Source: a virus. From it: a stretch of 43,938 nt of DNA. The notes beneath the pieces were generated by a model, which made no database searches, was not told the DNA's origin, and saw nothing but the letters and a program-made list of their open reading frames with translations. This document shows, piece by piece, positions 1 to 43,938 of the stretch. The position numbers and the translations under genes are program-made. The stretch is from the IMG/VR virus record IMGVR_UViG_3300010373_000070, positions 1 through 43,938 of that record; one strand, given 5' to 3'. Every line of letters starts with the position of its first letter. Within the stretch, counting starts at the first letter, position 1.

Positions 1-31
1 ATCCTAGGACCAGAACGAACAGCAGTAGCAT
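1..31 (-). CDS. Start of a protein with a hydrophobic N-terminus (partial)
   Basis: Only the first ten codons are in the window; the gene continues beyond the left edge. They read MLLLFVLVLG, a strongly hydrophobic start that would suit a signal peptide or membrane anchor. A GAGGG Shine-Dalgarno-like sequence lies 4 nt before the ATG, and the phage promoter motif lies 20 nt upstream on the same strand. By position it would be the next gene of the head/virion operon. Nothing more can be said about its function. An alternative start in another frame cannot be excluded from so few codons. Confidence 0.3.
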   Translation of the reverse strand, partial: MLLLFVLVLG

Positions 32-51
32 CGCACCCTCGCTACATATCT

Positions 52-62
52 CTTATAGCGAA
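52..62 (-). promoter_or_regulatory. Phage promoter motif TTCGCTATAAG
   Basis: An exact copy of the recurring 11-mer, oriented towards the gene leaving the window at the left edge. The distance to the likely ATG is 20 nt, longer than at most copies, and here a GAGGG ribosome-binding site fits into the leader. It lies just after the end of the HNH gene, so it would begin a new transcript. Confidence 0.7.
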
Positions 63-100
63 GGATTGAGACGCAAATTGAAACAGCGACGAATAATTCG

Positions 101-439
101 CTACCGTCTCTGACGAAGGTACGAAGCCGCGTTTTCCAACGCGCCAGGATTGTCCCCAAACAATCCGATACCGCGATTGCAATTGTGACAAAGCAATCCA
201 CGGACAACGCCGGTCACGTGATCATGATCGACATACAGCCACGGAGCACCACCCGTCGGCACTTGATGACAAATAGCACATGCGCCGTTCTGAGCTAGCT
301 TCATCGCCTCAAAAGCTTCGAAAGTGAGACCGTAACGTCTCTTCAGGTTTCGACGCTTGTTGGCAACCTTACCCTTCGCTGTCTTTTGATAGCGACGATT
401 CGCTTCGAGTTTATTGATGCTGGTGCTCATATTCATCAT
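101..439 (-). CDS. HNH endonuclease, Endonuclease VII type
   Basis: A small protein of about 112 residues with the phage Endonuclease VII/HNH signature: CAIC at about residue 54, then [15 protein letters not shown] and a second Cys pair (CHNC) that together bind zinc and form the ββα-metal nuclease core. The N-terminus is very basic, as expected for DNA binding. It is one of three related HNH genes on this strand, which suggests free-standing selfish endonucleases spread by homing. A role in resolving branched DNA before packaging is also possible. The start is uncertain: ATGs at 439, 436 and 430 all overlap the end of the preceding gene and none has a clear Shine-Dalgarno sequence. It ends in TAG. 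Confidence 0.8.
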
Positions 440-1172
440 GTTCAGGATTTATAAAATGAATCATGCCCGATCCGTCGAAACCGTAGCCTGGGAGAAGCGT
501 GCCGAGACTGCAACGGCAATGAGGATGCAGACCGCCGAGCTTGGGCGATTCGTCACCACGTTTATGGTAGCCGTGGCCGAGCTGGCTGAGCTTCCAAACG
601 CGCGGCGTGACTCCGTCGTCGCGTAGGTGCAGTCGCTTGCATTCATCGCACAAATGTTCATCGCGAACAACGATGAAGAACACCGTCGGATCGTCGATAC
701 CGCTCGCAGCGTTCACCTTGAGGATTCCGTCAAGCGTGCCGGTATTACGGACGTGAGTAGCTTCTGTGTCGACGATCTTCTTGACGCCTTCGGTGGCTTG
801 CTTCCAGACGTTCGTCAGCTCCATCGAAAGAGCATCGGCGACGTTATGATCGACGCCCTTGTGCTCGGCTTCGCGTAGAGCTGCCTCGACCGCGTGCACA
901 GCCTTCGTCTTGGTCGAAAGTCGCTGAGTATCGATATAGCCGTTCGCATCACGCAGGAGCGAATCGAGCAATTCGATATTCGGACGATTACGCTCTTCTA
1001 CGCTTGCTTGACGAAAAAGACCACCGAGCGTGAAGTCGGGAGTAATGCCGACACGCACACGCTTGTCTGTGTACCCGCCTCCGAGGACACGAGCCTTCAG
1101 GCGATCGAACAATTTATCAATAGCATTATGAATGCTACGAACCGCACCTTTACCAAGAGTTATTTTAGCCAC
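411..1172 (-). CDS. Phage head morphogenesis protein, Mu gpF-like minor head protein
   Basis: A 253-residue protein. The C-terminal part carries the pattern typical of Mu gpF/SPP1 gp7-like minor head proteins: [12 protein letters not shown] at about residues 172-183, then [19 protein letters not shown] near 213-231. The Cys and His residues are conserved in this family and probably coordinate a metal. Family members bind the portal and enter the procapsid during assembly. The gene lies shortly downstream of the portal gene, separated only by an inserted HNH gene, which is the usual order. Its 5' end overlaps the HNH gene by 8 nt. I infer a structural role in the virion; no enzymatic activity is claimed. 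Confidence 0.7.
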
Positions 1173-1563
1173 GCGCTCTCTCCAAATAAGCTGTAGCGCG
1201 TCTTAGCAAAGACGGATCGTCACGCAGCTTTCCGATACCAGTATTACAAGCCTGACAAAGCAGCCCACGAACAATGCCCGTCACATGGTCATGATCGACA
1301 TGAAAATATTTGTGCACATCCGGCGATCCTCCACAGATTGCGCAGCCACCGTTTTGTTCACGTAGCATTCGATCGTAATCGAGAAGAGTGAGACCATACT
1401 TCTTCAACTTCTTCTCTCGCTGCCAAAGAGGATTCGCTTCCTTACATTTCAGATAGCGATCTCGCGCCCTCTGCTTAGCTTCAGGCTTCTGAGCGAACCT
1501 CAAAGACGCAGCTCTGCGAGCTTGGAGAATCTGTTCAGGTGTTCTAGTAGATCTGCGAGCCAT
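1165..1563 (-). CDS. HNH endonuclease, Endonuclease VII type
   Basis: A 132-residue relative of the HNH genes at 101 and 6910. The core reads CAICGG at about residue 75, [15 protein letters not shown] and CQAC, giving two Cys pairs for zinc and the HNH catalytic histidines. Residues 1-55 are rich in Arg and Lys. It sits between the portal gene and the gpF-like head gene, which are neighbours in most phages, so it looks inserted. It overlaps the next gene by 8 nt, so the insertion did not break the operon. Confidence 0.82.
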   Translation of the reverse strand: MARRSTRTPEQILQARRAASLRFAQKPEAKQRARDRYLKCKEANPLWQREKKLKKYGLTLLDYDRMLREQNGGCAICGGSPDVHKYFHVDHDHVTGIVRGLLCQACNTGIGKLRDDPSLLRRATAYLERARG

Positions 1564-1578
1564 TCAGATCTAAGATTG

Positions 1579-3729
1579 CTATTCCGACTTTTTGATCTTG
1601 AACTTGTCGGCGACGCCGAGGACTTCCTTCATGGTGTCCTTCAGATCGTCATCCCAACCGTCCATTGCGTTCTGCACGAGCTTCTTGTGCATCGCGAGGA
1701 GCTTGCGCTTTGACGGAGGGAGCTGCGCCTCAGACTTCGAGAGCATGCCGATAGCTTGGTCGATTGAGCGAGTCAAATCTTGTGCACCGCTACCATCCGG
1801 CGAAGCTGACGATGACTCTACGTCACTCGTCTTTTGCTTTTCCGTCTTAGCATCGCCGCCCGATGATTCCTCACCACCGCCACCACCGTCGTCTCCACCG
1901 CCGCCTTCGCCGCCACCATCATCAGCACCAACTGCGCCTGCCTGCTGTTGCTCTGCGCCGGCCTGAGCCTGCTGTTGCTGAGCTTGAGCAGCTTGCTGGA
2001 GCTGGATGAATTGGAACCAGAACGGATCGCGAACGTACTGCCACTGCGGATCCTTCGAAGCTCCAGGCACGTCGAAGAAGTATTCGAGGATCTGACCGAC
2101 GGTGAGATACTTATCCCAGATCGCTTGAATCTGCGGATTGAGCGGAATTTCACCACCGAATTTCTTGCCGATTGGGTCCTTCTCGACCTTCTGCAAAACT
2201 TCGTCGTAGGTCATGTGAACCGGCATGTCTTGCTGGAGACGTACCGATTCCTTCTCGGCGGTTTCTGCATCCAGACCGACAAGCTTGATCACGCAGAGCT
2301 TCGCCATTTCTTCGTCGAAGAGCGGGAAGATCGATGCGTTCAAGAAGTCTTCAAACTTCGCAAGCAGCGGACGAATACCAACGTCACGAGCCGCTTCGAG
2401 CTTGTATTCGTTGTTGCCTTCGCTGAGAGCTTGGTTGTTTGTACCACGTGAGAGATATGCCCAACCAGGAATCTCTTCCGGTGCCATCTGGAATGCCGAG
2501 AAGATGACACGAGCATTCATGTCCATCAAATACTGGAATTCCATATCGCGACCGCCCTGATCGATCGGCATCCACTCGACATCGTCTTCAGCTCCGAGAC
2601 CGAACACCGGCATACGCCATGCGTTCTGCACTGAGTTGATCGATGCGTTGAACTGCTGACGGATACGCTGAATCACCTTCTCATCGGCGTCGTCGCTCTT
2701 GATCACGAGCATGCCGCGAGCTGCACGACCGTTCTGGAAGTAGAGCTTGTTGTGCGTCGTGATATTGATATGCGTGGTTACGGCCGAGATAATCGTATCG
2801 AGCGGCGTTACCGGATATCCATCAAGCTCGACGTCCGGGACTTCATAGAAGTTGTGCACGATGCACTCCTTCGAAGTGAAGGCTTGCACCGGACGGTCGT
2901 CGATGACTTGAACCCACGAATATTCGTCATTCTGGTAGCGCTCGGGCACCAGCTTCTTGTTCTTGATCTGCTCAAGAAGGATACGAGCCTGACGACGAAC
3001 CTGCTCGGCGGCTGCACGCTGAGGAGCTGCGCGGTAGATGGTACCGGCGTCGATGACGCGGAAGCAAGCGAAGTGCTTCTTGCCATCGATACCGTCTGAC
3101 CAAATAACTTCTGTCGCAAGACGACCGAGGATGATCGCATTACGGATCGACATCGAGATGTATTGCGGGAAAGTGAGCTGGTCATCTTCACCAAGAGCGT
3201 CGGCATCACCGCACGTCATGAGACGCTTAGTGATCTTCGCGATGCGCTGCTGGATCTCTTCCTTCTTCTGCTGCTTCTCTTGCTCAGGAAGAGTCTCGAT
3301 GCGCTCGTTCGTCTCCTGACGCATTTCGATGATGAAGCCGGTTGAGAAACGGTCAGGGCGTGGTCGACCGAAGGCCGACATCTGGGCCTGACGTGCTTGC
3401 ACAATCGCCGCAATCAAGTCGTCCTGGATAGTGATACGCTTGAGCAGCTTGTCCGGGATCAGTCGCGCCTTGTTCTTGTAGAGCGACTGGTACTGTGAGA
3501 TCTGCGAAGGGTCTGTCTCGAACGCAAGACGAACAAGCTCATCCTTGTTCATCGCATTGAGGACAGACTTCATGAGCGTCGGCGACTCTTCCGCCTTGTG
3601 GAGGTTCGTCTCCGTCATCGGATCGATGTGGAAGGTCGTATCGCGAGGCTTCTCGCGTACACGCTGCGAGCCCAGTGCTTCAAGCACGGCGCGCGTCAGC
3701 GAGCTTTGTTCTAGGGATGACTTGGCCAT
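1579..3729 (-). CDS. Portal protein
   Basis: A 716-residue protein, long for a portal. It would form the dodecameric ring at the capsid vertex through which DNA is packaged and ejected. The central part (about residues 290-480) has the look of the T4 gp20/SPP1 gp6-type fold: VIHNFYEVPDVELDGYPVTP, then LSEGNNEYKLEAARDVGIRP, which resembles the conserved helix of family members. The C-terminal 150 residues are low-complexity, with Gln/Ala-rich then Gly/Asp/Ser-rich stretches, followed by a basic helical tail. Position supports the call: it follows TerL and a virion protein and precedes the gpF-like gene. It starts 1 nt after the stop of the preceding gene. Confidence 0.78.
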   Translation of the reverse strand: MAKSSLEQSSLTRAVLEALGSQRVREKPRDTTFHIDPMTETNLHKAEESPTLMKSVLNAMNKDELVRLAFETDPSQISQYQSLYKNKARLIPDKLLKRITIQDDLIAAIVQARQAQMSAFGRPRPDRFSTGFIIEMRQETNERIETLPEQEKQQKKEEIQQRIAKITKRLMTCGDADALGEDDQLTFPQYISMSIRNAIILGRLATEVIWSDGIDGKKHFACFRVIDAGTIYRAAPQRAAAEQVRRQARILLEQIKNKKLVPERYQNDEYSWVQVIDDRPVQAFTSKECIVHNFYEVPDVELDGYPVTPLDTIISAVTTHINITTHNKLYFQNGRAARGMLVIKSDDADEKVIQRIRQQFNASINSVQNAWRMPVFGLGAEDDVEWMPIDQGGRDMEFQYLMDMNARVIFSAFQMAPEEIPGWAYLSRGTNNQALSEGNNEYKLEAARDVGIRPLLAKFEDFLNASIFPLFDEEMAKLCVIKLVGLDAETAEKESVRLQQDMPVHMTYDEVLQKVEKDPIGKKFGGEIPLNPQIQAIWDKYLTVGQILEYFFDVPGASKDPQWQYVRDPFWFQFIQLQQAAQAQQQQAQAGAEQQQAGAVGADDGGGEGGGGDDGGGGGEESSGGDAKTEKQKTSDVESSSASPDGSGAQDLTRSIDQAIGMLSKSEAQLPPSKRKLLAMHKKLVQNAMDGWDDDLKDTMKEVLGVADKFKIKKSE

Positions 3730-3730
3730 A

Positions 3731-4711
3731 TTACTCTGCGGTGATTGCAGTGAGGTTCAGTGGTGACGTCGACTTGTTGACGACGACCGCTGACCATGAC
3801 AAGCCGGCATGAGCGTGCAAACCCATCTGGGTCACGTCGCCTGCCTGCCACGGTGAAATCTTGTTGGTATCGTCGGTCGCACCATTGAACCGAACGACAG
3901 CTTCCTGATCGCCCCACAGCTCTACGTAGCGCTTTGCTGCTGAGAAGAACTGAATGCCGTTCGTGAGAGGAACGGCGGTAGCATCGACAGGAAGAGATGC
4001 GGTGCTGGTGACTTCGAACCAAGTCGGAGTGACTTGCTCGACGGTGTAACCACGTTGCACTGCGAGAGAGAATCCGGCGTTAACTGAAACGCCATCGCCG
4101 ATCTGGACGCCGGCTGCGCTGTAGACCAACATCGCCGATGCAGAAGCCGGAGTGACAGCTTCACCGAATGCCTGGAATTGAGTGCCCGGCAAACGAGCGA
4201 CGTTGAGAACGGTGCTACCGCTGTGCGAGAGGATTACCCATTGACCCTGGTTGAGCGGATTGAATACCGAAGCTCCATCACCGGTAACTTGACCAGGAAT
4301 GAAGAGAGTATCGCCATCAGCAGCGAAGCCGAAGTTACCAGCAGTCGCAGTGAATGTTGCCGTCTGATTCGCATTCACAGTAACGGTAACTGCGGTGACG
4401 TTAGCTTGACGATCGTTGCGAAGCTGCGGAGCAGTGCCAGTACCATCCCACGTGAAGCGATAGCGATTGCCCGAAAGAGGGCTGAGCGTCAGCTCCCATT
4501 CGGTCGTGTCATCGGCCGCAATCGTGCGAGTACCGTCGAACAGAGTGAGAGAAGCACCGGGAGCGATCGTGTACGGAACGCTTGCGATATTCTTCGCCGA
4601 CACCGAAAGGCTTGAACGCCAGTCGACATTGCGCTTCTGCGGATCGTTTCCGACGTTGTTAGCGTCCGAGAAACCGAGGGTGCGAGTTACGAGTGAAAGC
4701 GTGCCGTCCAT
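3731..4711 (-). CDS. Putative virion structural protein, beta-rich
   Basis: A 326-residue protein between the large terminase and portal genes. The sequence is rich in Thr, Ser, Val, Ala, Gly and Asn, almost free of Cys, and has short alternating strands (for example TVTVNANQTATFTATAGNF), as in phage decoration, fibre or Ig-like domains. There is no signal peptide or membrane segment. An AAGGA Shine-Dalgarno sequence lies about 8 nt before the ATG. The location between TerL and portal is unusual for a fibre and could mean a head decoration protein. No family is recognised with certainty. Confidence 0.5.
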   Translation of the reverse strand: MDGTLSLVTRTLGFSDANNVGNDPQKRNVDWRSSLSVSAKNIASVPYTIAPGASLTLFDGTRTIAADDTTEWELTLSPLSGNRYRFTWDGTGTAPQLRNDRQANVTAVTVTVNANQTATFTATAGNFGFAADGDTLFIPGQVTGDGASVFNPLNQGQWVILSHSGSTVLNVARLPGTQFQAFGEAVTPASASAMLVYSAAGVQIGDGVSVNAGFSLAVQRGYTVEQVTPTWFEVTSTASLPVDATAVPLTNGIQFFSAAKRYVELWGDQEAVVRFNGATDDTNKISPWQAGDVTQMGLHAHAGLSWSAVVVNKSTSPLNLTAITAE

Positions 4712-4738
4712 AGTGATTCCTTCTTGGGAAGATTGCGG

Positions 4739-6688
4739 TTATCCAAGGTCCCAGACGAAGTTGCCCTTTTTGCCAACCGTCGGTACGTCAGAAATAACGT
4801 CATCCTCTGGGCCTTGGCCAATGTGCTCTTCGATGATCTGACGCATCCAATTTTCGGCAGTGTATTGACGTTCAGCATCAATCGGAGGAGCTGGGCGATC
4901 GTCGTCACGCGGGATCACGAGCTTTCCGCCAGGAGCGTAGACGTTCATAACGAGGTAGCGAAGTGCGTCAGGTTCGTCCTTACCAACGTCAGTCGGTTCG
5001 TCAGTGAGACGATCGGCCTTGTCAGTGATCCAGTGCCACTTGAGTAGTTTCTCGAACAAGAAATCTACTCCGCGGTCGCCACGGACGAAATAGAGCTGAG
5101 GCTCACGACCCATGACAGGCCAGAGCTTCATACGGACAGCTTCGATACCGCCCTGCACCGAGCCCTTGCCCTTTTGCCAATCGCGCATAGTGAAACCTGC
5201 ACGCTTGAACTGCTTGATGGTCTGCGGAGCTTCAGGATCGGCGAAGCAGATCGGCTTGAGATGCTTGATGCGTCGAGTGCAGAAGTCGATCTTCTGTGCG
5301 TCGTCAAGCTCACCCATCGACCAGCAATCGAGCACGAACATACGAGCACCATCGCGTACAGCCACGACGACGACGAAGTTGTGCGTGTAGCCCCAGTCCA
5401 TGCCGCAGTAAAACTGCATGTCACGCTGGACACAGAGTGCATAGAGCTGTTGCTTGGTGTAGTTTGGACCGACGTCCTCGCCGAGAATCTTAGTTGCAAT
5501 CTGTCCCGGCGTGAGCTTGTGGATCTCTGCGTTGAGACGCGAGTAGATCAAGTTCTCAGTCGACGGACGCCAGCAAAGCATCTCGGCCTTGAGCAAGTTT
5601 TCGTCCGTAGCGTTTTCGACGAAACGGTTCTGCGTGTTCGTGATCGTGCGGAGCGTCTTGGTCTCTTCCGCTGAGCGCTTCTGCTTGGTGGCTAGCTTGC
5701 CTCGACAGACTGAGTAGAGTTTGCAGTTGTTGAGACAGCCATTGAAGCAATTCTCATCACGCGTGTACTTCTTCTGTTCATCGTCGGGCAGGTTCTTCCA
5801 CTTCTCTTCACTGAGTGAAAGAAGCGTGTCGTCCGAACGATAGATCGGAAGCTTTGGAAGATCTGGACGGTGACGCGTGGTTGGGCACGTCTCGGTCACA
5901 TCGAGGATGTTCCAGTGCCAAACAGTGAGGCCGGTCTTCTCGGCGTCATCAATCTCAGCCTGCACGAGACCAGTACCGGTCTTGCGTGTAGACGTGAGGA
6001 GAGTGATCGGTTCCTTGCCATCACGGTTTGACGGAATGAATCGCGACTGTTTGTACGCCTTCGGATCCTGAACAACGTCAACCTCGTCGACAACCAGAAA
6101 CGGAACGTGGAGCGAGTTAGCACCACGCATCGTACAAATGACGAGCTTGATGTAGTGGTAGATGCGGCGGTAGCGAACCTGATCACCGTGACCAAGCGCT
6201 AGCCATTCTTTCTCGGGAAGAGAGATACCGGTCGACGCGTCGTAGTAGCGAACGATGTCGGTCTTTTCCTTCGCATCGCCCGTCTTGAAGTCACGCAAGT
6301 ACTCACGATCGAAGAACGCCTTGACGTATGCCTGAGCGTTGAGAGCCTGCGATTCGATAGCAGCCATGTGACCAACGTCTCGATCAAGATGCAGCACGGC
6401 CAACACTTCGAGAATCGAAGCGGCCAGAGTCTTGAACGAGTCTCGTGAGGCGTACGCCATCACGCGAGACATCTCGCCCGTCTTGTTCGTCAGACACGCC
6501 TCGTAGATTCGCCACACCATATCCATCGGTGAGCAGTTTGAAGGGTTCGGTCCTTCGTCTGCGATCACCTGATCTGGCAAATCGATATCGAGGAAGACCT
6601 TGATCCAGTTGTGGAGGGCTTCCTTCGTGCGGAGAGGAGTGAAGAGAACGCGACGCTTGAGGACGTCGGCGATTGCTGCGGTATCCAT
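4739..6688 (-). CDS. terL: Terminase large subunit (packaging ATPase and nuclease)
   Basis: A 649-residue protein that would pump DNA into the procapsid and cut it. The ATPase has an ASRDSFKTLA P-loop variant at about residues 78-87 and a hydrophobic Walker B, FLVVDEVDVV, near residue 206. The C-terminal RNase H-like nuclease begins at FYCGMDWGYTH; its acidic residues are visible there, at CFADPEAP and at GKDEPDALRYLV. Between the two domains, at about residues 325-345, lies a four-Cys cluster (CFNGCLNNCKLYSVC) that may bind a metal and is not typical of T4 gp17. The gene starts directly after the small membrane protein gene and two genes after terS. Confidence 0.88.
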   Translation of the reverse strand: MDTAAIADVLKRRVLFTPLRTKEALHNWIKVFLDIDLPDQVIADEGPNPSNCSPMDMVWRIYEACLTNKTGEMSRVMAYASRDSFKTLAASILEVLAVLHLDRDVGHMAAIESQALNAQAYVKAFFDREYLRDFKTGDAKEKTDIVRYYDASTGISLPEKEWLALGHGDQVRYRRIYHYIKLVICTMRGANSLHVPFLVVDEVDVVQDPKAYKQSRFIPSNRDGKEPITLLTSTRKTGTGLVQAEIDDAEKTGLTVWHWNILDVTETCPTTRHRPDLPKLPIYRSDDTLLSLSEEKWKNLPDDEQKKYTRDENCFNGCLNNCKLYSVCRGKLATKQKRSAEETKTLRTITNTQNRFVENATDENLLKAEMLCWRPSTENLIYSRLNAEIHKLTPGQIATKILGEDVGPNYTKQQLYALCVQRDMQFYCGMDWGYTHNFVVVVAVRDGARMFVLDCWSMGELDDAQKIDFCTRRIKHLKPICFADPEAPQTIKQFKRAGFTMRDWQKGKGSVQGGIEAVRMKLWPVMGREPQLYFVRGDRGVDFLFEKLLKWHWITDKADRLTDEPTDVGKDEPDALRYLVMNVYAPGGKLVIPRDDDRPAPPIDAERQYTAENWMRQIIEEHIGQGPEDDVISDVPTVGKKGNFVWDLG

Positions 6689-6916
6689 TTACCACTTACT
6701 GCGAGCTACCAACAAATACGAGAGAATCTTGGGAAGCGCCTTGGCGATCTTTCCCTGCACCCATGAAAGAGCCTTGTACGGTACGCCGACAACGTAGAAC
6801 GATACGTGATAGTACGCACTGAGCATTTCAGCCCACGTCATCTCCGCGGTGAACTTGGTCCAGTTCCACGCGATCGTCAGGTATATCAGGACGGTTGACC
6901 AGAGCTTCGTTAGCAT
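6689..6916 (-). CDS. Small membrane protein
   Basis: A 75-residue protein with a hydrophobic N-terminal segment (about residues 5-18) and a second aromatic-rich hydrophobic stretch at about 31-48, ending in a basic tail. It has a good ribosome-binding site (GAGGAAAG) before the ATG and abuts terL with no gap. Its place inside the packaging cassette could suggest a lysis role, but no known family is recognised. Confidence 0.55.
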   Translation of the reverse strand: MLTKLWSTVLIYLTIAWNWTKFTAEMTWAEMLSAYYHVSFYVVGVPYKALSWVQGKIAKALPKILSYLLVARSKW

Positions 6917-7368
6917 ATTTCTTTCCTCGTAATATGTTTAGTGATGTAAACGATGTCGTTATTATAACTGCTTCGGATATAGTCGATCGCTCTCTTCAAC
7001 AGAGTCTCGCTATCCAACATCTTTCCGATAGTAGAGTTACATCTGAAACACAACAGACCACGCACTTTCCCGGTGGCATGGTCATGATCAACATGTGCAG
7101 AGCCCTTAAATGGCTGACAACAGATTGCGCAAAGCCCCTGTTGCCACTGAAATAGTCTGTCATAGTCTTCCAGAGTAATGCCATATTTCTTAATTAGATG
7201 ATTTCCCCTCATCTTCAATCGTACATCAGCCCTGTTTCGATACGTGTTCGTTACACGTTTGCCTCGGCACGGCGTACATTCCTTACGACGGCACTCAGTA
7301 CCCTTCGCGGTTTTGTAACGACCAAATTTCCCCTCTGGAAGATCTACTTTGCAGGCTTTACAAATCAC
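6910..7368 (-). CDS. HNH endonuclease, Endonuclease VII type, with N-terminal zinc knuckle
   Basis: A 152-residue protein. Residues 3-36 form a zinc-finger-like element (CKAC then CRRKECTPC). The nuclease core follows: CAICCQ at about residue 80, VDHDHATGKVRGLLC and CFRC. It is the third member of the HNH family in this arm and is more AT-rich in its codons than its neighbours (for example ATA, AAT and TTA codons), a sign of separate origin. It lies between the small terminase gene and the membrane protein/terL pair. HNH proteins beside terminases can be cofactors for DNA cleavage in some phages, but the three copies here favour mobile endonucleases. Confidence 0.82.
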   Translation of the reverse strand: MICKACKVDLPEGKFGRYKTAKGTECRRKECTPCRGKRVTNTYRNRADVRLKMRGNHLIKKYGITLEDYDRLFQWQQGLCAICCQPFKGSAHVDHDHATGKVRGLLCFRCNSTIGKMLDSETLLKRAIDYIRSSYNNDIVYITKHITRKEIC

Positions 7369-7370
7369 AA

Positions 7371-7994
7371 CTAGTCCTTCTTGATACTCGAAGCCTGGAC
7401 GAGTAGTCGCAGGATCTCCGCTGCCTCATCGGCAGACTGCATCACGTTCGCGGTATTCTTCATAGACTCGTCAGCCTTGTGCGTGACGACCAGCTCGCCC
7501 TTATTGTTGGGCTTGTCCTGACCGGTGAGCTTCTGAAGCAGCTCGACTGCCTTACGGTATCCATCGAGCGTGGTGATCTTCAAATCGCCAAGGTCCGCTG
7601 GGTCCTCGGTCTGCAAGTACTTCTTGATTGCTTCGCCGTGCATCTTGTTCGCTGCCGAAATCATGTCAGCAACGAAGTGGATGGATTCGAGCGTGACTTG
7701 CTGGACGCGAGCCTTCACTCCGTTGAGCAATTCGTCAAGATGCAGCTCTGCACGTTCATCCCATTTGCCCTTCACCTTCGCCTGAACAATTTGTCCGAGC
7801 GAGAATTGCGGATTCATCTGGTGGATCTGGTGCGTCGTCTTGCCATTCAGGTAGAGACGGAAGAGCTTGGCTTGCGTGTCAGGAGCGAGTGGCGGGTGAT
7901 TGCTATTCTGCCACTTCGTCAACGCGTACTGTTCGCGTTCGTCGAGCTTAGCCGCGATCTCGATTGCGCTGTTTTCTGTATTCGTCTCGCTCAT
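7371..7994 (-). CDS. terS: Probable terminase small subunit
   Basis: A 207-residue protein. At about residues 43-78 it has a helix-turn-helix-like region (LFRLYLNGKTTHQIHQMNPQ followed by a GKWDERAE helix) that resembles the DNA-binding head of small terminases. The middle is helical (about residues 85-160), fitting the oligomerisation core, and the tail is polar. The role would be to recognise the packaging site and stimulate TerL. Location upstream of terL in the same operon supports the call; the HNH and membrane genes lie between. Its 5' end overlaps the preceding gene by 47 nt. Confidence 0.6.
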   Translation of the reverse strand: MSETNTENSAIEIAAKLDEREQYALTKWQNSNHPPLAPDTQAKLFRLYLNGKTTHQIHQMNPQFSLGQIVQAKVKGKWDERAELHLDELLNGVKARVQQVTLESIHFVADMISAANKMHGEAIKKYLQTEDPADLGDLKITTLDGYRKAVELLQKLTGQDKPNNKGELVVTHKADESMKNTANVMQSADEAAEILRLLVQASSIKKD

Positions 7995-8394
7995 ACTTCA
8001 TTTGCTCGCGAGTCTTGAGTCGCGGTCCATCGTATTCCAGGTTTCCGTTGTGAGTAACGGTCATGCGCCAGTCATCGCCTAGCAGTGAATGAATCGAACG
8101 ATCGAGGCCGGCGATGATACCCACGAGCCACTGGAAGTCACGACGGTTCGACTGAGTACGGAACCAATTCCACTTCTCGAAGAGCTTGCCGCCCTTGAGA
8201 ACGTAGTGGACTTCCTGATTCTCCGTATCGATCTTCACTTCATATCCGTCCTTCGGAATGAATTGAAAAGCGACACGACCCCACAAACGAATCTGATCGA
8301 CTTGCGCTTGGTGAACGCTACCGGTCTCGAACGTGAGAGCCTTGAGGCCCTGGAGCTGCTCCCACGGATCTTTCTCTTCTAGACTACTGGCCAT
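7948..8394 (-). CDS. Hypothetical phage protein, 148 residues
   Basis: No family is recognised. The protein is soluble, with a mixed central domain (about residues 25-120) containing several Trp residues and a very basic C-terminus with many Arg and Lys. It lies between the SbcD-like gene and terS. It overlaps SbcD by 11 nt and terS by 47 nt; the long overlap with terS is the largest in this arm, so one of the two starts may be wrong. A nucleic-acid-binding role is a guess from the basic tail only. Confidence 0.5.
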   Translation of the reverse strand: MASSLEEKDPWEQLQGLKALTFETGSVHQAQVDQIRLWGRVAFQFIPKDGYEVKIDTENQEVHYVLKGGKLFEKWNWFRTQSNRRDFQWLVGIIAGLDRSIHSLLGDDWRMTVTHNGNLEYDGPRLKTREQMKYERDEYRKQRNRDRG

Positions 8395-9388
8395 ACTTCA
8401 CTCGTTCTTGCAACAGCTCTCGGAGGACGCCTTTGTCGGTGCCATACACCGGCTCATATTCGTCAACCCACTTCTCGAATGCCACTGCGACGCCTTCCGA
8501 TTCCTTTACCTTGGGCTGGTCGAGCTGGTCGACAAACGTGCGCACTCTGCAACCCATTCCTCGATAGATCGAGGAGCGGCTATCGACGTACGTCTGGCTA
8601 CCGTAAATGTCGACACGCCACTCGTGCTTCGGATCGAGATAGGTCGGCGGTACTGCCCCACCAACTTCGCGATCTTCGAAGCAGTTGATCTTGCGGCATA
8701 CGCTGCCAGTATCGAATTTCGTTCGCTTTGCGATCGAGCCATTTTTATTAAAGTCCACCAGCCATATTGCACGTTCCGTATTTGCGTCCGAGAGGGTTCG
8801 CCAACGCGGAGCCCCTACATACCAGACCTTTGAGAATTCTTGTGGTGCGTGAATATGACCCGATATGATTTGTACCTGTGGAATTAGATTAGGGTCCGGG
8901 CCATGTTTGTCGTAAAATCCGTTATCATAAGCTACACCATTAAATGTCTGATGACAGAAAATGGTGTGGACCGTTGGGTACTCCTTGCAGAGCTTCACAA
9001 ACTCCTCGGGATCATCCATGTACGATACGAACAACATCGTAGGATTGTCGATACCGTTCGTGTACATCTTGAACGGCTGAAAGACAACCTGCGTCTGATG
9101 ATTATGGGCAAGCATCGAGCTTGCCTTCGAGTGCGCGGATCCCGGCTTGTCGTGATTGCCGATGAGCGAGATCGACGGAACCTTGGCTTCCGCCAGTCTT
9201 CCGTAGAGCTGGAGCCAGAAGTACTGAACCTCGGCGTGAATGATAGCGTGGGTGTGGTATTGATCACCCATGAAGAGAACCGTCGCTTGGTTCTCAGAAG
9301 CGACCTTGACGATTAGGTCTGCTAGTCGTCGGCAGTCATCCAGATCCGAAGGCTCAGCGTGGTAGTCACCAACGATGAGCAGACGCAT
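8384..9388 (-). CDS. SbcD/Mre11-like exonuclease subunit (T4 gp47-like)
   Basis: A calcineurin-type metallophosphoesterase of about 334 residues. The metal-binding motifs are in order: GDYHAE near the N-terminus, FMGDQYHTH, LIGNHDKPG, FCHQTF and ISGHIHAP. Family members pair with the SbcC/Rad50-like ATPase as an ATP-driven nuclease for end processing and recombination-dependent replication; the likely partner is encoded at 16892-18733 in the other arm. The reading frame is open upstream, but I chose the ATG at 9388: it places the first motif at residue 7 and forms a TAATG overlap with the preceding stop. The frame extends to 9445 without stronger evidence for use. Confidence 0.8.
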   Translation of the reverse strand: MRLLIVGDYHAEPSDLDDCRRLADLIVKVASENQATVLFMGDQYHTHAIIHAEVQYFWLQLYGRLAEAKVPSISLIGNHDKPGSAHSKASSMLAHNHQTQVVFQPFKMYTNGIDNPTMLFVSYMDDPEEFVKLCKEYPTVHTIFCHQTFNGVAYDNGFYDKHGPDPNLIPQVQIISGHIHAPQEFSKVWYVGAPRWRTLSDANTERAIWLVDFNKNGSIAKRTKFDTGSVCRKINCFEDREVGGAVPPTYLDPKHEWRVDIYGSQTYVDSRSSIYRGMGCRVRTFVDQLDQPKVKESEGVAVAFEKWVDEYEPVYGTDKGVLRELLQERVKYGQ

Positions 9389-9714
9389 TACGGATTGACG
9401 GGTGCGGAGGTTTCGGCCGGAGTTTGCGGCAACTCGATGGCGCAAATCATCTGACGCGGAATCATGATGAACTTGGAGCCGTCGTCTGCCTCAAGAACCT
9501 CAGAGGCCCACTGGTGCTTCATCGTGTCGCCCTTGACGTACACGGTCGTGCCTGCGGCAACGATGGTGCCGTCATTGAAGCGAGCCTCGGCGACGGTCGT
9601 GAGCTTGGTGAGCTTGGTCGCCTGCTTGATCATGGCGACGCCACGCTGGGTAGAGGTTGTGACGTTTACTTCGGAGAATGGGGTCGTAGCGACCCAGTCG
9701 TTGACGGTAATCAT
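9388..9714 (-). CDS. Possible GroES-like co-chaperonin
   Basis: A 108-residue protein that I tentatively read as a phage co-chaperonin (GroES/T4 gp31 type). The outline fits: a strand at the N-terminus (NDWVATTPF), a flexible Ser/Thr-rich stretch followed by a hydrophobic patch (TSTQRGVAMI, about 20-29) where the GroES mobile loop would be, a central NDGTIVAAGTTVYVKGD that resembles the GroES barrel segment, and a final strand MICAIEL like the end of GroES. Similarity is structural and weak. The GroEL-like gene at 13718 makes a partner plausible. It has its own promoter motif 9 nt before the ATG and no Shine-Dalgarno sequence. Confidence 0.4.
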   Translation of the reverse strand: MITVNDWVATTPFSEVNVTTSTQRGVAMIKQATKLTKLTTVAEARFNDGTIVAAGTTVYVKGDTMKHQWASEVLEADDGSKFIMIPRQMICAIELPQTPAETSAPVNP

Positions 9715-9723
9715 GCTAGAAGC

Positions 9724-9734
9724 CTTATAGCGAA
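9724..9734 (-). promoter_or_regulatory. Phage promoter motif TTCGCTATAAG
   Basis: An exact copy just downstream of the sigma-factor stop codon, with 9 nt between the motif and the ATG of the co-chaperonin-like gene. There is no Shine-Dalgarno sequence in those 9 nt, so the mRNA would be almost leaderless. It would start a transcript covering co-chaperonin, SbcD, terminase and head genes. Confidence 0.75.
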
Positions 9735-9738
9735 TCTG

Positions 9739-10746
9739 TTAGAGGCTGAGACCGCGGAGCTTGAGGATCTTTTGCTCCAGGGGAGAGAGTTGAGCGACAG
9801 CCTGCGCGAGTGCCCCCATGCTGTCCATCTCCTCGCATATCACATCTGGCTGCGTTTCACGCGGTGCCTCGAAGCGGTCCTCGATGCGTACCTGATCCTC
9901 GCCTTCCGTGATATTTATTTCGATCGATACACACGACTGAGCTGCAAGGAGGCCGGCTAGCTCTGGTGCTGAAGTGCGGCCAGCTTTTTCGACACCGATG
10001 TTCACACGCTTCGCCAACTCTTCGATCGGCAGCTCTGCATTGCGACCGAGGATTTTGTTGGCTCGGTAGATCTTGCGCTTGTCAACCGGGTAGAAGTGAA
10101 TTTTCGTCTCTGAGTACTCTTCGATGAAGTTACCTGTCATGCGCTGGATCGCGACTGACGGAAACGCTCCTGCATCTGCCGAGGGAACGTACTTGTCCAC
10201 CGCATTCATCAGGCCCTCACAAGCGATGTCAACCAAGTCCATGTAGTCGAGATGAGAGCGAGGCGTGCGACTGAAGAAGATGCGGGCACGACTGATAGCA
10301 AGCGGCAGGTTCATCGTCACCAGCTCATGACGGAGGGTAACGATCTGCTGTGCGATCTTGACGACCTTTGAATTCGGCTTCCACGGATACGAGCCCAATA
10401 CGAATTGGACAAACGTGAAGTTGAAACGAAACTTCTGCAAGCGCTCGACGTCACCGTTCTTCAACGCCTTCGAGATCGAGCGGGTGAAGATGCGCTGGCG
10501 TTCACGGAAGAAGGGACGTGCAGCAAGGATATTGTGCTTGCTGACGTTGATGTAGCGAATGAACGCTTTGTACATCTTGTCGCCGAGAGAATGGTTCTTC
10601 AACGTCTCTCGGAATTCATCTTCGAGGGCGATGAGTGACTTGATCTGTTGCTGCTGACGCTTGTTGAAGTCCTCGGTGTCGCCGTAGCGTTCGATGGCCT
10701 TCTCTAGCGAGACAGCGAATTGACGGAAATGCGTATCGTCGGACAT
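9739..10746 (-). CDS. Sigma-70-family RNA polymerase sigma factor lacking most of region 4
   Basis: A protein of 335 residues. The core matches sigma region 2: LVTMNLPLAISRARIFF, then DYMDLVDIACEGLMNAVDKY (region 2.2, core-binding) and FPSVAIQRMTGNFIEEY (regions 2.3-2.4, -10 melting and recognition). A region 3-like stretch follows (YPVDKRKIYRANKILG, then LPIEELAKRVNIG). The chain ends at LSPLEQKILKLRGLSL, where region 4.1 begins, so the -35-reading helix-turn-helix is absent. The stop is followed directly by the next promoter, so this is not an obvious frameshift. The ATG at 10746 overlaps the helicase stop (TAATG). I infer that it directs the polymerase to the TYCGCTATAAG motif. Confidence 0.75.
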   Translation of the reverse strand: MSDDTHFRQFAVSLEKAIERYGDTEDFNKRQQQQIKSLIALEDEFRETLKNHSLGDKMYKAFIRYINVSKHNILAARPFFRERQRIFTRSISKALKNGDVERLQKFRFNFTFVQFVLGSYPWKPNSKVVKIAQQIVTLRHELVTMNLPLAISRARIFFSRTPRSHLDYMDLVDIACEGLMNAVDKYVPSADAGAFPSVAIQRMTGNFIEEYSETKIHFYPVDKRKIYRANKILGRNAELPIEELAKRVNIGVEKAGRTSAPELAGLLAAQSCVSIEINITEGEDQVRIEDRFEAPRETQPDVICEEMDSMGALAQAVAQLSPLEQKILKLRGLSL

Positions 10747-12269
10747 TATAGGTCTATCTCTTCTACCGGGCCATACAGCTCGTTGTAGAAGTTCTTTCGT
10801 AGGAGGCTGTGACGGTGAACCACGTCCACATTCACCACGTCGAAGTCGACGTAGATGCAATCAGTCTTTTGAACACCGGTCCATGGGTTAACAACAAAGC
10901 CTTGGCCACCGCCGCGTGTAGCACGACCAACAGCTTGCTTGGTCTTGATCTCGGATGACTTTCCTTGCAGGTATATGATCGCCTCGACAGCTTGCAGATC
11001 TGTTCCAGTGGCGATGCAGGACGTGCCCACGAGGATCGGAATATTGCCGAGGTTGAATTCGTCGACTAGGTCAGATGGATCATCATCGTGGTATTCAGCA
11101 GGCACAAGCTTCTTGCGCTTTGCATCGAGCGGTCCGTGTGCAAATCGAGCCTCGTGCTTGAGGTACGGCAGGAGCGCGGTGAATTGCTCCAGCTCCTCCA
11201 CCAAGATCACAGTCGGACGCTTCATCTTCTCGACGAAACGATTGGCCAGATCTGCGGCGTGCTTGACGACCTTCTGGTTGTAGTACAAGTGCTGGCGAGT
11301 GAGCTTACCAGGATCCAGGGAGCGTGATGCTTCCGCCGAATGGACGTTGACGACCTTGAAATACGGACGTGAGAGATATCCCTGATCGATACCCTCACGC
11401 ACCGTCATCGCGTAGACAGTCTTGCCAGTGATGCCGTTGAGGACGAGATCTAGTCCGTCGTTACGTACCTGCGTCGCGGAAAAGAAAAAGCGGTAGGGTG
11501 CACGCTTGCAGAGACCGAGACATACCTTCGCCAACGTCTCCGAGGGAACGAGGTGCGATTCGTCCGCAATGAATACCTTCGCCGAGGAGAGATTCTTCCA
11601 GTGCTCGGTACCTTCTTCAACACGCGTGAGGGAGTCGTCGATGGCGATCGTGAAGAGCTTGTCTGACTCCTTCTTGCCGTCACCGTACTTGCCGACGTAG
11701 CGCTTACCGAAATGCTCGTAGAAATCCTTGTAGAGCTGGTTGCAGATATTCGCCGAGGGACACATGACGACGGTCTTGAGTGCAACTGACTTGCAGAGCA
11801 TTCGGATGATCGTCGACTTACCCAGCCCCGTACCGATCTCTACACGACATGGACCATCCTTCGCTGCTGCGAGGAGGGCATCGTGTGCATCGTTCTGGTA
11901 GTAACGGGCTGCGTGCTTCGGCTTGAGGAAGTAGGGGATCGCTCCGGTAGGAGGCAAGCCGTAGTCGATTTGAATTGAATCGTTGAATTGTTGCGAGAGG
12001 GACTCAGCTAGACCGGAATAGGTATACAACCCATCCTGATCTTCGAAGAGAACAGACTTGATACGCTCACCCTTCAGCTCTTCCAGCTTGGCTGCGTAGT
12101 CCTCTTCTTTGTCGGTATACCAGTGGGCTTGTTGCTTCAGACGTTTGATATCGTATTCGACCTTCTTGTCGGTATACTTGAGGACGGAGCGAAGTCGACG
12201 TTCTACGATCGAGTCTTGCTTGTAGCTGTCCGAGAGGCGAACGATTGTTGGTTCGGTGATTGTTAGCAT
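10746..12269 (-). CDS. SF2 DNA helicase, UvsW-like
   Basis: A 507-residue superfamily 2 helicase. Motif I is EIGTGLGKST (about 145-154), motif II is ADESH near residue 236, motif III is FFSAT, and motif VI is KQAVGRATRGGG near residue 450. T4 UvsW, its nearest functional analogue, unwinds branched DNA and R-loops and helps switch from origin-dependent to recombination-dependent replication. The N-terminal 120 residues have no recognised domain. It forms TAATG overlaps with the genes on both sides, so kinase, helicase and sigma would be translated together. Confidence 0.8.
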   Translation of the reverse strand: MLTITEPTIVRLSDSYKQDSIVERRLRSVLKYTDKKVEYDIKRLKQQAHWYTDKEEDYAAKLEELKGERIKSVLFEDQDGLYTYSGLAESLSQQFNDSIQIDYGLPPTGAIPYFLKPKHAARYYQNDAHDALLAAAKDGPCRVEIGTGLGKSTIIRMLCKSVALKTVVMCPSANICNQLYKDFYEHFGKRYVGKYGDGKKESDKLFTIAIDDSLTRVEEGTEHWKNLSSAKVFIADESHLVPSETLAKVCLGLCKRAPYRFFFSATQVRNDGLDLVLNGITGKTVYAMTVREGIDQGYLSRPYFKVVNVHSAEASRSLDPGKLTRQHLYYNQKVVKHAADLANRFVEKMKRPTVILVEELEQFTALLPYLKHEARFAHGPLDAKRKKLVPAEYHDDDPSDLVDEFNLGNIPILVGTSCIATGTDLQAVEAIIYLQGKSSEIKTKQAVGRATRGGGQGFVVNPWTGVQKTDCIYVDFDVVNVDVVHRHSLLRKNFYNELYGPVEEIDL

Positions 12270-12850
12270 TAAAAGCGACGAAGCATGATCGCTGACGTCA
12301 CTTGTCCTAGGCGGGCCTTAGGGTCTCCGTGAAGTGGAACGATGCTCTTCCATGCGGCAGGAGCGATCTCACTCAAGATCTTGGGAATCGATTCGTCAAT
12401 CTTGATGGACTGCTGTTGGTCGTGAATACGGTTTGCGTCGACGGTGCTACCTTCGATTACGGGAGGAGCGTAGAAGATCAGATCTGCTCCAAACGTAGCT
12501 TTCTCGACGAGCTTCTGAGTGATTGCTGTTTCACGCATATCGTTGCTCATGTAGAGGAGCGAATTGAGTGGACTAGAATCACATACGATGATGGTTTGCT
12601 TGTCGCACACCTGAGAGAACATATGCTCGATCGAGATCTGCTGTTGCATGATGCGGAGCTGATCTTCATCGTCGAGCGTGAGTGCTTCTTCTGGGAGGAG
12701 CGATAGCTGGAATCGCTTGTGAGCAATGTACTGACGTGCTTGCTCAGCGACGAATTCACATGCGATGCCGATCTCTTTCAGTGTAGCGAATGTCATGGCT
12801 GCGGTTGTGGTCTTTCCACTGCAAGGACATCCGATAAAACCAATTCTCAT
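12269..12850 (-). CDS. P-loop NTPase, NadR/AAA_28-like nucleoside or nucleotide kinase
   Basis: About 193 residues. The Walker A motif GCPCSGKTT is at residues 7-15 and a later DSSPLNSLLYM (about 97-107) resembles the Walker B/substrate region of NadR-type and deoxynucleoside-type kinases. The substrate cannot be told from the sequence. The frame is open to 12919, but I chose the ATG at 12850: it puts the P-loop where it belongs and lies 6 nt after a perfect promoter motif, which would otherwise fall inside the coding region. It is the first gene of the minus-strand arm. Confidence 0.65.
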   Translation of the reverse strand: MRIGFIGCPCSGKTTTAAMTFATLKEIGIACEFVAEQARQYIAHKRFQLSLLPEEALTLDDEDQLRIMQQQISIEHMFSQVCDKQTIIVCDSSPLNSLLYMSNDMRETAITQKLVEKATFGADLIFYAPPVIEGSTVDANRIHDQQQSIKIDESIPKILSEIAPAAWKSIVPLHGDPKARLGQVTSAIMLRRF

Positions 12851-12856
12851 AGTTGT

Positions 12857-12867
12857 CTTATAGCGAA
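12857..12867 (-). promoter_or_regulatory. Phage promoter motif TTCGCTATAAG, left arm
   Basis: An exact copy, 6 nt before the ATG of the kinase-like gene, so transcription would start at or next to the start codon. It faces away from the copy at 12885-12895, with 17 bp between the two, making a divergent pair at the junction of the arms. Confidence 0.75.
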
Positions 12868-12884
12868 TCTCTTGTAAGGCCCGA

Positions 12885-12895
12885 TCCGCTATAAG
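12885..12895 (+). promoter_or_regulatory. Phage promoter motif TCCGCTATAAG, right-facing
   Basis: The plus-strand member of the divergent pair. No long gene follows at once. Seven nt downstream an ATG opens a six-codon frame (MGIWSN, stop TAG), then about 375 nt of non-coding sequence leads to the next promoter copy and the first right-arm gene. Confidence 0.65.
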
Positions 12896-13278
12896 TGCAG
12901 AGATGGGAATATGGTCCAATTAGATCGATTTGATGGTTGCGGATCGGAGCGTCAGCTCCGCAACTAAGAAGAAAACCTAAAGGTAGTAATCCTAGGTAGA
13001 CTGTTTACTATAAACCTCTCTTCTAAGATCTTAGTTAATAGTTAACTAGTAAGGTGCCTAAGGGAGACTTTTCAGCAAAGTTGCCCGTCGACTATTGGTT
13101 AATTCAATGATAAACGTCGATCGACTCCAGTAGGACTTCTGATCAAAAGTCACGCGGCGCACACTACATTGACGTCTTGATCGCTCCTTCCTTAGTCAGC
13201 TTACAAAAATCGAAACTTTTATTCGTTGGAAAGTGGTGTACCAACAATTCCAAACGGCAGACGACCTCCTCAAAAAGT
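12896..13278 (+). other. Non-coding control region between the arms
   Basis: About 380 bases without a convincing gene, more AT-rich than the surroundings. It holds a stable hairpin (12936-12964), the palindrome CCTAGG (12991-12996), an inverted repeat GTTTA/TAAAC (13003-13015), the perfect 12-bp palindrome CTAAGATCTTAG (13023-13034), a tandem TAGTTAA repeat (13032-13045), and two CGTCGA-containing sites (13086 and 13115). A GTG start at 13233 in frame with the next gene is possible but would place a promoter motif inside the coding region. The density of short palindromes suits operators or a replication origin; neither is proved. Confidence 0.45.
12936..12964. repeat. Inverted repeat, hairpin-forming
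   Basis: GTTGC and GGAGC, a GTCA loop, then GCTCC and GCAAC form a ten-pair stem with a five-base bulge (GGATC). An alternative pairing is GTTGCGGA with TCCGCAAC. No T-run follows on either strand, so it is not a standard terminator. It could be an RNA element in the right-facing leader or a DNA site in the control region. Confidence 0.5.
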
Positions 13279-13289
13279 TCCGCTATAAG
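13279..13289 (+). promoter_or_regulatory. Phage promoter motif TCCGCTATAAG
   Basis: An exact copy, 6 nt before an ATG at 13296 and without a Shine-Dalgarno sequence. It would drive the DNA-binding protein, chaperonin and SbcC operon, and it argues that the coding region begins at 13296 rather than at the GTG at 13233. Confidence 0.7.
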
Positions 13290-13295
13290 GGTTCC

Positions 13296-13718
13296 ATGAA
13301 GGAAGAAATTCTTAACATCGCCCCTGAGTCAGTTCAGGCGATCGGCGAAGAGAAGCAGAAGGCGACCAAGCGTGGTCGCCCGGCTGGTCAGTTTGACTAT
13401 CACAAGCTCCTCGTCCTCCAGTACCTCCAGAACCACACCAAGACTCACGGCATTCCATTCGAAGGCACCAACGAAGATCTCGCTGAGGCAATCGGCGAGT
13501 GGGGTGAACATTTCCGTGTCGGTGTGTCAGCTCGACAGATCGCTCGCTATTTGCGAAAGCTTCAGGAAGAGACTGCTCCCGATGGGAAGTCTCGTATCGA
13601 AGTAGCCTTGCACCGCTTCAAGGGTGCGAACGGAACGTTCGGCAGTCGTCGAGTTATCCACGTGAACGATCTGCGAGACTTCAAGGTCTCGCACCTCGAC
13701 GGTCAAGCTCAGTCGTAA
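13296..13718 (+). CDS. Putative winged-helix DNA-binding protein
   Basis: A protein of 140 residues with the chosen start. After a basic AT-hook-like patch (TKRGRPAG) comes a helical domain: DYHKLLVLQYLQNHTKTHG, then TNEDLAEAIGE and VSARQIARYLRKLQEE, whose spacing resembles a winged helix with a recognition helix at about residues 84-100. It is likely a transcription regulator or replication accessory. It is the first gene of the right arm beside the control region, which suits a regulator. The frame is open to a GTG at 13233, adding 21 residues. It overlaps the chaperonin start by TAATG. Confidence 0.55.
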   Translation: MKEEILNIAPESVQAIGEEKQKATKRGRPAGQFDYHKLLVLQYLQNHTKTHGIPFEGTNEDLAEAIGEWGEHFRVGVSARQIARYLRKLQEETAPDGKSRIEVALHRFKGANGTFGSRRVIHVNDLRDFKVSHLDGQAQS

Positions 13719-15535
13719 TGGAATACCAGAAAGTCAAGTCAGCACCGAAGGTGATCACCGTCAAGGGTGACGCTCTTCGCAAGCGCATCCTCGGCACCAT
13801 GAACACGGTCAGCTCGATCGTCGGTGGTACTCTCGGTCCGAGCGGCAATCCTGCTCTAATCGAGCGTTTCGAACACGGTCTGCCTCCTCTCATCACGAAG
13901 GACGGTGTCACGGTCATGCGCTCTCTCGGCATGTCCGATCCGACGGACCACTGCATCATGGAAGCTGCACGCGATGCAGCTACCAAGACTGCAAACGAAG
14001 CTGGTGACGGTACGACCACAGCGACGATCCTCGCTGAGGCTTTCGTTCGTCACATCGACGAATTCTGTCGCAAGCATCGCACGATGTCTCCTCAGAAGGT
14101 CGTTCGTACCCTCGAACGAGCATTCAATCGAGTCATCGAGCCCGCTATCCGTGAGCTGTCAATTGACGCTTCGGAAGATCGCAAGCTCCAGACTGCTGTT
14201 GCCAAGATCTCCGCGAACAACGAGGTAGAGCTGGCTGAGAAGGTCATGGAGTGCTTTGAGCTTGTCGGCGACGATGGTAACGTGACGATCCTCGAACGTT
14301 CGGGCCCAACGGGCTACGAAGTCGAGCGTCTCGAAGGCTATCCCATTACCATGGGCTACGAGCAATCGTGCGCGAAGTACTACAGCGCATTCATCAACGA
14401 TGCGTCGACGCAGAAGGTGATCATGGAACGTCCGGTGTTCCTGCTCTACCACGGTGTCATCAACGACATCCAGCCTGTGTTGCCGATCTTGCAGAAAGTC
14501 GGCGACGAGCTTGAGAAGAAGCTCCAGGGCCAGCACACCGACTACGACCACTACAACGTCGTTGTCGTCGCGACCGGCTTCTCTCCTCGCGTGCTCGCAT
14601 CATTTGCTCACGCATCGACTCAGGCCAACTCGATCCGCATCTACCCGCTCGTCGTTCCTCTCACGGCAGCGACGAACGGTCAGGCTCAATTCCTCGACGA
14701 CCTTGCAGCCGTCACTGGCGCGATCGTATTCGATCCTGCTACGCACCCTGCCGATCGTGGCGAGCTTGTGGACCTCGGTCCCGGCGTCGTCTCGTTCGAG
14801 TCGTCTCGTTACCGCTCGATGATCATCGGTCGTGCGACGGGCATCATGGACCCGAACCACGCCGACGCAAACGACTATGAGACGTACGAAGATCGTCTCA
14901 TGAATCGTGTCAGCGAAGTCGAAGCCCTGCTCTCGAATCCAGAGAGTGATTGGGACAAGATCTACCTCCAGGAGCGCGTCGGTAAGCTGACGGGCGGCAT
15001 CGCCAAGCTCCATGTCGTCGGTTCGTCGAACGGCGAGCTGAAGGAAAAGCGCGATCGTGCTGAGGACGCCGTATGTGCCGTCCGCGGTGCAATCAAGCAC
15101 GGATGTCTGCCCGGTGGTGGATGGACGTTGCTCAAGCTCTGCTCGCTGCTATCGGATGAAGATCCGGTCGTGCGTCAGGTTCTCAAGCCGGCCCTCATGG
15201 TCCCGGTCGATCGTCTGCTCCGCAATTGCGGCTTCAATGACGTCGACATTCGTCAGATCCTAGAGCCTGTGCTCGAAGGCATCCGCGATGGCAAGACCGT
15301 CGTCTACGATGCATACGAACACCGTCACGGTGATCCCATCGAGCTAGGCGTCCTTGACTCGACGCCAGCCGTCCTGGAAGCAATCCGCAACTCGATCTCG
15401 ATCGCCTCGCAGCTTGGCACTCTCGGCGGCACCGTCGTGTTCCGTCGCGACGAGACCTTCGAGCGCAGCGAAGCTCACAACGCTCAAGAGTTTGAGCGCA
15501 ACGCAAATATCAACGAAGCAAACCTACGTGCATAA
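13718..15535 (+). CDS. GroEL-like chaperonin (group I type)
   Basis: A 605-residue chaperonin, about 55 residues longer than E. coli GroEL. Nucleotide-site motifs are present: GTLGPSGNP near residue 40, TKDGVTV, GDGTTTATILAEAF with the catalytic Asp, AEDAVCAVRGAI with a second conserved Asp, LPGGGWTLLK, and GVLDSTPAVLEAI near the C-terminus. The GGM tail of GroEL is missing. The apical part (about residues 190-400) is divergent, which may reflect phage substrates. Phage chaperonins are known in some giant phages and fold virion proteins. A possible partner lies at 9388-9714. It starts at a TAATG overlap with no Shine-Dalgarno sequence. Confidence 0.88.
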   Translation: MEYQKVKSAPKVITVKGDALRKRILGTMNTVSSIVGGTLGPSGNPALIERFEHGLPPLITKDGVTVMRSLGMSDPTDHCIMEAARDAATKTANEAGDGTTTATILAEAFVRHIDEFCRKHRTMSPQKVVRTLERAFNRVIEPAIRELSIDASEDRKLQTAVAKISANNEVELAEKVMECFELVGDDGNVTILERSGPTGYEVERLEGYPITMGYEQSCAKYYSAFINDASTQKVIMERPVFLLYHGVINDIQPVLPILQKVGDELEKKLQGQHTDYDHYNVVVVATGFSPRVLASFAHASTQANSIRIYPLVVPLTAATNGQAQFLDDLAAVTGAIVFDPATHPADRGELVDLGPGVVSFESSRYRSMIIGRATGIMDPNHADANDYETYEDRLMNRVSEVEALLSNPESDWDKIYLQERVGKLTGGIAKLHVVGSSNGELKEKRDRAEDAVCAVRGAIKHGCLPGGGWTLLKLCSLLSDEDPVVRQVLKPALMVPVDRLLRNCGFNDVDIRQILEPVLEGIRDGKTVVYDAYEHRHGDPIELGVLDSTPAVLEAIRNSISIASQLGTLGGTVVFRRDETFERSEAHNAQEFERNANINEANLRA

Positions 15536-16669
15536 ATGTTCGCAGTAATCGCACTCGCACTCATTATCACCGCTGTCCTTGGTGGCAGCCTCTACGTGGG
15601 AGTGACCACGTACGATCGTTACAAGCAGAATCAGGCAAAGCGCCTCAATGAAGAGGCTGCTTTCGGACAGCTATCTCCCGCAATGCAGGAGAAGGTCGAA
15701 GTCGCCGTCGACAACATCCTCGACGAAGCTGAAGTGAAGCAGCTCTTCAGCCCGGAGAATTCGCAGATCGTTCAGCAGACTCTATTCCCGAAGGAAAAGG
15801 AAGTGATGAGCCTCTATCTGGCTGAGCGTCAGTTTGAGGATTACAAGAAGGAATACCTCCGCACGTGCTACAAGTTCGAAGGCACGTACGGCGATCTGGT
15901 GCACGATCCGCATGACACCGCTTTGGCTCACAATCACGGCCTAGAGCAGATGCATAACTTCCTCCTCGACAAGCATCTACGCTATTCATCGGGCAATCAG
16001 GCAGCAGATTTCTTCGCGATGAATCCGCCGAAGGTTGTGCCGGATCGCAAGTACAAGATCGAGACCGCCATCCTCGACGTCGAGCATCCGTACGACAAGA
16101 AGAAGTACGGCTCGTACGCCGAAGCGTATCAGGCTTCAGTCGGCAGCCCTCACGCGATTCCGATGCCGGCAGAGATGTCAGCAGTGACCGCTGGCAAGGC
16201 GCAGGAAGAGATCACCAAGTTCATCAACACACCGCTGGATAAGCTGCGCGACTATCACCACAGCGCTAACCCGGACATGTGGACGATCGTGCGTGCTCTC
16301 CAGGAGCAAGCTGACAAGGTCGAGTCCGAGAAGGAAGGCGTCGAAGTTCAGAAGGTCACGAAGATGATCGTCACGGCCCTCACCGCTATCTCGACGAAGC
16401 TTGAGGACGACGAATTCCACACGAAGGTCATGCTCGAAGAGCGCGACAAGGAAATCGCTCTACTCAAAGAGAAGCTCGCATCGGTCCCTACGCCGGGCGA
16501 ATACAAGCTCGAAGCGTTTCCTTCGAAGAAACAGCCGAAGGGTGAGAAGCTCGCAATCAAGCTTCAGCCAGAGATCGACGTCATGACCTATGACGAAGTG
16601 CTGGCTCGTGTCGAGAAGCCGAAGCGCAGCCGCAAGCCGGTCAAGCGCAAGCTCGCCATCCACAAGTAA
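15536..16669 (+). CDS. Membrane-anchored hypothetical protein
   Basis: A 377-residue protein with one N-terminal transmembrane segment (about residues 3-26, FAVIALALIITAVLGGSLYV) followed by a large soluble part, probably cytoplasmic. Charged helices at about 28-60 and 260-315 look like coiled coil, and the end is very basic (KPKRSRKPVKRKLAIHK). It starts directly after the chaperonin stop and overlaps the next gene by TAATG. No family is recognised. A membrane-tethered scaffold or DNA anchor would fit the basic tail, but that is a guess. Confidence 0.5.
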   Translation: MFAVIALALIITAVLGGSLYVGVTTYDRYKQNQAKRLNEEAAFGQLSPAMQEKVEVAVDNILDEAEVKQLFSPENSQIVQQTLFPKEKEVMSLYLAERQFEDYKKEYLRTCYKFEGTYGDLVHDPHDTALAHNHGLEQMHNFLLDKHLRYSSGNQAADFFAMNPPKVVPDRKYKIETAILDVEHPYDKKKYGSYAEAYQASVGSPHAIPMPAEMSAVTAGKAQEEITKFINTPLDKLRDYHHSANPDMWTIVRALQEQADKVESEKEGVEVQKVTKMIVTALTAISTKLEDDEFHTKVMLEERDKEIALLKEKLASVPTPGEYKLEAFPSKKQPKGEKLAIKLQPEIDVMTYDEVLARVEKPKRSRKPVKRKLAIHK

Positions 16670-16911
16670 TGGCTCAGTACAAGTTCCTCTGTTCGACATG
16701 CGGGTTCAAGAAGGCCCGCTTGTCGCTCGATCCGTTCGATTGCCCTAAGTGCAAATCGCCGATGAAGAGGAACGCGAGCGGACCGACGAATCAAGTCTAC
16801 GAGCAGCTCGACAACGGGCTCATGCCTCGCAAGGTAGAGCGTCTAGCAGACGCAGAACGTCTATTCAAAGACCGCGCAAAGAACGATCCTAATGGCCAAG
16901 GTAACACTTAG
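16669..16911 (+). CDS. Small zinc-ribbon protein
   Basis: 80 residues. The first third is a zinc ribbon: CSTC at residues 8-11 and CPKC near 25-28. The rest is polar and helical. Zinc ribbons of this size are common in phages and usually bind nucleic acid or proteins; no specific role can be given. The 3' end overlaps the SbcC-like gene by 20 nt. Confidence 0.6.
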   Translation: MAQYKFLCSTCGFKKARLSLDPFDCPKCKSPMKRNASGPTNQVYEQLDNGLMPRKVERLADAERLFKDRAKNDPNGQGNT

Positions 16912-17743
16912 CCGTCTGACGTTGCAGAACTTCCGCTCGTTCGATGGCACTCATACAATCGATTTTGACGGAACAGGATTGTATCTGGTACGCGGGTATA
17001 ATCACGACTCGCGTGGAGAATCTGGTTCTGGCAAGTCTTCTCTGTTTCATGCCATCGCCTACGCCCTCGACTTTGCCCCCTATGCGGCTACAGAGCTGCG
17101 TACGTGGCACAACGACGATCCGATGTTCGTCGAGCTGGAGCTGGGAACCGATAAAGGTCCAGCCGTCATTCATCGTGGCGACAAGCTCTGGCTGAAGTAC
17201 GAAGGTAAGAAGATCACCAGCGCGAAGGCTGTCGCCGAGAAGATCGACGAGATCTGCGGCATCAACAAGAAGCTTCGTGAGGCGATCACATACCGTCGTC
17301 AGCGCACCTTCGGTTTGTTCCTTTCTAAGACCGATAGAGAGAAGAAAGAATTCCTCATCGAGCTTCTCGGCCTTCATTGGCTAGAGGAAGCTATCGAGGC
17401 TGCCACCAAGAAGGTCACTGAGTGCAAGAAGGCTGTCGACGCTCACGTGCCGATGCTGGAGCTGCACAAGAAGCTCGTGGCCGAAGCGAAGGAACGAGTC
17501 ATCGCTCCCAACTTCACTGACACCACCCGCCTAGAGCAAGAGATCGATCTCGCCGTAGCCGAGCTGCGTGAGGCTGCTGATATTCGCGCTGCCGCACAAG
17601 CGGACGTTGACGCAATCAAGTACGAAGCGTTCGACTACGACACTTCGCTGATTGATCGTCAAGAGCACATCATCCAGCAATGCCAATTCCGTATCAGTCG
17701 CCTCGGTCAACCCGAGCTATTGGTGCAACGTGCGCAGCGTTAG
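16892..17743 (+). CDS. SbcC/Rad50-like ATPase, N-terminal half (ends at in-frame TAG)
   Basis: 283 residues up to an in-frame TAG at 17741-17743. It carries the first half of an SMC-type ATPase: LQNFRSFDGTHTIDF at the N-terminus, Walker A GESGSGKSSL at about 46-55, a Q-loop-like TYRRQRTFGLF region, then the ascending coiled coil. The Zn hook and Walker B are missing because they lie beyond the stop, in the same frame (next entry). Read through, the product would be 613 residues, close to T4 gp46 (560). It would work with the SbcD-like nuclease at 8384-9388. The TAG may be a real nonsense mutation, a sequencing error, or a site of suppression. Confidence 0.8.
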   Translation: MAKVTLSRLTLQNFRSFDGTHTIDFDGTGLYLVRGYNHDSRGESGSGKSSLFHAIAYALDFAPYAATELRTWHNDDPMFVELELGTDKGPAVIHRGDKLWLKYEGKKITSAKAVAEKIDEICGINKKLREAITYRRQRTFGLFLSKTDREKKEFLIELLGLHWLEEAIEAATKKVTECKKAVDAHVPMLELHKKLVAEAKERVIAPNFTDTTRLEQEIDLAVAELREAADIRAAAQADVDAIKYEAFDYDTSLIDRQEHIIQQCQFRISRLGQPELLVQRAQR

Positions 17744-17773
17744 ATTTTCCGTCTGCACAATGAGATCTCTCGT

Positions 17774-18733
17774 TTGTTCGACGACAAGTGTCCTCGCTGC
17801 GATCGTCAATGGGATCAGGCTCAGGCCGAGATGGAGAAGAACCATCAGGAGATCCAGCGTCAGGAAGTGAAGCTCAAGGAAGCGGAAGAAGCTCTAACCA
17901 AGCTCAAGACGATGCGCGAGATGGAAGCTACGATGGTGAAGCAGCTCGACGAGCTGAAGCTCCAGATGCAGGCTGCCGAGCGCACATATTTGGCCGACAA
18001 CCGAAAGCTCTCCGAATTCAAGTACGCCAAGCTGAAGGAAGCTGATGGCGATTTGGTCGTGCGTGAACGCGGCATCAATAATCTACGTACACGTCTCCAG
18101 GCCCTCAAGAACGGAAACGAGCTGAACGCAAGACTTCATGCGCAGGCGAACGAAGCTGTGCTTGGTGCCAAAGTGAAGCTCATGACCGCTGCTGCCGACC
18201 ACATCAATCTGGAGCAGCTTGAGAAGCGTGAGATTGACTTTCTCGGAATGTTGCGTGGCTTCCTCGGGCAGATCTTCGCCGAGCTATTGGCCGAAGTCTC
18301 GAACGAGACGAACCGAATCCTTTCGAACCTGCCGAACGCATCGAAGGTGACGCTGCACTTCGAGACTGATCGTGAGACGCAGGATGGCAAGCTACGCAAC
18401 GAGATCACGCCGGTTGCATTCTTCGGTGGTCGTCACTGGCCGCTGGAGTCTGGTGCGTCAGGAGGTATGTTCACGTCCATCGAGTTGGCTGTTGACCTCG
18501 CAGTCGCCAACGTCATCTCACGTCGCACTGGTGTCGAGCTGGGCTGGCTGATCCTCGACGAGTCATTTGCCAACGGATCGGACAAGGTCACGAAGGAAGG
18601 CTGTCTCGAAATCTTGAAGCAATACTCCGACGACAAGCTCATCATCGTTGTCGAGCATGCTTCCGAATTCAAGGAAATGTTCTCGCGTGTGATCGAAGTC
18701 GATTACCGCGATGAACGATCGAGGATCAGATGA
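17774..18733 (+). CDS. SbcC/Rad50-like ATPase, C-terminal half (after in-frame TAG)
   Basis: The continuation of the preceding frame. From the first possible start (TTG at 17774) it has 319 residues. It begins with the zinc hook CPRC (residues 6-9), then the descending coiled coil (about 15-150), the ABC signature ASGGMFTSIELA near 240 and Walker B GWLILDESF near 269. No Shine-Dalgarno sequence is seen before the TTG, and ten codons separate it from the TAG, so independent translation is doubtful. If both halves were made, they would together hold all parts of the ATPase head. It overlaps the next gene by ATGA. Confidence 0.7.
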   Translation: MFDDKCPRCDRQWDQAQAEMEKNHQEIQRQEVKLKEAEEALTKLKTMREMEATMVKQLDELKLQMQAAERTYLADNRKLSEFKYAKLKEADGDLVVRERGINNLRTRLQALKNGNELNARLHAQANEAVLGAKVKLMTAAADHINLEQLEKREIDFLGMLRGFLGQIFAELLAEVSNETNRILSNLPNASKVTLHFETDRETQDGKLRNEITPVAFFGGRHWPLESGASGGMFTSIELAVDLAVANVISRRTGVELGWLILDESFANGSDKVTKEGCLEILKQYSDDKLIIVVEHASEFKEMFSRVIEVDYRDERSRIR

Positions 18734-19104
18734 TTGCTGAAATCCTAACGAAGGTGTACACCGCTCCGCACTACTACGCCGTGATCAGCCCGGCCGGTTT
18801 GTTCTTCGCTGAGTCGCCTGAAGAGCAAGACTTGATGGAGGATGATCCGCATGAAGCTCTCGTGCGTTTGTTCATCAGCAAGGAAGCGGCTGACGTGTAT
18901 TGCGACTACGTCAATGTGTTGCACGGCGATATGAAGGTTACTGAGGTATCGCTGAAAGACGTTTGGTACCTGCTTGACGACATTGAGTCGCTATGCCAAG
19001 CGCAATTCAACTGTCCTGCGCGCATCGCCTTCTGCGTGCTCGACAAGGATGACTGGCCAGTGGACATCGACACGATCCACAGCGCCTTCATTTTGCCAAA
19101 TTAG
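18730..19104 (+). CDS. Hypothetical protein, 124 residues
   Basis: A small acidic soluble protein with no recognised family. It begins MIAEILTKVYTAPHYYAVIS and has alternating strands and helices with several aromatic residues. It starts at an ATGA overlap with the SbcC-like frame and is the last gene before a new promoter motif, so it probably ends the chaperonin/SbcC operon. Confidence 0.5.
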   Translation: MIAEILTKVYTAPHYYAVISPAGLFFAESPEEQDLMEDDPHEALVRLFISKEAADVYCDYVNVLHGDMKVTEVSLKDVWYLLDDIESLCQAQFNCPARIAFCVLDKDDWPVDIDTIHSAFILPN

Positions 19105-19105
19105 A

Positions 19106-19116
19106 TCCGCTATAAG
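19106..19116 (+). promoter_or_regulatory. Phage promoter motif TCCGCTATAAG
   Basis: An exact copy just after the TAG of the preceding gene. The leader to the ATG is 22 nt and contains AGGAG at 19129-19133, so this transcript would use a normal ribosome-binding site, unlike most others. Confidence 0.75.
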
Positions 19117-19138
19117 AGAGCTGTCTACAGGAGTTATC

Positions 19139-19483
19139 ATGGGAAGACCAAAGGGTTCAAAGAACAAGGAAGCGAAGAGCCCCTTCGCAGATCTTGATAG
19201 TGATTGGAAGGACGCAGTAGCGGGCCTTGACCGCACCGAAATCGAGTCACGCATCGCAGCCGTGGCCATCGCCGATTCAGACCTTCGCAAGATGAAGAAG
19301 GAAGATCAGCATCTCAAGGAATGCGCAGAGACCTACAAGGAAGCCGGCGCGCAGTATCGCGATGGTTTCAAGGCTAACAAGCTCAAGATCGAATTCTTGA
19401 AGCAAGCTCTGAATGACAAGGGTGGTCCGTCAAAGGACGTCGCAGATCAAGTCGACGTCGATGCAGACACCAGCGTCAACTAA
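19139..19483 (+). CDS. Small helical protein with AT-hook-like N-terminus
   Basis: 114 residues. The N-terminus MGRPKGSKNK contains the GRPKG AT-hook-like core that often binds the DNA minor groove; the HNH protein at 22668 begins in a very similar way. The remainder is strongly charged and helical (about residues 20-95). AGGAG lies 5 nt before the ATG, and the preferred start is supported by it; the frame is open further upstream to 18974 but that part overlaps the previous gene. A strong terminator follows directly, so it is a single-gene transcript. Confidence 0.6.
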   Translation: MGRPKGSKNKEAKSPFADLDSDWKDAVAGLDRTEIESRIAAVAIADSDLRKMKKEDQHLKECAETYKEAGAQYRDGFKANKLKIEFLKQALNDKGGPSKDVADQVDVDADTSVN

Positions 19484-19502
19484 CACAATCTACATCTAAC
19501 TG

Positions 19503-19550
19503 ACCCCGCGGAACCTCATCCCGAGATTTTCTTCCGCGGGGTTTCTTTTA
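19503..19550 (+). terminator. Rho-independent terminator
   Basis: The 11-bp stem ACCCCGCGGAA (19503-19513) pairs with TTCCGCGGGGT (19532-19542) around an 18-nt loop, followed by a T-rich tract TTCTTTTA. It ends the single-gene transcript starting at 19106 and separates it from the resolvase/reductase genes. Confidence 0.85.
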
Positions 19551-19554
19551 TCTG

Positions 19555-20214
19555 ATGAAAGTTCTCTGCATCGATTTGTCGCTTCATTGCGGCTGGGCCG
19601 TTATGGAAGGCGAGCAAGGTCAAGATCCAAAGCTCGAAAGTTACGGAACACTTCACTACGAAGGAAATACCGTCAAGGAACGGAACAATTATCCTTGGTC
19701 GTATCTCGGAGTAGTGGCTGAGCATGTCAGCACGATCATGAAGCTGCTCGTCGAGCACGTCGCTCCTGACGTGATCGTGATCGAAGAAACGAACAAGGGC
19801 AAGAATCGATACAGTCAGAAGATGCTGGAGTTTTTGCATCACCAGCTCCTAGAGCAGATCGGCTTCCTACAATTCCGATCTGACACTGCACCTCTGAAGT
19901 TCAAGAAGCTGCCACCAGACGTCGTCTACCTCGACACGTCTCACTGGCGATCCATCCTCGGCATTTGGATGTCGAAGGACCAAAAGAAAAACAACGCAAA
20001 GCTGTCGAAGGCGAAGCGCGAAGGCAAGGATGCACTGAAGGCGATGAAGGAAAAGCTCGGCGTGCGTGGTAAGACGAATAAGAAGCACGTCGCTATCGCA
20101 CACGCAAACGCAACCTTCGGTCTACAACTTCGTGTCAAGGACAACGACGCAGCCGATGCGATCTGTTTGGGCCTTGCCTATTTCAAGGGTGCGACTCCAA
20201 GCAATGGCGTTTGA
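19555..20214 (+). CDS. RuvC-like Holliday junction resolvase
   Basis: 219 residues with the RNase H-like resolvase pattern: first acid in LCIDLSLHCGW (residues 4-14), second in VIVIEET near 81, and the terminal acid pair in KDNDAADAICLGLAY near 198. A Lys-rich insert lies at about 140-180. It would cut four-way junctions before packaging and during recombination. No promoter motif lies between it and the terminator just upstream, so its promoter is unclear; the ATG is only 5 nt from the terminator tract. The 3' end overlaps the HNH gene. Confidence 0.75.
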   Translation: MKVLCIDLSLHCGWAVMEGEQGQDPKLESYGTLHYEGNTVKERNNYPWSYLGVVAEHVSTIMKLLVEHVAPDVIVIEETNKGKNRYSQKMLEFLHHQLLEQIGFLQFRSDTAPLKFKKLPPDVVYLDTSHWRSILGIWMSKDQKKNNAKLSKAKREGKDALKAMKEKLGVRGKTNKKHVAIAHANATFGLQLRVKDNDAADAICLGLAYFKGATPSNGV

Positions 20215-20644
20215 TCAGAAGGCATATCATAAGCAGTGGTGCAAGGATCATCCAGAGCGAGTGAAGGCTTATAAAGACCGATCGCTCAAGAAGCATCCTC
20301 AGAAGAAACGTAGATCTGAGAACGTACCTGCATATCGACTATATGCCTATCGTGCTTGGGATAAGAAGCATGGCTTCACTGACACTCTTTCAAAAGAAGA
20401 AGCTGTTGAAGCAATGATGATGGAATGCACTTATTGCGGTCTGCTTCCAGCAAATGGATTGGATAGGGTCGACAGTAGTCAAGGTCATCATACAAACAAC
20501 GTCATTGGATGTTGTGAGAAGTGTAATTTCATTCTTGGGGATCTTCCTAGAGAAGCCAAGGCCGAGCTGATTGAAGGTCTATCTCGGATCCGGGAACAAG
20601 GTCTGCTAAGTAATTGGATAATTCCTACTAAAAGGAACAAATGA
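20204..20644 (+). CDS. HNH endonuclease
   Basis: About 146 residues from the ATG at 20204. The basic N-terminus (residues 1-40) is followed by CTYCGL near residue 72, LDRVDSS, HHTNNVIGCCEKCN and GDLP: two Cys pairs around the conserved Asp-Arg-Val of an HNH nuclease fold. It is a different subfamily from the Endonuclease VII-type genes in the left arm. Its codons are more AT-rich than those of the flanking genes, in line with a mobile gene inserted between the resolvase and the reductase. The frame is open to 20066, but that part overlaps the resolvase. Confidence 0.7.
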   Translation: MAFDQKAYHKQWCKDHPERVKAYKDRSLKKHPQKKRRSENVPAYRLYAYRAWDKKHGFTDTLSKEEAVEAMMMECTYCGLLPANGLDRVDSSQGHHTNNVIGCCEKCNFILGDLPREAKAELIEGLSRIREQGLLSNWIIPTKRNK

Positions 20645-22632
20645 GTAATCCCGTAAATCCCAAGATGAGTCCTCTCCAGGAATTCATCTTCTACCGTACC
20701 TATTCACGCTGGCTCGACGACAAGGCTCGTCGTGAAACTTTCATGGAAGTGTTCGGTCCGGTTGGCGAGGGTCGATATCTGACGTACATGCACGGCAAGT
20801 TCGGACCGAAGGTTCCTGAAGCTGTGTGGCGTCTGATCGAAGAGAAGGTCGCAGAGCTTGGTTCAATGCCGAGCATGAGAGCTGCGTGGACTGCGGGCCC
20901 TGCGCTCGACAAGAACAATATCGCTGGCTACAACTGCGCAGCGATCGCATTCAACTGCCTTCAATCAGTAGTCGAGCTGTTCTACATTTTGATGTGTGGT
21001 ACCGGCGTCGGTTTCTCGATCGAGCACGAGTATATCTATCAGATGCCGACAGTCGCACGCCAGACAGGCGCGCTGGTTGGTACGCACTACGTAGAAGACT
21101 CAAAGGAAGGGTGGGCTGACGCTCTCAAGCTTGGCCTGGAGACTTGGTTCGAAGGCGGCGATGTCCGTTTCAACTTCGACTTCGTTCGTCCTGCCGGCGC
21201 TCGTCTAAAGACGATGGGCGGTCGTGCATCGGGCCCGGATCCGTTGAAGCGTTTGCTCGAATTTTGTCGCGACATCATTCTGAAGGCTCAAGGACGCAAG
21301 CTCAAGTCGATTGAGTGGCTCGACATCGGCAACATGATCGGTGAAGTGGTAGTCGTCGGCGGCGTACGTCGCTCCTCAGAGATCACGTTCTCAGATCTGG
21401 GCGATGAAGAGATGCGCGACGCGAAGGTGTGGCCATTCCCGCAGCACCGCGCGATGTCGAACAATTCTGTTTGCTACAAAGAGAAGCCGAACATCTTCCA
21501 ATTCATGACGGAGTGGTCGGCCCTTGCAGCGTCGGGCACTGGCGAGCGTGGTATTTTCAATCTCGAAGCAGCGATGAATGCTTCACCACGTCGAAAGAAG
21601 AATCCGCACCTTCGCACCAATCCGTGCGGCGAAATCAACCTCGACGTTCTGACCGGCGAATTCTGTAACCTCACCGAGGTTGTCGTACGCGCTGGCGATA
21701 CGTGGGATATCTTGTGCGACAAGGTCAAGGCAGCGGTATGGATGGGAGCAATGCAGTCGTGCTTGACCGATTTCCCGTACCTGCGTCCGAGCTGGAAGCA
21801 GAAGTGCGAAGAAGAGCGTTTGCTCGGCGTCTCGCTCACTGGCCAGATGGACAATCCGAAGCTGATGACCGAAGAGAAGCTAGAGATGCTTCGCGGCTAC
21901 GCCGTCAAGGTCTGCAAGAAGGCGTGTAAGGCTCTCGGTATCAACATGTCCGTTGCGATCACAACCGGCAAGCCGTCGGGTACCGTGTCGCAGCTCGTGA
22001 ATTGCGCTTCGGGTGCTCACCCTCGTTTCGCTAAGCACTACCTCCGTCGCGTTCGTATCGATGCGAAGGATCCTCTGTTCCACATGATGCGCGCACAAGG
22101 CGTCCCGTTTACTCCAGAGAATGGACAACGACAAGAGGATGTCGAGCGTAAGCGTCAAGAGCTGGTTGGATCTGGCAAGACGTGGGAAGAGGCGTGCGTC
22201 ATCGTTCCTGACTGGAAGGAAGAGAACGTGATGATGTGGGTCGTCGCATTCCCGGAAGCAGCTCCTCGTGGCGCAATCACTCGCCATGATGTATCAGCGA
22301 TCGAACAGCTCGAATGGTATCTCAAGGTGAAGAAGAATTGGTGCGAGCACAACCAGTCGATCACCGTCTATGTTCGTGACGAAGAGTGGCTGAAGGTTGG
22401 TTCGTGGGTATTCGAGCATTGGAACGATATCTCGGGTATTTCATTTCTTCCATATGATGGTGGTAAGTACGAACAGGCTCCCTATGAGGAGATTGACGAG
22501 GCTCTGTACAAGGTTCTCGTGAAGGACTTCCCCAAGATCGACTACACCCAGCTCTCGAAGTTCGAGAATGACGATAATACCTCCGGTGCAAAATCGTATG
22601 CTTGCTCCGGCGATAAGTGCGAAATCGTCTAA
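20641..22632 (+). CDS. Ribonucleoside-triphosphate reductase, adenosylcobalamin-dependent (class II)
   Basis: 663 residues. It reduces ribonucleotides to deoxyribonucleotides for phage DNA synthesis. Visible motifs: GYNCAAIAFNC (active-site disulfide Cys near 98), MCGTGVGFSIE, GGVRRSSEI, TNPCGEINLD with the radical Cys near 328, and SGTVSQLVNCASGAHP. The C-terminal ACSGDKCEIV holds the Cys pair that reloads electrons. No small subunit gene is nearby, which fits the monomeric B12-dependent class, so the host must supply cobalamin. It overlaps the HNH gene by ATGA. Confidence 0.88.
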   Translation: MSNPVNPKMSPLQEFIFYRTYSRWLDDKARRETFMEVFGPVGEGRYLTYMHGKFGPKVPEAVWRLIEEKVAELGSMPSMRAAWTAGPALDKNNIAGYNCAAIAFNCLQSVVELFYILMCGTGVGFSIEHEYIYQMPTVARQTGALVGTHYVEDSKEGWADALKLGLETWFEGGDVRFNFDFVRPAGARLKTMGGRASGPDPLKRLLEFCRDIILKAQGRKLKSIEWLDIGNMIGEVVVVGGVRRSSEITFSDLGDEEMRDAKVWPFPQHRAMSNNSVCYKEKPNIFQFMTEWSALAASGTGERGIFNLEAAMNASPRRKKNPHLRTNPCGEINLDVLTGEFCNLTEVVVRAGDTWDILCDKVKAAVWMGAMQSCLTDFPYLRPSWKQKCEEERLLGVSLTGQMDNPKLMTEEKLEMLRGYAVKVCKKACKALGINMSVAITTGKPSGTVSQLVNCASGAHPRFAKHYLRRVRIDAKDPLFHMMRAQGVPFTPENGQRQEDVERKRQELVGSGKTWEEACVIVPDWKEENVMMWVVAFPEAAPRGAITRHDVSAIEQLEWYLKVKKNWCEHNQSITVYVRDEEWLKVGSWVFEHWNDISGISFLPYDGGKYEQAPYEEIDEALYKVLVKDFPKIDYTQLSKFENDDNTSGAKSYACSGDKCEIV

Positions 22633-22648
22633 GACTGTCTGTATTTGT

Positions 22649-22659
22649 TTCGCTATAAG
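22649..22659 (+). promoter_or_regulatory. Phage promoter motif TTCGCTATAAG
   Basis: An exact copy in the short gap after the reductase gene, 8 nt before the ATG of the next gene, with no ribosome-binding site between. Confidence 0.75.
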
Positions 22660-22667
22660 TACTTTGT

Positions 22668-23078
22668 ATGGCGCGAACAAAAGGCAGTAAGAACAAGGTA
22701 AAGCGCGAATGGAGCTGTCCAGACTGCAAGGAAACAGATCTGGAGAAGAAGTCCACGAGCTATTACTGTCGTTCGTGCGCTTGTGAAAGAGTCAAAATCA
22801 GCAGGCGAGCTGTAAAGAACGAGGTTCTTTCTCAATACTCTGGTGGCGGTTATCCGCACTGCCAGTGCTGTTGGGATCAGCATATCGATTTTCTATCCAT
22901 CGACCATGTAAATGGCGGCGGATCAGAACATCGACGCCAGCTAGGAATGAGTGGCGGGCACTCGTTTTATTCTTGGTTGAAGCGCAATGGATACCCGGAT
23001 GGGTACAGAGTCCTTTGCCACAATTGCAACCAAGGCCGTCAATGTAATAACGGCATTTGTCCGCACGAGGAAGAATAA
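22668..23078 (+). CDS. HNH-like endonuclease with zinc fingers
   Basis: 136 residues. The N-terminus ARTKGSKNK is AT-hook-like and is followed by a zinc finger (CPDC ... CRSC). The nuclease part has CQCC near 65, FLSIDHVNGGG near 75-85, and YRVLCHNCNQGR with a final CPHEE, the pattern of a common phage HNH family. It is the first gene after a promoter motif and overlaps the next gene by TAATG, so unlike the other HNH genes it would head an operon. Confidence 0.75.
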   Translation: MARTKGSKNKVKREWSCPDCKETDLEKKSTSYYCRSCACERVKISRRAVKNEVLSQYSGGGYPHCQCCWDQHIDFLSIDHVNGGGSEHRRQLGMSGGHSFYSWLKRNGYPDGYRVLCHNCNQGRQCNNGICPHEEE

Positions 23079-23857
23079 TGCCGGGTGGCAAGCTTTACAA
23101 CTCTATCGATTCTGAGCTAGACGACGACGTAGAAGCCCAGACAGCAGCACCAGACGACCTTGACGATTTCGATGAAGAGATCGACGAGGAGATGTCCGAA
23201 GCTGAGCAGCGAATCAATCTCGCTGGCTATTATCGAATACTCGCCAAAGGCGGTATCTTCAAGGACGGATCCGAAGCAGCTCGCATCGTTGATGCTGAAG
23301 TTCGCGCATTCGCCCGTGAGCGAATGGCACTGCTTCTGAATCTGTCGTCTGCTCCCAAGGCCAAGGTCGATCTGCCTTTCACTGAGGACCAAATTAACGT
23401 CCTTCAGTGGCTCGCTGATCGCTACGTAGAGAAGGCTCGCGCGTCTCAGAACGTTGCCCCATTGGCCCCTCCGACGCAGCCAGTTGCTCCACAAGTAACG
23501 AAGCCGGCTGCACCAGCGATCACACCGCTCGTGCCTCCGCAGAACGCCCAGCGCGCTCCTGCGAAGCCTCAAGCACAACGTCAGCGTAAGCCGAAAGAGA
23601 AGGTCAACTACGACCTGATCGCTGACGGCGTCGTATTCCAGGAAGACGGAAAACACTGGAAGTTCGTTACCAACCCGGAAACGGGTCAAAGACTAAAAAT
23701 GGGAGTCAACCTGAAGAAACAGGTTGGCGCAGGAAGCGCTGCGCACCGTCTGCCGATGCCCTCGAACGACCAGATGGATCGCATCTCACACCAGCAAGCA
23801 CAACACCAAGTCACTAACCTACCGGTTATTGAAACAGACAAAACAAGGATCATTTAA
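23078..23857 (+). CDS. Hypothetical protein with acidic N-terminus and Pro/Ala linker
   Basis: 259 residues from the ATG at 23078, chosen because it forms a TAATG overlap; a TTG seven codons upstream is less likely. The N-terminal 45 residues are strongly acidic, followed by a helical domain (about 50-120), a Pro/Ala/Gln-rich linker (about 135-180) and a basic C-terminal domain with WKFVTNPETGQRLKMG. The layout suggests a protein- or DNA-binding adaptor. No family is recognised. Confidence 0.5.
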   Translation: MPGGKLYNSIDSELDDDVEAQTAAPDDLDDFDEEIDEEMSEAEQRINLAGYYRILAKGGIFKDGSEAARIVDAEVRAFARERMALLLNLSSAPKAKVDLPFTEDQINVLQWLADRYVEKARASQNVAPLAPPTQPVAPQVTKPAAPAITPLVPPQNAQRAPAKPQAQRQRKPKEKVNYDLIADGVVFQEDGKHWKFVTNPETGQRLKMGVNLKKQVGAGSAAHRLPMPSNDQMDRISHQQAQHQVTNLPVIETDKTRII

Positions 23858-24513
23858 TGGGAGATAAGTTTAGTCCGAAGAACGTAGGCGAAAACAGCCT
23901 ACGTGCAAAGGCAAAGGGTCTAGAGGCCCGCATGAAGGATCTTGAGACCGGCCTGAGTCGCCTCATGATCGGAATCGACCGCAATATGGGTCAGGTTGGC
24001 CAGATGCTCGGCGAAGTAACCGAGAAGCTCGAAGCCGTCATCGAATTGGTTGGTACCGAATCTGTCAACCAGCTCGTCGAAGCCAAGCGCATGGATCGCG
24101 CACAGGAAGCAGCCGATGCAGAGCAGAAGGCTCTGGAAGAGGCTATTGCAGACGGCTACGTGACTCCGACCGACGTGGTTGCCGAAAATTCGTTCATCGT
24201 TGCATACGAGACGAAAGCCGATGGCAAGCCGCTCGGCACTGGACGTCAGTCGGTTGCCTTTAAGTCGCTCTCAAAGGCGGCGAAGGAAACGCTCCTCGGC
24301 AAGGGTGTCGACTTCACTATGCCGACTCCATCGGGTGGCAGCTTCACCGTGAAGGAAGTCTACACGCTCGATGAAGAGAAGGGACGCGCAATCTTGGGTG
24401 AGAAGGCGCGCGCACGCGCGGAGGCCGCGCAGAAGGCAGCGGCAGAAGCAGCATCACAGGATGAAGCTGCATCCGACGACAGCGCCGCCGCAGACGTAGG
24501 AGAGAACGAGTAA
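23857..24513 (+). CDS. Coiled-coil hypothetical protein
   Basis: 218 residues. Residues 15-110 are mostly helical with heptad-like spacing, suggesting coiled coil; a small mixed domain follows at about 115-180, and the end is an Ala/Glu-rich helix with an acidic tail. AAGGA is present upstream and the start overlaps the preceding stop (TAATG). No function is recognised. Its neighbours include a metallophosphoesterase, which may be a partner. Confidence 0.5.
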   Translation: MGDKFSPKNVGENSLRAKAKGLEARMKDLETGLSRLMIGIDRNMGQVGQMLGEVTEKLEAVIELVGTESVNQLVEAKRMDRAQEAADAEQKALEEAIADGYVTPTDVVAENSFIVAYETKADGKPLGTGRQSVAFKSLSKAAKETLLGKGVDFTMPTPSGGSFTVKEVYTLDEEKGRAILGEKARARAEAAQKAAAEAASQDEAASDDSAAADVGENE

Positions 24514-25637
24514 TGGCGACGAAGGCTGACAGAGATCAAATCAACGAAGAAAACGATGTTGTTCGGGAGATCCTGCGCAGCCGTTCGCAAACCATCGTCG
24601 AGCAAGACAACAAGTACAAGGCACGCGCAGTCACAACCGTGGCTGCTCGCGAGTCGATGTTCCTTGAAGATCTGACCGACGCCCTCAAGAAGGTATTCGA
24701 AAAGAAGCTTCCTGTTCCGCGCGCACAAGTCGCGCCGAAGGGCAAGACGAAGCGCATCGTCAACCTGATGATCTCTGATACGCACTACGGTGCGCGTCTC
24801 GATGCAAAGGAAGTCGGGCGTACGTACGGTCCAGTCGAGGAAGCTCGTCGTACCGCAGCGATCGTCAAGCAGGCTGCTGACTACAAGCGTCAGTATCGCG
24901 ATGAGACCGAGCTGTATGTTCACCTCATTGGCGACATCATCCAGGGCCAGCTTCACGACATGCGTGACGGCGCTCCTCTGGCGGAACAGGTTGCAACGAC
25001 TCTGCGCGTTCTCGTGCAGGCATTCATCTACCTCGCAAACGAGTTTCCAAAGGGCGTGAAGATTTTCTGCTCGACTGGTAACCACGGACGTCGCGGCGAT
25101 CGTCACAAGGACCGCGCTGTCCACCAGAAGTGGGACTCGATCGAGATGATGGTGTTCGTTGCTCTGCGTGAAGCGCTGCGTACGTACAAGAATGTCGAAT
25201 TCGTCATTCCTCTGACGCCGCACTACACGTGGAAGGCATTCGACCAGCAAGGCTTCGCTACTCACGGCGACACCGTCCTCAATCCCGGCTTCCCGAACAA
25301 GGCTATCCAGGTTGAAACGGTCACGCGTCAGATCAACTCGATCAACGCCGCTGCCGGCAAGACTGGCGAAGAGTATGCGCTCTTCATCGTAGGTCACGTA
25401 CACACGGGCTCGCAAACGTATCTCGCAAGCGGCTCAGTGTTCATGACCAACGGTTGCCTAATCCCTCCTGACTCGTACGCTGTTTCGATTGGTATCTTCG
25501 AGACTGCCTGTGGTCAGTGGATTTGGGAATCGGTTCCGGGTCACATCGTTGGCGACTCACGCTTCGTGATCGTCGATGAGAAGACCGACGCAGACGAATC
25601 TCTCGATTCGATTGTGGCTCCGTTCGAAGGAATCTAA
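24513..25637 (+). CDS. Calcineurin-like metallophosphoesterase
   Basis: 374 residues. After an N-terminal helical extension of about 80 residues, the metal motifs appear in order: MISDTHYGARLD, HLIGDIIQGQ, STGNHGRRGD, THGDTV and IVGHVHTGSQ. GNHG replaces the usual GNHD, a change seen in some phage members. It is a second phosphoesterase, distinct from the SbcD-like protein at 8384, and has no ATPase partner beside it. The substrate could be DNA ends, a nucleotide or a phosphoprotein. It sits in an operon of TAATG-coupled genes. Confidence 0.7.
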   Translation: MATKADRDQINEENDVVREILRSRSQTIVEQDNKYKARAVTTVAARESMFLEDLTDALKKVFEKKLPVPRAQVAPKGKTKRIVNLMISDTHYGARLDAKEVGRTYGPVEEARRTAAIVKQAADYKRQYRDETELYVHLIGDIIQGQLHDMRDGAPLAEQVATTLRVLVQAFIYLANEFPKGVKIFCSTGNHGRRGDRHKDRAVHQKWDSIEMMVFVALREALRTYKNVEFVIPLTPHYTWKAFDQQGFATHGDTVLNPGFPNKAIQVETVTRQINSINAAAGKTGEEYALFIVGHVHTGSQTYLASGSVFMTNGCLIPPDSYAVSIGIFETACGQWIWESVPGHIVGDSRFVIVDEKTDADESLDSIVAPFEGI

Positions 25638-26035
25638 TGCCTGTAGCCACCGAAGTGGACGATCTGGAGCGTCAGATCGTTCGCCTCGAAGAAGAAATCC
25701 GTCGTCGTAAGACGAAGGTTATTCAACTCAGCAACGATATCGAGGAAGCTCACGAGTACGTCGAACGTTGCAAGGCGAGCGCTGATCTCTGTAAAGAGAA
25801 TCTGAAGAAGCTCAAGTCAGAATCGTTGGTGTCACTCGAAGATTTTCGCGACATGCAGAAGCTCTACGAGGACAACATGGATCTGATGATTCAGCACAAG
25901 GCGATCGCTTCCAACAAGATACACGAACGTACGGCTCTTTTGAAAGAGCAGATCCCGTTCCTTGAATCATCACTAAGCGAATGCAAGTGCAAGTTGAGCA
26001 AGTGGGGGCAAGTTGTTCCCTTCAAAATGCGATAA
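25637..26035 (+). CDS. Coiled-coil protein
   Basis: 132 residues, almost entirely predicted coiled coil from its heptad pattern (residues 7-70 and 80-120), with a few Cys residues and a basic end. A GAAGGA sequence precedes the start, which overlaps the preceding stop by TAATG. No family is recognised. It may pair with one of the other small coiled-coil proteins in this stretch. Confidence 0.5.
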   Translation: MPVATEVDDLERQIVRLEEEIRRRKTKVIQLSNDIEEAHEYVERCKASADLCKENLKKLKSESLVSLEDFRDMQKLYEDNMDLMIQHKAIASNKIHERTALLKEQIPFLESSLSECKCKLSKWGQVVPFKMR

Positions 26036-26256
26036 TGACCCCGGAAGAAATGAAGCATATGATTGAGACCGATCCTGATTACATCGCCAGCAAGCGATAC
26101 GGGTATTCTCTCAACACGCTCCTGGAGCGCTACCCTGATGGGTGCCCGGATCGCATTATAGCGAATGTTCTTCAGATGAGCGAAGAGGAAGTGGAGACCG
26201 CCTACCAAGGGATCGTCCGCAAGCTCCGCTCATTGATGAAGGTCGATTCGCTATAA
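26035..26256 (+). CDS. Small helix-turn-helix protein resembling sigma region 4
   Basis: 73 residues from the ATG at 26035, which overlaps the preceding stop (TAATG). The second half, DRIIANVLQMSEEEVETAYQ followed by IVRKLRSLMK, has the spacing of a sigma-factor region 4 helix-turn-helix (IA..L..S...V......RKLR). Residues 1-35 are helical. Because the phage sigma factor at 9739 lacks this region, I suggest this protein could act as a separate region-4 or flap-binding partner, like T4 gp33. That is inference; it may simply be a small DNA-binding regulator. The next promoter motif overlaps its last codons. Confidence 0.4.
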   Translation: MTPEEMKHMIETDPDYIASKRYGYSLNTLLERYPDGCPDRIIANVLQMSEEEVETAYQGIVRKLRSLMKVDSL

Positions 26257-26257
26257 G
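26247..26257 (+). promoter_or_regulatory. Phage promoter motif TTCGCTATAAG
   Basis: An exact copy that overlaps the end of the preceding gene. The leader to the ATG at 26283 is 25 nt and carries a strong AGGAGG Shine-Dalgarno sequence at 26271-26276. Confidence 0.75.
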
Positions 26258-26282
26258 GGCTACGAGACCCAGGAGGAGCCCA

Positions 26283-26504
26283 ATGGCCGAGAAGGATTCG
26301 AACCGTCCGTACACGATGGACGATCTCCGTACCGCCGTTCATGAGCTGGATTATGCACGTGGCCAGCTCGAAGACACCCGCAAGACCCTGAAGCGCAATC
26401 GCGACGCTGTGAAGTCCTTCGAGAAGGAAGAGCAGGAGCGCGAAGCTGAGGTTGCTCGCCGCGAGAACGCGGTGAAGAAGATCGCAGGGCATCTGGAAAA
26501 GTAA
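26283..26504 (+). CDS. Small coiled-coil protein
   Basis: 73 residues, nearly all charged helix with coiled-coil character from about residue 13 to the end. The start is fixed by AGGAGG 6 nt upstream of the ATG and by the promoter before it; the open frame upstream is not used. It overlaps the next gene by TAATG. A high share of Glu, Lys and Arg and the lack of a hydrophobic core suggest that it works as an oligomer or partner. Confidence 0.55.
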   Translation: MAEKDSNRPYTMDDLRTAVHELDYARGQLEDTRKTLKRNRDAVKSFEKEEQEREAEVARRENAVKKIAGHLEK

Positions 26505-26800
26505 TGCAAGAAATCCAAGAAAACCTCACCGCTCTCGGAATGCTCGATCAAAAGCTCGTTAAGAGCATCGTAGAACCGGAGCTTGAAATCGTTTCACAGA
26601 TCATTTCTCCCGAAGATGCGGAGCTGATGATTGATCCAAAGCGTTCGTGCAAGCACTGCTACGGACGTGGCTACCAGCTCTGGTTGGAAGGCGATGGTTA
26701 CACCGTCAATGCCGACGGTGAGCGCGTCAAGAGCCTCAAGCGCATCTCCCGCCCCTGTGCCTGCGTGTTCCGCGGCGCCAAGTTCCGTCTCAAGAAGTAA
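26504..26800 (+). CDS. Small zinc-binding protein with DnaJ-like CxxC motif
   Basis: 98 residues. A CKHCYGRGY sequence near residue 49 matches the CxxCxGxG repeat of DnaJ-type zinc fingers, and a later PCACV supplies two more Cys. The N-terminal half is helical. A single such site could bind zinc and protein partners, perhaps unfolded ones, but there is no J domain. It overlaps both neighbours by TAATG. Confidence 0.5.
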   Translation: MQEIQENLTALGMLDQKLVKSIVEPELEIVSQIISPEDAELMIDPKRSCKHCYGRGYQLWLEGDGYTVNADGERVKSLKRISRPCACVFRGAKFRLKK

Positions 26801-27096
26801 TGGCTGACTGCAAGCACCCGCACCTCACCTTCGAAGATGGTGAGCTATACCTCCGTTGCATCGACTGCGATCACTATTGGGGCAACATGACCCAAAAGGG
26901 TGGCCAGCTCGACTACACCGCACAGGGACGCAACGCGATCTCGATCGACAAGACTCGCCATAGTAAGTGGATGCTTCCTCGCGACAAGAAGGAAGCGAAG
27001 CCAGTTAAGAAGTCCGTAGATCACTTCGGCCGGAAGATCTGCACGCACTGTGGCCATCCTGAAAACAGCGCCACCTGTCAGAAGTCGCACCCGTAA
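26800..27096 (+). CDS. Small zinc-ribbon protein
   Basis: 98 residues with two Cys/His clusters: CKHPH with CIDC near the N-terminus (residues 4-23) and CTHCGHP with a further Cys near 82-93. The middle is basic. It is probably a structural zinc protein binding nucleic acid or protein; no family is assigned. It ends just before the promoter of the polymerase gene. Confidence 0.5.
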   Translation: MADCKHPHLTFEDGELYLRCIDCDHYWGNMTQKGGQLDYTAQGRNAISIDKTRHSKWMLPRDKKEAKPVKKSVDHFGRKICTHCGHPENSATCQKSHP

Positions 27097-27098
27097 GT

Positions 27099-27109
27099 TT
27101 CGCTATAAG
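27099..27109 (+). promoter_or_regulatory. Phage promoter motif TTCGCTATAAG, polymerase
   Basis: An exact copy, 10 nt before the ATG of the polymerase gene. The sequence AGAGCTGT follows the motif here and at 19106. No Shine-Dalgarno sequence is visible. Confidence 0.78.
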
Positions 27110-27119
27110 AGAGCTGTTA

Positions 27120-30100
27120 ATGGCTCTCAAGAACTTCGCCACCTGTCACTGCCATCCGCAGTCTCTCGACTCAGCGTCAACTCCCGAAGCCTTCGCCAAG
27201 CGTGAAGTAGAACTAGGGACTGGCGTCATCACCGTGACTGATCACGGTTCGCTGGCAGCTTGCCGCACCGTCTACGATCTGGCAAAGAAGCACAAGCTGA
27301 TCCCGGTTCTCGGTCTGGAAGGCTACTTCCGTGACGACGATTGCGGCATCTTGCGCGACGCTGGCATTCCTAAGAATGCCGACGGGAAGTACCTCGACTA
27401 CTTCAAGTACGCTCACTTCTGCACGCACTTCATGGATCAGGCCGCATATGAATGCGGTGTCCGTCTGATCTCGAAGGCTCCGATTGAACGCCACGGTCAA
27501 GAGACCAAGCCGCTGTTCAATTGGCAGAATCTCGAAGAGCTTGCATCACACAACGTCACGATGACGACGGGATGCCTCATCGGCATGGTCCAACGTCACT
27601 TGCTCGATAACAACGACCCGCAAATGGCCGTGAAGTATTTCGAGCGTCTCGTTTCTATCTTCGGAAAAGATCGTCTCTTCGTCGAAGTGTTCCCTCACAT
27701 CTGCGACCGTAACTGGGTCAAGGGAATCTTCGTCGAGCTGCAAGAAGGCGACAAGATCGTCAAGCTCAAGTTCCACGACGGTAAGAAGCTCAAGACCAAC
27801 GAAGGCGAAATCATCGCCGACGATCTAGCGAAGGCTTGGCTGCGCAAGGCAAACAAGCACGACACGCTCTGCGCTGTGAAGGACTACAACACGTGGAACG
27901 ATCGCAACCCGACCAAGATCCTCTCGGTCAAGAAAGTTGAAGACTTCCTCGTGAACGAGTGCCGTCCGTGGGCTCCCGACGGCGACGTGCAGAAGGGCTG
28001 CAATGAATTCGTCATGCGCCTCGCTGCCAAGTACAAGGTACCGATCCTCATCGCCGACGACTCTCACTTCGCTCATGCGGATGAGAAGCCGGTGCAGGAC
28101 GTTCGCCTCATGGCTTCGGGCGGCTCATGGAGATTCTACGGTTCGTACCATCGTCAGTCGTCTGAAGAGGCATTCGCCTACTTCAAGAACAAGCTCGGCG
28201 TCGAGCAGAAGCAATTCGAAGAATGGGTCGACAACAGCTACGCATGGGCTGAGCGATTCAAGGGTTTCAAGTTCGAAACGAAGCCGTCACTGCCGACCAA
28301 GTTCTTCCCGCAAGACACCCTTCGTCACACTCTCGACCTTATCAAGAAGCATGGTCGTATGGATTGGAAGGACAAGCGAGCTGTCGCGCGTCTGGAGGAA
28401 GAGATCAACCTCCTCCACAAGAACGGCACGATCGACTTGCTGCCTTACTTCTTCATCGATGAAGAAGTTTGCTGGGAATACACCAAGGCTGGTCTACTCA
28501 CTGGTCCTGGTCGTGGTTCTGCTGCCGGTGTTCGTCTAGCTTACCTGCTGGGCATCACACACGCAGATCCGTTCGATTATGGTCTGTCGCTCGAACGATT
28601 CATCACTCAAGATCGTATTGCCTCGGGCGCGCTTCCTGATATCGACCAAGACTTGCCGAACCGCGAGCTGCTCGTCGCCGACAAGGTTGGCTACCTGCAC
28701 AAGCGCTATGGCGATCACTTCGCTCAGATCTCTGTCGACACGACGCTGAAGCTCAAGTCGGCCATGAAGGACGTTTGCCGCGTTCTCGCCGGCCAAGTGT
28801 TGCCTGAGATCGATGCGATTACTCGTCGCCTGCCAGATCCGCCGCAGGGTGTGTCCGACCACAACTTCGTGTTCGGCTACACCGACTCAGGTAACTGGCA
28901 TCCAGGCATCATTGAATTCAACAAGGACTTGCAGGACTACATCACGAAGTATCCCAAGCACTGGGATGTCGTTCGTCGTGCTCTTGGTCTCGCACGTCAG
29001 AAGTCACGTCACGCTTGCGGCTTCGTCATCGCCAATCGTCCGATCTGGGAATTCATTCCTACGACGGTCATCAGCGACACGATCTGCACGGCGTACACGC
29101 CGGCCAGCGTCGAAGCTGTCGGTGGCGTCAAGATGGACTTCCTCGTCATCAACTCGCTGAACGACATCAGCAACGCGATCAAGCTCATTCAGAATCGCTA
29201 CGGCACTCCTCCTGAGGAGGGCATGAAGCTCGATGGCAAGTGGGTGCCTCAGTGCCGCCTCATCAAGCATGGTGAGAATTTCCAGGACATCTGGAAGCTG
29301 CCCGAGGACCAGAAGGTGTTCAAAGATGTCTCGCTCGGCAAGACTGAGACGGTATTCCAATTCAACACTCCGGGCGCAGTGCAGTGGCTTCGTCAATTCG
29401 CATTCCGCAAGGGTGGTGATCGCTTCGCTATCGATTCAATCGAAGCGATGGCAGCCTTCACCGCTCTCGATCGTCCCGGTCCGCTCGACATGGAAGTTGA
29501 GTCAGGTGAAGGCGGCAAGAAGCACAACCTGCTAGTCGAGTACGCTCGTCGCGCTCGCAATGCTGAGCCGTCGCCAGAGATCTTCACCTTCTTCAATCAG
29601 CTCTTCCCAGAGACGTACGGCGTCATGGTGTATCAGGAGCAGTTGCAGAAGGCGTATCAGTACCTCACTGACTGCGGCGGTCCTGAAGCAGAAGAGTTTC
29701 GTCGCAACGTCGCCAAGAAGAAGATGGAGAAGGTGCTCGCAGCCTACCCAGCATTCAAAGAGCGCGCATCAGCGAAGCTCGGTGGTGAGGAATATGCCGA
29801 TAAGTGCTGGGAATTCTTCAAGACTTGGGGTCAATACGGCTTCAATAAATCACATGCTGTGTGTTATTCGATTATCGCGTACGCATGTGCCTATCTAAAG
29901 CACCACTATCCACTCGAATGGTGGACGGCTGTTCTTCGCAACGCCGACAAAGACGAGATCAACAGCGTGTTCTGGCGTCACTGCGGACACCTGATCAACC
30001 TGCCTGACGTTACGAAGTCGCACGACATGTTCGACATCGTAGACGACAAGATCCAGGCACCGCTCTCTCTTTTGCACGGCATCGGCGAGAAGGCTCACAA

Positions 30101-30974
30101 GCAGCTCGTTGACGGTCGCCCGTACAAGGACATCGACGACTTCTGTGATCGCATACAAGCCTTCAAGGAAAAGGGTGCAACCTTCACGACGAAGTTTGAA
30201 GAGAAGAAGCGCACGAATCGTAAGACGAAGGAAGTCACGATTGAGACGGTCGAAGTGGTGAAGAAGAAACTCGCCACGTCTGCACTCAACCGCGGTGTCG
30301 TCTATACGCTCATCGTCTCGGGTGCAATGGATAGCCTGTTCCCCGACGATGCGACAACACTTGATATGCTCATGAAGTATGAAGAGTCGACCGCACGTGC
30401 GTCAGGCAAGAAGCAGCAGCCGGTGAAAGAGAAGTACATCACGATCAATCAGATCGTTCGTCACCAGATGCGCAAGGCGATCTTGCCGGCGTACTCAAAG
30501 CCGCTGTTGCCCGTCCTCCAGAGTATGGAGGTCCCTGACATCGTGCAGAATGGCAACCGTGCTCTCTACCGCTGGAAGGAATTCGTTCCCTTCGCTACGG
30601 CGAAGGATGTGGAGCGCATCGAGACTATCTCACCGTTTCCTGAGGAGCCGCTGAAGGTCGCTGTGGCCTGCTACGTTGACGATGTCCGTCCGTTTAGCTG
30701 GTCGCGCAAGGATGACTCCGGCAAGCATGTCGGCACTAGTCACGCGATCGAGCTGAACCTGGACGTTGACGGCGCGCGAATGAAGTTTGTGAAGTGGGGC
30801 AACCGAGAAAACGGCATGCTGCCGACTAAATGGATGCACGCGAATGAATTTAAAGGTTCAATCGCAGTAGCAATCATTACTAAGTACAGGGAAAACAAGC
30901 CGTTTGCCCTAGAAGACATAATTGTTGTCGCCCCAGCATTGGTCGATGACAAAGAGGAATCAAGTAAGGACTAA
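27120..30974 (+). CDS. dnaE: DNA polymerase III alpha subunit-like (C-family replicative polymerase)
   Basis: 1284 residues, near the usual length for DnaE. An N-terminal PHP domain begins with TCHCHPQSLDSAS and VTDHGSLA. In the palm and finger parts: GPGRGSAAGVRLAYLLGIT, PDIDQDLPNR with two catalytic Asp, VKMDFLVINSLND with the third, FQFNTPGA, DRPGPLD, VMVYQEQLQKAYQYL and YGFNKSHAVCYS. All catalytic acids are present, so the enzyme should be active. No separate proofreading exonuclease is seen in this window; the PHP domain has lost some canonical His residues. It is the first gene of the replication operon ending at the terminator at 32835. Confidence 0.92.
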   Translation: MALKNFATCHCHPQSLDSASTPEAFAKREVELGTGVITVTDHGSLAACRTVYDLAKKHKLIPVLGLEGYFRDDDCGILRDAGIPKNADGKYLDYFKYAHFCTHFMDQAAYECGVRLISKAPIERHGQETKPLFNWQNLEELASHNVTMTTGCLIGMVQRHLLDNNDPQMAVKYFERLVSIFGKDRLFVEVFPHICDRNWVKGIFVELQEGDKIVKLKFHDGKKLKTNEGEIIADDLAKAWLRKANKHDTLCAVKDYNTWNDRNPTKILSVKKVEDFLVNECRPWAPDGDVQKGCNEFVMRLAAKYKVPILIADDSHFAHADEKPVQDVRLMASGGSWRFYGSYHRQSSEEAFAYFKNKLGVEQKQFEEWVDNSYAWAERFKGFKFETKPSLPTKFFPQDTLRHTLDLIKKHGRMDWKDKRAVARLEEEINLLHKNGTIDLLPYFFIDEEVCWEYTKAGLLTGPGRGSAAGVRLAYLLGITHADPFDYGLSLERFITQDRIASGALPDIDQDLPNRELLVADKVGYLHKRYGDHFAQISVDTTLKLKSAMKDVCRVLAGQVLPEIDAITRRLPDPPQGVSDHNFVFGYTDSGNWHPGIIEFNKDLQDYITKYPKHWDVVRRALGLARQKSRHACGFVIANRPIWEFIPTTVISDTICTAYTPASVEAVGGVKMDFLVINSLNDISNAIKLIQNRYGTPPEEGMKLDGKWVPQCRLIKHGENFQDIWKLPEDQKVFKDVSLGKTETVFQFNTPGAVQWLRQFAFRKGGDRFAIDSIEAMAAFTALDRPGPLDMEVESGEGGKKHNLLVEYARRARNAEPSPEIFTFFNQLFPETYGVMVYQEQLQKAYQYLTDCGGPEAEEFRRNVAKKKMEKVLAAYPAFKERASAKLGGEEYADKCWEFFKTWGQYGFNKSHAVCYSIIAYACAYLKHHYPLEWWTAVLRNADKDEINSVFWRHCGHLINLPDVTKSHDMFDIVDDKIQAPLSLLHGIGEKAHKQLVDGRPYKDIDDFCDRIQAFKEKGATFTTKFEEKKRTNRKTKEVTIETVEVVKKKLATSALNRGVVYTLIVSGAMDSLFPDDATTLDMLMKYEESTARASGKKQQPVKEKYITINQIVRHQMRKAILPAYSKPLLPVLQSMEVPDIVQNGNRALYRWKEFVPFATAKDVERIETISPFPEEPLKVAVACYVDDVRPFSWSRKDDSGKHVGTSHAIELNLDVDGARMKFVKWGNRENGMLPTKWMHANEFKGSIAVAIITKYRENKPFALEDIIVVAPALVDDKEESSKD

Positions 30975-30975
30975 A

Positions 30976-31713
30976 ATGGATCTAGAAACAATTCTCAAGA
31001 ATCTCGACGACGCAGAACGTATGGCTGCGATCGATCCGAACGAGCCGCAGTACACCAAGACGCGCGCTGGTATCGAGACTGCAATCAAGGGCGCGAAGGA
31101 TCGCGTTCAGAAGCTCAAGGGCGATTACGCAACTACCGTTCAAGCAAACGGAGTAGCAATCTTCCTCCACGGCCCGGAAGGTAAGGTCCAGGAATTCACG
31201 ACTCTCGTGAGGGATCTGGGCGAGGCAGTTGTCATCGACGCTGCTGAGCTGTACACGCAGCGCTTCCTGCCGGTCCTCGAAGGTTCTCTCGGCCCTAAGC
31301 GCGAGTGGAATTCGACTCAGGCGGCGATCATGCATCGCCTTCTCGCAGAGGTAGGCAAGGAACTAAAGGTGTTCATGACGCGCGCTATGCGCCTCCCGGC
31401 AACGATGACGTTGCCCGAGAAGTCAGACACCCTCAACTTCATCCGTAACACGATCCGCGAAGAGCTGGGCGATGACTTCAATGCTCAGTACCTCCGCAAC
31501 GCTGTTGCTCGTGAAGGGCTAAAGATTCGCTATATGGGTGCTGTAGCTCCGGTGATCGTAGTGAATGCAACCCCGGAAGAGGCAATCGGCCTCGGCCAAC
31601 TCTTTGGTCGTGGTAAGGCGACCGTAACGATCACAGACGAAGACACTGTCAACGAGGAATTCATCAAGGCAACATTCAAGTCAGTACAAAAGCAAATCAA
31701 GAACAAGAAGTAA
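30976..31713 (+). CDS. Hypothetical protein downstream of the polymerase
   Basis: 245 residues from the ATG at 30976, which follows an AAGGA site. It begins with a coiled-coil-like helix (residues 1-45) and later has a mixed domain (about 150-240) with VAPVIVVNATPEEAIGLGQL. No family is recognised. Its place between the DNA polymerase and the SSB-like protein suggests a replication accessory, perhaps a clamp-loader or SSB partner, but no ATP-binding motif is seen. Confidence 0.5.
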   Translation: MDLETILKNLDDAERMAAIDPNEPQYTKTRAGIETAIKGAKDRVQKLKGDYATTVQANGVAIFLHGPEGKVQEFTTLVRDLGEAVVIDAAELYTQRFLPVLEGSLGPKREWNSTQAAIMHRLLAEVGKELKVFMTRAMRLPATMTLPEKSDTLNFIRNTIREELGDDFNAQYLRNAVAREGLKIRYMGAVAPVIVVNATPEEAIGLGQLFGRGKATVTITDEDTVNEEFIKATFKSVQKQIKNKK

Positions 31714-31759
31714 TTTCGTTTCACTCATTCAATTAAAGTAACTCGTAGGAATAATAATC

Positions 31760-32827
31760 ATGGCATTTGGTACACCTCAATACGGCAACACGGAAATGGT
31801 CTTTTACAAGAATTGGAAGCTCAAGGCTCCCGATGCTTCAAAGGGCGAGACTGTTTTCGTTCTTCCTGATCTCCGTCTCCTCCCTCCGATGCACTCACTC
31901 GCCGAAAAGGGCAAGTGGGCAATGTATCACGGTCAGCACTTCGGCTACGCCGGCAACGGCAAGGAACCGGGTAAGCCCCGTCAGCGTCCGTTCGCCTGCA
32001 TTCAGCAGAGCGATTTCCGTACGAAGATCGTCACCGTCTCTTGCGATGCTTGCGACGTAATCGACGAGAAGCGTGCAGAGCGTGAAGCTCGTGAAGCTGA
32101 GTACAAGGCTTCGGGTAAGAGCGATCAGGAGATTCGTGAGCTGCTCGAACCGCTCACGGGCTGGCTCAAGAAGCATAACTGCGATCGCAAGTGGCACATC
32201 AATGTGATGTCGCGCGCTGGCGAATTCGGTGTGCTCCAGATCTCGCACACGCTCAAGAAGCTCCTGGACGTCAAGATCGAAGAAGTGCGCAAGCGCAAGC
32301 TCGATCCGATGGCCCCGGATCAGGGTGTGTGGTTCCGCTTCTCGCGCATGGGCAAGTTCCCGGTCCAGGATTCAGTCGAATTCGTGATGACTGGAGACGA
32401 CGAGGCAGGATGGAAGATCGAGAAGGCTCCTCTCTCGGACACTCAGTGTGAAACCGCTGAGAAGGTCTGCCCGGATCTCGCGACTGGCGTCGTGAAGACT
32501 CTCTCGGCAGCTCAGATCGCTCAGCTCGTTTCGTGCTCGGGCGACCCTGATGAAGTCGATCGCATCTGGCAGCTCGGCAGCAAGACTGCTGAGAAGAGCC
32601 CGGTGACTCGTACTGCTCCTCCGGCTGTGAAGCCGGCCGCTTCTCCGAAGACGGCAGAGCAGACCGAGATCGAGAAGCTTCGCGCTCAGCTCGCGCAGCT
32701 CGAAGCCGCAAAGGCCGCTGCTCCGGCAACGCCTCCGACGACAGCTCCGGTTGTCGAAACTGGTGGTGACGACAGCGATCTCAGCGACGAAGAATTCTAC
32801 GCGAAGTTCGGTTCGAAGCCGGCCTAA
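31760..32827 (+). CDS. Probable single-stranded DNA-binding protein, T4 gp32-like
   Basis: 355 residues. The first 220 form one compact domain with aromatic residues and Cys (for example CDACDVIDE, and GVWFRFSRMGKFPV near 190), and the last 35 are strongly acidic and end DDSDLSDEEFYAKF. A folded core followed by a Pro/Ala-rich linker and an acidic tip is the gp32/SSB layout, where the tip recruits replication proteins. Sequence identity to gp32 cannot be claimed. It is followed by a strong terminator, as expected for a highly expressed gene, and lies between the polymerase and recombinase genes. Confidence 0.55.
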   Translation: MAFGTPQYGNTEMVFYKNWKLKAPDASKGETVFVLPDLRLLPPMHSLAEKGKWAMYHGQHFGYAGNGKEPGKPRQRPFACIQQSDFRTKIVTVSCDACDVIDEKRAEREAREAEYKASGKSDQEIRELLEPLTGWLKKHNCDRKWHINVMSRAGEFGVLQISHTLKKLLDVKIEEVRKRKLDPMAPDQGVWFRFSRMGKFPVQDSVEFVMTGDDEAGWKIEKAPLSDTQCETAEKVCPDLATGVVKTLSAAQIAQLVSCSGDPDEVDRIWQLGSKTAEKSPVTRTAPPAVKPAASPKTAEQTEIEKLRAQLAQLEAAKAAAPATPPTTAPVVETGGDDSDLSDEEFYAKFGSKPA

Positions 32828-32834
32828 CAACCTC

Positions 32835-32867
32835 GGGCCCGGCGTGTAAACGCCGGGCCCTTTTCTT
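32835..32867 (+). terminator. Rho-independent terminator
   Basis: A perfect 10-bp GC stem, GGGCCCGGCG (32835-32844) with CGCCGGGCCC (32851-32860), a 6-nt loop TGTAAA and the tail TTTTCTT. It lies immediately after the SSB-like gene and should end the polymerase operon efficiently. Confidence 0.92.
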
Positions 32868-32876
32868 ATCTACATC

Positions 32877-33476
32877 ATGAGCGATCTAATCAGAGAGGCC
32901 GATCAGGTCATCGTCTGCCCGCGTGCAGGCACAAGCGTCGACGCTATCACCATCGATCTGAAGAAGGTGTTGGAAGCTGAGCAGCGTTTGATTGAAGTGC
33001 AAGCCGTGACTCCCGGTAAGGCGAGCGAGCTATGCACCGTGTTCACTATTAGCTGGCGCGATCTGCACCACAACATCTGCGCACTCGAAGCTGAAAAGGT
33101 CGAAGCACAGAAGGTCGTCGATCGTCGTAAGGCAGTCATTACCCTCGAAGTGATGCCAGAGCTTTTGAAGAGCAAGGGCATCTCCTCGAACAAGGAAACG
33201 CGTGAAGCTGTGCTCGCACTCGACACCGAGCTGACAGCAGCTCAGGACGTTGTAGACAAGATCACTGCCGTCGTTGAATTGCTGAAGGGCAAGCTCAAGG
33301 CGTTCGAGTGGTCTTACAACACCGTCAAGAAGATCATGGGATCGAGCGAGGCATACAATTATCTCGGCGGTACCAGCACTGTCACCAAGCTCGACGGTAG
33401 CGAAGAATCTCCGTCGCCGGTACAGACTACCGCTCCTGGTTCAGCTCGTTCTCGCTTCGGCACACCCAAATATTAG
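32877..33476 (+). CDS. Hypothetical helical protein beside the recombinase
   Basis: 199 residues, mostly helical with coiled-coil character (about 25-150) and a Ser/Thr/Pro-rich tail. It lies 10 nt after the terminator and just before the recombinase promoter; no promoter motif is seen upstream, so it depends on read-through or an unseen promoter. A role as a recombination mediator would fit the location, but nothing in the sequence proves it. Confidence 0.5.
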   Translation: MSDLIREADQVIVCPRAGTSVDAITIDLKKVLEAEQRLIEVQAVTPGKASELCTVFTISWRDLHHNICALEAEKVEAQKVVDRRKAVITLEVMPELLKSKGISSNKETREAVLALDTELTAAQDVVDKITAVVELLKGKLKAFEWSYNTVKKIMGSSEAYNYLGGTSTVTKLDGSEESPSPVQTTAPGSARSRFGTPKY

Positions 33477-33479
33477 TCA

Positions 33480-33490
33480 TCCGCTATAAG
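33480..33490 (+). promoter_or_regulatory. Phage promoter motif TCCGCTATAAG, recombinase
   Basis: An exact copy two bases after a TAG stop, 9 nt before the ATG of the recombinase gene. No ribosome-binding site lies between. Confidence 0.78.
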
Positions 33491-33499
33491 GCAACTGTA

Positions 33500-34624
33500 A
33501 TGGCAAAAGACTGGCTCTCACGACTCCAGAAGTACGACAACGTTATCAAGGAACACACGAATCCTTTCAACAGCGGCGTTCATTCATCCTCTCCCTCAGC
33601 AGACTTCGTATACGGCAACGGTACGTGGCTTCTGCCGTTTGGTTATTCAGAAGTTCTCTACGGTCCTCCGAAGGGAGGCAAGTCGGTTTTCGTCAAGATG
33701 AAGATCGGCCAGCTTCATCAGGACGATCCTGAAGCATACGCCGTCGTATTCGACACCGAATTCCGTTGGCGCGGTCAGCTCACTCCTGAGAAGGCCAAGG
33801 CATATGGTATCGATATGAAGCGCGTTGTTATCTACGAAGGTAACAACCCGATGGAGATCTTCGATCGCATCGAAAAGAATCTCGCTGCCGACCTCGACGA
33901 TGGCATGCCGCTCAAGTACGTCGTAATCGATTCAGTGTCGGGCGTTCTCGGCCGTCGTGAATTGGATTCAGACACCGTAGAGACGCAGCAAATCGGCGAC
34001 CACGCTCTGACCATTCAGACTGGTCTCAAGCGTATTTTGCCGACACTACGCAAGTACAAGCTCGCTTGTACCCTCGTCACGCAGGTTCGTTCGGAAATGG
34101 ATCAGGCAGCTCTCCGTCGCGATCCGTCGATGAAGGTGAAGATGAATGCTTCGTTCGGTCTCCAGCACTTCGCCGAATACTTCGTGTATGTCGTACCGAA
34201 CCTGAACAAAGAAGGTCGTACGGATATGCTCGGTCGTGAAATGGTCGATGAGTCTGTCACTGACTTGATGGACAAGGGCGAGCGTACGGGCCATAAGATG
34301 CGCGTCATCATGAAGGACTCGTCAATGGGTCCAAAGGGCCGCACTGGCGAATTCACGTTCGACTACAAGCTCGGCGTGATCAACGTCCATGAAGAAGTGT
34401 TCCGTCTTGGTATCGGTCGCGGTGTCATTGAGACACCGTCTAAGGGCTGGTACGAATTCGGTGGCAAGAAGTGGCACGGTGCGAAGGATATGCTTGTTGC
34501 TCTCGAAGGTGACAAGGATATGCAGGCAGCGATCATCAAGGAATTGAAGCTACGCGATATGCGTGGCGACTACCGCGCTGCTGACGCCAAGCTCGATACC
34601 TCAGATATCGAAGCAGTCGAGTAA
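33500..34624 (+). CDS. RecA/UvsX-like recombinase
   Basis: 374 residues, the usual size for RecA and UvsX. Walker A is YGPPKGGKSVF near residue 54 and Walker B LKYVVIDSVSG near 135. A QIGDHALTIQTGLKRILPTL helix and TLVTQVRSEMD (like the RecA motif with the catalytic Gln) follow. It would form filaments on single-stranded DNA for strand exchange and recombination-driven replication. Its neighbours are the SSB-like protein and the primase. The promoter 9 nt upstream and the TAATG link to primase suggest joint expression. Confidence 0.82.
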   Translation: MAKDWLSRLQKYDNVIKEHTNPFNSGVHSSSPSADFVYGNGTWLLPFGYSEVLYGPPKGGKSVFVKMKIGQLHQDDPEAYAVVFDTEFRWRGQLTPEKAKAYGIDMKRVVIYEGNNPMEIFDRIEKNLAADLDDGMPLKYVVIDSVSGVLGRRELDSDTVETQQIGDHALTIQTGLKRILPTLRKYKLACTLVTQVRSEMDQAALRRDPSMKVKMNASFGLQHFAEYFVYVVPNLNKEGRTDMLGREMVDESVTDLMDKGERTGHKMRVIMKDSSMGPKGRTGEFTFDYKLGVINVHEEVFRLGIGRGVIETPSKGWYEFGGKKWHGAKDMLVALEGDKDMQAAIIKELKLRDMRGDYRAADAKLDTSDIEAVE

Positions 34625-35634
34625 TGTTTCAGAAGGTAGACCCGGAAGTCCTTCGAGCCTTCATCGAAGGCTCCGGGCTTACCTATGACCAGAATTCGGT
34701 ATCGTGGATCTTCACCTGTCCGCGATGCACGAAGTCCAAGAAGCTCTATCTCCGAAAGCGTGATGGACGATTCGTCTGTTGGCGTTGCAAAGAGACAGAT
34801 AACTTCCAGGGACGTGCTGAGTACGCTCTCTCCGAGCTGACTGGGCAATCGTTCGCTGACGTCTGCCGTTTCCTCTACGGCGACATTCCCCTCCGCGCAG
34901 ACTCAACGTTCGACGCTCGTATCGAAGACTTCTTCGGCGAAGGCGACGACGTTGACGGTGAAGCAACCGAGCACGCGATCATCCGCTGGCCCTCTGACTT
35001 TCTTCAGATGGACCATCCACACGCCGTGCGCGGTCGCGAGTACATGAAAGAGCGCGGCGTACCAACTCGCCTCCAGCTCAGCTACGGCTTGCGATACTCG
35101 CCAGAGAATCGTCGAGTATATTTTCCAATTGGCGAGCGCGGACTCCTCTACGGCTACCAAGGTCGCTTGGTCATTCCTCACGTCTACATCGACGAGGAGA
35201 CGGGTGAGAAGAAGGAAGTGCCGAAGATCCTCTCGTCCAAGGGCGTGCGGCGCGACCGTCTCCTGATGTTCTCAGATCGCTTGAAAGACTGGCAACACGC
35301 AGTGGTGTGTGAAGGCCCTGTCGATGCAATCAAGGCCCATTACTGCCGCGGTAATGTCGCCACAATGGGCAAGGAAGTGTCGCACCAGCAAATGCGCCTG
35401 CTCATCAACAGCGGTGTGCAGCGTGTGTATGTGGCGCTCGATCCTGATGCCACGGAGGCGATCGAGAAGATGGTGACTGATTTGTACGGGGATGTAGAAG
35501 TCTACGAGATGATCCCGCAGAAGCTCGGTCAGAAGATCGACCTAGGTGCGATGTCTTTCGACGAAGTGTACGAACTATTCCTCGGCGCTCGCCGATTCGA
35601 GACCCGCCTCTTCATCGACATCAACTTCACCTGA
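34624..35634 (+). CDS. DnaG-type primase with zinc-binding domain and TOPRIM domain
   Basis: 336 residues, shorter than cellular DnaG. The N-terminal zinc ribbon has CPRC (about 33-36) and CWRC (about 53-56). The TOPRIM domain has VVCEGPVDAIKAH near 230 with the catalytic Glu and VALDPDA near 275 with the Asp pair. The C-terminal helicase-interaction domain of cellular DnaG is absent. It would lay RNA primers for the polymerase at 27120, with the helicase at 37054. The last 60 bases overlap the 3' end of a gene on the opposite strand. Confidence 0.85.
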   Translation: MFQKVDPEVLRAFIEGSGLTYDQNSVSWIFTCPRCTKSKKLYLRKRDGRFVCWRCKETDNFQGRAEYALSELTGQSFADVCRFLYGDIPLRADSTFDARIEDFFGEGDDVDGEATEHAIIRWPSDFLQMDHPHAVRGREYMKERGVPTRLQLSYGLRYSPENRRVYFPIGERGLLYGYQGRLVIPHVYIDEETGEKKEVPKILSSKGVRRDRLLMFSDRLKDWQHAVVCEGPVDAIKAHYCRGNVATMGKEVSHQQMRLLINSGVQRVYVALDPDATEAIEKMVTDLYGDVEVYEMIPQKLGQKIDLGAMSFDEVYELFLGARRFETRLFIDINFT

Positions 35635-36675
35635 GTCGGCCGGGCCCGAGCCGCCGCAAATGTCGCAACCTTCCTGGTGCAGACGCAACTGCTTCGCCGC
35701 TTCACGGCGCGCGTCCGAATGCAGCAGGATGTTCTGCTTCGCAAACTTCAGCGTCGAGACCATGCCGTCATGATCCATCGCAGCGAGCCCTTCACGGAGC
35801 AGCTTCGCCGCCGAGCGCTTGCGAGCCGTCGGATTCGACGTATCGAGCTTGCGATTGCGGTCGCGATAGTCGTCGTCGACGGGCTGCTCGTCGATCGGGT
35901 TGCTGTAGTCCTTGAACCCGTGGATGTACGCGACATCCTGCTCGACGATCGGCGCAGCTTCACCATCGGCGTTGAAGTTCGCACGACCGCGATACGCCTT
36001 GCCGAGCAACGCCACGGCGACGGTGTCGGCGTCGGGCATCGTCGAGCGCTCCTTCGCCGACAGGATCTTGAAGATCTCGGCGAAGCGCTGGCGCAGCCAC
36101 ACGTAGAGCGTCTGCTCGTTGTGCTGGTCGTCCTTCTCCTCGTCCTCGATCTGGGCGCAGAAGATGTTGAGCAGCACCATCGCGTACGTGCGGAGATCTT
36201 CCACCGACTTGCCCCAGCGACGGCAGGGCGAGTTGTTCAGGTTGTAGAAGTTCCAGCAAGCCTTGTGCATGACCTTGTCGTACTTGGCGTACTTTTCGGC
36301 CGGCGCATTCGGCGAGCGACGGAACGCGGTGTGCCGCACGCACACGAGGAAGTCGTCGTCGGTGTAGCAGAGCTTCTGCTCGGGCTGCACGCCGCGATCG
36401 ACGGGCACCGGGTTGCCGTAGCCCGCAGCGCTGGTGATGACGTGGTACGCCGCGAAAGCCACGTCGAGCTTCTTGCCGGTGATGTCGGTGGCCAGAACGT
36501 CGATGACGTTCGGAGCGGGCTTGGTCTGGTCGCGACGTTCGCAGACACGGACCTCGATGTCACCCAGGCGTCCCTGGACGCTGAAATCGCAGCCGGCGAC
36601 GGTCGACTTGGTAAAGGGAACCTTGTTTGCCCGGAGCCAGGAACGGATGAGGTTGCGAGCAGTGAACGTATTCAT
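35575..36675 (-). CDS. Hypothetical protein, inverted in the replication region
   Basis: 366 residues from the ATG at 36675, which has a strong TAAGGAGG ribosome-binding site 6 nt upstream (36682-36689). No family is recognised. The N-terminus is basic (TFTARNLIRSWLRANKV); the C-terminal 60 residues have a CDICGGSG zinc-knuckle-like motif and an acidic end. It is the only gene on the minus strand in the right arm, is clearly richer in GC than its neighbours and overlaps the primase gene by 60 nt at their 3' ends. These features suggest later acquisition. It may have its own control, given the variant promoter at 36763. A DNA- or RNA-binding role is a guess. Confidence 0.6.
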   Translation of the reverse strand: MNTFTARNLIRSWLRANKVPFTKSTVAGCDFSVQGRLGDIEVRVCERRDQTKPAPNVIDVLATDITGKKLDVAFAAYHVITSAAGYGNPVPVDRGVQPEQKLCYTDDDFLVCVRHTAFRRSPNAPAEKYAKYDKVMHKACWNFYNLNNSPCRRWGKSVEDLRTYAMVLLNIFCAQIEDEEKDDQHNEQTLYVWLRQRFAEIFKILSAKERSTMPDADTVAVALLGKAYRGRANFNADGEAAPIVEQDVAYIHGFKDYSNPIDEQPVDDDYRDRNRKLDTSNPTARKRSAAKLLREGLAAMDHDGMVSTLKFAKQNILLHSDARREAAKQLRLHQEGCDICGGSGPADSGEVDVDEEAGLESASAEE

Positions 36676-36681
36676 GGTAAG

Positions 36682-36689
36682 CCTCCTTA
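36682..36689 (-). promoter_or_regulatory. Strong ribosome-binding site TAAGGAGG
   Basis: A near-complete anti-16S complement, 6 nt before the ATG of the inverted gene. It decides the start at 36675 against the upstream ATG at 36741. It contrasts with most genes in the window, which lack such a site. Confidence 0.8.
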
Positions 36690-36762
36690 CAGTTTTGTTA
36701 CGAGAGTAAAAGATCCCCATTGGGCCTACCGGAAGTTTCAAAAAGACCTCCCGGTCATGACC

Positions 36763-36773
36763 CTTGTAGCGAA
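36763..36773 (-). promoter_or_regulatory. Variant promoter motif TTCGCTACAAG
   Basis: One base off the consensus (TACAAG for TATAAG), facing the inverted gene. Four nt later an ATG opens a six-codon frame (MTGRSF, stop TGA), and a short GACC/GGTC inverted repeat followed by TTTTT overlaps it. The real gene starts about 60 nt further on with its own strong ribosome-binding site. Confidence 0.4.
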
Positions 36774-36813
36774 TCTTTTACGGGGTCGATGCTTTGAGGA
36801 TCATCTAGAGAGT

Positions 36814-36824
36814 TTCGCTATATG
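36814..36824 (+). promoter_or_regulatory. Variant promoter motif TTCGCTATATG
   Basis: One base off the consensus. It lies 8 nt before the ATG of a 53-codon frame and upstream of the helicase gene, and points away from the variant at 36763, repeating the divergent pair layout of 12857/12885. Confidence 0.5.
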
Positions 36825-36832
36825 AGCATTGT

Positions 36833-36994
36833 ATGACCTCCATGTGGGTTGACGTGAGCGAGCCCGGTAAGACTTACCCGGAGATCCTGGCTGACACTTT
36901 GGCGAGGAAGCTTACGCACGTGACAAGTATGGTTTACCTCAGCTACCTGGGGCTGTCAAGACGCGGTAGAAGAAAATTCTGCACGTACATGTAG
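36833..36994 (+). CDS. Small ORF of 53 residues after a promoter motif
   Basis: A frame of 53 codons ending in TAG. It begins MTSMWVDVSEPGKTYPEILA and later has a basic stretch (SRRGRRKF). The start is supported only by the promoter-like motif 8 nt upstream, the spacing typical in this genome, with no Shine-Dalgarno sequence. There is no homology that I recognise. It fills most of the gap between the inverted gene and the helicase; otherwise this gap of about 380 bases would be empty. Confidence 0.4.
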   Translation: MTSMWVDVSEPGKTYPEILADTLARKLTHVTSMVYLSYLGLSRRGRRKFCTYM

Positions 36995-37053
36995 TTTTGT
37001 AACACTTTCGCCACTTTCCAATGGCAAATATTTTTCTCTTCCTGAGGTAGAAG

Positions 37054-38526
37054 TTGTCCGATCCTCTCATTGAACCAGCAAAAATTTCTCTCCCCTTCGC
37101 GACCAACAAGCAGATCGCCATCCTTGGCCATCTATTGAAAAACGATAAGTTTTTCGCTCAATGTGCAGACCGCATCGATCCGGCGTGGTTCCTGGACCCG
37201 TACTGCACGAAGGTCTATGGGGCGAAGGTGAAGTTCTTCCGTGACTTCAATCGCTCACCGTCGATAGAGGAGCTGCGCAATCTGCCGGTGTTCCTCACCG
37301 AGGACCAAGCGACACGGAACAAGGTCAACGAGATCATTCGTCTCTCGGAACTTCAGGCGAAGGAATACGGGCTCGACGCTCTACGCCCCGAGCTGACCGA
37401 CTGGATGCATGCTCAGTATTTCGAGATTGGGTTCAGAAAGGCATATCAGCTCTATAAGGGTAAGGATACCAAGGTTGCTTATTCCACCGTCGACCAGATG
37501 GTGCAGGATATCAAAACAACTCAATTCGAACAGGATTCAGAAGAATCGTTTACGAATTACATGGAGGAGATGGAGCAATCGCGTGTCGAGTACTCGAACG
37601 CATTGACCGTCGGCCTCGGCGTATTCGATCGCCTACTCACACCGAAGGCACAGCACGGCTCGCTTCTGCCGGGCGACTTGTCGATCATCCTCGCGCCCAC
37701 CAATACAGGCAAGACGACGGCGATGATTACGACGATCATTCAGAACATCGTCAACCAGAAGCACGTCCTCTTCATCACGCACGAAGGTCGACCGACGGAC
37801 ATCAAGGAAAAGCTTCGCTGCTGCTTCCTCGGCGTCACGGCCACCGAGCTGCTGGACATGTACAAGACGGCTGAAGGCCGCACTCGCCTCGATCACTGCA
37901 CTAAATGGATGGCTCGTTATCTCTGCTACGTTCCGATGAACAAGGCCGGTCTCACCGTCGAGGAAGTCGCAGCTACCGTTCGACGCAAACAAGAAGAGCG
38001 CTGCGCGAAGTTTGGTCGTGGCTTCGATATGCTCGTCGACGATTATCCGGCGAAGATCAGCACGCAGCAAGCTGCGAAGGGAATGTCGAAGCGTGAGCGT
38101 GACGAGATCGTGTACAACTACTTCGAGCAGATCGGCTTGCAGTACAAGATGCACGTGCTCTGTGCGATTCAGACAAACCGTGAAGGCTCGAAGGTGAACA
38201 AGGGCCAGCGTGAAGATCGTCTACTGACGATGGAAGACGTGCAGGAGTCGTGGGGCCCAATGACGTGCGCTACGAACGTCTGGACGATCAACCGCTCGCC
38301 GCATGACAAAGCGTTCAATCGCCTCATCTACTATATCGACAAGTCACGCTCCTCAGAGACCGGATTTGCCGTCGTCTGCAAGACGAATTTCGCTTGCTCA
38401 CGTACTCACGGCGACGATATGGGAGCAACGTTCTATCGATCGGCCTCCACTTACGCCGACAAGCTCGACCAGTACCTCGATCAGTACGTAGGGAATGAGC
38501 TGCCAGAACACCTACTTCTGGGCTGA
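37054..38526 (+). CDS. Replicative DNA helicase, DnaB-like
   Basis: 490 residues. The N-terminal domain (about 15-130) resembles the DnaB N-terminal helical domain; the RecA-like ATPase has Walker A LAPTNTGKTTAM near residue 211, HEGR after it, FDMLVDDYPAK as Walker B near 330 and a QTNREGSK motif near 375. It unwinds the fork and is expected to work with the primase at 34624 and the polymerase at 27120. The chosen start is a TTG at 37054 with GAGG about 8 nt upstream. A nine-codon frame (37021-37050) precedes it and might be a leader peptide. It ends just before a promoter motif. Confidence 0.82.
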   Translation: MSDPLIEPAKISLPFATNKQIAILGHLLKNDKFFAQCADRIDPAWFLDPYCTKVYGAKVKFFRDFNRSPSIEELRNLPVFLTEDQATRNKVNEIIRLSELQAKEYGLDALRPELTDWMHAQYFEIGFRKAYQLYKGKDTKVAYSTVDQMVQDIKTTQFEQDSEESFTNYMEEMEQSRVEYSNALTVGLGVFDRLLTPKAQHGSLLPGDLSIILAPTNTGKTTAMITTIIQNIVNQKHVLFITHEGRPTDIKEKLRCCFLGVTATELLDMYKTAEGRTRLDHCTKWMARYLCYVPMNKAGLTVEEVAATVRRKQEERCAKFGRGFDMLVDDYPAKISTQQAAKGMSKRERDEIVYNYFEQIGLQYKMHVLCAIQTNREGSKVNKGQREDRLLTMEDVQESWGPMTCATNVWTINRSPHDKAFNRLIYYIDKSRSSETGFAVVCKTNFACSRTHGDDMGATFYRSASTYADKLDQYLDQYVGNELPEHLLLG

Positions 38527-38537
38527 TTCGCTATAAG
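38527..38537 (+). promoter_or_regulatory. Phage promoter motif TTCGCTATAAG
   Basis: An exact copy beginning directly after the helicase stop codon, 8 nt before the ATG of the protease gene. A second ATG in another frame lies at 38542 and is not used by a long frame. Confidence 0.75.
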
Positions 38538-38545
38538 GGTGATGA

Positions 38546-39109
38546 ATGAATGTATCGGTAGACGAGAAGAATCGCCGCCTCTATGTCACAGGAGACGTAG
38601 ATGATCCGATGATGCACATGATGATGGTAGCTCTTCGCAAGCTCGAAGAGACCGAAGGTGACATCACGATCGTTTTCAGCTCTGAGGGCGGGGAAGAGGC
38701 TCCGGGCTACGCGATATATGACTTGCTCACCATGTGCAAGAACATGGTAATCATCGAAGTATACGGGAAGGCTTGGTCGATCGCAGCGGCTATCATGCAG
38801 GCTGCGGACGTTCGTCGCATGGCTCCTAATGCGACCTTTATGATTCACAACGGGACAATCCCCGTCGGTGAAGAAGCACAGCAAAACCTCATCCTCGATA
38901 TGGCTGACCAGATCAAGCGGGACAATCAACGTTACCACACGATCCTGGCTGCACGTTCGAAGCTCTCGTATAACGCGATTGAAGAGGCTTGTGAGAAAGA
39001 TAGTTACTACACGGCTGAAGAAGCACTGACAGCCGGATTCTGCGACGAAATCTTGGTCCCGCAGAAGGTCTACGTCAAACCCAAGAAGGGAAAGAAAAAG
39101 AAGCAATGA
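38546..39109 (+). CDS. ClpP-like serine protease
   Basis: 187 residues, the size of ClpP. The catalytic triad is visible: Ser in GKAWSIAAAIMQAA near residue 77, His in NATFMIHNG near 99 and Asp in EKDSYYTAEEALTAGF near 150. The C-terminus is strongly basic (KPKKGKKKKQ), unlike ClpP. Phage ClpP relatives often serve as head-maturation proteases, but this gene lies far from the head genes in the left arm, so degradation of host or regulatory proteins is equally possible. There is no ATPase partner gene nearby. Confidence 0.75.
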   Translation: MNVSVDEKNRRLYVTGDVDDPMMHMMMVALRKLEETEGDITIVFSSEGGEEAPGYAIYDLLTMCKNMVIIEVYGKAWSIAAAIMQAADVRRMAPNATFMIHNGTIPVGEEAQQNLILDMADQIKRDNQRYHTILAARSKLSYNAIEEACEKDSYYTAEEALTAGFCDEILVPQKVYVKPKKGKKKKQ

Positions 39110-39705
39110 CTCCGTTCACCGTAGCTTGGAATTGGCTCAAGGCTCATCCGGTAATCCGCACGATCGCGTTCTGCCTCTTGGTGTTCGCTCTCGGTTTCGG
39201 CACAGCCATCTTCGCTCGCCCGGCCAAGGTCGTAGAAAAGACCAAGACCGTGACGCAGTATCAGGACAAGATCGTCTACCAGGATCGCGTCGTCACTCAG
39301 ATCCAGTACGTGCAAGTCGAGAAGAAGCATGAGACGCAGACGCAGACCGTAACGACTCACACCGACGGCACGTCGACGACTGTGACGCAGACGACAACCG
39401 ACACGAACAATAACGTCAATCAAACGACGAATACTGACGAGAACAAGACGAAGACTGAGACGAAGTACATCACTCAGATCGTCGAGAAAGAAAAGATGGT
39501 TCTCAATCAGCCGAATTGGCTCGTGCACGCAGGCGTCGGCTATCAATTTGCGAAGTTCGCAGGCCAGAACGAAACTGGCATCCCAGGTATGCAGGGTGTC
39601 GTAGTTGAGGTTGGTGCAGATCGTCGCATCGCAGGCCCCGTATTCATCGGCCTGTCGCTCAATACTCAATACACCGCGTTCCTCAATCTGAGCGCTGCAT
39701 TTTAA
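39106..39705 (+). CDS. Membrane-anchored Thr/Gln-rich protein
   Basis: 199 residues. One transmembrane helix near the N-terminus (about 18-37, IRTIAFCLLVFALGFGTAIF) is followed by a long Gln/Thr/Val-rich stretch of alternating residues (about 40-125), probably extended or coiled, and a C-terminal domain (about 138-199) of beta type. The layout resembles membrane-tethered phage proteins such as spanins, but no cysteine or lipobox is present. The start overlaps the protease stop (ATGA). Confidence 0.5.
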   Translation: MTPFTVAWNWLKAHPVIRTIAFCLLVFALGFGTAIFARPAKVVEKTKTVTQYQDKIVYQDRVVTQIQYVQVEKKHETQTQTVTTHTDGTSTTVTQTTTDTNNNVNQTTNTDENKTKTETKYITQIVEKEKMVLNQPNWLVHAGVGYQFAKFAGQNETGIPGMQGVVVEVGADRRIAGPVFIGLSLNTQYTAFLNLSAAF

Positions 39706-40685
39706 TGACCGCTGATTTGCAAATGGCTCGCGGCAATATCGAGGGCGGATTCAATCTCGCCGTCGGTGAGCCGGAATTTCTCCAGGAGCAAGTCTGGTTC
39801 GGTCCTCTGATGGACTTCTCGACATCGTATCCGTATCCGACGATCGACGGCCATGACGCTTTGCTGGAAGAGCTACGCCATTTGCATCCCGGTCACGAGA
39901 TCTACTACGTCATCACGAACGGAGCGAAGCAAGCTCTGCTCGCTGCGATGTACGCCTTCACTAAGACGGCTCGCATTGGAGAAGTGATGCACAAGGCTCC
40001 GTACTGGCCGAGCTACCCTACACTCGCTCATTTTAGTCGCCTCGGATTCACAAACGCACTGGACGATCGCGCAGCCCAGCTCGTGTGCACCACGAGCCCG
40101 AACAATCCCGACGGGCGCCTCGACGTCACTCACTGTGATATCTGGGATGCAGTCTACGCTGGCAGTCATCTGTACGGATTCGACGGCATCAAGCCGCGCT
40201 ACGAAGTCGCGGTGTACAGCGCGGCCAAGATGCTCGGACTCTCGGGCATGCGCATCGGCTGGCTGGTGACACGCAACAAGTCGATCGCCCAGCACGCGGC
40301 CAACTACGTCGAATTTACGACATCGGGCGTTGCTTTGCCGACGCAAGCATACGTTGCTCGCGCACTGAATTCACTTCGCATGAGCGACTACGTGAAGCTG
40401 TTCGAAACAGCTCGCAAGGATCTCCTCGGCAATGGTGAGATGTTCAATCACTACCTCAAAGATCACGTCAAGCAAGTGCAAGGCGTGCCGGCGAGCGGCA
40501 CGGGCATGTTCGCTTGGTTCGAGGTAGCTGACGCATACAATTTCAACGAAGCGCTCAACAGAGCGAAGATTCGAGTCGTAAGCGGGCCGGCATGCGGCGG
40601 CGACGAGAATTGGTTCCGCATGAGCATGGGCCTCAAGCCAACCAACATGGAAGCCGCTCTCAAAGCACTAAAGGCGCAGCTATGA
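39705..40685 (+). CDS. PLP-dependent aminotransferase (class I/II fold)
   Basis: 326 residues, shorter than the usual 380-400. It keeps the family's motifs: NGAKQALLAAMYAFT near 67, APYWPSYPT near 98, TSPNNPDG near 129, the PLP-binding YSAAKMLGLSGMRIGW with Lys near 173, and a C-terminal substrate Arg region (ENWFRMSMGL). The catalytic Lys and flanking residues are intact, so activity is likely. The substrate is unknown. Aminotransferases are rare in phages; one use would be making an amino-modified DNA base or a small metabolite. It overlaps the next gene by ATGA. Confidence 0.78.
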   Translation: MTADLQMARGNIEGGFNLAVGEPEFLQEQVWFGPLMDFSTSYPYPTIDGHDALLEELRHLHPGHEIYYVITNGAKQALLAAMYAFTKTARIGEVMHKAPYWPSYPTLAHFSRLGFTNALDDRAAQLVCTTSPNNPDGRLDVTHCDIWDAVYAGSHLYGFDGIKPRYEVAVYSAAKMLGLSGMRIGWLVTRNKSIAQHAANYVEFTTSGVALPTQAYVARALNSLRMSDYVKLFETARKDLLGNGEMFNHYLKDHVKQVQGVPASGTGMFAWFEVADAYNFNEALNRAKIRVVSGPACGGDENWFRMSMGLKPTNMEAALKALKAQL

Positions 40686-41284
40686 TATCAGATCAAAACG
40701 AAATCGAAGCGAAGCTCGCTGCCGATCACGTCAACATCGAAGCCTTCAAGAAGTGGATGTTCACGAATCGCAACATCGAGAAGTTCGTCGAGATCACCAG
40801 TCCCGATACCTACTACGAACAGGGCGATCGTGCGGTACGCCAGCGTGGCGACGATGACGACGCTCATCACGAGCTGACAATCAAGCTACGCAAGAATGAG
40901 AATTCGACCCGCGACCGCGTCGAGATCGATCTGAAGTTCTCACCGGACACGTCAGCGTTCAACGTACGCTGCTTCCTCGAAGCCGCTGGTTTCAAGCGAG
41001 TGTTCACTCTGACGAAGACGGCTCACATCTTCTGGGTCCGACACAGCGACAACTTCAAGATGAGCTACGTCATCTACGACGTATGGAAGGTTGGCGGGCT
41101 CGACAAGCCCCGTCGCTTCATTGAAGTCGAAGCGGAGAAGGGCAGCAACGTCACTGTCGAAACAGCAAAGCGTCGCGTGCGTGAAGCCGTACGCGAGCTG
41201 CGAGACATGTTCGCTCTCGGCGAGCCTCTGAACGATTCTCTCTATGAGATCTACAGCGGCAAGAAGTATCAGGTGCAGCAGTGA
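40682..41284 (+). CDS. CYTH-domain protein (triphosphate tunnel metalloenzyme)
   Basis: 200 residues from the ATG at 40682. The family's ordered charged motifs are present: NEIEAKL at the start (ExExK), TYYEQGDRAVRQRG near 43-55, ELTIKLRK, RVEIDLKF, a KTAHIFWVR strand and RFIEVEAEKG near 158. Members hydrolyse or cyclise triphosphates (thiamine triphosphatase, class IV adenylate cyclase, RNA triphosphatase), so the exact substrate is open. It is joined by overlaps to the aminotransferase before and the Nudix gene after, suggesting one pathway. Confidence 0.72.
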   Translation: MISDQNEIEAKLAADHVNIEAFKKWMFTNRNIEKFVEITSPDTYYEQGDRAVRQRGDDDDAHHELTIKLRKNENSTRDRVEIDLKFSPDTSAFNVRCFLEAAGFKRVFTLTKTAHIFWVRHSDNFKMSYVIYDVWKVGGLDKPRRFIEVEAEKGSNVTVETAKRRVREAVRELRDMFALGEPLNDSLYEIYSGKKYQVQQ

Positions 41285-41724
41285 AGAAATTCGTAGTGGG
41301 CTTTGCCTTCACCGAGGACATGGATGAAGTCGTACTCGTCCGCAAGAATCGTCCTGAGTGGCAGGCAGGCAAGCTGAACGGTGTTGGTGGCAAGGTCGAA
41401 GAGGGCGAGTCATTCAGCTCGGCGATCGGCCGCGAATTCGAAGAAGAGACCGGCGTACCGCGAGAGAATCAGCACTGGGCTCTCATCGCAACGATCGGTG
41501 ACGAAAAATACAAGATGTACATTTTCGCAGGCAAGGGCGACTGGGCCCTCGATGCGACGACTACGACGGACGAAAATATCGCTCGATACAACGTAGAGAA
41601 CTTCATCCGCGAGAACATCGGACCATCTCCCACGGCAATCTTTAATATACCGTGGCTGCTACTCATGGCTCGACAGATGCTCATGGGTCGCGACAAGGCA
41701 CCTTACTACAGCATCGAGCACTAA
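41281..41724 (+). CDS. Nudix hydrolase
   Basis: 147 residues. A complete Nudix box spans about residues 36-58 (GGKVEEGESFSSAIGREF, then EEETGV), so metal-dependent cleavage of a nucleoside diphosphate linked to another group is expected. It starts with GTG, overlapping the CYTH stop as GTGA. Possible substrates include 8-oxo-dGTP, dinucleoside polyphosphates or NAD-type cofactors; the sequence does not choose. Placement next to a CYTH protein suggests that both act on nucleotides. Confidence 0.85.
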   Translation: MKKFVVGFAFTEDMDEVVLVRKNRPEWQAGKLNGVGGKVEEGESFSSAIGREFEEETGVPRENQHWALIATIGDEKYKMYIFAGKGDWALDATTTTDENIARYNVENFIRENIGPSPTAIFNIPWLLLMARQMLMGRDKAPYYSIEH

Positions 41725-41725
41725 G

Positions 41726-41998
41726 ATGGTCAACCGCCGACTCACACGTGTCGTGATCTCTCCTGGGCATCCTGGGCGAGTACGATACTCCGTAGAGCTG
41801 ACGGGCGAGGACTGTCCTAAGGGCACGGCTGAAGCGCTCGTACGTCAGAATCTTTTTCTTCATTGGATTGCCGACAATCAGGAACTACTCCGTTGCGGGA
41901 TCCAACAGTGGGACAAGCTGCGCATCGAGCACGATGGCGTGTGCTGGAAACTCAATGCTGAAGCTGAGGTGGATGAGGATACGAAAGACGGAGAGTAA
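41726..41998 (+). CDS. Hypothetical protein, 90 residues
   Basis: A small soluble protein with a basic start (MVNRRLTRVVISPGH) and an acidic end. It has two Trp residues and a short strand-helix pattern. No family is recognised. It starts 1 nt after the Nudix stop and ends just before the next start, so it is part of the same operon. Confidence 0.5.
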   Translation: MVNRRLTRVVISPGHPGRVRYSVELTGEDCPKGTAEALVRQNLFLHWIADNQELLRCGIQQWDKLRIEHDGVCWKLNAEAEVDEDTKDGE

Positions 41999-42277
41999 AT
42001 GGGTAAGCGCCGCGTGCAGCATCGGCAAACACGTGACACCAACACCAAGGTTCAGAGAGAATATGAACAAGAGAACCGTCAACTCAAACGCGAAGTAGCT
42101 AGACTTCGCAAACAGCTTGATCAGGCTGAGGCTCCCATCGAAGAAAACGAAAAGGAAGAGCCGAAGTCAACACTCAAGTGCCCCACCTGCAATGGCACCA
42201 ATATCGCCTCGATCTCCACACCATCGGGGAAAACTCGCTTCATCTGCCGCGACTGCGGTTGGCGAGGACAACCATAA
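41999..42277 (+). CDS. Coiled-coil and zinc-ribbon protein
   Basis: 92 residues in two parts. Residues 1-45 are basic and then form a leucine-zipper-like coiled coil (REVARLRKQLDQAE); residues 61-91 are a zinc ribbon with CPTC and CRDCGW. The combination of a dimerising helix with a zinc ribbon would suit a small transcription or nucleic-acid-binding factor. No known phage family is assigned. It starts directly after the previous stop. Confidence 0.55.
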   Translation: MGKRRVQHRQTRDTNTKVQREYEQENRQLKREVARLRKQLDQAEAPIEENEKEEPKSTLKCPTCNGTNIASISTPSGKTRFICRDCGWRGQP

Positions 42278-42279
42278 CT

Positions 42280-42290
42280 TCCGCTATAAG
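42280..42290 (+). promoter_or_regulatory. Phage promoter motif TCCGCTATAAG
   Basis: An exact copy. The leader to the first start (42318) is 27 nt, the longest seen, and shows no clear Shine-Dalgarno sequence. Confidence 0.7.
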
Positions 42291-42317
42291 AGACACGTAG
42301 CCCGGATCCTCCTCGGG

Positions 42318-42401
42318 ATGACGTACGGCAACTCTGTGCTTTTGGATCAGAGAACCATGCTTCAGATCGAGATCGGGTGGCGTCTCCTGGAGTCAGCATG
42401 A
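42318..42401 (+). CDS. Very small ORF, 27 residues
   Basis: The product would read MTYGNSVLLDQRTM and continue to a TGA that overlaps the next start (ATGA), the coupling seen elsewhere in the window. It lies between a promoter motif and a supported gene, so it could be a leader peptide that carries ribosomes to the next start. It may also be untranslated leader. Confidence 0.35.
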   Translation: MTYGNSVLLDQRTMLQIEIGWRLLESA

Positions 42402-42613
42402 CAAAGGGTTCGCCCAAAGAAGAATGTGAACAGGTTCTAAAGGACATCGAAGAGATGCACGGAATGAAACCGTGGTACATCGCCGGTTATCTCGATAACG
42501 ACGATCACGGTACGCATGTCGTCATCAAAGTCAGAGCTGACTTCTTCCAAAGAGAGAAGATTCGACATCCAAACCTCAACGTCAAGGTCTGCACGTACTT
42601 GATCCATAAGTGA
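42398..42613 (+). CDS. Hypothetical protein, 71 residues
   Basis: A small soluble protein (MTKGSPKEECEQVLKDIEEM) with a helix followed by strands and one His-rich part (DNDDHGTHVVIKVRAD). The start is set by the ATGA overlap; the open frame runs upstream but that region is leader. No family is recognised. Confidence 0.5.
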   Translation: MTKGSPKEECEQVLKDIEEMHGMKPWYIAGYLDNDDHGTHVVIKVRADFFQREKIRHPNLNVKVCTYLIHK

Positions 42614-42620
42614 GTGTCCA

Positions 42621-42827
42621 ATGAAGTGCCCGAACGCAGATAAGGGTTTTTGCCCATCGAAGCGCGATATGAACGAGCACACCAATGAATGGTGGAGCGA
42701 GTACTATTGCGAGACGTGCGGACACGAGCACAAGGACAGGTTCGAAGTCGCTCGCGTGATTAAGCGCGATCCCCTCCCTCCACTTCCGCCTCGCCGGAAG
42801 AAGCCCTCTACTCCCGACCGCTACTAG
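42621..42827 (+). CDS. Small zinc-finger protein
   Basis: 68 residues. Cys residues lie at CPNADKGFC near the start and CETCGHEH in the middle, enough for one or two zinc sites. The C-terminal third is Pro/Arg-rich (PLPPRRKKP). It starts 7 nt after the previous stop and ends in TAG just before the next promoter motif. Confidence 0.5.
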   Translation: MKCPNADKGFCPSKRDMNEHTNEWWSEYYCETCGHEHKDRFEVARVIKRDPLPPLPPRRKKPSTPDRY

Positions 42828-42828
42828 T

Positions 42829-42839
42829 TTCGCTATAAG
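42829..42839 (+). promoter_or_regulatory. Phage promoter motif TTCGCTATAAG
   Basis: An exact copy, beginning 1 nt after a TAG stop and 8 nt before the ATG of the next gene. Confidence 0.75.
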
Positions 42840-42847
42840 AGAGGCGA

Positions 42848-43063
42848 ATGGCTAAGAAGAAAAAGCCTGAGCCGATCGTTTGTACGAGCTGTCCCGAAGA
42901 CGAAGTCAACGAGACGGTTGAAGGCGAAACCGAAGGTTGGTTGCAAACCGAATACGGGATGATGTGTCCCGAATGCCGCTTTGTTCGCGGCATGGATCCC
43001 GTCGGCGATTCAAGCGTCGGCATCGATCCATTGGTTGCAATCGCAGAAGCAGAGAAGAAGTAA
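42848..43063 (+). CDS. Small Cys-rich protein
   Basis: 71 residues with CTSC near residue 12 and CPEC near 40, a probable zinc ribbon split by an acidic loop (EVNETVEGETEG). It begins with a basic KKKKP patch. It starts at a leaderless-type promoter and overlaps the RNA ligase by TAATG, so the two are made together. Confidence 0.5.
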   Translation: MAKKKKPEPIVCTSCPEDEVNETVEGETEGWLQTEYGMMCPECRFVRGMDPVGDSSVGIDPLVAIAEAEKK

Positions 43064-43938
43064 TGGGCTACCTCCATATCAATAACCTGTACAAGGATCA
43101 GAAGATCCTCAACTTCAAGCGCTGCTACGTGCTTGAGAAGGTGCACGGCACTTCGGCGCATATCGAATGGAATGCAGGCGACAAGACCGCTGATCCAGCG
43201 ATCACGTTCTATTCTGGCGGCGAGAAGCACGAGAAGTTCTGCAAGCTCTTCGACAAGGAAGCTCTCACTAAGGTGTTCCTGGAAATGGGACACGACAAGG
43301 TGACTGTTCACGGTGAAGCATACGGCGGCTCACAGCAGAAGATGGGCCACACCTACGGCCCGGATTTGAAGTTCATCGTGTTCGACGTGAAGATCGGCGA
43401 TGTCTGGCTGAACGTTCCGAACATGGACCAAGTTGCTACGCGTCTCGGACTCGAAGTGGTTCCGTGGAAGGAAGTGGCCGTCGAGCTAGACGTGCTTAAC
43501 GCCGAGCGCGACGCTCCGTCAGAAGTCGCCGTTCGTCGCGGCATGGGCAACGACAAGCAGCGTGAAGGCATCGTCATCCGTCCTCTTGAAGAGATGACGG
43601 TAAACAACGATCACCGCGTGATCTGCAAGCACAAGATCGACAAGTTCGGCGAGCGTGCGACGTCTCAGGACGTGAAGAACGTGGATCCGAACAAGCTCGT
43701 CGTGCTCTCGGAAGCAAAGGCCATCGCCCTCGAATGGGTGACGGAAGAACGCCTCAAGCATGTGATCGACCATCTCACGGTGAACGGTATGGAGCCGGGC
43801 ATCGAGAAGATGGGAGCACTGATCAAAGAAATGGTCAGTGACGTGTATCGCGAGGGTGCCGGCGAAGTCGTCGAGTCGCGTGAAGCGACGTCGGCGATTG
43901 GTCAGCGCACCGCTCAGCTCTTCAAGCAGTATCTCCAC
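43063..43938 (+). CDS. RNA ligase (Rnl2-like nucleotidyltransferase), partial
   Basis: 292 codons to the window edge with no stop. The nucleotidyltransferase motifs are clear: motif I EKVHGTS with the Lys that takes AMP near residue 29, VHGEAYGG (motif III), KFIVFDVKIG (IIIa), REGIVIRPLEEM (IV) and ICKHKIDKF (V). This matches ATP-dependent RNA ligases such as T4 Rnl2. In phages these repair tRNAs cut by host defence nucleases; whether a kinase/phosphatase partner exists cannot be seen here. It starts by TAATG overlap with the small zinc protein. Confidence 0.85.
   Translation, partial: MGYLHINNLYKDQKILNFKRCYVLEKVHGTSAHIEWNAGDKTADPAITFYSGGEKHEKFCKLFDKEALTKVFLEMGHDKVTVHGEAYGGSQQKMGHTYGPDLKFIVFDVKIGDVWLNVPNMDQVATRLGLEVVPWKEVAVELDVLNAERDAPSEVAVRRGMGNDKQREGIVIRPLEEMTVNNDHRVICKHKIDKFGERATSQDVKNVDPNKLVVLSEAKAIALEWVTEERLKHVIDHLTVNGMEPGIEKMGALIKEMVSDVYREGAGEVVESREATSAIGQRTAQLFKQYLH

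Follow-up and report, generated by a model that had tools for sequence, protein, structure and literature searches.

A putative phage-specific promoter class without a −35 element and with predicted leaderless messages in relatives of Myxococcus phage Mx1

The 11-mer TYCGCTATAAG, present in thirteen exact copies in a 43,938-base linear virus record (its whole length is referred to below as the window), very probably represents a phage-specific promoter class that gives leaderless or near-leaderless messages, judging from the sequences of the window and its relatives. Specifically, the 11-mer would occupy positions −17 to −7 of a promoter lacking a −35 element (class 1), with the hexamer TATAAG at −12 to −7 and TYCGC before it in the extended −10 position. 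Initiation is predicted at a purine 7 nt downstream of TATAAG, and for most copies the predicted +1 would be the A of an ATG or would lie 2–4 nt before it, leaving mRNAs leaderless or nearly so. Class 1 appears to serve mainly replication, recombination, nucleotide, chaperone and sigma-run genes, and a second class, [CT]AATCTT (class 2), with the same register, would be used by many late structural genes; these gene sets comprise labelled genes only, many genes downstream of either class being without a label. Host RNA polymerase would be redirected by a phage specificity factor, a step that we infer. The preliminary description had taken the motif for an extended −10 element of a phage-specific promoter without a −35, which still seems the best reading, as the predicted start and the cognates in relatives agree with it.

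These start sites are predicted to a single base in a large-phage family on whose transcription we found no data; one member, Mx1, grows on a laboratory strain of Myxococcus xanthus. The family pairs a sigma factor seemingly without a −35 reader with promoters without a −35, and is naturally suited to studying how promoter sequences and their specificity factors change in concert. It also allows one to ask how leaderless phage messages are translated; such messages as such are already known (PMC5312081).

The DNA polymerase of the window is 47.7% identical to that of Mx1, where the homologue is annotated as Pol III alpha. The window has recognisable genes for terminase, portal, GroEL, RNR, recombinase, primase, helicase and a sigma-like protein, and so is a genome fragment, perhaps amounting to a quarter of a genome the size of that of Mx1. 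Mx1 has a contractile tail and a genome of 169,621 bp, and the accessible part of its announcement contains no transcription data (PMC10720576). The relatives compared were Mx1, found by tblastn, and about 30 IMG/VR loci, found through the sigma factor; megablast of the first 25 kb of the window against phages gave no match, and a DNA polymerase scan of IMG/VR gave no relatives. Literature searches returned no paper describing the class 1 motif or Mx1 transcription, in the motif-string search among the matches listed.

All thirteen copies in the preliminary description are exact in coordinate and strand (10 plus, 3 minus), and the expectation from dinucleotide shuffles is 0.02. The 11-mer read backwards does not occur in the window. 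There are also four copies with one mismatch and two with two mismatches, and with these the count is 19 against 14.0 expected, a level attained in 13 of 100 shuffles and hence no excess over chance, so the class 1 signal resides in the exact match. The absence of a shared −35 also stands: among 40 upstream columns in 18 copies (window and IMG/VR locus G001), none near −30 is conserved, and more than 0.4 bit is reached only at 1, 3 and 6 nt before the motif, with A favoured. Upstream of the 42 copies in locus G003, only the two bases adjoining the motif stand out.

The placement of the copies had been described as pointing into the next gene at an operon break. The first part holds for ten of the thirteen, with an ORF of 71 or more codons starting 6–25 nt after the motif, and fails for 62 (−), 12885 (+) and 42280 (+), which have no ORF start near, the first being at the window edge. 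The second part has to be revised. Nine of the thirteen copies lie 0–16 nt behind the stop of the preceding same-strand ORF, one overlapping it, and terminator-like sites are no commoner than in shuffles (scan of 1–40000). Thus, the copies resemble promoters internal to gene arrays rather than marks of operon breaks.

The offset at which a start site was looked for was taken from the motif-to-ATG register of G003. At that offset, index 17 from the motif start and 7 nt after TATAAG, a purine is found in 18/18 copies (13 in the window, 5 in G001), and a pyrimidine–purine step spans 6–7 nt after TATAAG in 17/18 (p ~7e-10); at other offsets (11 to 33) the step occurs in 0–10 of 18. With the T of TATAAG at −12, index 17 is +1, and the pyrimidine–purine step is probably the start site. 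A start 6–8 nt after TATAAG, as anticipated in the preliminary description, agrees with this purine and with the fixed ATG register of G003. The step is also present in three of the four one-mismatch copies of the window vs 37 of 139 three-mismatch sites.

The predicted mRNAs of eight copies begin with ATG, GTATG, GAATG, AGCATG, GTAATG or GTTAATG. Because the predicted +1 falls on the A of ATG or 2–4 nt before it, these mRNAs would be leaderless or nearly so; the ATG lies 0, 2, 3 or 4 nt after +1 in the window, unlike the fixed offset in G003. Fully leaderless starts are predicted at 12857–12867 (−), before a thymidylate-kinase-like/helicase/sigma run, and at 13279–13289 (+), before a 140-aa gene just upstream of GroEL. 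At 9724–9734 (−), the predicted mRNA begins AGCATG, with ATG 3 nt in, and would encode a 108-aa protein from the gene after the sigma gene; class 1 occurs at the same place in G001 and G003. The other short leaders are predicted at 22649–22659 (+) (GTATG; HNH-endonuclease-like gene), 27099–27109 (+) (GTTAATG; DNA polymerase gene), 33480–33490 (+) (GTAATG; UvsX/RecA-like gene), 38527–38537 (+) (GAATG; Clp/head-maturation-protease-like gene) and 42829–42839 (+) (GAATG; 71-aa gene).

Two further copies have a predicted Shine-Dalgarno (SD) leader, namely 19106–19116 (+), with predicted mRNA GTCTACAGGAGTTATCATG and a 114-aa gene, and 26247–26257 (+), which overlaps the stop of the previous ORF, with predicted leader GAGACCCAGGAGGAGCCCAATG and a 73-aa gene. 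At 52–62 (−), motif TTCGCTATAAG, the predicted start is 45 and no ORF is seen before the window edge; 42280–42290 (+) has no clear ORF downstream. The copy at 12885–12895 (+), the divergent partner of 12857, has no predicted gene start, and the ~380 nt after it (12896–13278) contain no ORF of at least 21 codons near the motif, no notable ORF and no Rfam match. Back-to-back divergent motifs beside the helicase/sigma run are seen at 12857–12895 in the window, 91868–91905 in G003 and 152869–152899 in locus G021. Among the near copies, TTCGCTATATG at 36814–36824 (+) is a probable class 1 variant, with the same pyrimidine–purine step, the ATG register and a 53-codon ORF. Its divergent partner, TTCGCTACAAG at 36763–36773 (−), is a possible variant with the step and faces a reversed gene (35575–36741) without assigned function. 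Another possible variant, TTCGCTATATG at 31526–31536 (+), has the step and lacks an ATG in register.

Eight of the thirteen copies lie within 10 nt of the point where an ORF of 71 or more codons begins, a closeness that would also suit a translation-enhancing element, or a protein-binding element of replication or packaging, rather than a promoter. Such an element is very unlikely: the SD copies lie farther from their ATG yet have the pyrimidine–purine step, the motif occurs in divergent pairs, and the two classes have distinct sets of labelled downstream genes.

The promoter reading is supported and refined by the relatives, in which cognates of the motif were found. G001, whose sigma is 83% identical to that of the window, has the same 11-mer five times. 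Three orthologous sites keep the motif at 11/11 positions while the 40 nt upstream match at only 11–13; the GC contents of this pair differ (41% and 54%). The footprints compared include 12857–12867 (−) with G001 10465+ and 13279–13289 (+) with G001 10212−. The cognate in G003, ATTCGCTAT, occurs 42 times vs 0.04 expected, and in 21/42 the distance from motif start to ATG is exactly 18 nt (0.45 expected), while 39/42 have a purine at that offset; several of the non-ATG copies start with GGAGG or AGGAG (SD) there. G021 has ATTCGATAG 27 times vs 0.15 expected, and locus G002 has GATTCGCTATA six times, three of them holding TATAAATA. The base at −7 is G in 18/18 copies of the window and G001 and in 38/42 of G003.

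Of 30 further records, 10 contain TYCGCTATA, at 0–2 copies per virus record except for four in G006; in two bacterial MAGs it stays below its control. The looser T[TC]CG[CA]TA[TG] is in clear excess in the window, G002, G003 and G021, in little excess in G001 (8 vs 4.8) and L040 (5 vs 2.2), and in mild excess in G004, G006 and L057, rows without the TTCG[CA]TA label. Class 1 precedes the helicase/sigma run and GroEL in G002, G003 and G021, DNA polymerase in the window and G003, and SSB and SbcC in G003; a ClpP-like gene follows it in the window and, in the looser form GCGCTATA, in G006. Exceptions are found in G003, where class 1 stands before a cyclase-like gene and SSB has both classes within 11 nt. 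In Mx1, AGATCCGCT (15 copies) was considered as the same motif and dropped, as several copies read TTGAC...AGATCCGCTAGTAT with sigma70 spacing; Mx1 itself apparently employs another element, roughly [AT]GATCAACGC-n-GTA.

Class 2 is found before baseplate, sheath, tube and prohead protease genes and the gene between TerL and portal. Before the TerL–portal gene it is exact in 25 of 29 rows, which include near duplicates (L030 lies in G004), and in 28/29 if the last T is left free. It precedes two baseplate genes in 8/10 and 9/10, prohead protease in 8/15, sheath in 5/11 and tube in 3/11, and is not ahead of every structural gene (capsid 0/13, portal 2/29). Before class 1-type genes it is almost absent: helicase 0/26, GroEL 1/26, DNA polymerase 0/15, RecA 0/14, SSB 0/14, ClpP 0/11 and the post-sigma gene 1/18; one copy before a phosphatase-like gene in G021 is an exception. 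The window has six copies of CAATCTT, only two of which are clearly ahead of a gene start, namely 4729–4735 (−), before the gene between TerL and portal, and 1572–1578 (−), with an ATG 8 nt after it, before an endonuclease-VII-like gene. The class 1 ATG register recurs in class 2 of G021 (11/38), Mx1 (6/41), G017 (7/55), G025 (6/35) and G028 (6/53), where 0.45–0.78 are expected by chance; G005 and G013 show it only weakly, and in G020 it was not seen. By these counts, class 2 is more conserved than class 1 across the family, class 1 being lineage-specific and class 2 family-wide.

Class 1 resembles several known promoter types in part. Extended −10 sigma70 promoters (TGnTATAAT) likewise have conserved bases immediately before a TATA-like −10, whereas class 1 has CGC, not TGn, at −15 to −13 and G, not T, at −7. 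Leaderless promoters, e.g. TANNNT 6–8 nt before the start codon, share a start site at or next to ATG, but class 1 is phage-specific and has an extended upstream block. T4 middle promoters, probably of the same temporal class, consist of a MotA box plus a −10 (PMC11598898), whereas class 1 has no box near −30 and its extra element abuts the −10. T4 late promoters are also −10-only, without a −35, and their motif TATAAATA, read by the phage sigma gp55 (PMC1524935), is the one inside the three G002 copies. The window differs in its conserved TYCGC before the hexamer and in the hexamer itself (TATAAG 13/13, TATAAATA 0), and its labelled class 1 genes are mostly of replication type; among five genomes counted, only G002 has the TATAAATA core. 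T4 gp55 matches phrog_234 and the window sigma phrog_351, and the two are not detectably homologous (hhalign aligns only 25 columns, probability 0.8%).

Ordinary sigma70-type promoters are a separate matter. The strict pattern occurs 0 times in the window, and looser scans of 1–40000 are at or below chance (4 vs 9.6 and 6 vs 9.3 expected). Strict promoters are enriched in Mx1 (29 vs 5.9), G021 (15 vs 1.6), G025 (39 vs 8.1) and several other relatives, and show no enrichment in G003 (2 vs 0.8) or G028 (11 vs 10.4). The enrichment suggests an early host-read promoter tier in some members. G003 is nearly devoid of sigma70-type promoters, so class 1 there may act on early genes as well, blurring a 'middle' label. 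In G025 (e.g. 23839 − and 131879 −), TTGACA-17-TATATT promoters have an ATG a few nt downstream, and short or absent leaders may extend to the early class there.

One possible but doubtful reader of class 1 is the holoenzyme of the host primary sigma, modified by an early phage protein in an appropriation like that by AsiA/MotA. TATAAG is 5/6 of TATAAT, and in several relatives the same genes have sigma70-like promoters ahead of them, such as TTGACT-17-TATTGT before the DNA polymerase in G025 and TGCTATACT in G005. The near-constant G at −7 in place of T argues against it, as do the missing conserved block near −30 and the fact that no candidate appropriator was recognised; likewise, class 1 has no TTGACA-like −35 at 16–18 nt and no T at −7.

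A phage sigma factor is encoded at 9739–10746 (−) (335 aa, ATG at 10746; sigma70 regions 2 to 4.1). It matches RpoD/SigA over E. coli residues 374–564 (from E 4.4e-6), and its match to Pfam Sigma70_r2 is below the Pfam cut-off. The best Foldseek match of the AlphaFold model (pLDDT 83, pTM 0.63) is a SigA-bearing chain (E 1.8e-5), and the alignment of the model to E. coli sigma70 extends as far as residue 566–567. Aligned with 6ca0_F by VIA-align, it gives Z 14.0 and an rmsd of 11.9 over 301 residues, a high rmsd over the whole chain of a helical protein. As modelled, the protein is a sigma with region 2 and an overall sigma70-like fold. The region 4.2 helix-turn-helix is absent, the alignments ending at E. 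coli sigma70 residue 564–567, and 30/30 homologues examined (25 + 5; two pairs identical, some repeats or short loci left out) end there or within ~20 residues. The −35-reading helix of sigma70 lies beyond this point. Since the phage sigma stops before region 4.2, it should not read a −35, and no other candidate reader of −35-less promoters was recognised. The homologue in L057, an IMG/VR contig, is ~758 aa long, with a long insert inside the expected region 2.4, the DNA-reading part, that looks like an intein.

The sigma itself might read class 1 and autoregulate its own gene run, class 2 being read by something else. A −35-less motif fits a sigma without region 4.2, the sigma run belongs to the class 1 set, and half of the six G002 copies carry the T4 late motif, itself read by a phage sigma. 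On the sigma tree, one change suffices for the TTCG[CA]TA rows (with weak support, 27/85), and with a single change shared ancestry alone could explain any correlation between sigma and motif. All rows carry sigma, but only 6/29 are labelled TTCG[CA]TA, by inspection, and class 2 accompanies sigma family-wide; with sigma present in many relatives without TTCG[CA]TA excess, its link to class 1 is weak. In addition, residues placed in regions 2.4–3.0 are nearly invariant, while class 1 changes by lineage. We regard this reading as possible but doubtful. Reading of class 2, rather than class 1, by the sigma is somewhat favoured, because a sigma made from a class 1 gene run would serve the next tier, as in a cascade.

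No early factor able to read class 1 was found. G003 has 84 ORFs common to the group and rare elsewhere, many of them probably shadow frames; none of the 12 inspected is an obvious regulator, and two resemble tyrosine integrases. The G021 genes behind sigma70-type promoters include no recognised factor. A search of 14 records for a second sigma (Pfam region 2, region 4.2 and phrog_351) gave nothing that passed Pfam cut-offs. Sub-threshold region 2 matches number one in each of 10 records, two in G029 and none in G017, G021 and G025, that in G013 lying elsewhere than its phrog_351 match; phrog_351 has one match in 13 records and none in G021, and region 4.2 has six sub-threshold matches. Since the related-locus search shows a sigma in G017, G021 and G025, these profile searches are not exhaustive.

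If class 1 were read by a single-subunit (T7-like) RNA polymerase of the phage, this would account for a motif that is short and nearly invariant, adjoins the start site and lacks a −35. Such a reader is extremely improbable, as PF00940 finds nothing in 14 records (Mx1, G003, G021 and 11 others, including the window, itself a fragment of its genome) and does find T7, the positive control. Our tentative picture, to which we give rather less than an even chance, is that Mx1-like phages use a conserved multi-step −35-less cascade with leaderless or near-leaderless mRNAs for much of the genome and two readers: for the lineage-specific class, an unrecognised phage factor reprogramming host RNA polymerase, and for the family-wide late class, a new family of sigmas that would have lost region 4.2 and hence act without any −35.

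Several neighbouring genes may be recorded here. The conserved gene without assigned function at 35575–36741 (−) is reversed relative to its replication neighbours, as in Mx1, and the plus-strand ORF 35677–36825 is its shadow. It was tried and rejected as a class 1 factor, as Pfam gives nothing of weight and an IMG/VR scan gives no relatives. Rfam (gathering) and tRNA searches of the window found none. The sole strong terminator-like hairpin in 1–40000, at 32835–32860 (+), directly follows a 355-aa gene whose product is 33% identical to Mx1 SSB. An SbcC-like protein is split over the adjacent ORFs 16892–17743 and 17774–18733 (+). Four endonuclease-VII-like genes (101–439, 1165–1563 and 6910–7368, minus; 20066–20644, plus) are scattered among structural and replication genes.

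Follow-up and report, generated by a model that had tools for sequence, protein, structure and literature searches.

Leaderless translation in bacteria has been studied mostly in Actinobacteria, in relatives of Thermus and at a few individual genes, lambda cI among them. Kasugamycin acts less strongly on leaderless messages. The late genes of phage T4 are transcribed from promoters with only a -10 element, read by the sigma factor gp55, which lacks the -35-reading domain, and the late mRNAs of T4 carry ordinary leaders. In the Thermus phage phiYS40 most middle and late transcripts have no leader (PMC3594737), and, according to a review, the middle and late promoters of a second Thermus phage, P23-45, belong to the extended -10 class and suffer less from a blocked -35 contact (PMC7403470). 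In Actinobacteria and Deinococcus-Thermus, a -10-like signal approximately 12 bp before the start codon marks leaderless genes, termed TA-led genes (PMC3160421).

The window, as the whole 43,938-nt stretch analysed here is called, is a linear 43.9-kb virus record with genes for terminase, portal, helicase, a sigma factor, GroEL, SbcCD-like proteins, ribonucleotide reductase, a DNA polymerase of the polymerase III alpha type, a RecA/UvsX-like recombinase, primase, DnaB and a ClpP-like protease. As in T4 late transcription, it combines a candidate -10-only promoter with a phage sigma factor lacking the -35-reading domain; a gp33-like co-activator or gp45-like sliding clamp was not seen among the proteins scanned. 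Its layout resembles the Thermus phage reports and is new for this phage group. However, the hosts of the Thermus phages use many leaderless genes themselves, while the relatives of the window include a Myxococcus phage; moreover, in the window CGC stands upstream of the hexamer in place of TG, the hexamer ends in G instead of T, and leaders alternate from gene to gene between short and Shine-Dalgarno (SD)-led. TA-led genes follow TANNNT, which is like the -10 box of the host sigma factor, whereas the signal described here, a phage signal, reads TATNNG, has a long fixed part upstream and differs from one related phage to another. The original prediction held widespread leaderless expression of replication genes to be unusual for a phage, which is only partly right, since leaderless middle and late mRNAs of phiYS40 had already been published (PMC3594737). 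What is new is the box, its conservation across a phage family, the per-gene partition into leaderless and SD-led messages, and the existence of a cultured relative.

The box and its positions in the window

The 9-mer CGCTATAAG occurs in 13 exact copies in the window, against 0.09 expected (100 dinucleotide shuffles, maximum 1). The coordinates of the original prediction begin two bases 5' of the 9-mer, at TYCGCTATAAG, and all of the sites it names are present (9724, 12857, 13279, 19106, 22649, 26247, 27099, 33480, 38527, 42829, and the variant at 36814). It lacked exact copies at 52-60 (minus strand), 12887 (plus strand) and 42282 (plus strand) and a variant at 31526. The boxes are listed below with the predicted transcription start (+1) and leader.

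52..62, minus strand: box; predicted +1 at 45, ATG at 31, leader 14 nt with GAGGG; the gene continues past the window edge
9724..9734, minus strand: box; predicted +1 at 9717, ATG at 9714, leader 3 nt
12857..12867, minus strand: box TTCGCTATAAG at the head of the kinase-helicase-sigma operon; predicted +1 at 12850, the A of the ATG, leader 0
12885..12895, plus strand: box facing the divergent intergenic region; predicted +1 at 12902, no ORF nearby
13279..13289, plus strand: box at the head of the HTH-like gene/GroEL operon; predicted +1 at 13296, the A of the ATG, leader 0
19106..19116, plus strand: box; predicted +1 at 19123, ATG at 19139, leader 16 nt with AGGAG
22649..22659, plus strand: box before an HNH-endonuclease-like gene; predicted +1 at 22666, ATG at 22668, leader 2 nt
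26247..26257, plus strand: box; predicted +1 at 26264, ATG at 26283, leader 19 nt with AGGAGGAG
27099..27109, plus strand: box before DNA polymerase III alpha; predicted +1 at 27116, ATG at 27120, leader 4 nt
31526..31536, plus strand: variant box TTCGCTATATG within the 3' part of ORF 30976-31713
33480..33490, plus strand: box before the RecA/UvsX-like recombinase; predicted +1 at 33497, ATG at 33500, leader 3 nt
36814..36824, plus strand: variant box TTCGCTATATG before a 53-codon ORF; predicted +1 at 36831, ATG at 36833, leader 2 nt
38527..38537, plus strand: box before the ClpP-like protease; predicted +1 at 38544, ATG at 38546, leader 2 nt
42280..42290, plus strand: box; predicted +1 at 42297, likely next gene at 42398 with a long leader
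42829..42839, plus strand: box before a 71-aa gene; predicted +1 at 42846, ATG at 42848, leader 2 nt

Predicted promoter anatomy and initiator

The aligned sites have in common GAT/AGT-like bases, TTCGC and the hexamer TATAAG, which is TATNNG in the related 169-kb contig G004, and no -35 signal was found in alignments of 14 window sites or of 52 G004 sites. A pyrimidine-purine (YR) initiator step stands at the 7th nucleotide past the hexamer in 14 of the 15 window sites, compared with 0-8 of 15 at other shifts. The same position stands out at family sites whose ATG lies away from +1 (60/95, other shifts 9-24) and at long-leader family sites (28/41, other shifts 3-12); since the step is thus tied to the box and not to the ATG, it resembles a transcription start. 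Relative to the predicted +1 the hexamer occupies -12 to -7, which fits the leaderless-type -10 signal about 12 bp before the start codon. All window sites have CGC at -15 to -13, with only the G, at -14, of an extended -10 TG at -15/-14, and the last hexamer position (-7) is G in 15/15 window sites, T being common only in the related contigs G006 and G007.

The box, its spacing, its initiator step, the partition of SD sequences and the conservation are features of the DNA itself, and from them we infer promoter identity, the 5' ends of the messages, their timing, leaderless translation and the factor that reads the box. TYCGCTATAAG is very probably a -10-only phage promoter with a fixed CGC upstream, whose copies near an ATG would yield mRNAs with leaders of 0-4 nt. 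RNA polymerase would initiate at a single purine that follows a pyrimidine and lies 7 nt past the hexamer. Where the start codon of an operon head coincides with +1 or follows it by up to 4 nt, the message would be leaderless or have a leader of 0-4 nt, too short to hold a ribosome-binding site, and would therefore require leaderless-type translation. Where it lies at least 14 nt downstream of +1, the leader would contain an SD sequence, and genes inside the operons would depend on stop-start overlap or an SD sequence. As for timing, a role as middle promoters in a cascade is most likely for boxes of the CGCTATAAG type, because genes for replication and recombination, nucleotide genes and the operon with the sigma factor gene all lie behind them.

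Leader length and Shine-Dalgarno sequences

The spacing on which leaderless mRNAs had been predicted, 6-10 nt between box and ATG, is borne out, with 6 nt at 12857 (minus strand) and 13281, 8 nt at 22651, 38529, 42831 and the variant at 36816, 9 nt at 9724 (minus strand) and 33482, and 10 nt at 27101, as are the longer gaps of 22 nt at 19108, with AGGAG, and 25 nt at 26249, with AGGAGGAG. Transcripts starting within about 4 nt of the ATG, as the original prediction had it, would follow at nine sites with predicted leaders of 0, 0, 2, 2, 2, 2, 3, 3 and 4 nt, among which the site at 36814 is perhaps no real gene start and not countable as a proven gene, since its ORF has only 53 codons. There, a DnaB-like ORF begins 221 nt beyond the ATG at 36833.

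The proposed tie between leader length and ribosome-binding site also holds. In the window, an SD sequence is present in none of the nine short leaders and in 3/3 long ones of 14, 16 and 19 nt (Fisher p = 0.0045), namely GAGGG (60, minus strand), AGGAG (19108) and AGGAGGAG (26249). Pooling ten genomes gave 137 sites, 115 of them with a (predicted) start codon, and an SD sequence at 5/71 short leaders (at most 5 nt) compared with 28/41 long ones (at least 9 nt; p = 9e-12); the leader is 0 at 42 of the 115 sites. The absence at short sites is partly forced, because the box itself fills the SD position, and the presence at long sites is therefore the independent and informative half of this comparison (68%, compared with 8-11% at random positions). 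Among the remaining genes of the window just 32% have an SD sequence, so that its lack taken alone says little.

Conservation in related phages

A search of IMG/VR with the sigma factor alignment gave 57 loci, which include further relatives of 155-182 kb. Besides the window, nine related contigs bear the box (G001 and G003-G010; G008 and G009 are single loci), and all nine, with a sigma factor like that of the window, show the same box anatomy; because the phages were collected by their sigma factor, this co-occurrence of box and sigma factor is no test of a connection between the two. In the 55-kb contig G002 the sigma factor is present and the CGCTAT box is not enriched. The version of the box differs by phage (TATAAG, TATNNG, TATAAATA, TAGAA, TACNNR or TATANT) and its anatomy is constant. 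In G004, the best sampled contig, the ATG lies exactly at the predicted +1 in 26/58 boxes, compared with 0.46 expected.

Orthologous genes hold their mode in G001 or switch it along with the SD sequence in more distant phages. G001 retains the leader of the window at the 108-aa gene, the kinase gene and the gene at 13296, with leader 0 at the orthologs of the 12857 (minus strand) and 13279 (plus strand) sites and leader 3 at that of the 9724 (minus strand) site, whose orthologs in G004, G005 and G010 have leaders of 1-4. The orthologs of DNA polymerase III alpha have leaders of 2 (G004) and 0 (G010), with a GTG start codon in both, and all five phages compared show a long leader with an SD sequence for the gene at 19139. 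A protein family of approximately 490 aa and others switch between leaders of 0-5 nt, which lack an SD sequence apart from one SD-like match, and leaders of 9-12 nt, which mostly have one.

The closest named relative is Myxococcus phage Mx1 (OR576727.2, 169.6 kb, complete), the genome description of which contains no promoter analysis (PMC10720576). Mx1 has a gene neighbourhood like that of the window (sigma factor, helicase, terminase, portal, GroEL and DNA polymerase), at 43% identity for the sigma factor and 48% for the DNA polymerase, with CGCTATTAG at two divergent operon heads, a box retained at the gene corresponding to that at 13279 (plus strand), and the heptamer CAATCTT at late genes. 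Copies of the heptamer in Mx1 include those at 36550, 75276 and 121392 (plus strand). In contrast to the window, copies of the CGCTAT box are few, and at several leading genes the leader is longer or the upstream sequence is a different one. Naming hosts from six metagenome-bin matches (Deltaproteobacteria, Saccharibacteria, Saprospiraceae) was rejected as too unreliable.

A second box, CAATCTT

The same heptamer occurs in the window.

1572..1578, minus strand: CAATCTT before ORF 1165-1563; 15 nt from its C to the start codon, predicted leader 2 nt
4729..4735, minus strand: CAATCTT before the 326-aa gene adjoining the portal gene; 24 nt from its C to the start codon, SD sequence present

CAATCTT precedes the portal-adjacent gene of approximately 325 aa in most of the sigma loci examined, including those with 31-36% sigma identity. 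Its distance to the start codon peaks where the heptamer is followed by 6 nt and ATG or GTG (23 sites at offset 13), and shuffled-word controls for this spacing were flat, with no peak. SD sequences again separate short from long leaders (2/54 versus 30/76, p = 9e-7), and the YR step, at 38/99 compared with 16-30 at other shifts, is weaker than at the first box. Located at structural genes, CAATCTT is most likely a late promoter.

The phage sigma factor and alternative readings of the box

The sigma factor gene lies in the operon headed by the first box.

9739..10746, minus strand: phage sigma factor with regions 2 and 3, terminating in region 4.1, no region 4.2

Region 2 is recognised by PHROG 351 (E 8e-18), the Pfam Sigma70_r2 match (E 0.0014) falling below its cut-off, and the protein aligns to RpoD from region 2 through region 4.1 and then ends. 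Region 4.2, the -35 reader, is absent, as six of six aligned sigma factors stop near the counterpart of RpoD residue 566 of 617. A structure model built on an alignment of the window and IMG/VR locus proteins (mean pLDDT 78, pTM 0.61) matches the fold of bacterial sigma factors (E 1e-5) and terminates in one short helix past the region 4.1 helix, leaving no room for region 4.2. A factor of this modelled shape suits promoters without a -35 element. It is therefore conceivable, although we lean against it, that the phage sigma factor reads TYCGCTATAAG directly, as gp55 does at T4 late promoters, and so forms a self-amplifying regulon. A box without a -35 element would match a factor without the part that reads one, the boxes of G003 are TATAAATA, which is the T4 late consensus, and a sigma-like gene was found once per phage in five of six records searched. 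However, the sigma factor gene itself stands in an operon behind the first box, this box varies among phages and shows no enrichment in sigma loci with 31-36% identity, the putative DNA-facing region of the sigma factor is almost invariant, unlike that box, and CAATCTT spans the whole range of the sigma factor at the same gene, which is a better fit. As CAATCTT tracks the sigma factor over the wider range, the assignment of the first box to it was downgraded: it appears somewhat more likely that the sigma factor reads CAATCTT, the presumed late box, and that CGCTATAAG, the presumed middle box, would be read by the host polymerase, possibly aided by a phage factor. The two readings differ only in the factor, and the leaderless prediction is unchanged. 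A phage multisubunit RNA polymerase was also considered and rejected, with none in six records and the control matching in all 14 genomes.

Three further readings were considered. That the box is a translation element, recruiting ribosomes without an SD sequence at a fixed distance from the start codon, would explain the tightly fixed box-ATG spacing in G004, yet it is very improbable: 41 sites have the box 9-25 nt farther away from the start codon, usually with an ordinary SD sequence in its place, the YR step tracks the box rather than the ATG, CAATCTT has the same spacing and is unrelated to the first box, and two copies have no gene nearby (12885, 42280). An RNA processing site, at which longer transcripts are cut right before the ATG, is equally hard to credit given the -10-like element with its YR initiator and the boxes at divergent operon heads (12857 on the minus strand, 12885 and 13279 on the plus strand), even though some boxes lie in gaps of only 19-34 nt between co-oriented genes, through which upstream transcription probably runs because they are so short. 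Least credible is the core of a T7-like promoter of a phage single-subunit RNA polymerase, CACTATAG, which CGCTATAAG loosely resembles; the T7-type polymerase family had no match in Mx1, G004, G006, G007, G010 or the window, in a search whose control also had no match, and such an enzyme is unnamed in the annotation of the complete Mx1, the window being a fragment.

Consequences for phage biology and gene starts

Beyond the probable -10-only promoter itself, a wider and rather doubtful proposal is that a large, mostly uncultured phage family uses two promoter classes in succession (CGCTATNNG, then CAATCTT), where a sigma factor without the -35 domain reads the later class and both classes start on the start codons of many genes. 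If true, these phages would rely on leaderless translation for their middle and late programme although their hosts are not known for it, and might take over the host initiation machinery to do so. A sequence signal would predict, gene by gene, leaderless and SD-led messages within one phage, and since orthologs switch between the modes they offer natural matched pairs for the cost and gain of each. Mx1, as a cultured relative, makes the prediction testable in the laboratory. Leaderless reading would also alter gene starts, for example in Mx1, where a gene annotated from 169187 (minus strand) has an in-frame ATG at 169271 immediately after CGCTATTAG. The protein begun there has an RPAGQF segment in common with the product of the window gene at 13296, and at least one annotated start of Mx1 looks wrong by 28 codons.

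Promoter-like boxes and gene starts

The second box, CAATCTT, which was found at structural genes, is a probable late promoter. It occurs in the window and at many loci, and its distances to start codons peak at 6 nt, the same spacing as for the first box (TYCGCTATAAG, a predicted -10-only promoter). Throughout the sigma-bearing family, that is, the window and related virus loci gathered by their phage sigma factor, it is kept ahead of a ~325-aa gene that adjoins the portal gene.

Window 1572-1578, minus strand: CAATCTT box
Window 4729-4735, minus strand: CAATCTT box

Two first-box copies stand back to back at window 12857-12895, about 20 bp apart, and a third lies at 13279; judged by their sequence, these copies are predicted divergent promoters flanking a 400-bp non-coding region. 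The predicted transcript from 12885 on the plus strand has no evident ORF.

In Myxococcus phage Mx1, the nearest named relative, an in-frame ATG at 169271 lies upstream of one annotated gene start and immediately 3' of CGCTATTAG; on sequence grounds, translation probably begins 28 codons upstream of the start given in the annotation.

Mx1 168903-169271 (18903-19271 of stretch L016), minus strand: gene with annotated start at 169187

Mx1 also carries a AGATCAACGCAGTA-like motif, AGATCAAC, in 20 copies (stretches L013-L015), frequently 23-24 nt upstream of an ATG or directly 3' of tRNA genes, which perhaps represents a further promoter class. Small leftward genes (L014-L015) are preceded by TTGAC-N17-TAGTAT-like sites and a Shine-Dalgarno sequence; these sites look like ordinary -35/-10 early promoters.

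Mx1 125841, minus strand: AGATCAACGCAGTA-like motif, example
Mx1 43723, plus strand: AGATCAACGCAGTA-like motif, example
Mx1 87831, minus strand: TTGAC-N17-TAGTAT-like site, example
Mx1 90610, minus strand: TTGAC-N17-TAGTAT-like site, example

Coding features

The true start of the DnaB-like ORF (window 37054-38526, plus strand) is uncertain, its sole start being a TTG with GAGG upstream. A GroEL-like chaperonin is encoded at window 13718-15535 on the plus strand (PHROG 5725, E 1e-78), and the Mx1 annotation likewise includes one. A 78-nt stretch occurs in three diverged copies (72-76% identity), possibly a common zinc-finger/HNH coding segment.

Window 158-235: 78-nt copy
Window 1225-1302: 78-nt copy
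Window 7018-7095: 78-nt copy

Follow-up and report, generated by a model that had tools for sequence, protein, structure and literature searches.

The sigma gene and its neighbours

The stretch of DNA analysed here, hereafter the window, is 43,938 nt long and contains on its minus strand an open reading frame for a sigma-70-family protein, with the ATG at 10746 and the stop codon TAA at 9741-9739. The C-terminus of the encoded protein reads LSPLEQKILKLRGLSL. The gene and its immediate neighbours are arranged as follows:

9739..10746, minus strand: sigma-70-family gene, 335 aa, with region 4 reduced to its first helix and no 4.2 helix-turn-helix
10746..12269, minus strand: helicase gene directly upstream of the sigma gene, with overlapping stop and start codons; the order is identical in Myxococcus phage Mx1
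9388..9714, minus strand: small GroES-like gene 3′ of the sigma gene (weak PHROGs match to phrog_3188, E 0.13)

A kinase gene leads this kinase-helicase-sigma gene string. Downstream of the sigma gene, the GroES-like gene (9714->9388) is followed by a phosphoesterase gene and, further off, by the terminase and portal genes. In many relatives the sigma stop codon overlaps the start codon of the next gene (ATGA). A GroEL gene (13718-15535) lies near the GroES-like gene that follows sigma (9388-9714), and the window phage apparently has a chaperonin pair of its own.

A single isolated relative, phage Mx1, was found among 50,697 phage records. Its protein WNM70309.1, annotated as 'putative RNA polymerase sigma factor', is 43% identical over 99% of the length, its end matches that of the window sigma, and the gene order around the sigma gene is alike in the two phages. 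The only other match to the sigma in a tblastn search of the phage collection was MT836798, which has two complete sigma genes of bacterial type, and the one that matched continues for about 35 residues past the stop of the window protein. This record, named 'Bacteriophage sp.', holds its two sigma genes with full region 4 next to each other (L002 990-2659) and looks like bacterial DNA.

Domain content and end point of the sigma protein

The initial annotation, made from the letters alone, had described a sigma factor that keeps regions 2 and 3 and stops where region 4 begins, and it had named structure prediction and profile searches as the means of checking this. Both kinds of evidence agree with that description. 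Pfam recognized no region-4 family in the window protein, only Sigma70_r2 at an E of 0.0014, which does not reach the curated cut-off; the PHROGs profiles assigned amino acids 138-331 to phrog_351, 'RNA polymerase sigma factor' (E 7.7e-18). In PDB profile searches the sigma family matched RpoD/SigA (E 5e-9), with region 2, which serves core binding and -10 reading, present; these alignments start at region 2 and stop at 'LTAREAKVLRMR-G', the start of region 4, their limit being 'LTAREAKVLRMRFG' in the first helix of that region. A complete region 4, consisting of 4.1 and 4.2, was found in the protein neither by Pfam nor by the PDB profile searches. Directly compared with a region-4 profile, the C-terminus aligned weakly, over columns 1-11 when the whole protein and columns 1-23 when the last 60 aa were used.

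An AlphaFold2 model built from 48 sequences reached a mean pLDDT of 85.6. Residues 3-335 of the model align with residues 93-566 of E. coli sigma-70 at a Z of about 13, and the 4.2 helix-turn-helix is absent. The comparison was made with VIA-align 2 on Foldseek matches; as the whole-chain rmsd is high (about 10-13 Å over several domains), the weight lies on rows for single domains, such as 8b3z_C (model residues 137-215, rmsd 1.9). With the borders of regions 1.2, 2, 3, 3.2 and 4.1 on E. coli sigma-70 placed where we take them to be, this alignment makes the N-terminal part region 1.2 and its surroundings, followed by regions 2, 3, 3.2 and helix 4.1. Region 3 and the 3.2 linker are thus covered twice, by profile alignments that run to region 4.1 and by the structural alignment to sigma-70 residue 566. 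The part missing relative to sigma-70 amounts to about the last 47 residues, that is, the 4.2 helix-turn-helix. Going by the model, the protein is a sigma factor with the layout of a bacterial housekeeping sigma (regions 1.2, 2, 3 and 3.2), truncated within region 4 behind helix 4.1, and a protein cut at this point would be unable to read a -35 element on its own.

Relatives of the gene were collected from 59 loci, 57 of them viral and two in bacterial MAG contigs, which left 52 distinct sequences after removal of identical ones. One of these, L057, runs off its contig and was left out of the count of end points. All 51 distinct complete relatives stop 3-12 residues past the conserved G of the helix [KR][ILVF]L.[LMW].G, and an end point shared so uniformly indicates that the truncation is no accident. 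It also bears on the reading that the gene is damaged or mis-assembled and lost region 4 through a frameshift or a sequencing error. The short C-terminus, taken alone, speaks for such damage; the conserved end point contradicts it, the next gene begins at or just past the sigma stop, and we give this reading practically no chance. The frameshift or pseudogene interpretation was rejected accordingly, as the initial annotation had anticipated when it pointed to the promoter motif located, by our count, 4 nt past the stop; its statement that region 4.2, the reader of the -35 element, is missing extends to the 51 complete relatives.

Two relatives, L064 (4998-7238) and L065 (466-2706), carry a large in-frame insert in the sigma gene at the conserved YS|ET motif on the boundary between regions 2 and 3. 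The insert of L064 matches Pfam Intein_splicing (E 3.2e-10). Both insert-bearing sigmas have the same C-terminal end as the other relatives.

Two promoter-type motifs and their candidate readers

The motif TYCGCTATAAG, called class A here, occurs in the window at 13 exact sites, and at 17 sites if up to one mismatch is allowed, compared to 0.76 expected. Among them are:

9724..9734, minus strand: TTCGCTATAAG, between the sigma stop (4 nt after it) and the GroES-like gene (ATG 9714)
12857..12867, minus strand: TTCGCTATAAG, 6 nt ahead of the kinase gene with which the kinase-helicase-sigma string begins
27099..27109, plus strand: class A site ahead of the DNA polymerase III alpha gene
33480..33490, plus strand: class A site ahead of the RecA-like gene

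G004, a related genome, has 49 copies of the word TTCGCTAT, with 0.6 expected. The logo of these 49 sites is conserved from -20 to -7 (GATTCGCTATnnG), and all columns upstream stay at or below 0.3 bit. An ATG follows TCGCTAT exactly 9 nt on at 25 of 58 G004 sites, and within 6-26 nt at 40 of the 58. This fixed spacing, together with conservation restricted to -20 to -7, argues for a genuine promoter-type motif that lacks a -35 element. As the ATG at 9 nt coincides with the predicted start point, the resulting mRNAs would be leaderless. Both promoter classes described here very often place an ATG at or near the predicted start (window 9714-9734, 22649-22668 and 33480-33500; L072-L080), and leaderless mRNAs look common in these phages.

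The initial annotation had paired this motif with the truncated sigma, which would read TYCGCTATAAG as an extended -10 promoter. The strong over-representation of the motif in the window, the lack of -35 information at the 49 G004 sites with their conservation from -20 to -7, the position of one copy directly past the sigma gene and of another before its gene string, and the presence of the motif in L013, L014, L015 and L044, whose sigmas are the most similar, are all compatible with this pairing. The distribution of the motif speaks against it. Class A was found in the window, L004, the G004 genome and a few other loci, and most relatives that share the sigma show no excess of it before open reading frames (0-3 sites in G005, G006, G012, G014, G016 and Mx1); the number of TTCGCTAT copies per genome is 0-5 in G007, G008, G009 and G017. 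Before the core genes of the window and G004, class A precedes replication genes (6 of 25) rather than late genes (0 of 31).

The motif occurs, moreover, where host-type promoters of the form TTGAC-16..18-TAnnnT are nearly absent, with none of these in the window and three in G004 compared to 17-45 in other genomes. Set against a reversed-sequence control, the host-type hits numbered 22 versus 5 in G006, 32 versus 5 in G016, 41 versus 10 in Mx1, 22 versus 3 in G009, 17 versus 3 in G008, 25 versus 1 in G007, 44 versus 12 in G017 and 45 versus 23 in G005; the AT-rich genomes G014 (37 versus 23) and G012 (20 versus 34) showed little or no enrichment. Mx1 differs from the window in just this respect, using TTGAC/TAnnnT promoters (41 hits) and not TYCGCTATAAG. 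A repeat of Mx1, AGATCCGCTA, was considered as a class A candidate and dismissed, since by eye it sits in the spacer and -10 element of host-type TTGACA-17-TAGTAT promoters.

That class A is found in genomes short of host-type promoters is in line with an early promoter recognized by the host enzyme. Class A therefore probably stands in for host-type promoters, as the early promoter of one lineage that the hosts' own holoenzyme would read. We rejected TYCGCTATAAG as the target of the sigma because few relatives have the motif, because it belongs to early and replication genes and because it replaces host-type promoters; in addition, the genomes with class A also retain the second motif, YAATCTT. 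That the truncated sigma nevertheless reads class A appears improbable to us. What stands of the initial proposal is a real promoter-type motif without a -35 element, and its more general expectation that promoters of this kind exist in these phages is borne out by the G004 logo and by the pooled sites described below.

The second motif (class B) was noticed in G004, where the word CGCAATCTT occurs 23 times, 22 times on the plus and once on the minus strand, so that 22 copies share the orientation of the structural genes. In other genomes, too, CGCAATCTT is seen in the sequence ahead of late genes. A genome-by-genome scan for over-represented words brought up YAATCTT in G004 only. In G016 (L117-L125), other words such as TTGCGGAGTGA and AGGCTTATATT are repeated, with 9-10 copies each. 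The window holds class B sites at these positions:

4730..4735, minus strand: CAATCT(T), 18 nt before the ATG of gene 4711->3731
1573..1578, minus strand: CAATCT(T), directly 3′ of the portal gene and 9 nt before ATG 1563

YAATCT was counted from -80 to +40 of core genes, and windows shorter than 60 nt were dropped. It was present at 73 of 192 late genes and 5 of 102 replication genes, and at 12 of 192 late genes when the opposite strand was read; both gene sets were picked from the Mx1 annotation and include hypothetical genes, and sites in related genomes are not independent. As YAATCT had been chosen after reading the upstream regions of several genomes, four held-out genomes were tested, yielding 43 of 108 late genes, 0 of 49 replication genes and 1 of 108 on the opposite strand. 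Enrichment at late genes was weaker in G012 and G014, the most AT-rich relatives (11 of 46 versus 1 of 21, p 0.09). Upstream of the ortholog of window gene 4711->3731, YAATCT lay within 60 nt at all 16 loci (14 distinct) that had a placeable gene start, among the 59 loci searched.

Pooling of 204 YAATCT sites placed the information at -12 to -6 (YAATCTT); positions -17 to -13 retain a faint trace, and from -67 to -22 no column is conserved (maximum 0.04 bit). TTGACA at -35 distance was not in excess, with 29 occurrences versus 29 in the control zone (152 sites). An ATG follows within 8 nt at 68 of the 204 sites, and among the 96 sites with an ATG at least 14 nt on, a Shine-Dalgarno-like word, loosely defined by four letters, is present at 60.

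Since YAATCTT and the truncated sigma are both family-wide and class A is not, YAATCTT is the better match for the sigma and, on this comparison of genomes, its likelier target. A family-wide sigma without 4.2 fits a family-wide late promoter without a -35 element, which we regard as the best explanation of the two distributions. From this co-distribution we infer the role of the sigma as reader of YAATCTT. The sigma would most likely be made early from the kinase-helicase-sigma gene string, would bind the host core RNA polymerase and would direct late transcription from YAATCTT as a -10-type element alone; transcription would start about 6-8 nt after the motif and the mRNAs would often be leaderless. 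We hold this account, in which the truncated sigma and the host core serve promoters made of a -10 element only, with moderate confidence.

Several searches bear on the other participants. They covered 18 records. The RNA polymerase beta domain PF00562 was found in none of the 18, and the host core was therefore taken as the partner. A second sigma was not found either, with PF04542 (Sigma70_r2) above cut-off in 0 of 18 records; of nine sub-threshold hits seven fell in the truncated sigma, and the other two were weak (an 87-codon frame in G016 and a 983-codon frame in G006). A region 4 encoded elsewhere was not recognized by Pfam, as PF04545 and PF08281 scored above threshold in none of the 18 records, and in 14 of 14 control genomes. 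Bacterial clamp domains were found in 0 of 18 records, and so was the T4-type clamp PF02916, for which the sensitivity of the search is unproven as the control genomes include no T4.

Alternatively, a host sigma together with a phage co-factor might read YAATCTT, leaving the truncated sigma as a competitor, a sigma-remodelling factor or a repressor of host transcription. The best-conserved bases of the ordinary -10 element are A-11 and T-7. Both are retained in YAATCT, so that a host sigma acting with a phage activator is conceivable, and the link of the truncated sigma to YAATCTT consists entirely of co-distribution. Against this, the 204 pooled sites have no conserved activator box upstream of -22; the truncated sigma retains every region for DNA melting and -10 reading, which would be superfluous in a mere competitor, and this dedicated sigma exists family-wide. 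We consider this alternative unlikely.

A possible source of the missing 4.2 half, and known systems

One further feature of the window concerns the part of region 4 that the sigma lacks:

26035..26256, plus strand: 'p80', 73 aa, similar to sigma region 4 over the profile columns from 10 (of 51) on, with an acidic recognition helix

An alignment of 13 p80 rows was compared by hhalign with a region-4 profile made of 20 domains, 18 from two bacterial MAGs and two from MT836798. The match had a probability of 91.7% and spanned columns 10-49 of 51, which is everything except helix 4.1; against 11 LuxR domains from the two bacterial MAGs the value was 34%. Among 112 conserved clusters compared with the region-4 profile, p80 alone exceeded 17%. 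Its score was reached by 0 of 200 column shuffles, and the result holds without the LuxR-like member L180. Two sub-threshold PF04545 hits, noticed afterwards, lie inside p80 (G017:25682-25789, E 0.016; G013:82511-82585, E 0.056). The p80 gene is present in 23 of 28 records, comprising all 18 of those formed by the window, Mx1 and 16 large contigs (132-182 kb), and 5 of 10 shorter contigs; Mx1 was its only hit in the phage collection, and the related-locus search with p80 returned two contigs only. In Mx1 the p80 homologue (OR576727 157455-157697, minus strand) has no CDS of its own, and an overlapping hypothetical protein is annotated instead.

Some results count against p80 as the other half of region 4. 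The best match of p80 among PDB sequences was of LuxR type (E 0.008), with a sigma factor only at E 1.5, and Pfam assigned GerE to three and Sigma70_r4 to two of the 13 members. Comparison with the profile of the truncated sigma gave no match (2%). The structure model is poor (pLDDT 61, three sequences). The p80 gene adjoins the DNA polymerase gene, and a role in replication is therefore possible. Over 12 residues, the recognition helix has a net charge of -2 to -6 in the 13 rows, compared to 0 to +4 in 18 of the 20 region-4 domains, those that could be parsed.

These similarities raise the possibility, which we put forward tentatively and regard as rather less probable than not, that the sigma is severed inside region 4, with helix 4.1 on the 335-aa sigma and the 4.2 half represented by p80, the two together reading only YAATCTT. 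Its recognition helix having turned acidic, p80 would then be able to occupy the beta flap in the manner of region 4 and unable to read DNA. A holoenzyme with sigma and p80 would amount to a gp55/gp33-like division of labour derived from a severed housekeeping-type sigma.

Phage sigma factors without region 4 are already known as a kind from T4 and phiEco32. The anatomy, phage group, late motif and candidate partner described here were not met in the literature searched: the phrase 'Myxococcus phage Mx1' was not found, and no paper was recognized, from titles and the openings of abstracts, as describing the phage family of the window sigma. A separate, widespread phage group, with contigs of about 132-182 kb and Mx1 as its one isolate, thus has a near-complete housekeeping-type sigma minus the -35 reader, alongside late promoters without a -35 element. 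This offers a natural test of promoter opening by a holoenzyme without region 4.2, and YAATCTT is usable as a late-promoter motif for annotating these phages. If p80 is truly the other half, the sigma would be split at a new place.

The initial annotation had cited T4 gp55 as a precedent. The likeness is one of function, as gp55 is the late sigma of a large tailed phage, lacks region 4 and reads only a -10-like element (PMC7892883, PMC2988020, in the portions available). The precedent fails in anatomy. The available text of PMC7892883 describes gp55 as a region-2 domain only, with a helix-loop-helix and a clamp-binding tail, whereas the window sigma has regions 1.2, 2, 3, 3.2 and helix 4.1; the gp55-family layout of region 2 without region 3 does not apply to a model that covers sigma-70 residues 93-566. 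In T4, gp55 works with the sliding clamp gp45 and the co-activator gp33; the latter takes the position of region 4 on the beta flap, according to the accessible parts of both sources.

A second likeness is to gp36 of phiEco32, another phage sigma without recognizable region 4 that serves single-element promoters. The excerpts of PMC8948821 state that gp36 is without homology to region 4, which explains these promoters, and that the element tAATGTAtA precedes middle and late genes with transcription starts 6-8 nt downstream. The promoter element and the phage group differ from those of the window family, and homology to gp36 did not emerge from the tblastn search, in which the sigma matched only Mx1 and MT836798 in a collection assumed to include phiEco32 and no gp36 profile was used. 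The candidate split is paralleled by SigO-RsoA of Bacillus subtilis, a sigma distributed over two proteins, with sigma2-sigma3 on one and sigma4 on the other in the part of PMC10141391 available; the window pair would differ from it by a split inside region 4, an acidic recognition helix in the small protein and promoters without a -35 element.
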